DNA from: an uncultured Bacteroidota bacterium
Lineage (GTDB): Bacteria > Bacteroidota > Bacteroidia > Chitinophagales > Saprospiraceae
Assembly: GCA_903933805.1 (NCBI GenBank)
Contig: CAIZLM010000107.1
Coordinates: forward strand, 1-52,016
Direction: 5' to 3'
Length of the DNA: 52,016 nt
This document shows, one piece after another, positions 1 to 52,016 of this stretch. The notes below the pieces were generated by a model that was given only the letters and a program-made list of their open reading frames with translations, was not told the DNA's origin and did no database searches. The number at the start of each line of letters is the position of its first letter. Position 1 is the stretch's first letter. Position numbers and translations under genes: made by a program.

Positions 1-1032
1 GTTGCTACCCGCAACCTGAATAAGGTCATTGACGTCAATTACTACCCGATTCCGGAAGCGCGGTATTCCAACATGCGCCACCGCCCAATCGGGCTTGGGG
101 TACAAGGGTTGGCCGATGCGTTTATTTTGCTCGGTCTGCCCTTTGACAGCGAGGAGGCCCGTCAACTGAACAAGGATATTTTTGAGGCGATCTATTTCGC
201 AGCGGTCAGCGAAAGTTGTGTGCTTGCAGAAAAACATGGTCACTATGAAACATTTCCGGGCTCTCCCATGAGCAAAGGGCTTTTTCAGTTTGATCTCTGG
301 AATGTGACCCCTTCCGCCAATTGGGATTGGGCTTCCTTGCGGGAACGTGTGAAGCAAGTGGGTGTGCGCAATTCCCTGCTGGTGGCGCCTATGCCGACGG
401 CCAGCACCAGTCAGATACTGGGCAACAACGAGTGCTTTGAGCCGTACACGAGCAACCTCTATACGCGCCGTACCCTCGCAGGGGAGCACATCGTGGTGAA
501 CAAGCACCTCATGCGTGACCTCGTGCGCCTCGGTATGTGGAATGAAGAAATGCGGGAAGCCATCATGGCGGCCAACGGCTCAGTCCAAGGCATCGAGGAT
601 ATTCCCAAGCAGATCCGGGATGTGTACAAAACAGCCTACGAAATCAGCCAAAAAGTCATCATTGATATGTCGGCCGATCGGGGAGCATTTATCTGTCAGA
701 GTCAGAGTCTCAACGTCTTTATGGAGGCGCCTACGTTTGCCAAACTCTCCTCGATGCACTTCTATTCGTGGCAAAAAGGCCTGAAAACGGGCATGTACTA
801 CCTCCGTTCTAAAGCCGCAACCGACCCGATTAAGTTTACGCTCAGCAAAAAGCATCAGCAAAAGTTTGTGGCAAATACGGAGGGTGATACGGACTCAGGT
901 GATGCTATTCCACCCCGTGATTTTGCGCCACCCATGCCGCCTTCCACGACGATGCGTGCGTTGGACTTGGATCAGGTATCTGGCAAAATATGCAGCATCG
1001 ACAACCCTGATTGCGAAGCCTGTTCAGCCTAA
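1..1032 (+). CDS. nrdA: Class Ia ribonucleoside-diphosphate reductase alpha subunit, C-terminal part (5' end outside window)
   Basis: The frame is open from base 1 and stops with TAA at 1030-1032, so about 343 C-terminal residues are present. The enzyme reduces ribonucleotides to deoxyribonucleotides in the cytosol together with the NrdB radical subunit. The retained part carries the barrel motif [15 protein letters not shown], the [17 protein letters not shown] strand-loop typical of the large subunit, and a C-terminal tail with two close cysteines ([10 protein letters not shown]) matching the redox-shuttle cysteines that thioredoxin or glutaredoxin re-reduces. The first internal ATG at 73 is only an internal methionine, because the sequence upstream of it still encodes family residues ([22 protein letters not shown]). 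The allosteric N-terminus cannot be judged. A strong hairpin follows at 1069-1120. Identity is near certain. Confidence 0.96.
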
Positions 1033-1068
1033 ATATGGCTTGAGTGTTCCGTAAACACAACGGGTTGA

Positions 1069-1120
1069 GTGTTCGTGTCTGAGACAAAAAATGTATCTTT
1101 TTTATCTCAGACACGAACAC
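1069..1120. terminator. Long hairpin after nrdA
   Basis: Arms 1069-1084 and 1105-1120 (GTGTTCGTGTCTGAGA and its exact complement) pair over 16 bp. After one mismatch the stem continues with A6/T6 (1086-1091 with 1098-1103), leaving a 6-nt loop. It starts 37 bases after the nrdA stop and could act as a terminator, although the T-run lies inside the stem. The arm word TCGTGTCTGAGACAAAAA is close to the left arm of the dispersed palindromic element (TCGCGTCTGAGACAAAAA), so this is probably a decayed or recombined relative of that family. Confidence 0.6.
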
Positions 1121-1257
1121 CTAATTTATTTCAATGCTGCTTCTACAACAACGACTGCCGGTGGTGGTGAAAAGGCCATCTCTTCCCTACATCCTCCACT
1201 TGAAACGCGCTTTTCCCACATTGTTTCTCTGGCTGGCTTCTGCCGCGCAGTCGTTTT

Positions 1258-1420
1258 TTTACTGGGTTGGGTGCTCGCCTCTCTGACAAAAAAGTGGCCA
1301 ATTTTTGCCAGATGAAGCAGATTTTTGCAGGATGTAGCAGTGCTGCGGTCAAAAAAATCTGCGAAGTATGGCGGAAAATGGGCCTTTTTGGGCCAGACAG
1401 CGTGCCACCTAACCAGTTAC
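1258..1420 (+). repeat. Long-form dispersed palindromic element (IS66-type MITE-like), copy 1
   Basis: The copy runs from a degenerate left end (TTTACTGGGTTGGGTG) to a canonical right end (GCCACCTAACCAGTTAC, ending at 1420). Between them are the shared blocks CTGACAAAAAAGTGGCC, TTTTTGCCAGATGAAGC, GTCAAAAAAATCTGCGAA and GGGCCTTTTTGGGCCAGAC. It matches the copies at 10142-10305 and 21989-22153 along its whole length. No clear target duplication was seen around it. Reading frames crossing it are repeat artefacts. Confidence 0.8.
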
Positions 1421-1578
1421 AAAATAAAAAACCCGTACACTCCTAGCGGGGACGCCAACAACGGCTGGATTTTGTACGAGCGACTGTCACATATCATTTG
1501 TATTACTTTCAGGTGGGCCCATACCCATCGCTGGTAGATGACGCCCTTTCAGGGCTGGCTGTGTTGTGGATGATACGA
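1421..1578. other. Gene-free spacer with a CCCTTTCAGGG palindrome
   Basis: No credible coding frame was found between the two palindromic elements; the short frames here lack family features. The only local structure is GCCCT-TTC-AGGGC at 1543-1555, inside ATGACGCCCTTTCAGGGCTG, downstream of a GC-rich stretch (GTGGGCCCATACCCATCGC). It may be a remnant of another dispersed repeat, but only one copy is visible in this window. Confidence 0.4.
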
Positions 1579-1610
1579 TGGGCCAGATAGCCTGCCACCC
1601 AACCAGTTAC
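1579..1610 (+). repeat. Right-half copy of the dispersed palindromic element
   Basis: ATGGGCCAGATAGCCTGCC followed by ACCCAACCAGTTAC reproduces only the right arm of the element. The matching left arm is absent from the 80 bases upstream. It ends one base before the stop codon (1612-1614) of the minus-strand serine-hydrolase gene. This makes it either a truncated element or one border of the segment carrying that gene. Confidence 0.7.
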
Positions 1611-1611
1611 G

Positions 1612-3000
1612 TTATTTTTTGTTCGTTTTGTTTATCAATTCGTAGGATAAAGCGTCAATTTTGTCATTGATGTCAGATACATTTGACAAGATAATAACCG
1701 CAGTTTTTTCTTCAACTTTCATGACTATTGAAGATGAATATCCACCTGTTCCTCCATTGTGCCAGAGCAAATCTTTTCCATTTTCGGATTCTAATTTGTG
1801 CCAACCTAAACCAATTTTCGTATCTCCTTTAATTTCAAAGGTTGTTATCCTAGTCAATTCGAGTTCTTTGTTTTTAGGATAGAATTGTGCATTTGCGAAC
1901 AATGCCAAATCTTCTGTTGTAGATAATATTCCTCCTGCTCCAAATAGAACATCAAAATCCCAATTAGATACAATTTCTCCTTTTTTGTTTAATCCTTTTA
2001 TAAGATTATTCCCCAATTTTTGTGGACTTGTGCATGAATTTTTCATTTTGTATTTGTCAAAAACCATCTTTTGTAAAAGGTGTTGAAAACTTGTTTTTTG
2101 AGACAACCCGAGTGTGTACCCTAAAAGTCCTGTACCCAAGTTTGAGTAGGCATACGTTTTGTTTCCAAGTTTCAACAAATTTTTAAGATACGCTTCAATT
2201 TCGGACTTGCCATAATTTTTATATGGATTTATTGCATTTGATACGTCTAAATTTTCAGGCAAACGCGGTAAGCCAGAAGTATGATTGGCCAAACGCTCAA
2301 AATTTATTTTGATGTTATCTTTGAAAGCAAATGGATAATATCCATTAATTTCGTCTGTCAATTTTAGTTTTTTTTGCGCTACAAGTGCAGCTAAAATGGT
2401 TGCCGTGAATACTTTTGTAATGGAGCCTATTTCAAAAATTTTCTTTTGATTTTCAGCAGGTTTTATCGTATCATTTTCTTTTATAATGCCGTAGTAATTT
2501 GTTTTTCCGTTTTCAATCAAGGCAATGGAAAGTTGCGTATTGTTTGGAAAATCGTTGGATTTTGAAAAGATGATTTCAGCAATTTCTTGGGGGTATTTGC
2601 GCAATGAATTTACCGTCTTATTGTCAATTTCTTTAGGGTTTTCATAAGGTTTTATAAAAAGTCCGTTGATTTGGTTTTGGTCATCAAGTGAAATGTTTAC
2701 CGCGAAAACAGCTTTTTCAAAAGTCGTTTTATACATTGCATAAGTTTTCTGCTGATAATCGATAAACACCATGCTTTCTATATCGCCTCCTTGAATTTTC
2801 AACTGGGCTAGAAACTCTTTTGTTTTTTCAACAGGCAATGATTTTTTCATTTCAAGTGAAAAACAGTTAAAAATTTCATCATATCGGTCAGTATTATAGT
2901 TCGCCTGAAAACTATCAATCGTAATTTTATAATTCTCGGTTTGCGCAAATAATAAATCTGTCATCAAGATAGCGATGAAGCAGGAAAGCAGTCTTCTCAT
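1612..3000 (-). CDS. Serine hydrolase of the class C beta-lactamase / PBP4* family with N-terminal DUF3887-like domain
   Basis: The 462-residue exported protein has a signal peptide (about 1-19, cleavage near LFAQ). Residues about 25-115 resemble the DUF3887 domain that often precedes this fold. The catalytic domain shows all three family motifs: SITK at 193-196 (nucleophile serine and base lysine), YSN at 285-287, and HNGG at 414-417 in place of KTG. Such proteins act in the periplasm as D-Ala-peptidases, esterases or related hydrolases; true beta-lactamase activity is not implied. Codon use is strikingly AT-rich (many TTT, AAA, ATT codons) against its GC-balanced neighbours, and palindromic-element ends border it at 1579-1610 and 3014-3024, which points to horizontal acquisition. 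The ATG at 3000 directly precedes the signal peptide. Confidence 0.88.
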   Translation of the reverse strand: MRRLLSCFIAILMTDLLFAQTENYKITIDSFQANYNTDRYDEIFNCFSLEMKKSLPVEKTKEFLAQLKIQGGDIESMVFIDYQQKTYAMYKTTFEKAVFAVNISLDDQNQINGLFIKPYENPKEIDNKTVNSLRKYPQEIAEIIFSKSNDFPNNTQLSIALIENGKTNYYGIIKENDTIKPAENQKKIFEIGSITKVFTATILAALVAQKKLKLTDEINGYYPFAFKDNIKINFERLANHTSGLPRLPENLDVSNAINPYKNYGKSEIEAYLKNLLKLGNKTYAYSNLGTGLLGYTLGLSQKTSFQHLLQKMVFDKYKMKNSCTSPQKLGNNLIKGLNKKGEIVSNWDFDVLFGAGGILSTTEDLALFANAQFYPKNKELELTRITTFEIKGDTKIGLGWHKLESENGKDLLWHNGGTGGYSSSIVMKVEEKTAVIILSNVSDINDKIDALSYELINKTNKK

Positions 3001-3013
3001 ACATATTGTTGTT

Positions 3014-3024
3014 GTAACTGGTTA
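3014..3024 (-). repeat. Isolated terminal repeat GTAACTGGTTA upstream of the serine-hydrolase gene
   Basis: GTAACTGGTTA is identical to the 11-bp outer end of the dispersed palindromic element, but the rest of the element is not recognisable to its right (ATTGTAGTAACCGCTAACG). With the half-copy at 1579-1610 it brackets the AT-rich gene with element ends pointing towards the gene. Eleven bases alone could occur by chance, so the call is tentative. Confidence 0.4.
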
Positions 3025-3058
3025 TTGTAGTAACCGCTAACGTGCAGCTATACTGTAA

Positions 3059-3098
3059 ACCACTGCATGGTATGAAACTGGTCATACCATGCAGTGGT
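3059..3098. repeat. Perfect 17-bp inverted repeat between serine hydrolase and alcohol dehydrogenase
   Basis: ACCACTGCATGGTATGA (3059-3075) and its exact complement (3082-3098) flank a 6-nt loop, AACTGG. It lies upstream of the minus-strand serine hydrolase and downstream of the minus-strand alcohol dehydrogenase, so it could end transcription of the latter or be part of a recombination site. No T-run follows on either strand. Confidence 0.7.
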
Positions 3099-3174
3099 TG
3101 TGAATACCGGATACGCAATAGGGGGTTCGTGGGAGGCTTACCCCGCCAACGGCATGGCCACTCACGCGGCCGTT

Positions 3175-3199
3175 GTTGTTGGCTGGATAAGCCAACAAC
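3175..3199 (-). terminator. Hairpin 3' of the alcohol dehydrogenase gene
   Basis: GTTGTTGGCT (3175-3184) and AGCCAACAAC (3190-3199) form a perfect 10-bp stem with a 5-nt loop, 20 bases past the stop codon of the minus-strand dehydrogenase. There is no clear U-tract, so termination is only a plausible role. Confidence 0.45.
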
Positions 3200-3218
3200 G
3201 GAGAAACATCCTGCCAAT

Positions 3219-4262
3219 TTATAACGTCGCCATATCGATCACAAAGCGATACTTAACGTCTCCTTTCAACATCCGTTCGTAAGCTTCGTTGATGTATGCC
3301 ATTTCGATGATTTCTACCTCCGCGGTGATCTGGTGCTCAGCACAGAAATCAAGCATTTCCTGCGTTTCAGGCAATCCGCCAATGGAAGATCCTGCAATGC
3401 TGCGACGGTTGTTCAGCAAACTGAAACCTGTTATTTCCATGGGCGTTGGAGGTACCCCCACACAAATCATGACGCCATCGGTATTCAGTAGTTTCAAGTA
3501 TTGACTGTGGTCATGGGGCGCGGATACCGTGTTGATGATGAAGTGAAAGGTATTGGCCAGTGCTTTGAGCTGTTCCGGGTCTTTGGTAAGGGCAAAGTGG
3601 TGGGCGCCCAACTGAAGCGCATCTTTTTCTTTGTGCGAGGAGGTACTCAGTACCGTTACTTCCGCACCGAAAGCAGCGGCAAACTTAACCGCCATGTGGC
3701 CTAAACCGCCCAAACCCAAAACGGCTACCCGATGACCTTTCCCGACCTTCCAATGTTTTAGGGGAGAATAGGTGGTAATACCGGCACAAAGCAGGGGCGC
3801 TACTGTCTCCAATGGCAGTTTGTCCGACACCTGAAGCACAAAAGATTCATCCACAACGATCTGTTTGGAATATCCGCCATACGTGACGCCGCCGGTATGC
3901 TTGTCCTTGCCATTGTAAGTGCCAATCGCCCCATTCCAGCAAAATTGCTCCAGTCCCCTTTTACAATTGTCGCATTCCCGGCAGGAATCTACGAGACAAC
4001 CAACGCCAGCGAGATCGCCTGCTTTAAACTTGGTCACCTGGTCACCGACCGCCGTAACACGTCCCACGATCTCATGTCCCGGAACAATGGGATAAACAGA
4101 GCCCTTCCATTCGTTGCGCGCCTGGTGCAGGTCCGAATGGCAAACGCCGCAATACAGGATCTCAAATTGAACGTCACGCGGACCAACGGTCCTTCTGTGA
4201 AACGTAAATGGGCCTAATGGAGCCGTAGCACTTTCTGCGGCAAAACCTTTGGTATTCGTCAT
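3219..4262 (-). CDS. Zinc-dependent NAD(P) alcohol dehydrogenase (cinnamyl-alcohol dehydrogenase / YahK type)
   Basis: The 347-residue medium-chain dehydrogenase probably interconverts primary alcohols and aldehydes in the cytosol. Visible family features are the catalytic zinc site CGVCHSDLH (about 38-46) with GHE (about 68-70) and a later cysteine (LLCAGITTYSPLK), and the structural zinc four-cysteine cluster CRECDNCKRGLEQFC. The nucleotide-binding loop is GLGGLG, followed by a strand ending in STSSHKEKDA; a serine/threonine-rich end of that strand is typical of NADP-preferring members. Length and motif order match E. coli YahK-like aldehyde reductases. The ATG at 4262 gives the expected N-terminus. 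The gene seems to stand alone: 161 bp separate it from the efflux adaptor upstream. Confidence 0.92.
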   Translation of the reverse strand: MTNTKGFAAESATAPLGPFTFHRRTVGPRDVQFEILYCGVCHSDLHQARNEWKGSVYPIVPGHEIVGRVTAVGDQVTKFKAGDLAGVGCLVDSCRECDNCKRGLEQFCWNGAIGTYNGKDKHTGGVTYGGYSKQIVVDESFVLQVSDKLPLETVAPLLCAGITTYSPLKHWKVGKGHRVAVLGLGGLGHMAVKFAAAFGAEVTVLSTSSHKEKDALQLGAHHFALTKDPEQLKALANTFHFIINTVSAPHDHSQYLKLLNTDGVMICVGVPPTPMEITGFSLLNNRRSIAGSSIGGLPETQEMLDFCAEHQITAEVEIIEMAYINEAYERMLKGDVKYRFVIDMATL

Positions 4263-4423
4263 GTTGGAATCGTATAAAAGTGATTTTGGAAGGTTTGTAG
4301 CCTAAACCTATGGCGTGGTTGGTAAACAACTTATTGGGGACAAAGTTGCTCGAATAGAAGGCCTACCGTTATTTGCTTCCATCCAAGTATCATTTGTCTT
4401 ATACTGCACCGGACAACGTCAAC

Positions 4424-5551
4424 TTACTCCTCGGCGTTGTTTTTCATTTTCATCAGCAGACTATAGGCGTTTTTAACCACCAGTCTTTTCCCTGTCAAGT
4501 CATTGCTCGGAAAAACTTGTTGTTTTTCACCCTGAACAAGCCCAATTTCCACCTTTTCCATCTCGTATTGTCCCGCTGACATTTCCATAAACACAAAATA
4601 TTCATTTTGCCACCGGACAACAGCACTGGCGGGCACCAACCAAGCATTGTCGGTATGGACGGTTACTTCGGCGTTCATAAACATACCGGGTAGCAAGCTT
4701 TTGTCGTACCGATCGAAATGGCAATGTACTTCGGCAGCGCGGTTTTCATCGAGGTCTTTGCTGACCAGGATAATCGCGGCAGGGTGTTTGATGGCTGGTT
4801 GGTCGTTGGTGTACGCGACTACTTTCTGTCCGATGGCGAGTTTTGCCACGTCCTTTTCAAAGACGGTGAGCGACAGGTGGATATCATCGGTGTTCACCAA
4901 TTCGAATAGCACATCGGTTGGGGCGGTGTATTTTCCAATGTTGACATCCACTTTGGAAACGTACCCGCTGATGGGGGAATGCACATTGATGGTCCGGGAT
5001 ATTTTATCTTCCGTCAGGTGTTCCGGGTCGAGTCCGATGAGGCGCAATTTCTCCCCCAGCGCCCGGAGGGTGATGCGTTGGGTTTCGAAGTCGCTTTTAG
5101 CCTGTTGGAACACTTTGTCACTGCTGGCTTTGTCGGCGTTGAGGTCTTTTTGGCGGGCGTATTCTGCCTGTGTTAACGCCAGTTTTGACTGTGCAATCAG
5201 GTAATCTTGTTGGAGCGAAATGAACTGCGCATCTTCCATAACGGCCAGCACCTCCCCTTTGCGCACCTGCATACCGGGCAGTAATTTGGTAGATTTGAGA
5301 TAACCGCCGAGCGGGAAGCTGACGCTCACCATATTTTGAGGCGGCACATCGATGGCGCCATTGAGCAGCAAGGTGCCTGCAATGGTACTTTTTTCGGCGA
5401 GGCCAACTTCAACCCCGGCATTTTTCTGTTGTTCCGCCGTGAGCGACACGGCCGTTGAAGCGGCTGGCGCCGACGTGGTTGCTGGCGCTACACTGCCGCT
5501 TCCGCAGGCCGATAAACCAAGGACACTTATGTATAGGAGGATATTTTTCAT
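4424..5551 (-). CDS. Periplasmic adaptor (membrane fusion) lipoprotein of a CzcCBA/CusCBA-type heavy-metal RND pump
   Basis: The 375-residue protein bridges the inner-membrane pump and outer-membrane channel. The N-terminus MKNILLYISVLGLSAC is a lipoprotein signal with lipobox LSAC, so it should be anchored by its cysteine. Then come a first barrel/lipoyl half (VSFPLGGYLKSTKLLPGMQVRKGEVLA), a helical hairpin (about 110-165, rich in Q, A and K), the second lipoyl half (INVHSPISGYVSKVDVNIGKYT), and beta-barrel and membrane-proximal domains. These are the HlyD/CzcB hallmarks. Its ATG overlaps the TGA of the upstream pump gene by 4 bp (5548-5551), so the two are translationally coupled. No metal-binding histidine- or methionine-rich extension is present, so the metal is not set by this subunit. 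Confidence 0.93.
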   Translation of the reverse strand: MKNILLYISVLGLSACGSGSVAPATTSAPAASTAVSLTAEQQKNAGVEVGLAEKSTIAGTLLLNGAIDVPPQNMVSVSFPLGGYLKSTKLLPGMQVRKGEVLAVMEDAQFISLQQDYLIAQSKLALTQAEYARQKDLNADKASSDKVFQQAKSDFETQRITLRALGEKLRLIGLDPEHLTEDKISRTINVHSPISGYVSKVDVNIGKYTAPTDVLFELVNTDDIHLSLTVFEKDVAKLAIGQKVVAYTNDQPAIKHPAAIILVSKDLDENRAAEVHCHFDRYDKSLLPGMFMNAEVTVHTDNAWLVPASAVVRWQNEYFVFMEMSAGQYEMEKVEIGLVQGEKQQVFPSNDLTGKRLVVKNAYSLLMKMKNNAEE

Positions 5552-8500
5552 TGATTTGAGTATTGTTGGAACCGCAGAACGGCCAGGTTAAAGTTGTATT
5601 TTTCTTCTAAAAACTGTTGTTGCACTTGAATACTTTGCTGTACGAGCATGGCCCATTCCAAGTAGTCAATTTCACCGGCTGAAAACCGGGTATCTGCTGT
5701 TTGTACGATGCTTTTTGCGTTGGGGAGGATCTCCTTTTCGTAAAAATCGAGGCTTTCCTGGAACTTCAGTATTTCCTTGCGGGCTAGATCCTGGTCAGAA
5801 AGGGTTTGCGTAAACAGCCAATTCAGGTTGGATTGTTCTTTTTGCACCTGAAAATCAGCGGCGGCCACCCGGGCGCGTTGGGCGCGCGCGAAGATCGGGA
5901 TTGCGACGCCGACACCCAGGTAGGTAAACCGATTCCAGCCATTGAAATACCGTTCCTCCGTCCCAATAGTTTGGTAGCCGATGATACTTTGGTTGTTCAA
6001 TCCTACCGTAAACGCTGGCAGCAACAATGATTTTTCTACTGCGCGCTGCCATTGTGTAGCGGCGAGCAGGTGTTGTTGCATGCTGATTTGGGGAAGACGG
6101 GCAATGGCCGACGAATCAGACATGAACAGCACACGCGGCAATGGCTGACCATCGACGGACGGGGTACGAATCGGTCCTGCATGCAACAAAAGGTTGAATT
6201 GTTGCAACACGATTTCCGCATCTTTGCTCACCGAAAACAGTTGTTGCGAAATTTGCTGGCGCTGGAGTTTGGCGCTGTTTTTCTCGAGTAAATTGCTGGC
6301 GCCCATGCTGAAACGCTTTGCAGCTTTTTCTTCAAAGACGCTGAAAATACTGTCTGCTTTTTCCAACACGGCGCGTTTTTGTTGTAAAAAGAGGTACGCA
6401 TAAAAAAGCGCCCCAACTTCCTGACGGAGGCGTACCCGGGCATCGTCGAACGCTGCTGCTGCTATCAGGTGGTGCTCAGCGAGCAGCGATCGTTGGTTTT
6501 TGTACACCTTTGGGTGTGAGAACGTCTGCGAAACGCTGAATTTATGGTCTAGTTTTAGGCTGTTAAACTGTCCGAGTTCCACGCCAAAGTCGGTTTTTTC
6601 GAGTTCGAGCCACGATCCCTTCAGCTTATCGTAGTATTGGACGTTGAGTTGCGCCGAGCGCAGTGCAGGATTGTTATCCCAAGCGAGTTGCACCGCTTCG
6701 TTTAAGTCGATGGTTGCGGGTGTTTGAGCCGACACCTTACAAGACCACATCATGGCGCATACGAGGAGGACAGAAAGCGCCTTTTTGGAGGGTTTTATAC
6801 CGCTTTTATCAAAATAGACGTACAACACGGGCAACACGAACAAGGTGAGCAAGGTAGCGGAAACAATGCCCCCGATGACCACCGTGGCCAAGGGCCGTTG
6901 TACTTCTGCGCCGGCCCCCATACTGACCGCCATCGGAATAAACCCGAGCGATGGCGCGAGAGCCGTCATCAAGATGGAGCGGAGCCGTATTTTGGTGCCC
7001 ATCAAGGCCACGCGTCGGCGATCGTCCCAGCCTTCAGATTTCAGGCGGTTAAATTCCGAGATCAGCACAATTCCATTGAGCACGGCTACGCCAAATAGCG
7101 CGATAAAGCCTATCCCAGCGGAAATACTGAAGGGCAAATCGCGCGCCCAGAGTGCCACAATGCCCCCAATGGCCGAGAGGGGAATAGCGGAATAGATCAG
7201 AACGCCCTGCCGGACCGAGCCGAAAGCGAAATACAGCATCAGAAAAATAAGCAAGAGTGCCAGCGGCACCGCCACCATCAGACGCTGCTTTGCGGCTTGG
7301 AGGTTCTCGAAAGCGCCCCCATAGGTGACATAGTATCCTGGGGGGAATTTGATGCCGGACGATACTTTTTGCTGCAATTCCTGCACAATGGTCTGCACAT
7401 CCCGCCCGCGGACATTGAACCCGACCACAATACGACGCTTGGCATCTTCCCGCTGTATTTGGTTCGGGCCCTCGATTTCTTCGATGGATGCAATTTGTTG
7501 GAGTGGAATTTGGACGCCATTGGGGGTCGCGATGGGCAGGTTTTGCACGTCTGCCATGGATTTTCGTCCTGCACCAGCCACCCGTACGACCAAGTCGAAT
7601 CGTTTTTCCCCTTCATAAACCTGGCCCGTTACGGCGCCGGCGAAGGCTGCATTCACGGTGCGGTTCAGTTCGGCGATGTTCAATCCGTATTGTGCGATCA
7701 GATCGCGATTGTAATGGATGACTATTTGCGGCATTCCGTTGACCGATTCCACATAAAATTCGGTGGCGCCCTCCACACCACGGCTGATGGCGCCCAGTTT
7801 TTCGGCATACTGGGCCAGGGTATCGAGGTTTTCGCCAAATATTTTGCACACCACATCTTGCCGTGCGCCAGTCATCAATTCGTTGAACCGCATTTGCACC
7901 GGAAACTGAAAACCGGCAGTAATACCGGGAATCGCTGCAATTTTTTCACTCATTTTCAGGGCAAGTTCATCGAACGTCTTCGCGGAGGTCCACTCTTTTT
8001 TGTCTTTCAGGATGACCATCATATCGCTTGCTTCAATGGGCATGGGGTCTGTGGGAATTTCACCGCTGCCAATTTTGGTGATTACTTTTTGAACTTCCGG
8101 GAAATTATCCAGCAAAACACCCGCGGTTTGTTGTGTCGCTGCGATGGTGGTGGACAGGCTGCTGCCCGTCAGTACGCGGGTATCCACGGCGAAGTCACCT
8201 TCTTCCAACGCGGGAATAAATTCGCCTCCAAGGGTTGACAGCATCAACAGGGACACCGCAAATAGGGCGAGAGCGGTCGTGATCAACAGCCTGGGAAACC
8301 GCATCACCCGCTCCAACGCATGCTGATACCAGCGCTCTAGGTGTTCCATCATGTAATCACTGACCGATTTTTTGTGGGACAACTTGCGGTTGATGAGCCA
8401 CGCACTCATCATGGGAATATAGGTCAAAGAGAGTATAAACGCGCCAAACACAGCAAATCCCACCGTTTGTGCCATGGGTTTGAACATCTTACCCTCAATG

Positions 8501-9912
8501 CCTTCCAATGACAGTATCGGCAGGTACACGATGAGGATGATGATCTGGCCAAAGATGGCCGCGTTCATGATGCGGGAGGAGGCCTGGTGCACTTCTTCGT
8601 TCAACTGTTCCTTCGACAACACCTTGACTTCCCTGAAATGGCGGCTGTGGGTGATCTGGTGCATAATGGCTTCCACGACGATGACAGCCCCATCCACGAT
8701 TAGACCAAAATCAATGGCGCCCAGGCTCATCAAATTGCCGCCAACACCGAAGTAATTCATGAGTATGATGGCAATAAGCATCGAAAGCGGGATAACCGAG
8801 GCGACAATCAGGCCTGCCCGCATATTTCCAAGGAAAAGGACCAGGACAAACACAACAATGAGTGCGCCCTCCAGCAAGTTTGTCTCCACGGTGGAGATGG
8901 CGTTGTTCACCATTTTGGTGCGATCGAGGAACGGTTCAATGACAACACCCTCCGGCAGAGTTTTTTGAATATCCAAGATTCTATCTTTCACTTTACGAAT
9001 CACAGTGGAGGAGTTTTCGCCTTTCAACATCATCACCACGGCGCCGACCACCTCGCCTTCATTGTTGTAACACACTGCGCCGTAACGGGTGGCGGCAGCC
9101 GTCTGCACGGTTGCCACATCGCGGATTCTAATGGGCACCTGTCGATCAGTGCGCCGGAGGGGTACATTTTCAATGTCCTGGGGCCCGCCCACCAGGCCTT
9201 CACTGCGAATAAAGAGCACCCTCGGTCCTTTTTCGATGTATGCACCGCCCGTATTTTGGTTGTTGCTTTCCAGGGCATCAAATACGTCGTTGATGGACAA
9301 GCCGAAGGCTTTGAGTTTTTCGGGCATCACCGCCACTTCATATTGCTTCAGTTCACCGCCAAAAGTGGAGACATCTGCCACCCCTGGGGTTCCAAGCAAC
9401 TGACGACGCACCATCCAGTCCTGAATGGTGCGCAATTCCATGAGGGAGTATTTGCTTTCGAAACCCGGTTTGGCACGAACGACGTACTGGTATATCTCAC
9501 CCAACCCTGTGGTGACCGGCGCAAGGATAGGCTGCCCAATGCCCGTAGGGATTTGGGATTGAACCTGTTGGAGCCGCTCACTGATTTGCTGGCGAGCCCA
9601 ATAAATATCGACCCCATCGTTGAAAACGATGGTGACCAAGGACAAACCAAAGCGGCTGAAGCTGCGAATTTCCTTCAGCCCGGGAATATTGGCATTGGCC
9701 TGTTCGATGGGGAAGGTGATCAGTCGCTCCACATCTGGTGCGCCCAAGGCGGGAGATATGGTGATTACCTGTACCTGGTTGTCGGTGATATCGGGCACCG
9801 CATCAATGGGCAACAGCGTGGTTTGGTAAAGGCCGTAAGCGACAATGACGAGGGTGAAAAGACCAACAATCAGCTTGTTTTTTATGGAAAATTGAATGAT
9901 TTTGTCGAGCAT
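5548..9912 (-). CDS. CzcA-type heavy-metal RND transporter fused to a CzcC/TolC-like outer-membrane channel
   Basis: A single 1454-residue frame combines two parts of a tripartite pump. Residues 1 to about 1040 are a full HME-RND proton antiporter, with an N-terminus carrying LPIDAVPDITDNQVQV, twelve predicted membrane spans and two large periplasmic loops. The fourth-span motif DFGLIVDGAVIVVE (about 400) is of the CzcA class that exports divalent cations (Co, Zn, Cd, Ni); copper/silver CusA proteins differ there. Residues about 1065-1454 have the alternating helical pattern of TolC/CzcC (IDLNEAVQLAWDNNPALRSAQ at their start). The junction (about 1040-1063) contains a signal-peptide-like stretch ending KVSA-QT. 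Fusions of this kind are known in Bacteroidota. The ATG at 9912 gives the standard N-terminus; the gene leads a two-gene operon with the adaptor. Confidence 0.95.
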   Translation of the reverse strand: MLDKIIQFSIKNKLIVGLFTLVIVAYGLYQTTLLPIDAVPDITDNQVQVITISPALGAPDVERLITFPIEQANANIPGLKEIRSFSRFGLSLVTIVFNDGVDIYWARQQISERLQQVQSQIPTGIGQPILAPVTTGLGEIYQYVVRAKPGFESKYSLMELRTIQDWMVRRQLLGTPGVADVSTFGGELKQYEVAVMPEKLKAFGLSINDVFDALESNNQNTGGAYIEKGPRVLFIRSEGLVGGPQDIENVPLRRTDRQVPIRIRDVATVQTAAATRYGAVCYNNEGEVVGAVVMMLKGENSSTVIRKVKDRILDIQKTLPEGVVIEPFLDRTKMVNNAISTVETNLLEGALIVVFVLVLFLGNMRAGLIVASVIPLSMLIAIILMNYFGVGGNLMSLGAIDFGLIVDGAVIVVEAIMHQITHSRHFREVKVLSKEQLNEEVHQASSRIMNAAIFGQIIILIVYLPILSLEGIEGKMFKPMAQTVGFAVFGAFILSLTYIPMMSAWLINRKLSHKKSVSDYMMEHLERWYQHALERVMRFPRLLITTALALFAVSLLMLSTLGGEFIPALEEGDFAVDTRVLTGSSLSTTIAATQQTAGVLLDNFPEVQKVITKIGSGEIPTDPMPIEASDMMVILKDKKEWTSAKTFDELALKMSEKIAAIPGITAGFQFPVQMRFNELMTGARQDVVCKIFGENLDTLAQYAEKLGAISRGVEGATEFYVESVNGMPQIVIHYNRDLIAQYGLNIAELNRTVNAAFAGAVTGQVYEGEKRFDLVVRVAGAGRKSMADVQNLPIATPNGVQIPLQQIASIEEIEGPNQIQREDAKRRIVVGFNVRGRDVQTIVQELQQKVSSGIKFPPGYYVTYGGAFENLQAAKQRLMVAVPLALLLIFLMLYFAFGSVRQGVLIYSAIPLSAIGGIVALWARDLPFSISAGIGFIALFGVAVLNGIVLISEFNRLKSEGWDDRRRVALMGTKIRLRSILMTALAPSLGFIPMAVSMGAGAEVQRPLATVVIGGIVSATLLTLFVLPVLYVYFDKSGIKPSKKALSVLLVCAMMWSCKVSAQTPATIDLNEAVQLAWDNNPALRSAQLNVQYYDKLKGSWLELEKTDFGVELGQFNSLKLDHKFSVSQTFSHPKVYKNQRSLLAEHHLIAAAAFDDARVRLRQEVGALFYAYLFLQQKRAVLEKADSIFSVFEEKAAKRFSMGASNLLEKNSAKLQRQQISQQLFSVSKDAEIVLQQFNLLLHAGPIRTPSVDGQPLPRVLFMSDSSAIARLPQISMQQHLLAATQWQRAVEKSLLLPAFTVGLNNQSIIGYQTIGTEERYFNGWNRFTYLGVGVAIPIFARAQRARVAAADFQVQKEQSNLNWLFTQTLSDQDLARKEILKFQESLDFYEKEILPNAKSIVQTADTRFSAGEIDYLEWAMLVQQSIQVQQQFLEEKYNFNLAVLRFQQYSNQ

Positions 9913-10141
9913 AACACGGTATTGGTATTGCGCGATGAGCCTTGATTATGGTTCAAGTTGCTCCATTACGCCGGTTTATAGACCCCTGTGCATTCCTTTC
10001 CGGGAACCACAGGGTTGTTGACAAAGGGGAAGGGATGTAGAAAAGGGGGCTTGCTTTGGTTGTAGTCAACACATAAGGAGTTGTCAAAAATCGCGATCGG
10101 AGAATCACGTATTTTCCATCTCTCAAATCATAAAAAACCGT
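9913..10141. other. Gene-free region upstream of the efflux operon
   Basis: This stretch should hold the promoter of the minus-strand efflux operon, but no clear TTG-N20-TAnnTTTG pair was found. The reading frames crossing it lack protein features and run into the palindromic element. No metal-responsive regulator gene is adjacent. Confidence 0.4.
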
Positions 10142-10305
10142 GTAACTGGTTAGCGTTGTCGCGTCTGAGACAAAAAAGTGGCCATTTTTTTGCCAGAATT
10201 CGCCCATTTTTACAGGCCACAACCTCGCTACGGTCAAAAAAATGGGCGAAGTAGTACGAAAAATGAACTTTTTCGCGCCAGACAGCGCGCCACCTAACCA
10301 GTTAC
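10142..10305 (+). repeat. Long-form dispersed palindromic element, copy 2
   Basis: This complete 164-bp copy begins GTAACTGGTTAGCGTTGTCG and ends GCCACCTAACCAGTTAC. The outer 12 bp (GTAACTGGTTAG) are a perfect inverted repeat; inner blocks (GTCTGAGACAAAAAAGTGGCC on the left, GCCAGACAGCGCGCC on the right) pair imperfectly. Flanks share TAAAAA on both sides (10131-10136 and 10306-10311), not in exact register, so a duplication is doubtful. It lies between the efflux operon promoter and the 3' end of the small unknown gene at 10364. Confidence 0.85.
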
Positions 10306-10363
10306 TAAAAAGCAAGACCAGATCAACGCAGTAGAAGGTTGACCTTTCATCCAAAAAAGGAAC

Positions 10364-10747
10364 TCAGCAGGATTTGGGCGGCTGCCAGATATCAGACAGG
10401 TGGAAGGAATAAAAGGTGGGTTGGGGGCAGGGCGATATGGTGCTGTTTTCGTCCGGAAACGGCGGCAATATCAATAGGACTGTATCCTCTGGCAGGGTAA
10501 AAACGATACCCGGCGCCATGCAGTCAATGGTTTTAAAGGGCAATTGTTCGTCACGGCCGGCGTCTTCATCCTGAAGCAATCGCCCGGAGTAGTGCGTTTG
10601 AATAAATTCAAGCAGGGTAATCTGTGGGTTATCAGCCCGGTGTTCGAAAAAGTGCGCCATAAAAACACCCATTTTCCCCAACTCGTGTATTTCCCTGTTG
10701 GAGAAAATAAAAATGGAAAGGAGAAAAATAGCGGTGCGCTTATGCAT
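10364..10747 (-). CDS. Small uncharacterised Bacteroidota protein
   Basis: The 127-residue product starts at ATG 10747 (MHKRTAIFLLSIFIFSNREIHELGK); a TTG three codons upstream is less likely. It has a short hydrophobic N-terminus that could be a signal or anchor, then EIHELGKMGVFMAHFFEHRADNPQITLLEFIQTHY, an acidic stretch (LLQDEDAGRDEQLPFKT) and a proline-rich tail. The EL-K-VF-AHF-EH and DED-RD-QLPFKT pattern recalls a small conserved Bacteroidota family of unknown function; I recall it from memory and could not search. A TAACTTTG box (-7-like) sits 7 bases upstream of the ATG, so a leaderless or very short leader is possible. A complete palindromic element lies 58 bp 3' of it and a half-element 22 bp 5' of it. 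Confidence 0.62.
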   Translation of the reverse strand: MHKRTAIFLLSIFIFSNREIHELGKMGVFMAHFFEHRADNPQITLLEFIQTHYSGRLLQDEDAGRDEQLPFKTIDCMAPGIVFTLPEDTVLLILPPFPDENSTISPCPQPTFYSFHLSDIWQPPKSC

Positions 10748-10769
10748 GATCGGCAAAGTTACGAAAAAA

Positions 10770-10803
10770 GTAACCGGTTAGGCGGCAGGCTGTCTGGTCA
10801 AAA
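10770..10803 (-). repeat. Right-half palindromic element at the stop codon of the propeller regulator
   Basis: GTAACCGGTTAGGCGGCAGG then CTGTCTGGTCAAAA is the complement of the element's right arm (canonical GTAACTGGTTAGGTGGC...GTCTGGCCCAAAA). The TGA stop of the upstream minus-strand gene (10798-10800) lies inside it, in TTTTGACCAGACAGC, very close to TTTTTGAGCCAGACAGC in the copy ending at 22153. Either an insertion fused to the end of the gene or a decayed copy was kept as the 3' end. Confidence 0.65.
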
Positions 10804-13692
10804 CCGAATCAAATAGTCCGTCAGGTTGATTTCCGTATCGAGGTTCAAGCGTCTGCGGAGCCGGTATCGGCTGGCCTCTACCCCTCTCAGGGAAATATTC
10901 ATGAGCGTGGCAATTTCTTTGCTGGAAAGATTCATGCGCAAGTAAGCGCAAAGGCGGTAGTCGTTGGGGCTCAAGTGATCGTATTTGTCGCTGAGTCTTT
11001 TCAAAAAATCACTGTGTACTTGGTCGAAATTTTGGGAGAAATGCTCCCAATCATCGTCCACCCGGGCATCGTGCTCCATCATTTTAACGATACGGCCAAT
11101 TTCTTTTTCTAGGTCGGGCATAGTGACCATTTTGGTTTGCAATTTACCCAATGCGCCCTGAATATTGCTCAGAATAGCGTTTTTTTGAACGAGGTGCATG
11201 GTTACAGAGGTGAGTTCTTGATTTTTGTGGAATATTTCAGCTTCTAATTTTTCATTTTTCAGTTGGTTGATGGCTTCTTCCGCGCGTTGTGCCTGCAGTT
11301 GATGTTGTGCTTCCCGGTGTTGGTGCAGGCTTTGCAGGCTTTGTTTTTCATGTTCAAAACGCTGTTGTTGTCGGTGGATCAACCCAGCGATCAGCGCCAC
11401 CGCCAGGAGCAGATAAATAATAAAGGCCCAGCGACTGGCGTACCAAGGAGGCAGAATGGTAAAAGAAAATGACTGTACCATACTGACGACACCATGCTGA
11501 TTCCGGGCTTTTACATAAAAAGTGTATTCCCCCGGCCGCAGGTGATTGAACGTCACATCTGTTTCCCTGTTCCAGTTCGACCAGTCTCTTTCTATGCCCT
11601 CCAGGTAATGGGCGTATTGGACAAATTCCCCACCGGGGTAATCTGGGGCTGAATACGCGATTACCAGCGAGTTTTGGAGGCTCGACAGCACCAAAGGCTT
11701 GGGAAGGGCTCCTTTTCCACCGAACAACAAGCATGCGGTCTGGCCTTTGAGCCAGACCGCATGCAGCACCAGTTGCAGGGTCGTATCAAGGGATTTGTAG
11801 GCTTCTGGGTTGAAGTGAATGAAGCCCTGTCCGGTTGCCACAAACACGTTGTTGTTGTCAACCGGGAGGATAAAGTGGAACCCATCTGTCAGTTTCCCCT
11901 GAAGTTCCGGGATGGGCATACGCTTGATTTTTTTTTCGAGTGTATTGTTTTCAACAAGCAACACGCCCGTTTCCTGGTTGGTGACATACCATATATTACC
12001 GTGATCATCCTGCAGGAGATATTTCACGGCGGTGTTTTCTCCAAAAAGTTGGGTAAACTGGGTATTTGGTACGAACCGTTGGCGGGTTTCGTCAAAATCG
12101 AATACGCCTTTTTCTCCGGTAAAGACGATTTTATCCCCCAATTTAAAAAGGTGATTGCCCATGTCGGAAGGGAGGCCTTGGGCTGCGCCGAAATAATCTG
12201 CGGAAGATTTGCCATTTTTTTCGTCGATTTTCAACCGGTAGATGCCGCGATATGGGTGCGCCATCCAAAGCGTACCCCGTTCATCGCGCGCCATGATGCG
12301 GCTACTCTCTGTAAACCCCTGCAATGTTTGATCAAATACCCACTTGCTGCTGGTTTTCTTAAATGTTGACAGACCGGCATAATGACCTGCAACGGCTTGG
12401 TCGGGGCCGATTTGTACAAAGCGCCAGATGCCTTGTTGGGAGGTCAGTTTCAGTGCCGTGAGACCCTCCACATCGAATGCGCCCTCATGATGCCCCATCA
12501 GGAGGTGGTTGTCCACCACGTTAAGGCTCCAAACCTGTCCTTCTGCATTGGCCACGGTGGAGAAATGTTGTTTTTCACTCGGTGCATAGTATTTTTTCCA
12601 AGCTGTGGCAAAAAGTCCGGTGTTGGTACCGAAATAAATTTTATCCCTCAACAACTGCGCTGTGTAGCCCGTGCCTTGCAAATCGCCGTCCGGGAAAAAG
12701 GTTGAAAATGGCGAATGGAGCTCCACGAAATCCAGCCCATTGTCGAGGCCGAGCCACACACTGCCGTTTTTCAAGGCGAAAAGGCTGAGCACGGTGTTGT
12801 TTTGCAGCCCACACTTTTTGTTCAGATGGTGGAGGATGCGGCGTTGACGATCGAGGGCAATCAAGCCGTTGAGGGAAGTGCCGAGGGCTATTTTGCCATC
12901 GGGTAGCAGTGCAGCACAGAATATTCTGTTGTTTTTAAGAAAAGCATCATCGGCCGTGTGCCAAGGCTGAAAATCGCCTCCGGTACTAAAAAAGATGCCA
13001 TCGCGGATGGTTGTGACGAGTATGGTGTCCCCTTGGAGGGCTAACACGGCAGAAATACGGCCCTTGTCAAAAGCCTGCGGGTGTTGCAGCAGGTTAAAAT
13101 GATCTTTTTCAAAGACAAAAAGCAAGGACTTGCTGTCTTGTACCAGCAATTTATCGCCCCACTTTCCCATAAAAAAGAGGGTTTTACCCGTTGGGAAAAG
13201 CGTGGTAATCAGGTCATCATGGAACCAATAGACTTGGTCGTCGGTGCGAAAAAACACCCCCTCCGTCCGAACTTCTATGTCCCACACGTCGCCAAAATTT
13301 TGGTCTGACTTACGCAGGAGGTTTTTGAGGGAATGGTACTGCATACGGCCCTGTTGATCGGGTGAAAAGTACCCAAAGTCGCCCTGACCACCCACATAAA
13401 CCCTTCCGTCAGCGCCTGCTTGGACGGATCGGACAATGGTGCCATTTTCGAGGGGGTAGAGCCGCCAATAGGTGCCGTCATATTCGAGCAAACCACTGTT
13501 GTTGGCGTACCACAAGACACCGTGCTGATCCTGTGATATGTCCCATATTTGAGTTCCCGCTTTGTAATCCTGTCTCGAAAAATTCAACACCGGTGGTGTT
13601 CCGAGGTTCACCCCTTGGAGCCACACCTGTTGCGGGAAAAAAAAGAAAAACGTGAAAATGATTCCACGTGAAATGAACCGGGCGTACCGCAT
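10798..13692 (-). CDS. Membrane-spanning one-component regulator: two-component-type propeller, Y_Y_Y domain, LuxR-like HTH
   Basis: From ATG 13692 the protein has 964 residues; the frame stays open to 13776, but the later start follows from the signal peptide MRYARFISRGIIFTFFFFFP. Residues about 40-680 are two blades-sets of WD-like repeats with the Reg_prop pattern (DQHGVLWYANNSGLLEYDG; NGSVWLGLDNGLDFVE; ERGTLWMAHPYRGIYRL). Then come a Y_Y_Y domain (FNHLRPGEYTFYVKARN), one membrane span (WAFIIYLLLAVALIAGLI), a glutamine-rich coiled coil, and in the last 60 residues a helix-turn-helix (LSSKEIATLMNISLRGVEASRYRLRRRL). No histidine kinase or receiver is present, so the periplasmic sensor should signal straight to the DNA-binding end. 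It is divergent from the glucan locus at 13923 and is its probable activator. Its stop lies in a half palindromic element. Confidence 0.9.
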   Translation of the reverse strand: MRYARFISRGIIFTFFFFFPQQVWLQGVNLGTPPVLNFSRQDYKAGTQIWDISQDQHGVLWYANNSGLLEYDGTYWRLYPLENGTIVRSVQAGADGRVYVGGQGDFGYFSPDQQGRMQYHSLKNLLRKSDQNFGDVWDIEVRTEGVFFRTDDQVYWFHDDLITTLFPTGKTLFFMGKWGDKLLVQDSKSLLFVFEKDHFNLLQHPQAFDKGRISAVLALQGDTILVTTIRDGIFFSTGGDFQPWHTADDAFLKNNRIFCAALLPDGKIALGTSLNGLIALDRQRRILHHLNKKCGLQNNTVLSLFALKNGSVWLGLDNGLDFVELHSPFSTFFPDGDLQGTGYTAQLLRDKIYFGTNTGLFATAWKKYYAPSEKQHFSTVANAEGQVWSLNVVDNHLLMGHHEGAFDVEGLTALKLTSQQGIWRFVQIGPDQAVAGHYAGLSTFKKTSSKWVFDQTLQGFTESSRIMARDERGTLWMAHPYRGIYRLKIDEKNGKSSADYFGAAQGLPSDMGNHLFKLGDKIVFTGEKGVFDFDETRQRFVPNTQFTQLFGENTAVKYLLQDDHGNIWYVTNQETGVLLVENNTLEKKIKRMPIPELQGKLTDGFHFILPVDNNNVFVATGQGFIHFNPEAYKSLDTTLQLVLHAVWLKGQTACLLFGGKGALPKPLVLSSLQNSLVIAYSAPDYPGGEFVQYAHYLEGIERDWSNWNRETDVTFNHLRPGEYTFYVKARNQHGVVSMVQSFSFTILPPWYASRWAFIIYLLLAVALIAGLIHRQQQRFEHEKQSLQSLHQHREAQHQLQAQRAEEAINQLKNEKLEAEIFHKNQELTSVTMHLVQKNAILSNIQGALGKLQTKMVTMPDLEKEIGRIVKMMEHDARVDDDWEHFSQNFDQVHSDFLKRLSDKYDHLSPNDYRLCAYLRMNLSSKEIATLMNISLRGVEASRYRLRRRLNLDTEINLTDYLIRF

Positions 13693-13741
13693 ACCAAATA
13701 TTTGATGTAAAAAGCGTGCGATAGCAGCCTTTGAGGTATCC

Positions 13742-13772
13742 TGTTGTAGTGATGTAGTAGTTATGTAGTAGT
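13742..13772. promoter_or_regulatory. Tandem ATGTAGTAGT direct repeats in the regulator/glucan-locus divergent spacer
   Basis: ATGTAGTAGT occurs at 13752-13761 and again at 13763-13772, 11 bp apart, preceded by a related TTGTAGTG at 13744-13751. Same-face spacing of one helical turn between the divergent regulator and the PKD/SusCD genes fits an operator for the LuxR-like regulator. If the regulator started at 13776 instead of 13692, the repeats would be coding. Confidence 0.4.
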
Positions 13773-13922
13773 CCAAATTATATGTTGTGGTACATTAAAC
13801 GTAACGAAAAATAACCTTTCAGTTGGAGTCTTCACCACCTTTGCTTTCCTATTTTTATCATTAACCATTTCTTTTTTTCATTCTTGACAACCTATAAAAG
13901 GGTAGATCAACAAAACAAAATT

Positions 13923-15686
13923 ATGAAAAAACTACGATCATTTCAATTACCTCTTGTATTGCTGTTCGGATTTATCTGGATCGCTGCGTGTAAAAAAGAT
14001 CCAATCCCGGAAGTAATATCCGGCTTTTCCTTCACCATTGATGCTGCTGATTTCAGAAAAGTGACTTTTGTGAGTGCTGCTCAGAATGCCACATCAGTAT
14101 CGTGGGACTTTGGCGATGGATCAACGGTTTCGACCGAAGCCAACCCGGTACACGCCTACGCAGGTGCAGGCACGTACGTGGTCACTTTAACGGCCACCGG
14201 TTCTGACGGTACCAAAGATGTCGCCAGCCAAAATGTGGCCATCGTTGACCCCGATGCCGAACTCACCAAATTGGTGGGTGATGTTTCCAAAAGTTGGAAA
14301 CTGCTCCGTGTCGTAAGCCCCGGCCGCTGGCCATTGGAAGTAGGTCCTATTGCCAAAGACCAAGTTTGGTGGGCACAAGGCAGAGACAACGATGAAATCG
14401 CACTCCGCCCCTGCATCATGAACGATGAGTTCATCTTTGGCCGTGATGGTTCCTACAAGTACAACTCCAATGGTGATTTCTGGGCTGAGGGCGGCGTTTT
14501 CGAACCGGCCAACATTTGCCAAACCTCCAATGCCGCCAACTTGGTAGGCCCTGCCGGTGTTGACGTATCCGCATTCGGTGACGGAACCCACACGTTTGTG
14601 CTGACCAACGGCAACAAACCAACCTTGGAAGTAAAAGGACTGGGCGCCTATATTGGTCTGCCAAAAATCGGAACCGATACAGAGGTGAAAGTACCACAAC
14701 TTTCGGTGGTGTACGACATCATTAAATTGACCGACGGCGCCGTGGATACCCTTATCTTGGAGTCCGACTGGAAATTTGATGCCGCCAACGTAAGCGACGA
14801 TGCATACTGGAAAATCACCTTGGTACACTACGACAACCCAGCCGACGAGCCTGCTATCCCGGATGCAAAGCCCGTTGCTGACTTTACTGCCAGCGTTACA
14901 GACCTGACGGTTACCTTGACCAATACATCAAAATACGCCACCAGTTACAGCTGGAATTTTGGTGATGGCGCTACCTCTACCCAGGAATCTCCCTCCCACA
15001 CATTCGTTGGCGCTGGTATCTACAAAGTGAAGCTTACCGCGACCAATGCTGCCGGCAGCACCACCAAGGAACAGGAGTTTACACTCACTTCCGGTGAAGT
15101 GTATGAATCCAACATTGTTGGTGGCGCTTGGAAAATCCGCAACGCAGCAACGTCTATTTTTGTTGGCCCAGGTCTGGGCAACAGCTCATGGTGGAGTACG
15201 CCGGCCAATTTCCTCGACGGTTCTACCTCTGGTACGGACGACTGGTCTTGTATCACGAACGACGAGTTTATTTTCACGGCGGGCGGACAATATGAGTACA
15301 GAACCAACGGCGACGCACGCAACGATGGTTACATGGGCAGCCCGAACGGCTGCTGGTCAGACGCACAGGTTGCCGCTAGCGGCAACGGTGCTGCATTTGG
15401 CTCCGGTGTTCACTCATTTGTGTTTACCCCAGCTACGGCCAATTCACGGCCAATCATCACCCTGACCAATGGCGCTACCGGCGCAGCGTTTGTCGGGTTT
15501 TACAAAGGCTTTTACGGCGGTGAAAACGGTAGCAGCGCAAACCCTCCCAATGGCGGCGCTACCACCAATCGCTATGAAGTAATCAGTTATATCAACACAG
15601 GCGGTGTAGAAACACTGACCCTTTCTGTGGATATCTCGGGCGCAAAAGACGGCTCAGCTGCTTGGTCCGTTGTATTGGTTCGATAA
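13923..15686 (+). CDS. PKD-domain lipoprotein with two tandem modules, probable surface glycan-binding protein
   Basis: The 587-residue product starts at ATG 13923, giving a lipoprotein signal (MKKLRSFQLPLVLLFGFIWIAAC). Two homologous modules follow. Each has a PKD domain (first about 35-110 with VSWDFGDGSTVSTEANPVHAYAGAGTY; second about 315-390 with YSWNFGDGATSTQESPSHTF) and a unique about 170-residue domain with matching landmarks (WKLLRVVSPG / WKIRNAATSIFVGPG; CIMNDEFIFGRDGSYKYNSNGD / CITNDEFIFTAGGQYEYRTNGD; DGTHTFVLTNGN / SGVHSFVFTPAT). An internal duplication of the gene explains this. PKD lipoproteins next to SusCD in laminarin and related loci bind beta-glucans at the cell surface; that role is inferred here. 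It is the first gene of the locus, followed by an intrinsic terminator. Confidence 0.88.
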   Translation: MKKLRSFQLPLVLLFGFIWIAACKKDPIPEVISGFSFTIDAADFRKVTFVSAAQNATSVSWDFGDGSTVSTEANPVHAYAGAGTYVVTLTATGSDGTKDVASQNVAIVDPDAELTKLVGDVSKSWKLLRVVSPGRWPLEVGPIAKDQVWWAQGRDNDEIALRPCIMNDEFIFGRDGSYKYNSNGDFWAEGGVFEPANICQTSNAANLVGPAGVDVSAFGDGTHTFVLTNGNKPTLEVKGLGAYIGLPKIGTDTEVKVPQLSVVYDIIKLTDGAVDTLILESDWKFDAANVSDDAYWKITLVHYDNPADEPAIPDAKPVADFTASVTDLTVTLTNTSKYATSYSWNFGDGATSTQESPSHTFVGAGIYKVKLTATNAAGSTTKEQEFTLTSGEVYESNIVGGAWKIRNAATSIFVGPGLGNSSWWSTPANFLDGSTSGTDDWSCITNDEFIFTAGGQYEYRTNGDARNDGYMGSPNGCWSDAQVAASGNGAAFGSGVHSFVFTPATANSRPIITLTNGATGAAFVGFYKGFYGGENGSSANPPNGGATTNRYEVISYINTGGVETLTLSVDISGAKDGSAAWSVVLVR

Positions 15687-15712
15687 TTAATACGATAGTG
15701 GTTTTTAGTTTC

Positions 15713-15749
15713 AGGGGCGAGCGGCTTGCCGTCTCGCCCCTGTTTTTTT
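15713..15749 (+). terminator. Intrinsic terminator/attenuator between the PKD lipoprotein and susC
   Basis: AGGGGCGAG (15713-15721) and CTCGCCCCT (15733-15741) form a GC-rich stem followed by G and T7. The hairpin lies in the 107-bp spacer between the lipoprotein stop and the susC start, so readthrough probably sets the susC level relative to the lipoprotein, unless susC has its own promoter. Confidence 0.75.
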
Positions 15750-15793
15750 GCCCTTAAACAGACTTATTGCCTGCCTTCGTTAAACACAACGTC

Positions 15794-18724
15794 ATGAAAA
15801 AAATCTCCACGCTCTTTTTTCTCTTCTGCATTTCAATGGCGGTATTTGGCCAAAATAGGGTCATTACCGGTATCGTCACCGATATTTCAGGCCTTTCTCT
15901 CCCGGGCACGACCGTACAAATACCCGGTACGACCATGGGCACCACCACCGATGTCAATGGCAAATACAGCATCAGTGTCAACGGAGGGTCCCTGCGTTTC
16001 AGCTACACAGGGTTCGAATCTCAGGAAATTGCCGTTGGTAACCTATCCACCATCCATGTGCAATTGGTTGAATCTGTTGTCAACCTCAACCAAATCGTCG
16101 TGATCGGTTACGGCGCCCAAAAGAAAAAAGAACTCACCAGTGCCGTTGTCATGGTGGATGAAAAATCCATTAAAAACAGGCCTATGGTTTCTGCCGCAGA
16201 AGCGCTGCAGGGCAAAGCCGCCGGCGTACAGGTGGTACAACCTTCCGGCAAACCAGGGGGCGATATCTCCGTGCGGGTACGGGGCGCCACCTCCGTTCTG
16301 GCCGGAAATGAACCCTTGTACGTGGTGGATGGCGTACCTACCACGGATATCCGCGGCCTTAACCCCACCGATATTGAATCCATGAGCGTGCTGAAAGACG
16401 CTTCCTCCGCCGCCATTTACGGTGCGCGCGCTGCCAATGGCGTTGTGCTCATCACAACCAAACGCGGAAAAGAAAACACATCCGTCGTGCGTTTCAATGC
16501 CTACTCAGGTGTTTCCAATTTGCGAAAACCCCTGGAGGTCCTGAGTACCAAGAAATACCGGGAACTCATCGAAGAAATCATCCCGGGCAGCCTAGACCCT
16601 GCTGCAACGGCTTATACCAACTGGAGCGATGAGGTATTTGGTTTGGGTAAAACACAGAGCTACCAACTGGCCTTTTCCGGTGGTTCGGAAAAATCTCAGC
16701 ACCTGGTGTCGTTGAGCTACCTCAACAACGAAGGCATCGTTCGCCCCGCCAAATTCGACCGCATTTCTGTGCGCATGAACCTCGACAATGCCGTGAATAC
16801 GTGGCTGAAAATCAGCACCAACATCAATGCCCTACACTCCAAAACAAAAGATACACCCGATAACGCCAGTTCAGGCCGGGGCGGGGTCATCATGAGTGCG
16901 CTCAATACGCCACCTTTCTTACACATCTACAAAAGCGACGGCTCCGGACAATACGATCCCAACCCCTTCCAACCCTCCTGGGAAAATCCGGTTGCCTATA
17001 TGGAAGGCCCCGATCAAACACAAACAGATCTTCGACTTTTTGGCAATGTCAGCGCCACAGCAACCGTCTTGAAGGGCCTTGACCTGAAAACCAACGTCGG
17101 AATAGACCTGAACAACCACCAATGGGATTATTATCTCGACCCATTCCGAACCAATTACGGCCGAAACCAAAACGGCATCGGCCGCTCCGATAAATCCAAT
17201 GCCAGCACCTGGCTGTGGGAAAATACCGCGCACTTCGCCCGTTCTTTCGGCAACCACAACCTTGGCCTCCTCGCAGGTAGTAGCATTCAAAAGTTTCAAT
17301 GGAATGACTCCTATATCCAAGGCAACGACTATCCAGCAGATGTATCTGTAACCACCCTGAATGCCGCCAACAGCGTATTCGGTAACACCTCCAAACAAGC
17401 GTGGTCGCTGGCCTCGTTTTTCGGACGTGTCACCTATGACTACCAAAGCAAGTACCTCTTTACCGCTTCTGTACGCCGCGATGGATCTTCTAAGTTGGCC
17501 CAACACTGGGGTACCTTGCCGTCCTTTTCCGCCGGGTGGCGTATTTCCGCCGAGCCTTTTATGAAAGATGTTAAAGTCATTGAAGACTTGAAAATCCGAG
17601 CAGGATGGGGCAAAAACGGCAACCAAGAAGGTATTCCCAACTACGCACGATACGGACTGGTGTCTTACTACCGCCGTACATCAACCAATCCACTCTCCGG
17701 ACCAGCATCGGTTCAGACAACCTACGGAAACCCCGATTTGCGCTGGGAAACCACCGCCCAATCCAATGTCGGCCTCGATCTATCCCTCTGGCATGGCCGC
17801 GCAACATGCACCGTGGATGCCTACCTGAAAAAAACAGACAACGTGCTGCTCAATGTCCAACTGTCTAATTCACTGCCCATTACCAGCATTCAAACCAATG
17901 CCGGAAAAATTGAAAACAAAGGGGTTGACATCAGTTTCGCAACGGTCAATCTGGTGAAAAAATTCAAATGGAACACGGAGTTTAACATCTCCTTCAACAA
18001 AAACAAGGTCACCGAACTGCAATACACCGACGTGTACTATTTCGGCCGGATTTACAGCAACAACTCAGATGTGTGTATCGTAAAAGTGGGACAGCCGCTC
18101 GGAACGTTCTTCGGATACGTGTCAGAAGGTGTTGACCCTGAAACCGGTAACCTGACCTACAAAGACGTCAACAACAACGGCATCTTCGATCCGGGTGACA
18201 GAACTGTCATCGGCAATGCTCAGCCAAAATTTGTGTACGGTATCACCAATTCCTTTACCTGGAAACGCTTCGACCTGAATTTGTTCTTTCAAGGCAGCTA
18301 CGGCAACGATGTGTACAACGCAACACGCATCGACCTCGAAGGTATGTTCGACAGCAAAAACCAATCGGTCGCTGTCCTGCGCCGCTGGACACCAGACAAC
18401 CGCATCACCGACATACCCCGGGCCATTGGCGGCGGCAAAGTGGACAATGTGCGCAATTCCACCCGATTTGTGGAAGACGGTTCTTACCTCCGCCTTAAAT
18501 CCGTCACCCTCACGTATAACTTCCGCAGCGAAAGACTCAAAAATATCGGCATCAACCAACTCGCGGTGTACACCACCGGACAAAACCTGCTGACATTTAC
18601 CCAGTACTCCGGCTTCGACCCGGAAGTAAACGCATTCGGACGCAGTGCAACGGAACTCGGGATCGACTACGGTACGTACCCGCAAGCCCGCACACTAACG
18701 GCAGGCGTCAACGTGGAATTCTAG
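15794..18724 (+). CDS. SusC/RagA-family TonB-dependent outer-membrane glycan transporter
   Basis: From ATG 15794 the product has 976 residues; the frame opens 9 codons earlier, but the signal peptide MKKISTLFFLFCISMAVFG fixes the start. Residues about 22-100 form the carboxypeptidase-regulatory-like domain (GIVTDISGLSLPGTTVQIPGT). Then come the SusC signature around VVIGYGAQKKKELTSAV, the plug domain (VRGATSVLAGNEPLYVVDGVP; SMSVLKDASSAAIYGARAANG) and a 22-strand barrel ending in an aromatic residue (GVNVEF). It imports oligosaccharides across the outer membrane using TonB energy, capped by the SusD partner encoded 172 bp downstream. The substrate, inferred from the linked GH30 enzymes, is probably a beta-glucan. 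Confidence 0.96.
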   Translation: MKKISTLFFLFCISMAVFGQNRVITGIVTDISGLSLPGTTVQIPGTTMGTTTDVNGKYSISVNGGSLRFSYTGFESQEIAVGNLSTIHVQLVESVVNLNQIVVIGYGAQKKKELTSAVVMVDEKSIKNRPMVSAAEALQGKAAGVQVVQPSGKPGGDISVRVRGATSVLAGNEPLYVVDGVPTTDIRGLNPTDIESMSVLKDASSAAIYGARAANGVVLITTKRGKENTSVVRFNAYSGVSNLRKPLEVLSTKKYRELIEEIIPGSLDPAATAYTNWSDEVFGLGKTQSYQLAFSGGSEKSQHLVSLSYLNNEGIVRPAKFDRISVRMNLDNAVNTWLKISTNINALHSKTKDTPDNASSGRGGVIMSALNTPPFLHIYKSDGSGQYDPNPFQPSWENPVAYMEGPDQTQTDLRLFGNVSATATVLKGLDLKTNVGIDLNNHQWDYYLDPFRTNYGRNQNGIGRSDKSNASTWLWENTAHFARSFGNHNLGLLAGSSIQKFQWNDSYIQGNDYPADVSVTTLNAANSVFGNTSKQAWSLASFFGRVTYDYQSKYLFTASVRRDGSSKLAQHWGTLPSFSAGWRISAEPFMKDVKVIEDLKIRAGWGKNGNQEGIPNYARYGLVSYYRRTSTNPLSGPASVQTTYGNPDLRWETTAQSNVGLDLSLWHGRATCTVDAYLKKTDNVLLNVQLSNSLPITSIQTNAGKIENKGVDISFATVNLVKKFKWNTEFNISFNKNKVTELQYTDVYYFGRIYSNNSDVCIVKVGQPLGTFFGYVSEGVDPETGNLTYKDVNNNGIFDPGDRTVIGNAQPKFVYGITNSFTWKRFDLNLFFQGSYGNDVYNATRIDLEGMFDSKNQSVAVLRRWTPDNRITDIPRAIGGGKVDNVRNSTRFVEDGSYLRLKSVTLTYNFRSERLKNIGINQLAVYTTGQNLLTFTQYSGFDPEVNAFGRSATELGIDYGTYPQARTLTAGVNVEF

Positions 18725-18737
18725 GCACAAAGTTGAG

Positions 18738-18826
18738 AAAGGCGCGAAGAAATTAAAGCAGTATGTCAGCAAAGGATACCATGTTTTGAGGCCGTGAAAA
18801 ACGTTTTATATCACCTTCGCGCCTTT
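18738..18826. repeat. Perfect 12-bp inverted repeat with long loop between susC and susD
   Basis: AAAGGCGCGAAG (18738-18749) is the exact complement of CTTCGCGCCTTT (18815-18826), separated by 65 nt. In the transcript this would close a large hairpin just after susC and 70 nt before the susD start. It may stabilise or separate the two messages. No T-run follows the right arm. Confidence 0.6.
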
Positions 18827-18896
18827 GACACACCCCGCTTTGCGTCCGCCAGCCCGAGAAATAAAAATGCTCTTTGTACAACATAAAAGAACAAAC

Positions 18897-20360
18897 ATGA
18901 AACTTTACTTTTCAATAATTGCCGTTGTCGCTGCTCTTTTGTTCCAATCTTGCGATAAGTTTTTAGAATTGGAGCCTGCCTCTGAAGGCATTGCCGTCAC
19001 GAACACCTCCTCGGATTCAACTTATTACAAATCCGCGTCGGAAGTAGAAGCTGCCTTGGCGGGGGTGTACGCCGATTTTAAAAATGAGTATTACCAATTG
19101 GATTACTTCGTAAACGGTGACGCGCAATCTGATGATGCGTATGCTGGCGGCGACAATCCTTCCAATTTTCAAATTGATGACTATAAGCTCGACGCCACCA
19201 ACTCAAATGTAAGCCGTGATTGGGCCTATCTATACGCCACCATTGGCAAGGCCAACACGGTGATCAACAACGTATCGTCCGTGAGTGACCCAGCGCTGTC
19301 AGCCGATCGAAAATCGGAAATTATAGGGGAAGCCTCTTTTATCCGCGCGTTCATGTACTTCCAGTTGGTACAACTCTGGGGCGATGTTCCTTTGCAATTG
19401 ACAGAGGTGAAAACCATCAGCGCAAACAACCTAGATGCCATATATGCCATTATTTTTCCAGCTCGGAATGCGCAAGCAGACGTTTACCGGCAAATCATCG
19501 CCGACCTGGAAACAGCATTGGCACGTGTCCGTACCACTGCTCCCCACAAAGGCTTTGCGACCAAGGGCGCTGCAAATGCCCTACTGGCGAAGGTATATGC
19601 CACACAACAACCGCATGATTGGTCGAAGGTGAGTGCCCATTGCGATGCGGTCATCGCAGGCGGATACTCCCTGCTACCCGATTACGATCAACTGTGGAAC
19701 AATCAAAACGAGAATTCCGCGGAGGCAATTTTTGAAATAAACTACAATGGCGGAATCACCGACGGCAACTGGGGCACCAAAATATTCCGCGGATTGGATT
19801 GGAAAAAATTCAACCTACCTTCCAACGACCTGGTACAAGCATTTGAAGCAGCAGGCGACACCAAACGAAAAAATGCATCGATCGTATTTCAGGATGTTTC
19901 CGGTAAATGGTCTGACCAACACTGGCCACAAACCCACTACCCCTTCATCAACAAATACCGTAATTTCAACGAAGGCAGCAACCAAAACTACATTTTCATC
20001 CGATTGGCCGATATCCTGCTCCTGAAAGCTGAAGCACTCAACGAACTCGGCGACCAAGCAGGTGCAGCCACCTTGGTCAACCAGATCCGTACCCGCGTCA
20101 ACCTCGCCAATACCACGGCTACAACACAAGCCGATATGCGGCTTGCCATTGAAAAAGAGCGGAGACTCGAACTGGCCTTTGAAGGGCTCCGTTGGTTCGA
20201 CCTGAAACGTACAGACCGTGCCAGCGTTGTGATGGCTGCTGCAGTCGGGGCCAACAATGAAAATCTGGGATACAACCTGACCCCCAATCGGTTGGTTTGG
20301 CCCATCCCTCAAGCAGAACTCGACAAAAATACGAAACTCACCCAAAATGACGGGTATTGA
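18897..20360 (+). CDS. SusD/RagB-family surface glycan-binding lipoprotein
   Basis: The ATG at 18897 gives a 487-residue lipoprotein (MKLYFSIIAVVAALLFQSC, lipobox FQSC); the frame's earlier ATGs do not precede a signal. SusD landmarks are the N-terminal CDKFLELEPASEG, a TPR-like helical core (SEIIGEASFIRAFMYFQLVQLWGDVPL is diagnostic), the C-terminal YIFIRLADILLLKAEALNELGD, and RLAIEKERRLELAFEGLRWFDLKR near the end, which closes with the usual LVWPIPQAELDKNTKLTQNDGY. The protein sits as a lid on the SusC barrel at 15794-18724 and captures oligosaccharides outside the cell. Confidence 0.96.
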   Translation: MKLYFSIIAVVAALLFQSCDKFLELEPASEGIAVTNTSSDSTYYKSASEVEAALAGVYADFKNEYYQLDYFVNGDAQSDDAYAGGDNPSNFQIDDYKLDATNSNVSRDWAYLYATIGKANTVINNVSSVSDPALSADRKSEIIGEASFIRAFMYFQLVQLWGDVPLQLTEVKTISANNLDAIYAIIFPARNAQADVYRQIIADLETALARVRTTAPHKGFATKGAANALLAKVYATQQPHDWSKVSAHCDAVIAGGYSLLPDYDQLWNNQNENSAEAIFEINYNGGITDGNWGTKIFRGLDWKKFNLPSNDLVQAFEAAGDTKRKNASIVFQDVSGKWSDQHWPQTHYPFINKYRNFNEGSNQNYIFIRLADILLLKAEALNELGDQAGAATLVNQIRTRVNLANTTATTQADMRLAIEKERRLELAFEGLRWFDLKRTDRASVVMAAAVGANNENLGYNLTPNRLVWPIPQAELDKNTKLTQNDGY

Positions 20361-20418
20361 TCGGCGACCTTTTAGGCCGCTGAATACTTGGATAACTGCG
20401 ATAAATATTCTAACTATG

Positions 20419-20453
20419 CTTCGGTTACGCCCCTTTTGAGGACGTAACCGAAG
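20419..20453. repeat. 11-bp inverted repeat upstream of the first GH30 gene
   Basis: CTTCGGTTACG (20419-20429) and CGTAACCGAAG (20443-20453) are perfect complements with a 13-nt loop, between the susD stop and the GH30 start at 20471. It ends 17 bases before the ATG, where it could affect translation or processing of the message. No U-tract follows. Confidence 0.6.
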
Positions 20454-20470
20454 ACACAACGTGCTCCGTC

Positions 20471-21904
20471 ATGAAAAAAAACAATCCGTTGATATTCTCC
20501 TTCATAACACTCTTTCTGGCCATGTTAGGCTGTTGGAATTGTTCTACCATGAAGGATGAAACACAGGAACCTACGCCAACGTATCCCGTCGGCGTATGGA
20601 TTACTTCCGCAGACAAGACAAACCTGCTCTATGCCAGAACACAGGATTTTAAAAGCACCGTGGACGATCGCTTCCCAATCATCAAAGTAGACACGACACA
20701 AGTATTCCAAACCGTTGATGGTTTTGGTTACACCCTGACCGGTGGCAGTGCCAAACTCCTGCGCAACATCGCACCCGCGGAGCGAAATGCGTTGCTGAAA
20801 GAACTTTTTGGTTCAGAACAACATAGTATCGGAATCAGTTACCTGCGCATCAGCATCGGAGCATCAGATTTGGACGAGTCCGTGTTCAGCTATGACGACT
20901 TGCCAACGGGCCAAACAGACCCGTTGCTGCAGTATTTCAGCCTGTCAAAAGATACCGTAAACTTGATTCCAATCCTGCGGGAGATTCTAGCCATCAACCC
21001 AAACATCAAGATTATGGCGTCCCCTTGGAGTGCACCGGTTTGGATGAAGGACAACGGCAACAGCGTGGGCGGAAACCTTAAAACACAGTACTATGGGGTG
21101 TATGCCCAATATTTTGTTCGATACATCCAGGCGATGCAAGCACAGGCCATCCCCATAGAGGCCGTAACACCACAAAACGAACCCCAACACGGCGGCAACA
21201 ACCCCAGCCTGGTCATGTCGGCAGCCCAACAAGCAAATTTTATTAAAAACCACCTCGGACCGGCATTTCGCTCCGCCAATATTCACACAAAAATAATCAT
21301 TTGGGACCACAACTGCGACAATCCAAACTACCCCATTACCATTCTCAACGACCCCGATGCCAAGCAATTCATAGACGGTTCCGCATTTCACCTGTACAAC
21401 GGCGATGAAAGCGCATTGTCACAGGTACACAACGCTCACCCCGATAAAAACCTCTATTTCACCGAACAATGGACCGGTGGAAACAGCGATTTTAGCAGCG
21501 ACCTAAAGTGGCACATGAAACACGTCATCATCGGCACCATGCGAAATTGGAGCCGAATCGCCCTAGAATGGAACCTCGCCAACGACCCAGATTTTAACCC
21601 CCATACTCCCGGCGGCTGCTCGCTCTGCCTAGGTGCCCTAACCATCAATGGCCAAACCATCACCCGCAATGTGAGCTATTATATTGTCGCCCAAGCAACC
21701 AAATTTGTCCCACCAGGCTCCGTCAGGATTGGCAGTAATATTACAGGTCAACTGCAGAATGTCGCCTTTCAAACACCCGAAGGCAAAAAAGTACTCATCG
21801 TGTTAAATGAGGGTACCAACCCCGAATCTTTCAATATCCAGTGCGGAGAACAATGGATTGTGTCAACCCTGAATCCGGGAACCGTCGGCACCTTTGTCTG
21901 GTAG
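20471..21904 (+). CDS. Glycoside hydrolase family 30 lipoprotein (glucosylceramidase-like, probable beta-glucanase/beta-glucosidase)
   Basis: The 477-residue product has a short lipoprotein-type leader (MKKNNPLIFSFITLFLAMLGCWNC) and a GH30 (beta/alpha)8 barrel with its associated beta side domain. The expected carboxylates are E237 in TPQNEP (acid/base) and E332 in YFTEQW (nucleophile). Other family blocks are VDGFGYTLTGGSA near the start, ISYLRISIGASDLDE and MASPWSAPVWMKDN. Family members cleave beta-1,6-glucan, glucosylceramide or beta-glucosides by retention. In a SusCD locus with a PKD lipoprotein the likely substrate is a beta-1,6-linked or branched beta-1,3/1,6-glucan such as laminarin or fungal-wall glucan. 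The ATG at 20471 follows the hairpin at 20419-20453. Confidence 0.93.
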   Translation: MKKNNPLIFSFITLFLAMLGCWNCSTMKDETQEPTPTYPVGVWITSADKTNLLYARTQDFKSTVDDRFPIIKVDTTQVFQTVDGFGYTLTGGSAKLLRNIAPAERNALLKELFGSEQHSIGISYLRISIGASDLDESVFSYDDLPTGQTDPLLQYFSLSKDTVNLIPILREILAINPNIKIMASPWSAPVWMKDNGNSVGGNLKTQYYGVYAQYFVRYIQAMQAQAIPIEAVTPQNEPQHGGNNPSLVMSAAQQANFIKNHLGPAFRSANIHTKIIIWDHNCDNPNYPITILNDPDAKQFIDGSAFHLYNGDESALSQVHNAHPDKNLYFTEQWTGGNSDFSSDLKWHMKHVIIGTMRNWSRIALEWNLANDPDFNPHTPGGCSLCLGALTINGQTITRNVSYYIVAQATKFVPPGSVRIGSNITGQLQNVAFQTPEGKKVLIVLNEGTNPESFNIQCGEQWIVSTLNPGTVGTFVW

Positions 21905-21988
21905 TCACTGCTTACGTCTGGTGATTATCATCAACACCAAGTGGTTGTGAATGAAATACGATTACAATCAAATCATCAAAATCACTTT

Positions 21989-22153
21989 GTAACTGGTTAG
22001 CGTGGTCGCGACTGAGACAAAAAAGGGACCATTTTTTGCCAGACGAAGCGGATTTTTGCAGGCCGTAGCAGCGCGCTACGGTCAAAAAAATATGCGAACC
22101 ATGGCGGAAAATGGGCCTTTTTGAGCCAGACAGCGTGCCTCCTAATCAGTTAC
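21989..22153 (+). repeat. Long-form dispersed palindromic element between the two GH30 genes
   Basis: This 165-bp copy begins GTAACTGGTTAGCGTGGTCG and ends GTGCCTCCTAATCAGTTAC. The centre holds a perfect 7-bp inverted repeat, CCGTAGC (22063-22069) and GCTACGG (22075-22081). On both sides lie complementary-looking T-rich and A-rich blocks (GATTTTTGCAGG against GTCAAAAAAATATGC), so the full element can fold into one long interrupted hairpin. It occupies most of the 300-bp gap between the GH30 genes. No obvious flanking duplication. Confidence 0.85.
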
Positions 22154-22204
22154 AATAACAGTCTATTTCATTCATCCGGGTATGATCCCACTTATTTCAA
22201 CGCT

Positions 22205-23629
22205 ATGAAACACCTGCTACTCCTTTTTTTGGGCGCAATATCCATGATGGCACCAGCACACGCACAAACTGACCGCAGTGCCAAGGTGGTCACAACGGCA
22301 GAAAACACCGCCTTTCGGCTTACCGAAACAACCACACCGGCGTTTACCACACACGGTCAACCTTTTGAAAACGAACCCTTTGTCTTTGTTGATGCTTCCA
22401 AACAATTCCAGACCTACCTCGGCATTGGAGCAGCACTGACCGACGCCTCGGCCGAAACATTCGCAAAACTGCCCAAAGCGCAACAAGACGCTTTTCTAAC
22501 CGCCTGTTTCGACAAACAAAAAGGTGTCGGATACAACCTGGTTCGCACCACCATTCACAGTTGCGATTTCTCAAGCGGCAGTTATACCTACGTGGCAGAA
22601 GGCGATAAAGCCCTCGCAACGTTCAATGTCAAACACGATGAGCAATACCGCATTCCTTTCATCAAAAAATCAATCGCCGCTGCCGGCGGAACCCTGAAAA
22701 TGTTCGTCAGCCCCTGGAGCCCTCCGGCCTGGATGAAAGACAACAACAACATGCTTCAAGGCGGCAAGCTAAAACCTGAATACTACCAGTCATGGGCCAA
22801 TTACTACGTAAAATTCATACAAGCTTACGAAAAACTAGGCATTCCAATTTGGGGACTTACCGTACAAAACGAACCCATGGCCAAACAAACCTGGGAATCC
22901 TGCATGTACACCGCTGAAGAAGAACGGGATTTTATAAAAAATTTCCTCGGACCAACCCTGTGGAAAAATGGCATGAAAAGCAAAAAACTCATCGCTTGGG
23001 ACCACAACCGCGACCTGCTCTACCAGCGCGCTGCAACCATCTTAGGCGACCCGAAGGCCGCAAAATACGTGTGGGGAATCGGATTTCACTGGTACGAAAG
23101 CTGGACGGGCGCGCCCACTCCCGGCAATGTAAAATTGGTGTCGGAGGCATTCCCCGACAAACAATTGCTGCTGACAGAAGCCTGTAACTACCCCTTCAAT
23201 TGGGACAACCTGGACCAATGGAAATGGGGCGAACGCTATGGCAGTGAAATGATCAGTGACTTCAACAATGGCGCAACTGCTTGGACAGACTGGAACATTC
23301 TGTTGGACGAAACGGGCGGGCCCAACCACGTCAAAAACTTTTGCTTTGCGCCTATTCACGCTGATACCCGCGATGGATCACTGCATTTTATGAATGCCTA
23401 CTACTACATCGGACATTTCTCCAAGTACATACAACCGGGAGCACGCCGTATCGCATGCTCATCCAACCGCGCACAGCTGCAAACCACCGCTTTTAAAAAT
23501 CCAGACGGCAGCATTGCCGTTGTCGTGATGAATGGCGGAGATACCAAAGTAGATTATTTGCTGTACACCGGTGGCCAGGCAACCACCTTGACCAGCCTGC
23601 CCCACTCTATTGTGACCTTGATACTTTGA
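22205..23629 (+). CDS. Secreted glycoside hydrolase family 30 enzyme (second copy)
   Basis: The start at ATG 22205 gives 474 residues with signal peptide MKHLLLLFLGAISMMAPAHA; the frame extends upstream only through the palindromic element. GH30 blocks are FQTYLGIGAALTDASAE, VRTTIHSCDFS, MFVSPWSPPAWMKDN, TVQNEP with acid/base E223, and LLTEAC with nucleophile E325. The C-terminal beta domain ends NGGDTKVDYLLYTGGQATTL. It is clearly paralogous to but diverged from the enzyme at 20471-21904. This one is released by a type I signal rather than being lipid-anchored, so the pair may divide work between cell surface/periplasm and a soluble pool. Confidence 0.94.
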   Translation: MKHLLLLFLGAISMMAPAHAQTDRSAKVVTTAENTAFRLTETTTPAFTTHGQPFENEPFVFVDASKQFQTYLGIGAALTDASAETFAKLPKAQQDAFLTACFDKQKGVGYNLVRTTIHSCDFSSGSYTYVAEGDKALATFNVKHDEQYRIPFIKKSIAAAGGTLKMFVSPWSPPAWMKDNNNMLQGGKLKPEYYQSWANYYVKFIQAYEKLGIPIWGLTVQNEPMAKQTWESCMYTAEEERDFIKNFLGPTLWKNGMKSKKLIAWDHNRDLLYQRAATILGDPKAAKYVWGIGFHWYESWTGAPTPGNVKLVSEAFPDKQLLLTEACNYPFNWDNLDQWKWGERYGSEMISDFNNGATAWTDWNILLDETGGPNHVKNFCFAPIHADTRDGSLHFMNAYYYIGHFSKYIQPGARRIACSSNRAQLQTTAFKNPDGSIAVVVMNGGDTKVDYLLYTGGQATTLTSLPHSIVTLIL

Positions 23630-23642
23630 CGCTTGACTATCC

Positions 23643-23689
23643 CTAGTGCCGCGTCCAGTCAATGGCCCATAAATTGGACACGGTACTAG
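23643..23689. terminator. Hairpin between the convergent GH30 and SprE-like genes
   Basis: CTAGTGCCGCGTCCA (23643-23657) pairs with TGGACACGGTACTAG (23675-23689) with two mismatches and a 17-nt loop. It spans the 56-bp gap and overlaps the stop codon of the minus-strand gene (23686-23688). A shared bidirectional terminator is the natural reading, although no long T-run flanks it. Confidence 0.55.
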
Positions 23690-26586
23690 TTGGCGTAATG
23701 CTCTTCATAAAACGTTCGATATCCATCGAGCGTTTTATTTTTTAGGATCCTGCGGTAATTCTCCTGCGTGACCGCAAAGAACTCCTTGTTGTAGGTTTTC
23801 TTGGGTGTTTCCCCGAGGAAATCTTTCTGTAACCGCACCTCGTTGTAATAGCGCAAAGCCTGTTCCTTGTTGTCGAATTTTCGGATGACAACGATGGGCA
23901 TGTTCGTATCAGTACCCAGAAAAATATTGGAAATACGCAATTGGTCAAGTTTGTGATTTTCCCGGTTATAGTCGGAAATAGCCGCTTTTACATCGTCCAA
24001 GCGCACATCGTCTCCCTTGAGCGCCACGATGAAATAGTGCAGTTTATCGTCTTCCACGGTGAAGGCATCGTCGATTGCCGGCGAATCGCTCTTTTTCTTT
24101 GCCTCCACTTCAAACCCTTTACAGGCGAGCAGGCGGGCAATTTCCTTGGCACGGGTGGCCTCAGCGCTGGCGGGGTAGCGTGATATTACCTCTCCCAGGG
24201 CTGCACAATACGCATCTGCTCCCTGTAAATTGCCCACACAGAGGGCGCTCAGCAGTCCGAATTTTGGAACAAGGTTGTTCTGAGAACCATATTTTTTCGG
24301 GGCTTCCTGGCAGCGCTCAAAAGCGTCTTTATAGCTTCCTTTTTGGAACAGTCCGTAAGTATCATCGTAGTAGCGATTGAGTTCGCGCTCGCGCTCTTTG
24401 CTGGCATTCAAAAAATTAGGATCCGTCAGCGCCCTGGCATACGCACTGTTTGGATATTTTAAACGGAGTTTTTCGAGGTAAACTTGGGCCCTGTTGGGGT
24501 TTTTCAGGTCTGTATGGGCAAGGTAACAATAGTACCAGGTTTCTTTTTCATACCGGGCCGTATCCGGGTAACGGGTTTGCAGTTCCTCCAGGGTACTGAC
24601 GCAGCGGTTGTTGTTTTCCAAACGATCGCGAAAAAGTGCCCCCAATTGGTACATGGCTTCGTAGGTCGCGAGGTGTAACACGGAAAGTTCTTCTTCTGTT
24701 TTTGGGATACTGCCAAAAATATCCTTCAATTCAGCCTCCTCTGCAGTGTTTGTATTTGAGCTGTCGGTGCCCGCCAGTTCCTCTGATCCGGTGGAAATCC
24801 TGTTGCTTCGCCGCCAGTTGTCTTCCAGTTTCCGCTCCCCCCAGTTCTTGGCAAAATCCTTTTTCCCTTTTTTCAGAAAAGCTTCATTGTAAAAATAGAA
24901 GGTGGACGCACGCTGTCCTGCTGCTGGTGGTGGCGCTTTAACGGCGGCAGCAGTAGCAGCCTTTGCAGAGGCGGCAGTTTTTGCTGCTTTTGCAGCTTCC
25001 CGCTGTTTTTTGAGCACCTTGGCCAAATCTTTGCGTTCAGCACCGTCCATGTGAAAGATGCGAACGATGCTGTCATTGGCAGCAATGGTTTGGATCAGTC
25101 GGGCAATATCTTTCAAGTTGTTGGCATAATCAGTTGCTTTTTTGAAACGCTCATCTGTTACGGCCAATACGGTAATGGTACTGTCGTAGTAATTTTTTGC
25201 CAAAACAAAATTCTCCGCTTCAAAGTACAGGTCGGCGAGTTTGAGGTAAGACTCTGCGCGTTGTGGGGTATTGTTTTGGTTAAAGGTCAGTGATTGTCGG
25301 AGGAACGCGATGCCTTCAGTCTTTTGTCCATCCCGCAGGGCAATTTCAGCAAGCGTAAAATAAATTTGATCGCGGTATTCCAGGTTTTTATCATCCCGCA
25401 GCATACGTTCCAAAGATTTGACCGCCTCGGCGCTGGCTAGTTTTCCGTTTGCCCAGCCCGCGTAAATTTGCTGAAGGCGGGCATTGAACTCCATGTCATA
25501 TTTTGGGTTGCTGCGCAATACCTGTTCATAGGCGGCGTATGCTTGCTCATGTTGGCCTGCACGATCGTACAACTGCGCCAGGATAAACGCCAAACGCGCG
25601 CGTTGCTTTTTGTTCTGCGACAGCTCGAGTGCTTTGCTGAGCGGCGAGATAGCCTTGGCATATTTTTTCTGCTTGATAAAAAGGTGGGCTTCTGCGGTAG
25701 CCAGCTCACCGTAAAGTGCCTTGGGAAAATTCCGGGTTTCCCACAATTCCCGGAAAAGAAACTCCGCTTCTTCGTACTTTTCCCTTTCGATGAGCGTACG
25801 GCCATACCAAATCATGGAAAGTGGGAAGGCGCTGATACGTCCCAATGGCTCAGCATACGGATTGGCGCCCACCACCGTCAACACAGGTGCTGGCGCGGGA
25901 GTAGCACTGGCCGGCGCGGGAGCGGACTTGGGTGACTCAGGCGCTTGTTTGTTTGCTGCGCTGCCCTTCTTTTTGGCGGCAGCTTTCTTCTTGGCAGCAG
26001 CTTTCTTTTTCGCGGCGGCCTTCTTCTTGGCAGCGGCTTTCTTCTTGGCGGCAGCCTTCTTTTTCTTTAATTCTTTTTTCTTGCTGACCGCTTTCTTTTG
26101 GGCTTCTTTTTTCTTGGCGCTGCTGCTCTTTAGCTTGGTTTTTGACTTCCTGCTGGGGTCTTGCTCCTCTTTGATAAATTTAAAAGAAGATTCCGCTGTT
26201 TCAAAATCGCGTTTCAGAAATTGAGCCTGTCCTATCAGCAAATAGTTGTCGTCTGTCCAGTGGCCAGGACGGTGCAACACGATGCCCTTGGAGGCTTTGG
26301 CGATGATGTTGTCTAAATCTGCGCGGATGGGTTGCGGATCAGCTGCGGCCGCGGGATACACCTCCAGTATTTGGCTGTAGTTGTCCACGTAGGTCGATTC
26401 CAGTTTAACCACCGCCAATCGGTACAGTTCATCGGCATTGAACCAGTAATTGTACTTATTGGTAAAACTGTGGTAATTTTTCTTAAATTTACTGGTTTCC
26501 TCCCCTTTTTTCTTTTGGGTAACACAACTGAACAACAAGAAAACAAGGGCGACCGTACCGAGGGAAATTTTCCAAATATTTTTCAT
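23686..26586 (-). CDS. SprE/PorW-like TPR lipoprotein of the type IX secretion / gliding machinery
   Basis: From ATG 26586 the product has 966 residues with a lipoprotein signal (MKNIWKISLGTVALVFLLFSC). The frame's earlier start at 26640 lies before a weaker N-terminus. The region after the cysteine (KKNYHSFTNKYNYWFNADELYRLAVVKLES, then ILEVYP) is the typical SprE/PorW opening. TPR motifs follow (TDDNYLLIGQAQFLKRDFETAESSFKFI; EKYEEAEFLFRELW; KYAKAISPLSKALELS; RYPDTARYEKETWYYCYLAHTDL). SprE/PorW links periplasmic and outer-membrane parts of the secretion system that handles CTD-tagged adhesins such as the one at 30244. Unusual is a lysine/alanine-rich insert (about residues 150-207) made of repeated KKAAA units. 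I am fairly sure of the family, less of the name. Confidence 0.8.
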   Translation of the reverse strand: MKNIWKISLGTVALVFLLFSCVTQKKKGEETSKFKKNYHSFTNKYNYWFNADELYRLAVVKLESTYVDNYSQILEVYPAAAADPQPIRADLDNIIAKASKGIVLHRPGHWTDDNYLLIGQAQFLKRDFETAESSFKFIKEEQDPSRKSKTKLKSSSAKKKEAQKKAVSKKKELKKKKAAAKKKAAAKKKAAAKKKAAAKKKAAAKKKGSAANKQAPESPKSAPAPASATPAPAPVLTVVGANPYAEPLGRISAFPLSMIWYGRTLIEREKYEEAEFLFRELWETRNFPKALYGELATAEAHLFIKQKKYAKAISPLSKALELSQNKKQRARLAFILAQLYDRAGQHEQAYAAYEQVLRSNPKYDMEFNARLQQIYAGWANGKLASAEAVKSLERMLRDDKNLEYRDQIYFTLAEIALRDGQKTEGIAFLRQSLTFNQNNTPQRAESYLKLADLYFEAENFVLAKNYYDSTITVLAVTDERFKKATDYANNLKDIARLIQTIAANDSIVRIFHMDGAERKDLAKVLKKQREAAKAAKTAASAKAATAAAVKAPPPAAGQRASTFYFYNEAFLKKGKKDFAKNWGERKLEDNWRRSNRISTGSEELAGTDSSNTNTAEEAELKDIFGSIPKTEEELSVLHLATYEAMYQLGALFRDRLENNNRCVSTLEELQTRYPDTARYEKETWYYCYLAHTDLKNPNRAQVYLEKLRLKYPNSAYARALTDPNFLNASKERERELNRYYDDTYGLFQKGSYKDAFERCQEAPKKYGSQNNLVPKFGLLSALCVGNLQGADAYCAALGEVISRYPASAEATRAKEIARLLACKGFEVEAKKKSDSPAIDDAFTVEDDKLHYFIVALKGDDVRLDDVKAAISDYNRENHKLDQLRISNIFLGTDTNMPIVVIRKFDNKEQALRYYNEVRLQKDFLGETPKKTYNKEFFAVTQENYRRILKNKTLDGYRTFYEEHYAN
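25965..26100 (-). repeat. In-frame KKAAA-type tandem repeat in the SprE-like gene
   Basis: A 15-bp unit (approximately CTTCTTGGCGGCAGCTTT-like on the plus strand) is repeated about six times and encodes alternating AAAKK blocks, with lysine-rich flanks. Copies differ only at a few synonymous positions, so length change by slippage or recombination is likely. The stretch is highly basic and probably an extended helix or linker. Confidence 0.75.
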
Positions 26587-26700
26587 GCCAAAATTGAAGA
26601 GCAGGTTTTTTAACAATAGACCTGTGCGAAAGCAGAGCACAGGGACGGGTTATGGCGTGTTTTTAGGGGAAATGGTTGCCTTATCAATGGCATATTTAAC

Positions 26701-26777
26701 ACAACGGATTGGGTGATCGCGTCTGAGACAAAAAATGGGTCTTTTGGGGCCACAAAACATGCTACCCAACCAGTTAC
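26701..26777 (+). repeat. Short-form dispersed palindromic element, first of a pair upstream of the M23 gene
   Basis: This 77-bp copy has a degenerate left end (ACAACGGATTGGGTGATCGC), the block GTCTGAGACAAAAAATGGG, and the right end GCTACCCAACCAGTTAC. Compared with the long form, the central about 85 bp are missing. Together with the copy at 26836-26915 it fills much of the 460-bp divergent spacer between the SprE-like gene and the M23 peptidase gene. Confidence 0.8.
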
Positions 26778-26835
26778 TTTTATTCTCCATTTTTTAACCG
26801 AACTTTGCTGCTGAAAAGGCGTTTAAAAAATGAAG

Positions 26836-26915
26836 GTAACTGTTTAGCGTGGTCGCGTCTGAGACAAAAAAGAGGCCATTTTTTGGCGAGACAGCGTGCC
26901 AACCTAACCAGGTAC
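26836..26915 (+). repeat. Short-form dispersed palindromic element with 8-bp flanking repeat
   Basis: This 80-bp copy runs from GTAACTGTTTAGCGTGGTCG to CCAACCTAACCAGGTAC. The flanks are AAATGAAG (26828-26835) and AAATAAAG (26916-26923), matching at 7 of 8 bases, as expected for an old target-site duplication. Both ends carry point changes relative to the consensus, so this copy is probably inactive. Confidence 0.82.
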
Positions 26916-27046
26916 AAATAAAGATTGTTGTCAACCTTGAGATGCTAACCCCCGCGCTCCATAAAATTGACCCTTTCTTTCCCCATATATACCAGCAGCA
27001 CCTACTTCCGAAGCAATAAAGCCAACCAGCAACCGGACCATCAAAA
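26916..27046. other. Leader region of the M23/ruvA operon
   Basis: This stretch should hold the promoter for the M23 gene. No convincing -33/-7 pair was found; it is C-rich near 26950 and holds no coding frame. The whole spacer 26587-27046 between the divergent genes otherwise consists of the two short palindromic elements. Confidence 0.3.
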
Positions 27047-28003
27047 ATGCAAAAATATCTCGCTTTTATCCAACAGTTTGTGAGCTTCTTCCGAAAGCAC
27101 GGCGACGATGATCGCAAGTTCATGGACAAAATTCACGACACGTATCGCCTGGTTGTCGTAAACGATGACACCTTTGAGGAGGTTACTTCCGTAAAACTCA
27201 CGCCGTTGGCCGTGTACATCGGTGTCAGTACGTTGATGGTCATTACGGCGATATTGGTTGCCATGGTGATTGTCTGGACGCCCATCAAACGGTATATTCC
27301 GGGATACGGTGATTTCCACCGCGATTCAGAGATCGCCGCCCTGACATCCAAGCTTGGCGCCCTGGAAAATGAAATGGAAGCCAGCAGGGAATACAACGAG
27401 AACATTCGAAAAATTCTTGTCGGTGACTTGGCCAGCATGAGCAAAGAAGCCGTAGAAAAGCAGGGGCAACCCGACAATGCCGCCGATACCATACCCAAAG
27501 ATATTGATCGAATACCGGAAGACGAGCAACTTCGCAATGCGGTGGACAAAGGCACCTTCACCGCCGACCCCAATGCCCTATCAATAACAGCCGGTACAAG
27601 TAGTATCACACAAAGAGATGTTCCGCTGGAAAAAATCTCCTTCATTCCACCCGTCAGCGGCGACCTTACCGCTGCCTTCGACCTCAACAAGAGCCACTTT
27701 GGCATTGATATTGCCGCCCCGAAAAATACAGCCGTAAAATCAGCCGCCGATGGCATGGTCATTTCGGCAGGCTTTTCCGTGGAAACAGGCTATAGTATCG
27801 CCATTCAGCATCCGAACAATGTCGTTACCATGTACAAACACAACTCCGTGCTGCTCAAACAAGCGGGTACCGCAGTGAAAGCCGGAGAAGCCATTGCCAT
27901 CATTGGAAACAGCGGCGAAAACACCTCCGGCCCACACCTCCACTTCGAATTGTGGTACAAAGGCCGCGCCGTAAACCCTGCTGATTTTATCAATTTTAAC
28001 TGA
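27047..28003 (+). CDS. Membrane-anchored M23-family peptidoglycan endopeptidase
   Basis: The 318-residue protein has a charged N-terminal segment, one membrane span (about 50-78, LAVYIGVSTLMVITAILVAM), a coiled-coil stretch (about 90-130, with SKLGALENEMEASREYNENIRKI) and a C-terminal LytM domain. The zinc site is complete: H217 and D221 in HFGIDIAAP, and H297 and H299 in GPHLHFEL. Such proteins cut peptide cross-bridges in the periplasm or, together with membrane helices, act in division or envelope remodelling. The ATG at 27047 starts a hydrophilic tail shared by Bacteroidota homologues. It ends 5 bp before ruvA, so both are co-transcribed. Confidence 0.93.
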   Translation: MQKYLAFIQQFVSFFRKHGDDDRKFMDKIHDTYRLVVVNDDTFEEVTSVKLTPLAVYIGVSTLMVITAILVAMVIVWTPIKRYIPGYGDFHRDSEIAALTSKLGALENEMEASREYNENIRKILVGDLASMSKEAVEKQGQPDNAADTIPKDIDRIPEDEQLRNAVDKGTFTADPNALSITAGTSSITQRDVPLEKISFIPPVSGDLTAAFDLNKSHFGIDIAAPKNTAVKSAADGMVISAGFSVETGYSIAIQHPNNVVTMYKHNSVLLKQAGTAVKAGEAIAIIGNSGENTSGPHLHFELWYKGRAVNPADFINFN

Positions 28004-28008
28004 AAAGC

Positions 28009-28605
28009 ATGTACGCATACCTTAAAGGCGAAATCACCCACCGAAGCCCGGCAAGTATCGTGCTGGAGGTAAGTGGGATAGGATACCAAGTGCATATCCC
28101 CCTGAGTACCTTCACGGCCATTCAGGGACAAGACCGTACCACCATCTATACCCACCTGATCGTTAAGGAAGACGCTCATACCCTGTTTGGTTTCGCCACG
28201 CAAACTGAAAAATATATGTTCGTACAACTCATCAGCGTTACCGGAGTAGGCGCCACCACCGCACAACTCATACTGTCTTCCATGACCGTGGATGAAGTGC
28301 GCGCTTCCATCATTGCCGAACAAGCGCACGTGTTGCAGCGGGTTAAAGGTATTGGAGCGAAAACAGCCAAACAAATCATCCTTGACTTGAAAAGTAAGCT
28401 TACCAAAGAAGCACCCGATGGACCATCCCTACTCCCATCGCCGGAGGATGGTGTGGTGCGAGAAGAAGCGCTCTCGGCTTTGCTTTCGCTGGGATTCAAC
28501 CGTATTGCTGTTCAAAAAGCCCTCAATGCCGTGTTGCGCGATAATCCCGGCGTTTCCAAAGTAGAAGACCTCATCAAACTGGCCCTTAAAGCGCTCGCCG
28601 TGTAA
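28009..28605 (+). CDS. ruvA: Holliday junction branch migration protein RuvA
   Basis: The 198-residue product matches RuvA end to end. An OB-fold N-domain (MYAYLKGEITHRSPASIVLEVSGIGYQVHIPLST) is followed by the helix-hairpin-helix pair (LISVTGVGATTAQLILSS; LQRVKGIGAKTAKQIILDLKSKL), an acidic/proline linker and the C-terminal UBA-like domain (EALSALLSLGFNRIAVQKALNAVL) that binds RuvB. It holds four-way DNA junctions as a tetramer for RuvB-driven branch migration during repair. The start lies 5 bp after the M23 peptidase stop. Usual length and all domains are present. Confidence 0.97.
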   Translation: MYAYLKGEITHRSPASIVLEVSGIGYQVHIPLSTFTAIQGQDRTTIYTHLIVKEDAHTLFGFATQTEKYMFVQLISVTGVGATTAQLILSSMTVDEVRASIIAEQAHVLQRVKGIGAKTAKQIILDLKSKLTKEAPDGPSLLPSPEDGVVREEALSALLSLGFNRIAVQKALNAVLRDNPGVSKVEDLIKLALKALAV

Positions 28606-28762
28606 TAATCCTCGACTGCTAGCAGGCAACAATACTTAAAACCGACAACTATTAACTTTTTAGAAACATCCAAACAAAAGGGCAAACCCTAATTTTACGC
28701 CCAAATATTATATCACCAACAACTTTTACTGACGACAATAGCCTTGTTAACTTTTTCACAAT

Positions 28763-30139
28763 ATGAAAAAAATCTTTCTATTTGCCCTTCTACTGCCTGC
28801 TTCCTTGTGGGCATTCCAGAAAAACAATGGCGCCACAAGCCAAAAACCCACGGGCACCGTTACCCTCATCTGTCGCATCTATGGGGTGCCAGCCAACCTC
28901 GACTCCATGTATGTCTATGAAAACATGGGGCTGGCCAATCGAATTGTTGCCAGAGGATCACGTCGCGCGCTCGACAGCGCATACGTCTTGAACGTCCCTG
29001 TCTCAACACCAAAATTTTACCTCGTGGGGGCCAATGAGCTTTCAACCACCAAAATTATTCTTGGTGGTGAAAAAGAAGTGACCCTCTGGGGAAACAGCCA
29101 GTTTATGCAAAAGGCACGCACGGTGAACTCTCCCGCCAATATGTCTTTCGAGAAATTACAAACGCAAATCGCGGATCTGCAAACCCTAGGCACACAACTT
29201 TCCGCGCAGTTCAAAGTGTCCAACGGCGCCGCAAGGCCTCCCGCTGAATCGCGTCTCGTGCAGTTCGGCAAATCCAAATTGCGCTTACTAGACTCCTTGA
29301 AAACGGCCAACCCGCTCCTTTGGCGTTTCGCAAGCCTCCAACTCACCCCCGATTTCATGGGACAAGGGGCAGAGTATGATTTCTACGGAAAAGAATATTT
29401 CCGGAACGCAGACCTCACCGACAAAGCATTCGAAGAAATTCCGGAGGTGTTCTCCGCTTTTGAAAAATACACCGCTCAACTGCTCAACTTGGGCGCTTCC
29501 CAAGAACAAGCAGTTGCGCTTGCGGAAGCCCAATTGGCAAAAATACCCGCCGGTAGCCGTACGCGCCGCATGGCCATGGGCGGTGTTGTTTCTATGCTTA
29601 AAAATGCCAGCAGCAACCAATACCCGGTGATGGCAAAAAAGTATATCGACCTATACCGCAACAACAACTACGGCGAAATACCCCGCTTAGAAATGGAATT
29701 GCGACGCGCAGGTACCCAAACCACCGGTTTTGAAGCGCCAGACCTCGCAGGTATGACGCCAGACAGTACCAATTACTCCCTCAAACAAATGCGTGGAAAA
29801 GTTGTCATGATTGATTTCTGGGCCAGTTGGTGCGGTCCATGCCGCAAGGAAAACCCCAATGTGGTGGCCAACTACCATAAATACAAAGACAAAGGTTTTG
29901 ATATCCTCGGTGTCAGCCTCGACCGCGACATGGCATCTTGGCGCAAAGCCATCGAAGCCGACGGATTGCCCTGGCACCACATCAGCGACCTGAAAGGCTG
30001 GCAAAGTGCCTACGCCGCCCTCTACTCCATTACCTCTATCCCACAAACTCTACTCCTAGACCGGGAAGGTAAAATCATTGCGCGTAACCTGCGGGGCGAA
30101 CAATTGAGCGAGAAACTCAAAGAGATTTTCGGCATGTAA
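28763..30139 (+). CDS. TlpA/ResA-type thiol-disulfide oxidoreductase with DUF4369-like N-terminal domain
   Basis: The 458-residue exported protein begins MKKIFLFALLLPASLWAFQ (signal peptide). Residues about 28-115 are a beta-rich DUF4369-like domain (GTVTLICRIYGVPANLDSMYVYENMG). A helical middle part follows. A redoxin domain (about 320-458) begins FEAPDLAGMTPDSTNYSLKQMRGKVVMIDFW and carries the active site WCGPC with C357 and C360, and the cis-proline region SITSIPQTLLLD. Such Bacteroidota proteins reduce disulfides of periplasmic or surface proteins; the direct partner is unknown. It stands alone 157 bp after ruvA and ends in a strong terminator. Confidence 0.92.
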   Translation: MKKIFLFALLLPASLWAFQKNNGATSQKPTGTVTLICRIYGVPANLDSMYVYENMGLANRIVARGSRRALDSAYVLNVPVSTPKFYLVGANELSTTKIILGGEKEVTLWGNSQFMQKARTVNSPANMSFEKLQTQIADLQTLGTQLSAQFKVSNGAARPPAESRLVQFGKSKLRLLDSLKTANPLLWRFASLQLTPDFMGQGAEYDFYGKEYFRNADLTDKAFEEIPEVFSAFEKYTAQLLNLGASQEQAVALAEAQLAKIPAGSRTRRMAMGGVVSMLKNASSNQYPVMAKKYIDLYRNNNYGEIPRLEMELRRAGTQTTGFEAPDLAGMTPDSTNYSLKQMRGKVVMIDFWASWCGPCRKENPNVVANYHKYKDKGFDILGVSLDRDMASWRKAIEADGLPWHHISDLKGWQSAYAALYSITSIPQTLLLDREGKIIARNLRGEQLSEKLKEIFGM

Positions 30140-30157
30140 TACAACTCAAATACCCAC

Positions 30158-30205
30158 AAAAATGGGGTATAGGTCTCTTCTATGAAACCTATACCCCATT
30201 TTTTT
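30158..30205. terminator. Strong bidirectional intrinsic terminator
   Basis: AAAAATGGGGTATAGGT (30158-30174) and its exact complement (30187-30203) form a 17-bp stem with a 12-nt loop, with an A-run at the left foot and a T-run at the right. It separates the convergent TlpA-like and adhesin genes and should stop transcription from both sides. Confidence 0.9.
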
Positions 30206-30243
30206 ATACGTAGAAATCGGGAGATTTCCCCCACCAATCCACC

Positions 30244-33200
30244 CTATCGAACCAACGTGACATCGCCTTTGTACAGCAAAACACGACCATCAATCAGGCG
30301 AATTTCAGCGTAGTACACAAATACCGCAGGATCCATCAGCTTGTCCCGAAGGCGACCTGTCCAGCCATAGGCAGGGTCGTTCGGCTGAAAATTGGATGCC
30401 GTAAACACCATCTCTCCCCAACGGTCGTACACTTGGAATTTATCCACCTGATCAATCTGCTTGTTATCGGCAAAAATGAGAAAGACATCGTTGTCTCCGT
30501 CTTCATTCCAAGGTGAAAATGCATTGGGAATGTAAATGTGCGGCTCATTGTCAACTCGAATCAACACCTTGTCGCGGGCTTCACAGCCATCTTTGCTGAC
30601 AAGTACAACCAAGTATTCCGTTGATTTGTAGGGTTTGGCACTCGGCGACAACAAATCCAGCATACTGGTGCTTTTAAACGTCAACCCGTCCAATGGTGTC
30701 CACGTAATGGTATCAATGAGGGCAACCGGATAACCCGGAGGCAACACGGCAAGAATCGTCAACGAGTCGCCCAGTTCAATGGTAAAACTCGGGTCTAAGC
30801 TGATGCCGGGGTCCGGTGCCTGGGGTACCACCAGGGGCTCATGGTAGTCACAACCATTGGCGTCTTGTATCCATAAGTCATACGTGCCCGGGGTTATTTG
30901 CGCGAAATCAAGCGCCGGGGTGAAGTTTTGACCACCATTGATGGAATAGATATACGGCCCAACACCACCGGTGACCGTCTGAAAGGTAATCGAACCATCG
31001 TTGTCTTTACACGAGGGTTTCACAAGATCTACCACCAGATCTGTTGGCAAATTGATCTCGGTCAAAATGATTACGTTGTCGGTTTGGGTACAGCCCGTGC
31101 TGGTATTCGTTACCGTAAGCGCGTAAGTCCCGGCGTGGTTGACAACCGGTTGAAGGCTGTTCATACCGGAAATAAAATGCCCACCATTGGTAGTCCATGC
31201 ATACGTGTACTGCGTACCGGTTGAACCTTCGCCCAACAAGGTCACGTGATCTACTGTGCACGTGAGGATAAACGATGGACCGGCCTCGGCAGTAGGCAAC
31301 ACGATATTGTCGGTTACTGTTACGGTTTTGACCGCAGAGCAGCCATTGATGTTGTTGAGCACGGTGAGGGTGTAATGCCCGGACAAACTGACTTGCGCAG
31401 CGTTGCTGTTGGCGCCTCCCACAATATTTCCATCCGTGGTCGTCCAGGTATAACCAATATTGGGACCACCCTGGGACCCGCTGCCATTCAGCGTAACCTG
31501 TGGAATGGTACATGTAATGAGACCAGGGTTTGCAATGGCCACCAACGGCGCTTGGGTATTGACACTCACCAGCACATTGTCACTAGAAGAGCACCCATTG
31601 ACGTTGTTCACCACCGACAAAGTATAGGTTCCACCTGCACCAATGCTGGGGGTAAGGCTGCCTGCACCACCCATGATTTGTCCGTCGTTGGTTGTCCACA
31701 GATAGGAGAAGTTGCCATTTTGGCTCGATCCATTGCCACTCAATTGCAAGGTGGTAATCGCACAGGTGAGCAAGCCATCCGTGCCCGCAGAAGCAATGGG
31801 ATGCTGTATATCCTGGGGCACCACAACCGTGTTGGAAGCGGTACAGCCGTTGCTGTTGGACGTTACCAGTAGCGTGTAGGTGCCGGGCTGGTCCACAATG
31901 GGCTGTAAAGGGTTGGTCTGATTGACAAAATGACCACCCACCGTTGACCAGGCATACACCATATTACCCAAACTGCTACCCGCAGCGTTGACCGTCACTT
32001 GAACGGCTGCACAGGTCAGGGTAGCAGGCTGCTGAATGGCTGAAACGGGGGCCGTCTGATCGACGTTGACGGCTACCTGGTCCGTACTGCTGCATCCATT
32101 CGCCTGGCTCGTGACCGTCAGAACATACGTACCGCCTGCATTGATCGTTGGGGAGAGGGTATTGCCACCGCCCACGATATTGCCATTGTTCTGAGCCTGC
32201 CATTGATACGTAAAATTACCACTGGAGGACACACTTCCTGCAAGGTTGAGCGATGTTGCGGTACAGGTCAGGGTTGGCGCAGCACCAGCATCTATCACCG
32301 GCGGCGTGATGTCTTGTAACACCACCAAACTGTTACTGCTGCTGCAATTGTTCAGCGTATTGAATACCAACAGCTTGTAGGTGCCGGGTTGATTGATCAC
32401 TGGAAACAGGGAATTGGGGCCGCTGACAATATTACCGCCGTTGGACGCTGTCCATTGATACGTAAACTCATTGCCCAGGCTAGAACCCACACCGCTCAAG
32501 GTCCACGACGGGACTGCACAAGTCAACACCGGCGCATTGTTGACAATGGCCAACGGTATATCTGCCGCCTGGGTAATGGTTACTTGGGCCGTGGAGGTAC
32601 AACCGTTTACCGTATTCGTCACCAAAAGGTTGTAAATACCCGGTCCGTCAACCGTCGGGTTTAAGATGTTTGTTGGTGTAGTAAAACTGCCGATGCCTAC
32701 AGAAGTCCATTTATAGGTAAAGTTCGGACCAACACTGGCGGTTGACTGCATGGTATAGGTATTCTGAACACAGGTCAGCTGAAACCCCGGCCCGGCAGTA
32801 GCCAGCGGTGGCGCAAAATCTGCTGTAATATTTACCTGATCCGTTCGGGTGCAGCCATTCAACGTATTGGTCACCACCACGGTATAAAGTCCACTTTGAT
32901 TTACCACCGGATTGCCGGTATTGGCGCCGGAAACGATGCCATTGCCCGTCCACGAGAAAGCAAAGTTCGACCCCACCGGATTGCCGGCACCGCCCAGTTG
33001 TTGTTGTACATTGTAGCAATTCAGAACCTTATCAGGCCCGGCATCTGCCGGTGGAGTCGCGACATCTTGCGCAACAGCCACGGTTAAAGCAGAAGTACAC
33101 CCATTGGAAGTATTGGAGATCAACAGCGTGTAGTTGCCCGGCTGATTGACCATGGCATTTAACCCCGCAGGATCAGACACAAGACCGGGCCCTGACCACA

Positions 33201-36200
33201 AGTAAGCGATTTCCGTCCCAACAGAGGAGCCAATACTGTTGAGGGTTGTTTCAGATATCAAGCAATTGAGCGTAGCCGGTGCGGCCACTTGCACCACCGG
33301 ATCATTGGCATCCGGCAACACCAGCACCAAATCAGTTGACGTACAGCCGTTGAGGATATTGGTGACGGTGATTTGGTACGTTCCCTGCTCATCAACCAAG
33401 GGGCTTTGAAGGTTGGTGGCCGACACAAAATGCCCTCCTGATAACGCGCCCCATTGGTATGTGTAATTGGGCCCGGTACTCGAGTTGCTACCATCCAAAG
33501 TAGCAGCAGGCAGAATACACGTGAGAATCACCTCCGATCCGGCATCAGCCTGTGGTGGTGCGACGTCAGACGTCACGTCTATACTGTAAGAGGAGGTGCA
33601 ATTGTTCGAAGTATTGGTCACCAACAAAGTGTAGGTACCCACTGCACCGGCTGATATTTGCATCGTTCCCTGACCACTGAGTATCTGGCCATTGGCCGTA
33701 TTCCATTGATACTGGATGTTTGGACCACTGGAAGAGCCCGTTGCGGCCACCATTACAGCAGGGACCGCACAGGTGATGATGCCCTGGGGTGCTGCCACAG
33801 CGGTTGGCACATTGGCGTTGATGGTGACCGTGGCAGAGGCCGATCGGGTGCAACCATTGATGGTGTTGGTCACCACCAAGGTGTAGGTACCCACGGAATT
33901 GACGGTAGGCGTCAGGGTGTTGCCACCCGAACTGATGCCACCACCGGGAGGAGGCGTCCAATCATAGATAAAATTCGGTCCTGTGCTGCTGCCCGTGCCG
34001 TTGAGCTGTACCGAAGTAACCACACAGGTGATCTGCCCGCCAGGGGCAACCACCGCCAGAGGAGGCACCATATTGTTGATGACCACCGCGTTGTCTGAAG
34101 CAGTACAACCATTGAGGGTATTGGTCACCACCAAGGTATAAGTACCGGTTGTCAAGACACTGGGTGTCAGGGTGGAGTCGCCACTGACAATGATCCCGCC
34201 GTTGGAAGCCGTCCAGTGATGCGTATAATTGGATCCAAATGCAGATCCGTTGCCGTTGAGCACAATGGTATCCACCACACAGGTGAGCGTACCATCCGGC
34301 CCGGCATTGGTAGCGGGGGGCGTATTATCTGCTACAACCGGAACCGTAACAGTTGCGGTACAACCATTGAGGGTATTGGTAACTTTGAGGATATAATTAC
34401 CCGTTTGGTTTACAATAGGGGTGAGTGTGCCGTTTCCGCTGACAATATTACCCGGACTGGCAAGCCAGTTGTACACAAAATTGGTGCCGACGGAAGAACC
34501 CGTACCATCCAAAGGGATGGCGGAGGTGGTGCAATTGATGACGCCGTTGGCGGTAGCCACCGAGGTTGGTGCCGTGAAATCTCCCGTTATTATGGCTGTT
34601 GTCGTTTTGGCGCATCCTGTTTGGTCGGTGACGGTCACCGTATAAGTTCCGACACCGAGGTTGCTCGGGTCCTGCAGGGTGGTGCCATTCGACCACAAAT
34701 AGGTGTAGGCCGGATTGCCGCCCGCCACCGTTAAGTCAATACTGCCGTTGTTGGGGTATGCGCAATTGACACCCTGCACGGTTGTCGTGGGGGCCAAAGG
34801 CGGGGGCGATTGCACCACAAAGGTGTTGACGTTCATGCACCCGAAACCATCCACGACCGTTACGTTGTAAGTACCGGGAAGAATATTAACCGGATCAGGA
34901 ATATTGCCAATATTGCTGGGGCCCTGCCAACTGTAGTTGTATGGACCTTGTCCGCCCACCACCGTGGTATTGATGGAGCCATTGGTCAGGGTAGAGCAAG
35001 AGGCATTGGACACAGTTCCCGTCAGCGACAGGTTGGAGGCGGTGACCAGCACGGCGCCGGAACCGACGCCGGGGCATCCGAGGGAATCAATAACCGCGAT
35101 GATTTGGTAGAGACCTACCTGGTTCACCACCAAAGTGTATGGATCGTCTGTGATGTTTTCTATGGGTGATTGAGGATTTCCATTGAGGGCGTATGTCAAC
35201 TCAAATGGTCCTATTCCATTGAAATTAACGGGAATGGTAGCCTCTTCTCCCGGGCACAATTGTGGTGCAGGGGGCACCAATTGAGCGCTTGGCGTGGGCG
35301 TGACAATGATGCGTGCCACGGCAGTTTTCGTTCGGCCACAGGCATCGGTGATGGTAACCGTATAGCTGGTGCTGGTACTGACAAAAGCCGTCAGGGTGGA
35401 TTCATTGCCGCCAATATTCCACTGGTATGAATAGGGCTCTACCCCACCTTCAACGATCACCCCAACCGTACCTACACCCGTAGGACCACAGACCGTGATT
35501 GTATCCGGCGTGGGCATCATGGGGTGGTAGTCTAGGATGGTGAGTATTTCCTGTGGATGGAGGCAGGAACAAGGGCTGCTGAGTGTTACAATAACCGTTT
35601 CTGCGCCCTCCGGTATCATGTCATTGATGATGTTCACCGGGAACAGCACCTGATCCTGGCCGGCAGGAATGACGATGGTGAATGGTATCGGCGTGAAATC
35701 CGCACCAGACATGGCGGTACCGGTCACCGTAAACGACACCGGCAAGGGCAATGATGGGTTAGAGCCCACTCGATCTATCAACAACTGAACCGTACCACAG
35801 CCTTCAACGACCTCGTCTAAATCTGGGTCACCATTCACAATCCAATCAACGGAAGCATTACCGCCCCCATCGAAGGAACCGGATTTGAGAAAAACCGCCG
35901 AGTCCCACACCCCATCACCCACGTCGGCAATGGCCAGTTTGATGTGGTACGTGGAACATGGAATAACCTGCGCCACGGCAATCATTTTCCTGGTAAAACC
36001 ATCGTATTGCAATTCCACCGTAGCCTGACCGGTAGCAGGAGGCACCGGAGGCAATGTCCCGGAAACACCCCCATTTTCACAGTTGTCCAAACCAGCTGGC
36101 GTATTGTGCACATACAAACCTGCATTGGTCACGTGGTTGATGGTATTGATGGTAATAGGCGTATTTGTCATCGGAATAACCGCCAAATTTTGCGTGCCAG

Positions 36201-37068
36201 CAATACCAGGGCCAGAAATAAAAAAGCCGAAAACATCGTTGAAATTGGTGTTTACATACTCACAATACTCCTCCGAAGCAAAGGCATAGGAGAACGTCAA
36301 CGGCGTTTGGGTGGGGGTGAAATCAAATTCAATCGCCGCGACATCAAACAAGGCACCAGAGGAAATAGACGCCAAGTCACCATCGCCACCGCCGGAACCA
36401 CCGCCACCTGCACCGTTTGAATTGTTCGGCCCTATCGCAACGTTGATATCGCCCGTGGCCATGATCATACCCGTCTCAAACCCAATATTCGTAAGGCCAC
36501 TCAAAAACTTGCCAATCTGATCGCCGCCGCCATTGTAGGAAACGTTCGTCACGTCAAAACAGTCGCCACCAATAAACACTTCTCGAATCAACTCTTCCGC
36601 ACCAGCAGCCTCCACCTCAATCGTTGACAAAACCGGCGGCGGGGAGTCAGCCTCCCCCTTCACGGTACAATCCTGACATACAATGGAAATATAGTGCCTC
36701 GGCGGGTTCGACTGCTCCCAACTACATGGGTAATGCAGCAATACCTGTCCAATAGAAGATGTTGCTTTAAAACGCAACAGATGCTTCATGGTGTCATTAT
36801 CAAGCAGTTCCGCAGTAGGAGCCACCACAGAAACATCGGGCAAACAATCACCCAGCGCCGCATCAGGAGGCACTACCAACATATAAACCTTCCCTTTTTT
36901 AAGGTGCTGAAAATTGATAACCTGATCCTGGGCATACGCCGTGATCACCTGTCGCGGCTCACCGGCATCCAACACCAAAAGGCCTTCTCCAGATTGGGCA
37001 TTTAATACGCCCGTCATTTGGAGCAATAGGCCTAAACATAACAAAGCGCGAAAAGTAGCGTTAAACAT
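30244..37068 (-). CDS. Giant surface adhesin with choice-of-anchor L, Calx-beta, SprB repeats, 14 Ig-like repeats and type B T9SS C-terminal domain
   Basis: From ATG 37068 the product has 2274 residues with signal peptide MFNATFRALLCLGLLLQMTGVLNAQ; upstream codons to 37155 are not needed. Domains in order: choice-of-anchor L (about 165-390, FSYAFASEEYCEYVNTNFNDVFGFF), Calx-beta (about 420-500, PEGAETVIVTLSSPC), Ig-like/PKD part (about 505-675), two SprB repeats (about 680-820), and fourteen about 84-residue repeats (about 840-2005). Each repeat has a TC near its start, a Y-W core, GTYTL-VTNT and NGCT near its end. A third SprB repeat (about 2010-2080) is followed by the CHU_C/gliding C-terminal domain (about 2180-2274, IPNAFSPWNEDGDNDVF, VYDRWGE, DPAVFVYYAEI). 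That last domain directs export by the type IX system. A role in adhesion or gliding is inferred. Conserved cysteine pairs suggest one disulfide per repeat. Confidence 0.93.
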   Translation of the reverse strand: MFNATFRALLCLGLLLQMTGVLNAQSGEGLLVLDAGEPRQVITAYAQDQVINFQHLKKGKVYMLVVPPDAALGDCLPDVSVVAPTAELLDNDTMKHLLRFKATSSIGQVLLHYPCSWEQSNPPRHYISIVCQDCTVKGEADSPPPVLSTIEVEAAGAEELIREVFIGGDCFDVTNVSYNGGGDQIGKFLSGLTNIGFETGMIMATGDINVAIGPNNSNGAGGGGSGGGDGDLASISSGALFDVAAIEFDFTPTQTPLTFSYAFASEEYCEYVNTNFNDVFGFFISGPGIAGTQNLAVIPMTNTPITINTINHVTNAGLYVHNTPAGLDNCENGGVSGTLPPVPPATGQATVELQYDGFTRKMIAVAQVIPCSTYHIKLAIADVGDGVWDSAVFLKSGSFDGGGNASVDWIVNGDPDLDEVVEGCGTVQLLIDRVGSNPSLPLPVSFTVTGTAMSGADFTPIPFTIVIPAGQDQVLFPVNIINDMIPEGAETVIVTLSSPCSCLHPQEILTILDYHPMMPTPDTITVCGPTGVGTVGVIVEGGVEPYSYQWNIGGNESTLTAFVSTSTSYTVTITDACGRTKTAVARIIVTPTPSAQLVPPAPQLCPGEEATIPVNFNGIGPFELTYALNGNPQSPIENITDDPYTLVVNQVGLYQIIAVIDSLGCPGVGSGAVLVTASNLSLTGTVSNASCSTLTNGSINTTVVGGQGPYNYSWQGPSNIGNIPDPVNILPGTYNVTVVDGFGCMNVNTFVVQSPPPLAPTTTVQGVNCAYPNNGSIDLTVAGGNPAYTYLWSNGTTLQDPSNLGVGTYTVTVTDQTGCAKTTTAIITGDFTAPTSVATANGVINCTTSAIPLDGTGSSVGTNFVYNWLASPGNIVSGNGTLTPIVNQTGNYILKVTNTLNGCTATVTVPVVADNTPPATNAGPDGTLTCVVDTIVLNGNGSAFGSNYTHHWTASNGGIIVSGDSTLTPSVLTTGTYTLVVTNTLNGCTASDNAVVINNMVPPLAVVAPGGQITCVVTSVQLNGTGSSTGPNFIYDWTPPPGGGISSGGNTLTPTVNSVGTYTLVVTNTINGCTRSASATVTINANVPTAVAAPQGIITCAVPAVMVAATGSSSGPNIQYQWNTANGQILSGQGTMQISAGAVGTYTLLVTNTSNNCTSSYSIDVTSDVAPPQADAGSEVILTCILPAATLDGSNSSTGPNYTYQWGALSGGHFVSATNLQSPLVDEQGTYQITVTNILNGCTSTDLVLVLPDANDPVVQVAAPATLNCLISETTLNSIGSSVGTEIAYLWSGPGLVSDPAGLNAMVNQPGNYTLLISNTSNGCTSALTVAVAQDVATPPADAGPDKVLNCYNVQQQLGGAGNPVGSNFAFSWTGNGIVSGANTGNPVVNQSGLYTVVVTNTLNGCTRTDQVNITADFAPPLATAGPGFQLTCVQNTYTMQSTASVGPNFTYKWTSVGIGSFTTPTNILNPTVDGPGIYNLLVTNTVNGCTSTAQVTITQAADIPLAIVNNAPVLTCAVPSWTLSGVGSSLGNEFTYQWTASNGGNIVSGPNSLFPVINQPGTYKLLVFNTLNNCSSSNSLVVLQDITPPVIDAGAAPTLTCTATSLNLAGSVSSSGNFTYQWQAQNNGNIVGGGNTLSPTINAGGTYVLTVTSQANGCSSTDQVAVNVDQTAPVSAIQQPATLTCAAVQVTVNAAGSSLGNMVYAWSTVGGHFVNQTNPLQPIVDQPGTYTLLVTSNSNGCTASNTVVVPQDIQHPIASAGTDGLLTCAITTLQLSGNGSSQNGNFSYLWTTNDGQIMGGAGSLTPSIGAGGTYTLSVVNNVNGCSSSDNVLVSVNTQAPLVAIANPGLITCTIPQVTLNGSGSQGGPNIGYTWTTTDGNIVGGANSNAAQVSLSGHYTLTVLNNINGCSAVKTVTVTDNIVLPTAEAGPSFILTCTVDHVTLLGEGSTGTQYTYAWTTNGGHFISGMNSLQPVVNHAGTYALTVTNTSTGCTQTDNVIILTEINLPTDLVVDLVKPSCKDNDGSITFQTVTGGVGPYIYSINGGQNFTPALDFAQITPGTYDLWIQDANGCDYHEPLVVPQAPDPGISLDPSFTIELGDSLTILAVLPPGYPVALIDTITWTPLDGLTFKSTSMLDLLSPSAKPYKSTEYLVVLVSKDGCEARDKVLIRVDNEPHIYIPNAFSPWNEDGDNDVFLIFADNKQIDQVDKFQVYDRWGEMVFTASNFQPNDPAYGWTGRLRDKLMDPAVFVYYAEIRLIDGRVLLYKGDVTLVR

Positions 37069-37100
37069 AACGTGTGGGATTGTAATGATGGTTAATGATT

Positions 37101-37133
37101 CAAACCGAGTTCTGTATCGGGTAGCCACCCAAA
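37101..37133 (-). promoter_or_regulatory. Possible Bacteroidota-type promoter of the adhesin gene
   Basis: On the minus strand TTTG (37133-37130) is followed after 21 nt by TCGGTTTG (37108-37101), one base from the TAnnTTTG -7 consensus of Bacteroidota. The spacing fits, and the start codon lies 33 bases downstream. Confidence 0.4.
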
Positions 37134-37155
37134 TGCGGGGATGTTGAACCTGCAA

Positions 37156-37513
37156 ACATGAGATTCAGCAAAACACAACATTGCTGCCTACTCGCCCTCC
37201 TATACAAAAATGGTAACAACGGAAAAAGAATGTGAAATGGATGAAAGGCAGACTCCTAGCCCAAAAAAAATCGGCGACAGAGCACGCAATCTGGATTAAA
37301 AAACGTCAGAAACTGCCGCAATGTTACATATTTATTATTTCTATTCAAAGCTTATGCCTCGAAATATTGGCGCACCCGCAGATGATTCTCCTCATGAAAA
37401 AGATGCGCTAATAACCAATGCTCATAAATATTTGGAAAACGGCCCTAGTGTCGGCAAATTCCAAATATTATTTTTTAGACGGTAAATTTTTCCCGAAAAA
37501 CAAACAAACAAGG
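37156..37513. other. Gene-poor spacer between adhesin and corA, with AT-rich hairpin and possible 43-codon frame
   Basis: This divergent region holds no gene I can defend. Two things stand out. AATATTTGGAA (37427-37437) and TTCCAAATATT (37459-37469) form a perfect 11-bp stem followed by A and T6 (37471-37476), like a terminator reading rightwards. A frame from ATG 37354 to TAA 37483-37485 (MPRNIGAPADDSPHEKDAL...) overlaps that stem. A small RNA or leader ending at the hairpin is possible. Confidence 0.35.
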
Positions 37514-37544
37514 TTGCCTTCTTCGCATAGGTTGCGTAAATTTG
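37514..37544 (+). promoter_or_regulatory. Bacteroidota-type promoter of corA
   Basis: TTG at 37514-37516 and a perfect TAAATTTG at 37537-37544 are separated by 20 nt, matching the TTG-N19-21-TAnnTTTG consensus of the Bacteroidota primary sigma factor. The predicted transcript start near 37550 leaves a leader of about 70 nt before the GTG at 37621. Confidence 0.65.
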
Positions 37545-37620
37545 CAGTCTCAAAAAAAATCAGGGAATATCCTGTCTCAAAACCCTGTACACCGGAAATT
37601 TCAACCTCTATTGATGGAAA

Positions 37621-38574
37621 GTGATCCGTTACTTCACACGCGAAAAACGACGCTTGGTCGAACTGTCCGAGCCGGATCCTGGATGCTGGGTGCATCTGGC
37701 CCCACCGTTTGTCCCCGACGAACTGGAGGAATTTGCCCGTCGATTTGAGTTCGACCCGGTTTTTCTCACCGACTCTTTGGACTTAGACGAGCGCGCCCGA
37801 TATGAACGAGATGAAGACATTCGCTTCATCCTGATCAATACCCCCGTTAAAAATAAAAATTCCAGCGGCGAAAACGAAGCTTATTTCATCACCGTCCCCA
37901 TTGGCATCATTCTTACCATCGAACACGTCATCACCGTGTCGGCCTTTGAAACGCCTGTTCTGGAAAAATTCCTAGACAACAACGTCCGCGATTTTAATCC
38001 GGCAGATGAAAAAAGATTCGTGCTGCAACTGCTCGAACAAAACGTTTACCACTTCCTGTCTTGCCTGAAAACCCTCAACCTGCGCCGAAATCGCATCGAA
38101 AAAGAATTGCTCAACAGCAGCCGAAACGCAGAACTCAAACAACTGCTCTCCATAGAAAAAAGCCTCGTCTATTTCGTCAATTCATTGAACGCCAATGAAT
38201 TGCTGAAAATGAAAATGAAACGCACCGATTTCCTGCACATCCACGGCGATGAAGATATGACGGACCTTTTCGAAGACATTATCATCGATAACTCTCAGGC
38301 CCTCTCCATGTCCAATGTGTACACCAATATCTTAAATGGTACCATGGACGCCTATTCCAGTATTATTTCCAACAACCTGAACGTGGTGATCCACCGGCTC
38401 ACCATCATCACAGTAGTCCTGATGGTGCCGACGCTCATTTCCTCCTTCTTGGGCATGAATCTCTCCAGCGGACTTCCGCACGACCAACCTTGGGCTTTTT
38501 ATTTTGCCATCCTGTTCACGGCGGTGGTTACCTGGCTCCTCTACTGGGTCATGAACAGGCGAAAGATGCTCTAA
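37621..38574 (+). CDS. corA: CorA-family magnesium/divalent cation channel
   Basis: The 317-residue protein has the CorA plan: a cytoplasmic alpha/beta funnel domain (about 1-230), the long stalk helix (ALSMSNVYTNILNGTMDAYSSIISNNLNVVIHRLTIITVV), two C-terminal membrane spans (about 250-270 and 288-308) and the selectivity motif GMN in SSFLGMNLSSG between them. The positive C-terminus MNRRKML is usual. It works as a homopentameric inner-membrane channel for Mg2+, sometimes Co2+ or Ni2+. The start is a GTG at 37621, because no ATG precedes the conserved IRYFTREKRRLVELSEPDPGCWVHL in frame. Its TAA overlaps the last codon of the convergent outer-membrane gene. Confidence 0.9.
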   Translation: MIRYFTREKRRLVELSEPDPGCWVHLAPPFVPDELEEFARRFEFDPVFLTDSLDLDERARYERDEDIRFILINTPVKNKNSSGENEAYFITVPIGIILTIEHVITVSAFETPVLEKFLDNNVRDFNPADEKRFVLQLLEQNVYHFLSCLKTLNLRRNRIEKELLNSSRNAELKQLLSIEKSLVYFVNSLNANELLKMKMKRTDFLHIHGDEDMTDLFEDIIIDNSQALSMSNVYTNILNGTMDAYSSIISNNLNVVIHRLTIITVVLMVPTLISSFLGMNLSSGLPHDQPWAFYFAILFTAVVTWLLYWVMNRRKML

Positions 38575-39224
38575 AAAAAGTACCTGACACCCGTTTCGCA
38601 TTGCAATGAGATGAAAATACCCTGATCTACACCGTTTCGGGCCGTTTTTTGGAAAGCAATCTGGCCTCCAGGCTGCACAAAAAAGTGCATCTTTGGGTTA
38701 ATCACCCACTCAGGACCGCCGGTAAGGCCCACTGTGGCCCGCGGCTTTTCATACCCAGCGTTGTTGCCTTTGGAAAAAAACATCACCCCCACTTCGAGGC
38801 CCGTTCTCCATTGCACCTTGCCGGGCGCACTGTTCCAACCGGCCGTGGCAGATACCTGCCAAGCGCGGTCTGTGTACTTCGTATCAATATAATGGTCCAA
38901 CGTTGGATCATAAACATACTGGCCATTTTGGTTTTCAGACGGCCATTGAAGCGGACCAAGTCGGTCTTTTGAGTGCCACGTATGGTAACGAACACCCAAT
39001 TTTCCGTATATATTATGGCCAATATCCCTTGAATAATCCGCGCCAACAGTATAACCAATGCCCGGAACAAATGTGTGAAGGGCGAGAATAGACACGGGAT
39101 ACTGGTAGAAACTATTGGGCCCAACAGCCAATGAGAGGCTATTGTGGGTTACTGTCGGATTTTGTGCCGACATTTGAAGGCCGCGTAAGAGCAGCATTGT
39201 TGAAATGAAAAACAACTTTTTCAT
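38571..39224 (-). CDS. Predicted outer-membrane beta-barrel protein of unknown function
   Basis: The 217-residue product starts at ATG 39224 with signal peptide MKKLFFISTMLLLRGLQMSAQ and ends in an aromatic residue (CETGVRYFF), the usual end of an outer-membrane barrel. Alternating hydrophobic strands are visible (VPGIGYTVGADYSRD; YGKLGVRYHTWH; WQVSATAGWNS; WRTGLEVGVMFFS; RATVGLTGGPEWVI; HFFVQPGGQIAFQ), about eight in all, so a small OmpA- or PagP-like barrel is likely. No family name can be given. Its TAG overlaps the corA stop by 4 bp on the opposite strand, leaving no room for a terminator between the two. Confidence 0.78.
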   Translation of the reverse strand: MKKLFFISTMLLLRGLQMSAQNPTVTHNSLSLAVGPNSFYQYPVSILALHTFVPGIGYTVGADYSRDIGHNIYGKLGVRYHTWHSKDRLGPLQWPSENQNGQYVYDPTLDHYIDTKYTDRAWQVSATAGWNSAPGKVQWRTGLEVGVMFFSKGNNAGYEKPRATVGLTGGPEWVINPKMHFFVQPGGQIAFQKTARNGVDQGIFISLQCETGVRYFF

Positions 39225-39385
39225 GTTTGAGTGGTTTTTGAAGTGTAAAGATACCGGCCTTGCGGAAACCAGCTACCGCTTGATTTTTGCATTCCCACCC
39301 AACCAAGTTACATCCCCGCAAAAAAACCGTAAAATCGGCGTGCCGCCCCCCAGTATTTGTGACGGCCTTGAAAAAATAGCAAGAT

Positions 39386-41221
39386 ATGAGTCAATCAACA
39401 TCAACCTCCGATTTTCTCGGGCAATTTCAATCACTGCGCAATATTCCACGCTTTTTCCGTATGATATGGGGGGTAAGTCCCAAACTAACGGTTTGGAACA
39501 TCCTGCTGAGGCTGGTACAAGCGGCCATTCCACTGAGCATGCTCTATGTCGGCAAGGAAATCGTGGACGAAGTGCTGCACTTCTCTGGAAACGAGCATAC
39601 CAGCATCCTGACGTGGGGCGTGCCTGGCAGCCTGTGGTTTTGGGCAGGCTTGGAATGTGCCCTGGCCATTGCCAGCAGCCTGCTGAACCGTGCCATTACC
39701 TTGACCGACAGCTTGCTGGGCGATCTGGTCAACAATGACTCTTCCGTACGCATTATACGACATGCCGCCACGTTGGACCTTTTTCAATTCGAAGACGCCA
39801 CATTTTACGACAAACTCGAACGCGCACGCACCCAAACAGCAGGCCGCACGGCCCTGATGAGTATGGTGCTGTCGCAGGGACAAGATTTGCTCACCGTGGT
39901 GTTTCTGGCCACCGGACTTGCCGTGTTCAACCCCTGGCTGTTGGTGATCCTCGTTGTGGCCGTCATTCCGTCCTTTGTTGGAGAAGCAAAATTCAACCAA
40001 GAATCCTACTCATTGTCTCGATCTTGGACACCCGAACGGCGCGAAATTGACTACTTGCGCTACATAGGCGCCAGCAACGAAACGGCCAAAGAGATCAAGA
40101 TATTCGGGCTGGAAGACTTCATTGCCAACCGGTTTAAAACGATTTCTGGTCGCTATTTTTTGGTCAATCAAAAACTTGCGCTCAAACGGGCATCCTGGGG
40201 GGCCTTGTTTTCCGCCTTGGGAACAGCATCTTACTACGCAGCTTACATCGTCGTGATAGGGCAAACGGTTGCTGGTCAAATTTCCCTTGGTACGCTCACC
40301 TTTTTGGCGGGCTCTTTTGCCCGTTTGCAGGGGTTACTGCAGGGAATCGTCAGCCGATTTTCCCGTATTGCGGAAACTTCCCTGTACTTACAGGATTTGT
40401 TTGATTTTCTAGCATTGAAACCCTTTTCCGAGAACCATGACGGAAAAAAACAGGTGCCAAGGCCCATGAAAGAGGGCTTTCGATTCGAAAATGTCGGCTT
40501 CAAATACCCTGATACTGAAAAATGGGCCCTGAGGCACCTCACTTTCGAGTTGAAACCAGGCGAAAAACTCGCGCTGGTGGGTGAAAATGGCGCTGGCAAA
40601 ACCACCCTTGTTAAACTACTGGCCCACCTCTACGAGCCCAGCGAAGGCCGTATATTACTCGATGGCATTGACCTATGCGACTACGACCCCGAGGACCTGC
40701 GCCGGGAAATTGGGATTATTTTCCAGGATTACGTCCGTTTTATGTTCACCGCGGGAGAAAATATCGCCATCGGCAATATTGTCGATGAAAAAAACCAGCC
40801 CCGAATTGAAGCGTCCGCCCACAAAAGCCTGGCAAATACAGTGATTGATCCCTTGCCCCAAAAATACGCGCAAATGTTGGGCAAACGCTTCTCCGGCGGC
40901 GTGGAACTCAGCGGAGGGCAGTGGCAAAAAGTGGCACTGGCAAGGGCATACATGCGTGAGGCGCAACTGGTCATACTCGACGAACCCACAGCATCGCTCG
41001 ATGCCAGGGCCGAACATGAGGTGTTCGTGCGCTTTGCTGAACTGATGAAAGGAAAAGCAGCGGTACTCATTTCCCACCGCTTTTCCACCGTCCGAATGGC
41101 CGACCGAATCCTGTTTCTGGAACACGGCCAATTGCTGGAACTGGGCACCCACGAAACGTTGCTGGCAAAAGGCGGCAAATACGCCGAGTTGTTCCATTTA
41201 CAGGCAAAAGGGTACGCATGA
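39386..41221 (+). CDS. ABC exporter, fused permease and ATPase (MsbA/multidrug type)
   Basis: The 611-residue half-transporter has an N-terminal membrane domain with six predicted spans (about 25-335) and a C-terminal ATPase. Nucleotide-binding motifs are complete: Walker A GENGAGKT (399-406), Q-loop in IGIIFQDYVRF, signature LSGGQWQK, Walker B LVILDEPTAS and the H-loop histidine in ISHRFSTV. The coupling-helix region (ASNETAKEIKIFGLEDF) is typical of exporters in this branch. It should act as a homodimer in the inner membrane; substrate unknown. The ATG at 39386 gives a hydrophilic N-terminus before the first span. The gene is flanked by genes on the opposite strand and seems monocistronic. 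Confidence 0.93.
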   Translation: MSQSTSTSDFLGQFQSLRNIPRFFRMIWGVSPKLTVWNILLRLVQAAIPLSMLYVGKEIVDEVLHFSGNEHTSILTWGVPGSLWFWAGLECALAIASSLLNRAITLTDSLLGDLVNNDSSVRIIRHAATLDLFQFEDATFYDKLERARTQTAGRTALMSMVLSQGQDLLTVVFLATGLAVFNPWLLVILVVAVIPSFVGEAKFNQESYSLSRSWTPERREIDYLRYIGASNETAKEIKIFGLEDFIANRFKTISGRYFLVNQKLALKRASWGALFSALGTASYYAAYIVVIGQTVAGQISLGTLTFLAGSFARLQGLLQGIVSRFSRIAETSLYLQDLFDFLALKPFSENHDGKKQVPRPMKEGFRFENVGFKYPDTEKWALRHLTFELKPGEKLALVGENGAGKTTLVKLLAHLYEPSEGRILLDGIDLCDYDPEDLRREIGIIFQDYVRFMFTAGENIAIGNIVDEKNQPRIEASAHKSLANTVIDPLPQKYAQMLGKRFSGGVELSGGQWQKVALARAYMREAQLVILDEPTASLDARAEHEVFVRFAELMKGKAAVLISHRFSTVRMADRILFLEHGQLLELGTHETLLAKGGKYAELFHLQAKGYA

Positions 41222-41259
41222 TATAGCAATGCTAAAAACCGTCGCAAACACCCAACCAG

Positions 41260-42666
41260 TTAAAAATCATCGCCAAATGCGAAATCAGGCTTCCGCTCTG
41301 TCCACCGGCCCCGCGTAAAATCAGGAAATGCCTGTGGGGTGCTGCCTGTGGCAATACTCGCCTCAGAAAGCGGCGTGATGGCCAGCCAAGTAGCCGCATC
41401 GTACACGTCGAGTTGGGGTTGGATGCCGCGTTTGGCTGATTCCACAAAATGGTGAAATACAAAAAAGTCCATACCGCCGTGACCCGCTGTTTTGGCATCG
41501 TTGCCGTAACGCTTCCACAGTGGATGGTCATATTTGTCGAGCCACGCTTGGGCTTCTTCCCAGGCATGTGGCTTGGATTTTCCTTCAATGTGGAGACTTT
41601 GGTTCACGTCCATCCAGATACCGTTGGTGCCTTGTACCCGAAAGCCCAGCGAGTATGGGCGCGGCAATCCGGTATCATGGGAGAGCAACATGGTTTCGCC
41701 GTTGCTGGTTTTCAGGACCGTGGTGACGATGTCGCCAAGGTTGAACAGCACCTTGGCATTGGGGTGATTGGCGCCACCTTTGGGGTGATTGACAATGTAT
41801 TCGTGTAGGCCGCGGGCCTTGCTGGCGGTGGACGTGAGCGACACAAAACGGTTGCCGCGGTTGATACCGGTCATCATGGCAATGGGGCCAACACCGTGGG
41901 TGGGATAGAGGTCACCATTGCGGTGAACAGCGTGTTTGGTGCGCCATTTGGCTTCACTGAGACCTTTCTCCCCAAACTCCACCCCTGAGTTGTAGGCCGT
42001 GATACCATCGTTGAATTTGACACCGCGCAAGTCGTGCTGGTAACCGCCTTCCAGGTGCATTAGTTCGCCAAACAGGCCTTCACGCACCATTTGCATGACG
42101 GCCATCACGTCCCGGCGGTAGCACACATTTTCGAGGAACATGAGCGGAACACCTGTTTCTTCCTGTACATTCACCAACTGCCAGCACTCATCCAAAGAAA
42201 AACCACCACACACTTCAATGCCGACGTATTTTCCGGCACGCATCGCGGCCACCGCTTGCTGAGAGTGCCATTCCCAAGGCGACGCAATGATGACAGCATC
42301 CACATTTTTATCCGCCACCAAGTTCAGGTAGTCCTGGGGGCTTTTGTCGTACACCGTGGGCTTCTTCCGGCCCTTGTCAGCAATCATTTTCAACGTATCC
42401 GCAACCATGAGCGGATCCGGATCAGCAATGGCGGTGATCTCGCAATCGTCGCGCAGCATGGCAACTTCGACATGGCTCTGGCCCCGATATCCCGTGCCAA
42501 TAAAACCAAGGCGGATTTTGTCTTTGGGCTTTCCGGAAAAAATAGCGGGCGCCTCAATCGGTTGGTTTTCAGATGTTTCACTTTTCAACACCGTCGGTAC
42601 CGCCAGGGCCGCACCGGCCAAGGCTGTATTTTGGAGAAAAGAACGTCGGTCAAGTTTATTCGGCAT
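41260..42666 (-). CDS. Tat-exported Gfo/Idh/MocA oxidoreductase, GH109-like (alpha-N-acetylgalactosaminidase family)
   Basis: The 468-residue product begins with a twin-arginine signal (NKLDRRSFLQNTALAGAALAVP), so it is exported folded with its cofactor. A Rossmann domain follows with RLGFIGTGYRGQSHVEVA (NAD loop) and ITAIADPDP. Then come SPWEWHSQQAVAAMRAGKYVGIEVCGGFSLDECWQLV with the EVCGG region, and a C-terminal alpha/beta domain containing YPTHGVGPIAMMTGINRGNRF and GHGGMDFFVFHHFVES. These last blocks are characteristic of GH109, which uses tightly bound NAD+ in a redox-assisted glycosidase mechanism. Substrate cannot be read from sequence. The start at ATG 42666 directly precedes the Tat signal; the gene is divergent from trxA. 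Confidence 0.88.
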   Translation of the reverse strand: MPNKLDRRSFLQNTALAGAALAVPTVLKSETSENQPIEAPAIFSGKPKDKIRLGFIGTGYRGQSHVEVAMLRDDCEITAIADPDPLMVADTLKMIADKGRKKPTVYDKSPQDYLNLVADKNVDAVIIASPWEWHSQQAVAAMRAGKYVGIEVCGGFSLDECWQLVNVQEETGVPLMFLENVCYRRDVMAVMQMVREGLFGELMHLEGGYQHDLRGVKFNDGITAYNSGVEFGEKGLSEAKWRTKHAVHRNGDLYPTHGVGPIAMMTGINRGNRFVSLTSTASKARGLHEYIVNHPKGGANHPNAKVLFNLGDIVTTVLKTSNGETMLLSHDTGLPRPYSLGFRVQGTNGIWMDVNQSLHIEGKSKPHAWEEAQAWLDKYDHPLWKRYGNDAKTAGHGGMDFFVFHHFVESAKRGIQPQLDVYDAATWLAITPLSEASIATGSTPQAFPDFTRGRWTERKPDFAFGDDF

Positions 42667-42678
42667 ATTTTACGTAAA

Positions 42679-42708
42679 TTTGTTCGCTGAAAGGTCTTAA
42701 TAAATTTG
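42679..42708 (+). promoter_or_regulatory. Probable trxA promoter with two TAAATTTG boxes
   Basis: Two perfect TAAATTTG boxes lie at 42675-42682 and 42701-42708. The TTTG within the first (42679-42682) stands 18 nt ahead of the second, so it could serve as its -33 element. Transcription would then begin near 42715, about 53 nt before the trxA start. The spacing is one base short of the usual range, so this is tentative. Confidence 0.45.
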
Positions 42709-42767
42709 GATTACCAAAGAACTTTCACATTTAGGTACCTTGTGCACTATTATAGCCTTTATAACCT

Positions 42768-43073
42768 ATGACCGACTCATTCAAAAACCTCGTCCAGTCA
42801 GAAACACCTGTGCTGATTGATTTTTGGGCAACTTGGTGCGGCCCCTGCCGGGCAATGGCGCCGGTACTCGATGCACTCAAAGCAGACTTGGGAGATCGGG
42901 TACGCATCATAAAAATTGACGTCGATAAAAATACCGAACTCGCCGTTGAAATGAAAGTACTCGGCGTCCCTACCTTTATGGTGTACAAAAAAGGCGTACA
43001 ATACTGGTCAGAAGCTGGTACCTTCACCAAGGAATCGCTGAAAAAAGTCGTAGAAAGTATTGAAAAACAGTAG
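42768..43073 (+). CDS. trxA: Thioredoxin
   Basis: The 101-residue protein is a complete thioredoxin fold with active site WCGPC (C24, C27), preceded by the strand VLIDFWATW, and the cis-proline loop LGVPTFMVYKKG. It reduces protein disulfides in the cytosol and could serve as electron donor for ribonucleotide reductase and the redoxin two genes downstream. There is no signal peptide. Its last 14 bases overlap the TTG start of the carboxypeptidase gene, so it leads a tightly packed trxA-vanY-redoxin-nadC unit. Confidence 0.96.
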   Translation: MTDSFKNLVQSETPVLIDFWATWCGPCRAMAPVLDALKADLGDRVRIIKIDVDKNTELAVEMKVLGVPTFMVYKKGVQYWSEAGTFTKESLKKVVESIEKQ

Positions 43074-43905
43074 TTTAAAAGGCTGGCTAGCCCAGCCATA
43101 CAACAGATCGCACTGCGCTTTGTGCCTTTTCGTTTTCGCCATTGTTGGGTTGGGTTGTCAAGCAGACAGCACCAGTGCCCGAACAGTGAATGCTGCCGCC
43201 ATGGAGTCTCCCCCGCCCAAGCTGGATCCGACGCCCGCCGTGGACACCCGTTATTTATTGGGCAAATTTAACCCGGCCTCCCATTCCGATTTCGTAAGCG
43301 TCGGCAAACCCTATTCTGACAAGGCTGGTATGCTGCTTCGAAAGGAAACATTTCAGGCATTTGAAACTATGTGGAAAGCCGCCGCGAAAGCTGGTGTCGT
43401 GCTGAAAATAATTTCTGCCACCCGCACCTTTGACCAGCAAAAAGCCATTTGGGAAGGCAAGTGGACGCGTTTTGAAAAAGAGGCTCCGTTGCCCAAAGAC
43501 CGCGCCCTGAAAATCCTGGAATACTCCTCCATGCCGGGCTCCTCGCGCCACCATTGGGGCACCGATATCGACCTGAATGACCTGAATAACCCAACTTTTG
43601 AAAAAGGCGGTAAATACGAAAAAGTGTACGATTGGCTGCGCTTGCACGCCCGAGAATACGGTTTCGCGCAACCCTACACCGCTGGTCGAAGTGCCGGCTA
43701 CCACGAAGAAAAATGGCACTGGAGCTACACCCCACTCAGCAAGCCGTTCCTAGAAGCATACAAAAAAAACCTCCATGAATCCGATATCACCGGATTCAAA
43801 GGCGCCGAAACCGCTTCAGAAATCGGCATCGTTCAACACTATGTTCTGGGCATCAACGCTGAATGCCAACAACTTTCTACCCAACACCATAAAACATCCA
43901 ACTGA
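43060..43905 (+). CDS. M15-family D-alanyl-D-alanine carboxypeptidase lipoprotein (VanY/DacB type)
   Basis: From TTG 43060 the product has 281 residues. The next in-frame ATG is 47 codons later and would remove the signal, so TTG is preferred (another TTG inside the leader is possible). The leader CALCLFVFAIVGLGC is a lipoprotein signal with lipobox GLGC. The catalytic domain shows the M15 zinc signature S-x-H-x-x-G-x-x-x-D (S162, H164, G167, D171 in SRHHWGTDID) and the second half EKWHWSY with E217 and H220. Earlier blocks SATRTFDQQKAIWEGKW are also typical. The enzyme trims D-Ala from peptidoglycan stem peptides in the periplasm. It overlaps trxA by 14 bp and ends 2 bp before the redoxin gene. 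Confidence 0.9.
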   Translation: MKNSSLKGWLAQPYNRSHCALCLFVFAIVGLGCQADSTSARTVNAAAMESPPPKLDPTPAVDTRYLLGKFNPASHSDFVSVGKPYSDKAGMLLRKETFQAFETMWKAAAKAGVVLKIISATRTFDQQKAIWEGKWTRFEKEAPLPKDRALKILEYSSMPGSSRHHWGTDIDLNDLNNPTFEKGGKYEKVYDWLRLHAREYGFAQPYTAGRSAGYHEEKWHWSYTPLSKPFLEAYKKNLHESDITGFKGAETASEIGIVQHYVLGINAECQQLSTQHHKTSN

Positions 43906-43907
43906 CC

Positions 43908-44483
43908 ATGGCCTATACTGAATCATCCATGATGCCCTTGGGCACGGTGGCACCAGACTTCGAGTTGCCCGACCTCCTGCATGGCGGAACCGTTCGCCTC
44001 AGCAGTATGCCCCCCGCCAAGGCAACTGTGGTGATGTTTCTCTGTAACCACTGCCCGTATGTACTGTATATTAACCCGGAAATTATTCGGTTGGTCGCGC
44101 AATACAGCCCCCTTGGCGTTTCTTTCCTGGGGATCAACAGCAACGATGCAATAGCCCATCCCGAAGATGGCCCTGAACAAATGGGGCCTCATGCAAAAAC
44201 AGTAGGCTATGTATTCCCCTACCTTTACGACGAAACCCAAGAGACCGCGCGTGCCTACGATGCCGCTTGTACCCCTGATTTTTTTGTCTTCGACGGCACC
44301 ATGAAACTCGCCTACCGAGGCCAACTCGACCCCAGCAGACCCAAAAGAAATCCCATCCCCTGTACCGGAGAAGACCTCCGCGCAGCCTTGGACGCTATAC
44401 TGTCTGGGGGCCCCGCCAACCCAATTCAAAGACCTTCCGGCGGCTGTAATATTAAGTGGAAACAAGTGCCCGAAAAACCATAA
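43908..44483 (+). CDS. Cytosolic redoxin (AhpC/TSA-like thioredoxin-fold protein with CNHC active site)
   Basis: The 191-residue protein has no signal peptide. It opens with APDFELPDLLHGGTVRLSSMPPAKATVVMFLCNHCPYVLYI, where C46 and C49 form the CNHC motif seen in a distinct redoxin subgroup of Bacteroidota and other bacteria. Further blocks (FLGINSNDA, FPYLYDETQETARAYDAACTPDFFVFD, LAYRGQLDPSRPKRN) match the thioredoxin-like peroxidase layout. It probably acts as a thiol oxidoreductase or peroxidase fed by the TrxA encoded two genes upstream. ATG 43908 lies 2 bp after the carboxypeptidase stop; a second ATG 8 codons later (MMPLG) is possible. Confidence 0.88.
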   Translation: MAYTESSMMPLGTVAPDFELPDLLHGGTVRLSSMPPAKATVVMFLCNHCPYVLYINPEIIRLVAQYSPLGVSFLGINSNDAIAHPEDGPEQMGPHAKTVGYVFPYLYDETQETARAYDAACTPDFFVFDGTMKLAYRGQLDPSRPKRNPIPCTGEDLRAALDAILSGGPANPIQRPSGGCNIKWKQVPEKP

Positions 44484-44557
44484 CCCTCCGCCAAAAACTT
44501 TGTTATGCACTGCTTATTACCTGTCTTTATTACTCACATCCACCCACCAATACCATC

Positions 44558-45418
44558 ATGCGGCCTACACCCATTACCGATCAACAAATAAATGATTTCA
44601 TCCTGGCAGGACTCTATGAAGACGTCCGCGAAGGCGACCATACCTCTTTGGCCACCATTGAAGCCGATAGCCGCAGCCGCGCCGTGCTTAAAATAAAAGA
44701 TTATGGCGTTGTTGCCGGGGTGGAGATGGCAGAGCGCATCTTCCAACACCTCGACCCTACAGCCTCCATAACCGTCTCAAAACCCGATGGCAGCGATGCA
44801 GTGTACGGCCAAATTGCCTTTGAGGTATCCTGTAACACCCGCGCCCTGCTGCAGGCTGAACGGCTGGTTCTCAACACCATGCAACGCATGAGTGGTATTG
44901 CGACCCTGAGCAGCCGCTTCGCCTTTGAAGTCGGCGACTTGCCCGTAAAAATCCTCGATACCCGCAAAACTACCCCCCTCATCCGTTTCTTGGAAAAATG
45001 GGCTGTGAAAATTGGCGGCTGTGAAAACTACCGCTGGGGCCTCTACGACTGGATGATGATCAAAGACAACCACGTGGACGCGGCCGGCGGAATTCGCGCT
45101 GCCATAACACGTGCTCATTCCTACCAGGAACAACAAAACCTGCAACTCGACATCACGGTTGAGGTTAGAAACCTGGTGGAAGTGGAAGAGGTGCTGAACA
45201 TTGGTGGCATCACCCGTATTATGTTTGACAACTTCGAACTGCCCATTCTGCACGAAGCCGTGGCCGTGGTGAATGGTCGTTTTCAAACCGAAGCTTCCGG
45301 CGGTATCAACCTGTTTAATGTGCGAAAATACGCGCAAACTGGTGTCAATTTCGTTTCCGTCGGCGCCCTTACACACTCCGCGCAACCCCTCGACCTGAGC
45401 TTGAAAATTGTTGGATAA
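44558..45418 (+). CDS. nadC: Nicotinate-nucleotide pyrophosphorylase (carboxylating), quinolinate phosphoribosyltransferase
   Basis: The start at ATG 44558 gives 286 residues, the usual NadC length; 34 further open codons upstream do not resemble the family. NadC joins quinolinate to PRPP with loss of CO2, forming nicotinate mononucleotide in de novo NAD synthesis. Signature blocks are YEDVREGDHTSLATI, ALLQAERLVLNTMQRMSGIATLS, ILDTRKTTPLIRFLEKWAVKIGG, NYRWGLYDWMMIKDNHV, ITVEVRNLVEVEEVL, IMFDNFELP, EASGGINLFNVRKYAQTGVNFVSVGALTHS. The TRKT and KDNH active-site residues are intact. It lies 74 bp after the redoxin gene. A palindromic element has inserted at its stop codon (the flanking direct repeat covers the TAA). 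Confidence 0.96.
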   Translation: MRPTPITDQQINDFILAGLYEDVREGDHTSLATIEADSRSRAVLKIKDYGVVAGVEMAERIFQHLDPTASITVSKPDGSDAVYGQIAFEVSCNTRALLQAERLVLNTMQRMSGIATLSSRFAFEVGDLPVKILDTRKTTPLIRFLEKWAVKIGGCENYRWGLYDWMMIKDNHVDAAGGIRAAITRAHSYQEQQNLQLDITVEVRNLVEVEEVLNIGGITRIMFDNFELPILHEAVAVVNGRFQTEASGGINLFNVRKYAQTGVNFVSVGALTHSAQPLDLSLKIVG

Positions 45419-45421
45419 TAC

Positions 45422-45498
45422 GCAAATGGTGAGATTGCCACCGCTGAGATAAAAAATGGACCTTTTGGCCCAGGCTCTTCGACGACCTAAGTCGTTGC
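45422..45498 (+). repeat. Short-form palindromic element inserted at the nadC stop codon
   Basis: This diverged 77-bp copy runs from GCAAATGGTGAGATTGCC to CGACCTAAGTCGTTGC, with the internal block CTGAGATAAAAAATGGACC. Its flanks are GATAATAC (45414-45421) and GAAAATAC (45499-45506), identical at 7 of 8 bases, a likely target-site duplication. The left duplicate contains the nadC TAA. Confidence 0.72.
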
Positions 45499-45520
45499 GA
45501 AAATACACTTTATGAATAAC

Positions 45521-45598
45521 GTAACGACCTGGTTGGTCGCGTCTGAAACAATAAAATAGACCCTTTGGGGCCAGACTGCGTGATACCTGAGTCGTTAC
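45521..45598 (+). repeat. Short-form palindromic element with variant termini, upstream of the helicase gene
   Basis: This 78-bp copy starts GTAACGACCTGGTTGGTCGC and ends GATACCTGAGTCGTTAC. The outer 8 bases GTAACGAC/GTCGTTAC are perfectly complementary but differ from the common GTAACTGG/CCAGTTAC. Flanks TGAATAAC (45513-45520) and CGAATAAA (45599-45606) agree at 6 of 8 positions. It ends 17 bp before the helicase ATG, so it replaces the expected promoter-proximal leader. Confidence 0.8.
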
Positions 45599-45615
45599 CG
45601 AATAAACAAACACAA

Positions 45616-46896
45616 ATGGACTTTTCTGAATTGGGATTACATCCCGACGTGCTGGACGGTATTGACGCACTTAATTTTAAAACAGCCACGCCCATTCAGG
45701 CGCAGGCAATCCCCCTTATTTTACAGGGCCGCGACCTCATCGGCGTCGCACAAACAGGCACCGGAAAAACAGCCGCTTTTGTCCTGCCCATCATTGACCT
45801 TATCCTCGACGAACCCGAAAGTAAGTTTATCAAAGCGCTGATCATCGTGCCCACCCGAGAACTTGCCCTGCAAATCAACAAAGCCATCGAGGCATATTCT
45901 TACTTCACCGGAACCTCTTCCATCGCGGTGTATGGCGGTGGCAGTGGCGCCGATTTTTCACAAGAAAAAACAGCCCTGACACAGGGCGTGGACATTGTGA
46001 TCGCGACCCCCGGACGATTGATCTCCCACATGAGTATGGGCTATGTCAATTTTTCCAAACTCCGTTTTCTGGTGCTCGACGAAGCCGACCGCATGCTGGA
46101 CATGGGTTTCCAACCCGATCTGCTGCGCATCATCGGCATCACCAACCCCAAACGACAAACCATGTTGTTCTCCGCGACCATGCCACAAGGGGTCATGAAA
46201 CTCGCCAAAACAATGCTCCACGACCCGGCAACCATCAGCATCGCCTTGTCCAAACCTGCCGTGGGCGTTACACAAGGCGCTTACCTCGTCAGCGATGCCC
46301 AAAAAATCCCGCTAATGGTGGAAATTCTCAACGGCCGAGAAGGACAACGCATCATTGTTTTTGCTTCCACCAAACAGGCTGTTTCTAAGTTGTACCAAAA
46401 ACTGAAAAGCAAACGATACAACGTCGCTCAGGTCAGCAGCGACCTTGAACAGGAAGAACGGGAACAAGTAATGTTGCAGTTCAGAAACCGGGTTGTTGAC
46501 ATCATCGTAGCCACCGATGTGCTCAGCCGTGGCATCGACATTGATGGCATCGATCTGGTTGTTAATTACGACATTCCTCGCGACGCGGAAGATTATGTGC
46601 ACCGCATTGGCCGCACAGCCCGCGCAGCGCGTAAAGGCGAAGCCATCACGCTGGTATCGCCCGAAGATGGTTTTAAATTCAAAAAAATTGAAAAACTAAT
46701 CGACAAAGAGGTGCCCAAGTTGGCACTTCCAGCCAGCATCGGCGCAGCGCCCACGGAGGGCTCAACACTGAGAAGCCGAGAGCCACGCCGCCCAGCATAT
46801 CGGAAAGACGGGGCAAAAACCGGAGAACAAAAACGGGAGAATAAATCAAGCAAACCGCGCTGGCGCGACAAGCCGAAACCCAAGCAAGAAGGATAA
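45616..46896 (+). CDS. DEAD-box ATP-dependent RNA helicase (RhlE/DeaD-like)
   Basis: The product has 426 residues from ATG 45616; upstream codons come from the palindromic element. All helicase motifs are present: Q motif FKTATPIQAQAIP, I AQTGTGKT (45-52), Ia PTRELALQ, Ib TPGR, II DEAD (155-158), III SAT, IV IIVFAST, V ATDVLSRGID and VI HRIGRTAR. The C-terminal tail (about 375-426) is basic and disordered (RREPRRPAYRKDG-like, KSSKPRWRDKPKPKQEG), typical of RhlE-type proteins that bind RNA or ribosomes. Roles in ribosome assembly or cold adaptation are inferred. It converges on pyrD, with 24 bp between stops. Confidence 0.94.
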   Translation: MDFSELGLHPDVLDGIDALNFKTATPIQAQAIPLILQGRDLIGVAQTGTGKTAAFVLPIIDLILDEPESKFIKALIIVPTRELALQINKAIEAYSYFTGTSSIAVYGGGSGADFSQEKTALTQGVDIVIATPGRLISHMSMGYVNFSKLRFLVLDEADRMLDMGFQPDLLRIIGITNPKRQTMLFSATMPQGVMKLAKTMLHDPATISIALSKPAVGVTQGAYLVSDAQKIPLMVEILNGREGQRIIVFASTKQAVSKLYQKLKSKRYNVAQVSSDLEQEEREQVMLQFRNRVVDIIVATDVLSRGIDIDGIDLVVNYDIPRDAEDYVHRIGRTARAARKGEAITLVSPEDGFKFKKIEKLIDKEVPKLALPASIGAAPTEGSTLRSREPRRPAYRKDGAKTGEQKRENKSSKPRWRDKPKPKQEG

Positions 46897-46920
46897 ATGG
46901 TGGTGCAGGAGGGGTGGGGT

Positions 46921-47955
46921 TTAGCGTTCCAATAGGATGCGCTTAACCAGCCCCGGACCTTCATACACCAGTCCGGTGTACACCTGCACCAAATCTGCAC
47001 CCGCATCGAGTTTTTCACGCGCAGAGGCAGCCGAATCAATACCGCCCACCCCTATGATGGCAACTTCCGATCCCAGCTTTTGCCGCAAATAGCGGATGAC
47101 TGCTGTCGCGCGGGCACGTACAGGCGCACCGCTGAGCCCACCCATGCCCATCTCCGCCACAGCCGAAGCTGCGGTGTGCAGTCCTTCCCTGGAAATGGTG
47201 GTATTGGTGGCAATAATGCCCGCTATTCCGGTGGCAAGCACCAAATCAGCGATGTCGTCGAGCTGACTGTCGGTCAGATCAGGCGCAATTTTAAGGAGGA
47301 TGGGCTTGGAGGTTGGTTGTGCGTTGTTGCGGGCCTGCAACAAATACAGCAGGCGCATCAAGGGCTCTTTTTCCTGTAAATCACGCAGACCGGGGGTATT
47401 GGGTGAACTGACATTCACCACAAAATAATCCACCCAAGGAAAGAGTTTCGCAAAACATACCAAGTAATCCTCATCGGCAGCCTCGTTCGGGGTAGCCTTG
47501 TTCTTTCCGATGTTCCCACCAATAATCAGGCCTTCCGGAAGTCCTTTCTTGCGCAATTTTTCGAGCCGCGCGGCGAGGGCGTCCAAGCCTTCGTTGTTGA
47601 ATCCCATGCGGTTGATGAGCGCGCGGTCTGCCGGCAAGCGGAACAACCGCGGGCGAAAATTGCCCTCCTGCGGCACCGGCGTCACCGTGCCCACTTCAAT
47701 GAAACCAAAGCCCAAACAGGCAAGGCCTTCAATGTGTTTCCCATCTTTGTCGAAACCCGCCGCCAAACCAACCGGGTTCGGGAACGTGAGTCCAATGACT
47801 TTTCGGGCCAATTGCGCATCCTTTACACAGAATAAACGGGCCAATAACCACCGCGTGGGCGGGAAAGATGCCGCGAGGTCTAAGAAAAAAACGGTGATAC
47901 GGTGTGCTTTCTCCGGAGAAAAAGCAAAAAGGAACGGCTTGAGTAGGTGGTACAC
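46921..47955 (-). CDS. pyrD: Dihydroorotate dehydrogenase (quinone), class 2
   Basis: I place the start at GTG 47955 (VYHLLKPFLFAFSPEKAH, the usual class 2 N-terminus), giving 344 residues. The only in-frame ATG (48021) adds 22 residues, the first of which are encoded by a palindromic element. The enzyme oxidises dihydroorotate to orotate in pyrimidine synthesis, passing electrons to membrane quinone. Blocks visible are the amphipathic N-terminal helix, GLTFPNPVGLAAGFDKDG, FIEVGTVTPVPQ-GN-PRLFRL, INRMGFNNEGLD, GGNIGKNK, YFVVNVSSPNTPGLRDLQ (catalytic serine), LLKIAPDLTD, IATNTTISREGL, GLSGAPVRARAT, GVGGIDSA. The FMN- and substrate-binding residues appear intact. Confidence 0.94.
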   Translation of the reverse strand: MYHLLKPFLFAFSPEKAHRITVFFLDLAASFPPTRWLLARLFCVKDAQLARKVIGLTFPNPVGLAAGFDKDGKHIEGLACLGFGFIEVGTVTPVPQEGNFRPRLFRLPADRALINRMGFNNEGLDALAARLEKLRKKGLPEGLIIGGNIGKNKATPNEAADEDYLVCFAKLFPWVDYFVVNVSSPNTPGLRDLQEKEPLMRLLYLLQARNNAQPTSKPILLKIAPDLTDSQLDDIADLVLATGIAGIIATNTTISREGLHTAASAVAEMGMGGLSGAPVRARATAVIRYLRQKLGSEVAIIGVGGIDSAASAREKLDAGADLVQVYTGLVYEGPGLVKRILLER

Positions 47956-47992
47956 AGCGAAAAGAGGATGGTGGGTGAGCGTAAAAAAAATC

Positions 47993-48067
47993 GCAACTGG
48001 TTGGGTAGTCGCATCTGACAAAACATGGGCCTTTTTGGGTCAGACGGCGTGCCCCCTAACCAGTTAC
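47993..48067 (+). repeat. Short-form palindromic element overlapping the alternative pyrD start
   Basis: This 75-bp copy runs from GCAACTGGTTGGGTAGTCGC to GTGCCCCCTAACCAGTTAC, with central TCTGACAAAACATGGGCC. Flanks AAAAAATC and AAACATTT share only 5 of 8 bases. It lies in the divergent pyrD-fabG spacer, and the only in-frame upstream ATG for pyrD (48021) falls inside it. Confidence 0.8.
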
Positions 48068-48185
48068 AAACATTTAACAACGAAAGTAGCGTCGTTTGGC
48101 GCAAAAATACAACCATGTTTTATTAAACCATCGGAAGATTCCCCAACTTTGCCCGGTAACATCTTTTCACTTCTCTTCGTCACAT

Positions 48186-48926
48186 ATGAAACTATTGGAA
48201 GGCAAAATAGCGTTGATCACCGGCGGCTCCCGCGGTATTGGTGAAGCATTGGTACGCAAATTCACAGAACAAGGCGCAAAAGTGGCCTTCACATACGTGT
48301 CCGCCGGGTCCGCCGCCAAAGCGGAGGCCCTGGCGGCCGAACTGGGCGGCAGCACCAAGGCTTATCAGAGCGATGCCGGCAATTACACTCAAGCCGAAGC
48401 ACTGATCTCCCAGGTGGTGGCCGACTTCGGAAAACTAGACATCGTCGTCAACAATGCCGGCATTACCCGCGATACGCTCATGCTCCGTATGACAGAGCAA
48501 CAGTGGGACGAGGTGATCCAAACCAACCTTAAATCAGTGTTCAACATCACCAAACACGCACTTAAACCCATGATTCGCACGGGTGGCAGTATCATCAACA
48601 TGAGCTCGGTGGTGGGTGTTTTCGGCCAACAAGGACAAGCAAACTACGCAGCTTCCAAAGCCGGAATCATCGGATTTTCTAAATCAATCGCGAAAGAATA
48701 CGGATCCCGCGGCATTCGCTGCAATGCCGTGGCGCCCGGCTTCATCGCCACAGAAATGACCGATGCCCTCGACGAAAAAACCAAGGAAGGCTACCTCGCT
48801 TCCATCCCACTCAAACGACTCGGCTCTGGCGACAATGTGGCCAATACCTGTATTTTCCTCGCTTCCGATATGGGGGCGTACGTTACGGGACAGGTGATTT
48901 CGGTTTGTGGCGGCTTAAACTGCTGA
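48186..48926 (+). CDS. fabG: 3-oxoacyl-[acyl-carrier-protein] reductase
   Basis: The 246-residue short-chain dehydrogenase starts at ATG 48186; 30 upstream codons are unrelated. It reduces 3-oxoacyl-ACP with NADPH in type II fatty-acid synthesis. Motifs are the cofactor loop TGGSRGIG near the N-terminus, NNAGITRD, the catalytic serine in NMSSVVG, YAASKAG (tyrosine and lysine of the YxxxK pair), the PGFIATEMTD loop and the C-terminal YVTGQVISVCGG, which distinguishes FabG from many other short-chain reductases. It stands apart from other fatty-acid genes in this window and converges on the HsdR-N-like gene with an 18-bp gap. Confidence 0.93.
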   Translation: MKLLEGKIALITGGSRGIGEALVRKFTEQGAKVAFTYVSAGSAAKAEALAAELGGSTKAYQSDAGNYTQAEALISQVVADFGKLDIVVNNAGITRDTLMLRMTEQQWDEVIQTNLKSVFNITKHALKPMIRTGGSIINMSSVVGVFGQQGQANYAASKAGIIGFSKSIAKEYGSRGIRCNAVAPGFIATEMTDALDEKTKEGYLASIPLKRLGSGDNVANTCIFLASDMGAYVTGQVISVCGGLNC

Positions 48927-48944
48927 GAAAACGCGGTGCGCACT

Positions 48945-49394
48945 TCAAAATGCCGGTAATTCCTCCAGATATTGAAAACTTGCGTGCTCAAAATCCAGGG
49001 CGCAACAATAGGTGTTTAGGCCATTTGTAGCAACAAGAAAGGGTGCCTTCAGACACAGGTTGTAACGTGCCACTTGTTCAAAGGTCGCCTGCGAAAGGCG
49101 CACCTTGGGTGATTTACATTCCACCACCAACCACGGCTTTACATCAGCATCAAACACAACAATGTCACAGCGTTTTTTCAGGCCATTCACTTCAATGCCA
49201 ATTTCTGATCGGATGCGGTGCAGCGGGCATTTTTTTTCATCCAACAAATACAGGAGCACCAATTGACGCAGTAGCTCTTCGGGAGTGAGTACGACCTCTT
49301 TCTTGCGTATGGGATCAAATACATAGGTTGTTTCGCCCGACTTGGTGAGGCGAAGTTTGGGTTGAAATTGAAGAAAATCAAGTTCGAGAAGCAC
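48945..49394 (-). CDS. Orphan type I restriction HsdR N-terminal-like protein (PD-(D/E)xK fold)
   Basis: The 149-residue product starts at GTG 49394 (MLLELDFLQFQPKLRLTKSGETTYVFDPIRKKEVVLTPEELLRQ in effect), as no ATG lies near. The nuclease-like core is visible: an acidic strand KRCDIVVFDADVKPWLVVECKSPK containing D and the E-x-K pair, followed by the helix TFEQVARYNLCLKAPFLVATNG. This is the HSDR_N_2 type of domain, widespread in Bacteroidota as a free-standing protein. No HsdM, HsdS or helicase domain is nearby, so it is not part of a restriction system here and its function is unknown. Its 5' end lies 20 bp from the palindromic element at 49414. Confidence 0.85.
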   Translation of the reverse strand: MLLELDFLQFQPKLRLTKSGETTYVFDPIRKKEVVLTPEELLRQLVLLYLLDEKKCPLHRIRSEIGIEVNGLKKRCDIVVFDADVKPWLVVECKSPKVRLSQATFEQVARYNLCLKAPFLVATNGLNTYCCALDFEHASFQYLEELPAF

Positions 49395-49405
49395 GCAGTT
49401 GTTGG

Positions 49406-49500
49406 GTTATGTTGTAACTGGTTAGGTGGCACGCTGTCTGGCCCAAAAAGGCCCATTTTTTTGTCTCAGACGCGACCACGCTAACCAGTTGCGTTATGTT
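49406..49500 (-). repeat. Short-form palindromic element with perfect 8-bp target duplication
   Basis: The element proper is 49414-49492: GTAACTGGTTAGGTGGCACG at one end and CGCTAACCAGTTGC at the other, in the opposite orientation to the other copies. It is exactly flanked by GTTATGTT (49406-49413) and GTTATGTT (49493-49500). This 8-bp direct repeat is the best evidence in the window that the elements move by transposition; 8-bp duplications and GTAA ends fit the IS66 family. Confidence 0.9.
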
Positions 49501-49536
49501 TTAGGTTGCACCGTTTTTGGATGGACGTATTCCGGC

Positions 49537-49592
49537 GTAACAGGTTGTAAGTGGTTGGGTAGCGTACCACCCAACCACTTACAACCTGTTAC
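49537..49592. terminator. Perfect 24-bp inverted repeat at the 3' end of the nucleotidyltransferase-kinase gene
   Basis: Arms 49537-49560 and 49569-49592 are exact complements with an 8-nt loop (AGCGTACC). The stem contains nested element-like ends: an outer GTAACAGG/CCTGTTAC and an inner GTAAGTGGTTGGGT/ACCCAACCACTTAC resembling the core of the dispersed element. It covers the TAA (49589-49591) of the minus-strand gene, so it doubles as a strong transcript-end hairpin. Confidence 0.85.
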
Positions 49593-50731
49593 GATTCTTT
49601 TCTCCGTATTTTTACCTGAATGGCGCGTTCTATGGGCACTTCAGACACCAGGATGAGGTAGCCTCCGCCACCGGCGCCGCTGAGTTTCCAACCGAGGGCC
49701 TTTTCTTGGTACTGTGCGATCATGTCAAAAATGCCCTCGTCCACCATATTGGGGAACATGGCAATTTGCGCCTCAAAGGACTGTCTGAAAAACTGCCCAA
49801 ATGCCTTTGTGTCCATGCTCAAAATCGCCTCCCAACAACCCGTAGCGGCTTCCGCCAAGGCCCTAGCGCCAGCTTCCGAAATGTTGGTGTCTGCCAGCAC
49901 ATCATACGAATGCATGCGTGGGCCGAGGGTCACCAGGTACAAGTGGTTTTCCAGCCATGTCAATACCGCTTCCTCGTGCACTGCATGCAGCTTTTCCGGC
50001 CAATATTGACCGGCATAATCAGCGCGATTCAGCCCAGGCACAACGATGCCGATTGAATCCTGTGACCCTGCAATTTCTTTGGTTCCCGGTGGGTTGTCAA
50101 ACGCAAAAAGCAATTTGGCCATTTGCTCGGGATCGCCGGGAGGCAATGCGGTGCGCCAAAGTTCGATCGCTTTCTTCCGGGTACTGGTGGCCATTCCGCT
50201 CCGGTAGTTAAAATCTTGTGTCGGCTCAATGCTGACCGTGAGCACAGGCCCGGGATACTTTTCCGATACCCAAGGCTGATCCAGCCACCCGCCTGCAAGG
50301 TCTATTCGATACGGAATGGTGCATACTTCGCGCAGCGATGTCGTGCTCCTGGTTGGCAGGTTGGCCGAAGGCAAGCGGCGCGACACCCGGTAATCGATGC
50401 CGCGCGCCAAGCACAATGCTTCCTTCGCAGGGGTATGGCCGTCTTCATTCACAAAAAATATTTCAGGCGCTATGTTGTCCATTTCAGACAAGAAATCGAG
50501 GATACCAGAACCACCGTTGACGTGTACCGCCCGCACACAAGACAGTGCCTCCAGCATAAACCGCCGCTCGTCCTGAGCGTTGACCGGGCGACGTCCTTTC
50601 AGACCCAACACGGTTTCGTCGGAACCGATGCAAACGTGCAAAGCACCAAATTGAGCCGCTTCCTGCAAAAATGCCACGTGCCCGCTGTGCAACAGGTCGA
50701 AACAACCTGTGACCATCACTTTTTTTTCCAT
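49589..50731 (-). CDS. Fusion of a cytidylyltransferase-like domain and a compact GHMP-kinase-like domain
   Basis: From ATG 50731 the product has 380 residues (a TTG four codons upstream is less likely). Residues 1 to about 130 are a nucleotidyltransferase of the RfaE/TagD superfamily: MVTGCFDLLHSGH with HxGH at 15-18, IGSDETVLGLKGRRPVNAQDERRFML. Residues about 135-380 look like a GHMP kinase: motif 1 CTIPYRIDLAGGWLDQP (137-153), GSQDSIGIVVPGLN (222-235) and motif 3 SGAGGGG (351-357). Where motif 2 (GLGSS) is expected there is only SGMATST (178-184), and the region before it is shortened. A sugar-phosphate activating role, by analogy with heptose or fucose kinase/nucleotidyltransferase pairs, is inferred; kinase activity is uncertain. 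A large hairpin overlaps its stop. Confidence 0.8.
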   Translation of the reverse strand: MEKKVMVTGCFDLLHSGHVAFLQEAAQFGALHVCIGSDETVLGLKGRRPVNAQDERRFMLEALSCVRAVHVNGGSGILDFLSEMDNIAPEIFFVNEDGHTPAKEALCLARGIDYRVSRRLPSANLPTRSTTSLREVCTIPYRIDLAGGWLDQPWVSEKYPGPVLTVSIEPTQDFNYRSGMATSTRKKAIELWRTALPPGDPEQMAKLLFAFDNPPGTKEIAGSQDSIGIVVPGLNRADYAGQYWPEKLHAVHEEAVLTWLENHLYLVTLGPRMHSYDVLADTNISEAGARALAEAATGCWEAILSMDTKAFGQFFRQSFEAQIAMFPNMVDEGIFDMIAQYQEKALGWKLSGAGGGGYLILVSEVPIERAIQVKIRRKES

Positions 50732-50804
50732 GATTTCAACCAATCATTGTGTTTGATTCCTCCTCTACCGTCAGAAAGTCGGATACCAACCATTTCTTTT
50801 GTTG

Positions 50805-50837
50805 CAAAAATAGCAAAGCTACCCGACCTTTCCGCAA
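50805..50837 (-). promoter_or_regulatory. Candidate promoter of the nucleotidyltransferase-kinase gene
   Basis: On the minus strand TATTTTTG (50812-50805) fits the TAnnTTTG -7 box, with a TTG (50837-50835) 22 nt upstream, slightly long. A second box, TAGCTTTG (50821-50814), lies beside it without a matching -33. The divergent membrane-protein gene starts at 50926, so its promoter must share this spacer. Confidence 0.35.
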
Positions 50838-50925
50838 TAGAAATTATATCTATCAGTCAAAAGGAGCCATTAACCCTGTTTTGTTCGGGGTTGATGGGTA
50901 TTCCTGCCAATCCCACACGTAAAGC

Positions 50926-52016
50926 ATGTTGATCGACCAGCCACCCTTGCTAAGATTTTTTCCCCTACTACTTTTGAGCGGCGTGGTCGCGCTTTCTTGC
51001 TTTTTAAAATTCAATGGTATAGACGGGGTAGAAGATCCGGAGTGCCAGCGTGCCAGCGTGGCCATATTCAACCATTGGCAGGGAACCGCAGGGAAATACG
51101 AAAGCGCACACGCTTACAATCAGATTTATGCGTTTTTGGGGGCAATGCTTCAGTATTTGTTCAAGCAGCCCAATATGGCACTGCAGGTGGTTTCTTGGCT
51201 TGCTTTTGCGGTATCTGGCTGGTTGGTGGAACGAATCGTGGCAACCTTGGCACATGGAAGCCGTACCGACAGTCGAATGTCCTTTGTTTTTCTGGGTTGG
51301 GTGTTGGCGCCAGTTGTCGTGGCGTCAGGGTTGGGTGTGGGAGGCGCTTTATTGGAAATGACGACTGTTTTGTCAGCCTTCCTTTTTGGGTTGCGTTGCG
51401 TAGAACAAACGCGGGCAAGCGATATTGTTTGGGTGGCCCTGTTCACCCTACTGAGCGTGATCATGCGGCCAATATTGGCGGGCTTGCTGTTGCCCCTGGC
51501 CTTGGTGAGCGGATGGTGGTTGGTGAAACGGCGAGAATGGAACTGGTTGTCCGCAGCCATCTTGGTCGGAACAGCAGTGGGGGCGATGGTCGCGTACGAC
51601 AGCGATCACTGGATGTACCATGTCGATGGTAGGGCCCTACAAAATTGGTCGCCTGCACATTTTTTCCAACGTTCATTTGACACAGAAAATGGGATTTCCC
51701 GGCACTTGCTTCCCAATGTGGTATTCCTCTTGTTTCCAATCATGCACCCGGGTTTTTGTTTGCTGCTGCCAGGATTGCTGCTGTTGGCGAAAAAAACAGA
51801 TCTGACCTTGCCAGCGAAAAAAACGGTATTATTTGCCTTATGCGCCTACTCCATGGTGATCGGTGGATTGCCGCAACAACCAATAGGTACCCTAATGCCC
51901 AGCTATGCAATGGTCTTGTTCTTGCTGTTTCCCGCTTGGGATCGGTTCTATTGTTACGGATTATACTTTCTTAAGAAACATACTCGGATCCTGCTTTTTG
52001 TCGCCTTGTTGCTGCA
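50926..52016 (+). CDS. Polytopic membrane protein, possible GT-C glycosyltransferase (3' end outside window)
   Basis: The frame is open from ATG 50926 to the window end (363 complete codons), so the C-terminus is missing. After the first span (LRFFPLLLLSGVVALSC) comes a loop with an acidic pair (FNGIDGVEDPECQRASVAIF). Further predicted spans follow (QVVSWLAFAVSGWLV; FVFLGWVLAPVVVASGLGVG; TVLSAFLFGLRC; WVALFTLLSVIMRPILAGLLLPLAL; LSAAILVGTAVGAMVAY; VVFLLFPIMHPGFCLLLPGLLLLA; VLFALCAYSMVIGGL; SYAMVLFLLFPAW; ILLFVALLL). Many spans with acidic residues in the first outer loop suit GT-C enzymes that use lipid-linked sugars. The family is inferred from topology only. It is divergent from the nucleotidyltransferase-kinase fusion, which may belong to the same glycan pathway. 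Confidence 0.7.
   Translation, partial: MLIDQPPLLRFFPLLLLSGVVALSCFLKFNGIDGVEDPECQRASVAIFNHWQGTAGKYESAHAYNQIYAFLGAMLQYLFKQPNMALQVVSWLAFAVSGWLVERIVATLAHGSRTDSRMSFVFLGWVLAPVVVASGLGVGGALLEMTTVLSAFLFGLRCVEQTRASDIVWVALFTLLSVIMRPILAGLLLPLALVSGWWLVKRREWNWLSAAILVGTAVGAMVAYDSDHWMYHVDGRALQNWSPAHFFQRSFDTENGISRHLLPNVVFLLFPIMHPGFCLLLPGLLLLAKKTDLTLPAKKTVLFALCAYSMVIGGLPQQPIGTLMPSYAMVLFLLFPAWDRFYCYGLYFLKKHTRILLFVALLL

Follow-up and report, generated by a model that had tools for sequence, protein, structure and literature searches.

The window analysed here, a 52,016-bp stretch of DNA, contains repeats that form one family of non-autonomous mini-transposons (MITEs) of two sizes, about 163 and about 79 bp. Both size classes have the 12-bp inverted ends GTAACTGGTTAG and carry no transposase gene. 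We consider it very probable that the ends of these MITEs are recognised by an IS66-family transposase of the ISBst12 group, acting in trans.

Family definition and copy number

In the draft genome assembly (336 contigs, 4.2 Mb, 97% complete) the window corresponds to contig C107. A first-pass annotation had listed nine copies and two half-copies in it, and all of these were present, three of the copies belonging to the long class and six to the short class (Table 1); the listed copies at 45422 and 45521 were weak. The ends that the MITE has in common with a transposase-bearing element of a congener (G009, below) are 12 bp long, not 25 bp as had been proposed. An alignment of 19 long copies gave a consensus of 163 bp with a mean column identity of 89%, and an alignment of 15 short copies gave a consensus of 79 bp with a mean column identity of 84%. 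The two classes have their ends in common, and in the alignments the short form resembles the long form minus its middle. A 33-bp mini-copy, consisting of two 12-bp ends separated by 9 bp, was observed on contig C34 of the same genome (L071:4809-4841). The window also contains an open reading frame of 2303 aa (30244-37155, minus strand) in which units of about 250 bp are repeated.

Table 1. Copies of the MITE family and associated features in the window
Feature	Position	Strand	Evidence
Diverged short copy absent from the first-pass list	1059..1122	+	Profile 30.5 bits
Long copy of the 163-bp class with a decayed left end	1258..1420	+	Profile 172.5 bits
Solo right end (half-copy)	1579..1610	+	Profile 19.6 bits
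Long copy, both 12-bp ends intact	10142..10305	+	Profile 151.2 bits
Solo right end (half-copy)	10770..10803	-	Profile 17.9 bits
Long copy	21989..22153	+	Profile 178.3 bits
Short copy, left end diverged	26700..26777	+	Profile 62.5 bits
Short copy	26836..26915	+	Profile 75.6 bits
Short copy, strongly diverged, marginal	45422..45498	+	Profile 14.4 bits, E 0.019
Short copy, diverged, different ends (GTAACGAC...)	45521..45598	+	Profile 39.0 bits
Short copy	47993..48067	+	Profile 61.5 bits
Left target duplication GTTATGTT	49406..49413	.	Script comparison of flanks
Short copy, perfect 8-bp target duplication	49414..49492	-	Profile 88.6 bits; no copy at the orthologous site in G001 and G017
Right target duplication GTTATGTT	49493..49500	.	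Script comparison of flanks

The pattern GTAACTGGTTRG occurs 733 times in the genome (375 + 358), compared with 2 occurrences (1 + 1) of the backward-read pattern that served as a control. Profiles for the copy search were derived from 34 copies (19 long, 15 short), of which 7 lie in the window and therefore match by construction. With the same profiles, the reversed sample and the reversed window gave no match at an E value of 0.01. For the systematic sample, contigs whose number is a multiple of 8 were taken, 40 of 42 after the omission of C48 and C216, and no more than the first 20 kb of each was used. In these 386,531 bp the profile search found 37 long, 35 short and 23 partial copies covering 2.4% of the bases, where a long copy spans at least 120 of 163 positions and a short copy at least 55 of 79, and where the counts are uncorrected for chains such as the "long" match at 26704-26915, which runs over two short copies and was mended for the window. 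The resulting 72 full or nearly full copies per 386.5 kb fit the density of about one per 5 kb given previously, and by extrapolation the 4.2-Mb genome would hold roughly 780 copies, about 400 long and about 380 short. Genome-wide model searches returned at least 151 and at least 155 matches.

Target duplications and evidence of transposition

Flanking sequences were surveyed in 706,590 bp of the genome, partly picked for carrying copies, which contained 106 full copies. Perfect 8-bp duplications flanked 22 of these, compared with about 0.5 in shuffles. The first-pass reading of non-autonomous elements with GTAA-type ends and 8-bp duplications is supported. At least seven of the eight flanking bases were duplicated in 28/56 long full copies, with 16/56 perfect (0.35 in shuffles), and in 16/50 short full copies, with 6/50 perfect (0.12 in shuffles). 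For 43 of the 106, at most four of the eight bases agreed and a duplication was not visible. Copies with a duplication of at least 7/8 were closer to their consensus than copies with at most 4/8, both in the long class (identity of 0.931 versus 0.859, p = 1.8e-4) and in the short class (0.871 versus 0.803, p = 0.016). In the window, the flanks of the copy at 10142-10305 agreed at 4/8 bases by script, and no target duplication was seen when the flanks of the copies at 1258, 21989, 26836 and 47993 were read by eye. Three pairs of full copies lie less than 30 bp apart (L055:2684-2934, L057:1145-1478 and L170:2739-3072), and in all three the spacing is exactly 8 bp, as if one copy had inserted directly beside another.

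The genes flanking the copy at 49414-49492 are 194 bp apart in the window. The first of these genes was found at 13 loci of relatives, and at two of them (G001 and G017) the second gene is adjacent, at a distance of about 5 bp in G001 and abutting in G017, where the second gene is shorter. Since neither gap can hold a copy, the site is empty in both relatives that keep the gene pair, as judged from the spacing, the intergenic bases being unalignable; an empty orthologous site of this kind had been suggested as a check on transposition. The window gap, which has no counterpart in G017 and one of about 5 bp in G001, also contains a perfect palindrome at 49536-49593 with 25-bp arms and a 36-bp inner palindrome (GTAAGTGGTTGGG...CCCAACCACTTAC).

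Gene context and RNA folding

Gene context was derived from a simple purpose-made gene caller (286 genes, 82% coding). Among 107 elements, 95 from the sample and 12 from the window, 90 overlapped predicted genes by at most 20%, 13 lay partly within genes and 4 lay inside them, two of these four at contig ends, so that the earlier statement that no copy lies inside a gene was nearly right. In the sample and window together, the elements amount to 10,548 bp versus 46,403 bp of other DNA in predicted intergenic gaps, a share of roughly 18% that is a rough figure since some elements overlap predicted genes. Nine of the 95 sample elements are no more than 60 bp away from one of the 74 contig ends counted, so the repeats probably help to break draft assemblies. 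Tandem gaps contained 42 elements per 166 gaps, convergent gaps 19 per 44 and divergent gaps 22 per 40, and this excess between convergent or divergent genes over tandem ones fits selection against harm.

The same distribution could also be read as a sign that the hairpins are kept for an RNA function, as a terminator, mRNA end or regulatory element, with their spread being secondary; selection against the disruption of operons would, however, yield the same bias. The long-form consensus forms a long hairpin of -43 kcal/mol, as an RNA function would lead one to expect, but the short form folds weakly (-4.6 kcal/mol) and Rfam gave no match in the window. In alignment A1 the covariation score was 0.075 versus 0.062 in shuffles, with 0/500 reaching the observed value, and paired cells were also above shuffles. 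Pairs changed on both sides numbered 5 versus 1.4 in shuffles (3/500 reached it), but these were 5 of 54 pairs, each in one sequence, the range in slid controls was 3 to 6, and for the long-form consensus the covariation energy term was unfavourable. The evidence for a conserved RNA fold is thus mixed, and we regard an RNA function as an improbable explanation of the repeats.

Search for a parent transposase

A parent IS66 transposase had been expected elsewhere in the same genome. Three loci of the genome match PF03050 (IS66), and GTAACTGGTTAG is present at none of them: the first element is complete, has the ends GTAAGCCTCCCAC and is flanked by a perfect 8-bp duplication; the second (L002) is a remnant without readable ends; and the third, of the single-ORF type, has the ends GTAACTATCCAG and lacks a clear duplication. 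The two elements with readable ends were rejected as parents, their ends GTAAGCCTCCCA and GTAACTATCCAG matching those of the MITE at 4/12 and 8/12 positions, respectively. An intact IS66 transposase with GTAACTGGTTAG ends was not found in the draft assembly; with the draft in 336 contigs, the assembly may lack a multi-copy parent.

The 12-mer GTAACTGGTTAG was counted in 24 congeners, with 36 occurrences in G014, 13 in G020, 9 in G016, 3 in G006 and 0 to 2 in the others. In G009, a single pair of these ends bounds a 3,130-bp element (L034:3279-6408) with the duplication TTTTCAGA. The element's own gene encodes an ISBst12-like transposase of the IS66 family (PF03050, 1.6e-32; zf-IS66; sub-threshold match to DUF6444). 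This was the one transposase-bearing element found with ends matching the MITE, and G009 is the sole genome in which a transposase gene and GTAACTGGTTAG ends were seen together. The proposed IS66 origin holds, such a gene lying between exact 12-bp ends in one congener, but the part that placed an intact parent in the genome itself does not. The type is narrowed, from sequence comparison, to a predicted single-ORF transposase of the ISBst12 kind. The G009 transposase gene stops at 4141, within the boundary of one of two nested IS1 copies (3374-4145), so this copy may be broken. Past the 12-bp ends the G009 element has little in common with the MITE, and descent of the MITE from it is accordingly unsupported. 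No match to the G009 transposase was found in G020, G016 or G014, where the 12-mer is frequent; G020 and G016 have similar element ends, and those that were read run into contig ends.

The IS1-family genes inside the G009 element raised the question of whether a different DDE family with 8-bp duplications, for instance IS1, had moved the MITEs. The IS1 copies are nested, however, and have other ends, and the unit is repeated elsewhere in G009 (56 family matches), so that IS1 was rejected as the parent of the MITEs. PF03400 had no match in the genome under study or in G020, G016 and G014, all of which have the 12-mer, and no IS1 element bounded by GTAACTGGTTAG was seen in the genomes examined, making movement by such a family highly improbable. 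The elements are also small, palindromic, mostly intergenic and present in many copies, as are REP or REPIN palindromes moved by a RAYT (Y1) transposase, the alternative that the first-pass annotation had itself named, but we give this virtually no credence, since a Y1_Tnp match is absent from the genome (and present in 5 of 14 control genomes) and the 8-bp duplications are at odds with the HUH mechanism.

With regard to the preferred reading, movement by a transposase of the ISBst12 group, a search for related transposase genes covered the genus and 149 genomes of the order, and 14 loci were examined. The ends were readable at 10 of the 14, and these 10 together with the G009 element all fit GTAANNNNNNAG, examples being GTAAAAACTTAG, seen in G007 on six copies (with perfect duplications at four of these), GTAACTATTTAG and GTAACTATTCAG. 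A perfect 8-bp duplication was present at 6 of the 11 readable transposase-bearing elements. In the genome under study, contig C332 carries a 68-aa transposase piece immediately interior to a CTAACCAGTTAC end, and a full long MITE flanks the piece on the opposite side. The G009 transposase was the closest to this piece among 12 loci compared (68% over 63 aa; next 60%). As the only transposase sequence of the genome adjoining such an end, the fragment ties GTAACTGGTTAG-type ends to an IS66 transposase within the genome itself; lying on a short, repeat-rich contig, it could be an assembly join.

We propose that the MITEs were moved by an ISBst12-type transposase which, supplied in trans, would insert them at AT-rich targets and duplicate 8 bp each time. 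Insertions within genes would mostly be purged by selection, which is the presumed cause of the intergenic bias, and copies would accumulate between genes. Insertion would have been spread over time, the older copies having drifted and lost their duplications. The short class would be the long class with its middle deleted, an origin suggested by the alignments, and the parent may have decayed in its own genome or be missing from the draft assembly.

Relatives and wider occurrence

Among the matches listed, the long model gave 81 in G014, 22 in G020, 3 in G016 and 1 in G001. Eight G014 loci, chosen for paired ends, hold elements of 161-162 bp that are 69% identical to the long consensus and have identical 12-bp ends. 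Their interiors aligned to those of the present family with a score of 36, compared with a maximum of -9 in 500 shuffles. Of the seven G014 copies with both flanks, five had perfect duplications and two had 7/8. By these comparisons, the G014 elements are a related, homologous family.

Other small elements with the same 12-bp end were observed at L042:2762-2935 in G021 (174 bp) and near position 2607 of L044 in G006 (about 45 bp). An identical 30-base MITE end is present on L140, a 5-kb contig of a Flavobacteriales metagenome-assembled genome and the only contig found in the genome-contig scan, which may not cover the genome under study; this contig is perhaps misbinned. A search of viral contigs for phage carriage, with one 21-base MITE end, gave no exact match.

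Comparison with known systems

Correia- and ERIC-type MITEs have ends that differ from those of the present family. In published descriptions they resemble it in being gene-less, palindromic and present in many intergenic copies; a MITE review cites 711 ERIC copies in Photorhabdus luminescens, and the main text of that review does not mention IS66 (PMC10969869). MITECca01 of Cardinium, also of the Bacteroidota, is described as a gene-less element carrying the ends of a known IS (PMC9769881), in which it is like the present family; it differs in belonging to the IS982 family, in its length of about 240 bp and in having an intact parent within the same genome. ISDge4 of the ISBst12 group in Deinococcus geothermalis has an 8-bp repeat and the ends GTGACTACTCAGCA/GTAACTGCTCAGCA (PMC12898284), and GTAACTGGTTAG agrees with these ends at 10/12 and 8/12 positions, with a duplication of the same length. 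Unlike members of the ISBst12 group, the MITE is 79-163 bp long and without a transposase gene, whereas the transposase-bearing congener elements measure 1441-1516 bp. The titles and abstracts retrieved on IS66 with MITEs or with ISBst12, in a coverage that leaves out most subscription journals, describe no IS66-derived MITE.

The load estimated here (about 780 copies, 2.4%) equals or slightly exceeds the 711 ERIC copies cited and the 2% of a bacterial genome that MITEs may reach according to PMC3281130. The repeats are thus a known kind of element and a new family, with the unusual density as the main interest. More tentatively, the MITE load could rank with the densest described in bacteria, and the family could be the first on record to depend on an ISBst12-group IS66 transposase; it would take up a large share of the intergenic DNA and would have persisted in two or more species of the genus, keeping identical 12-bp ends while the interior drifted, perhaps maintained by transposases that are gained and lost over time. 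Its hundreds of insertions, of varied ages and many with readable duplications, provide a natural data set on target choice, and the same insertions are informative on insertion beside existing copies and on the loss of a parent.
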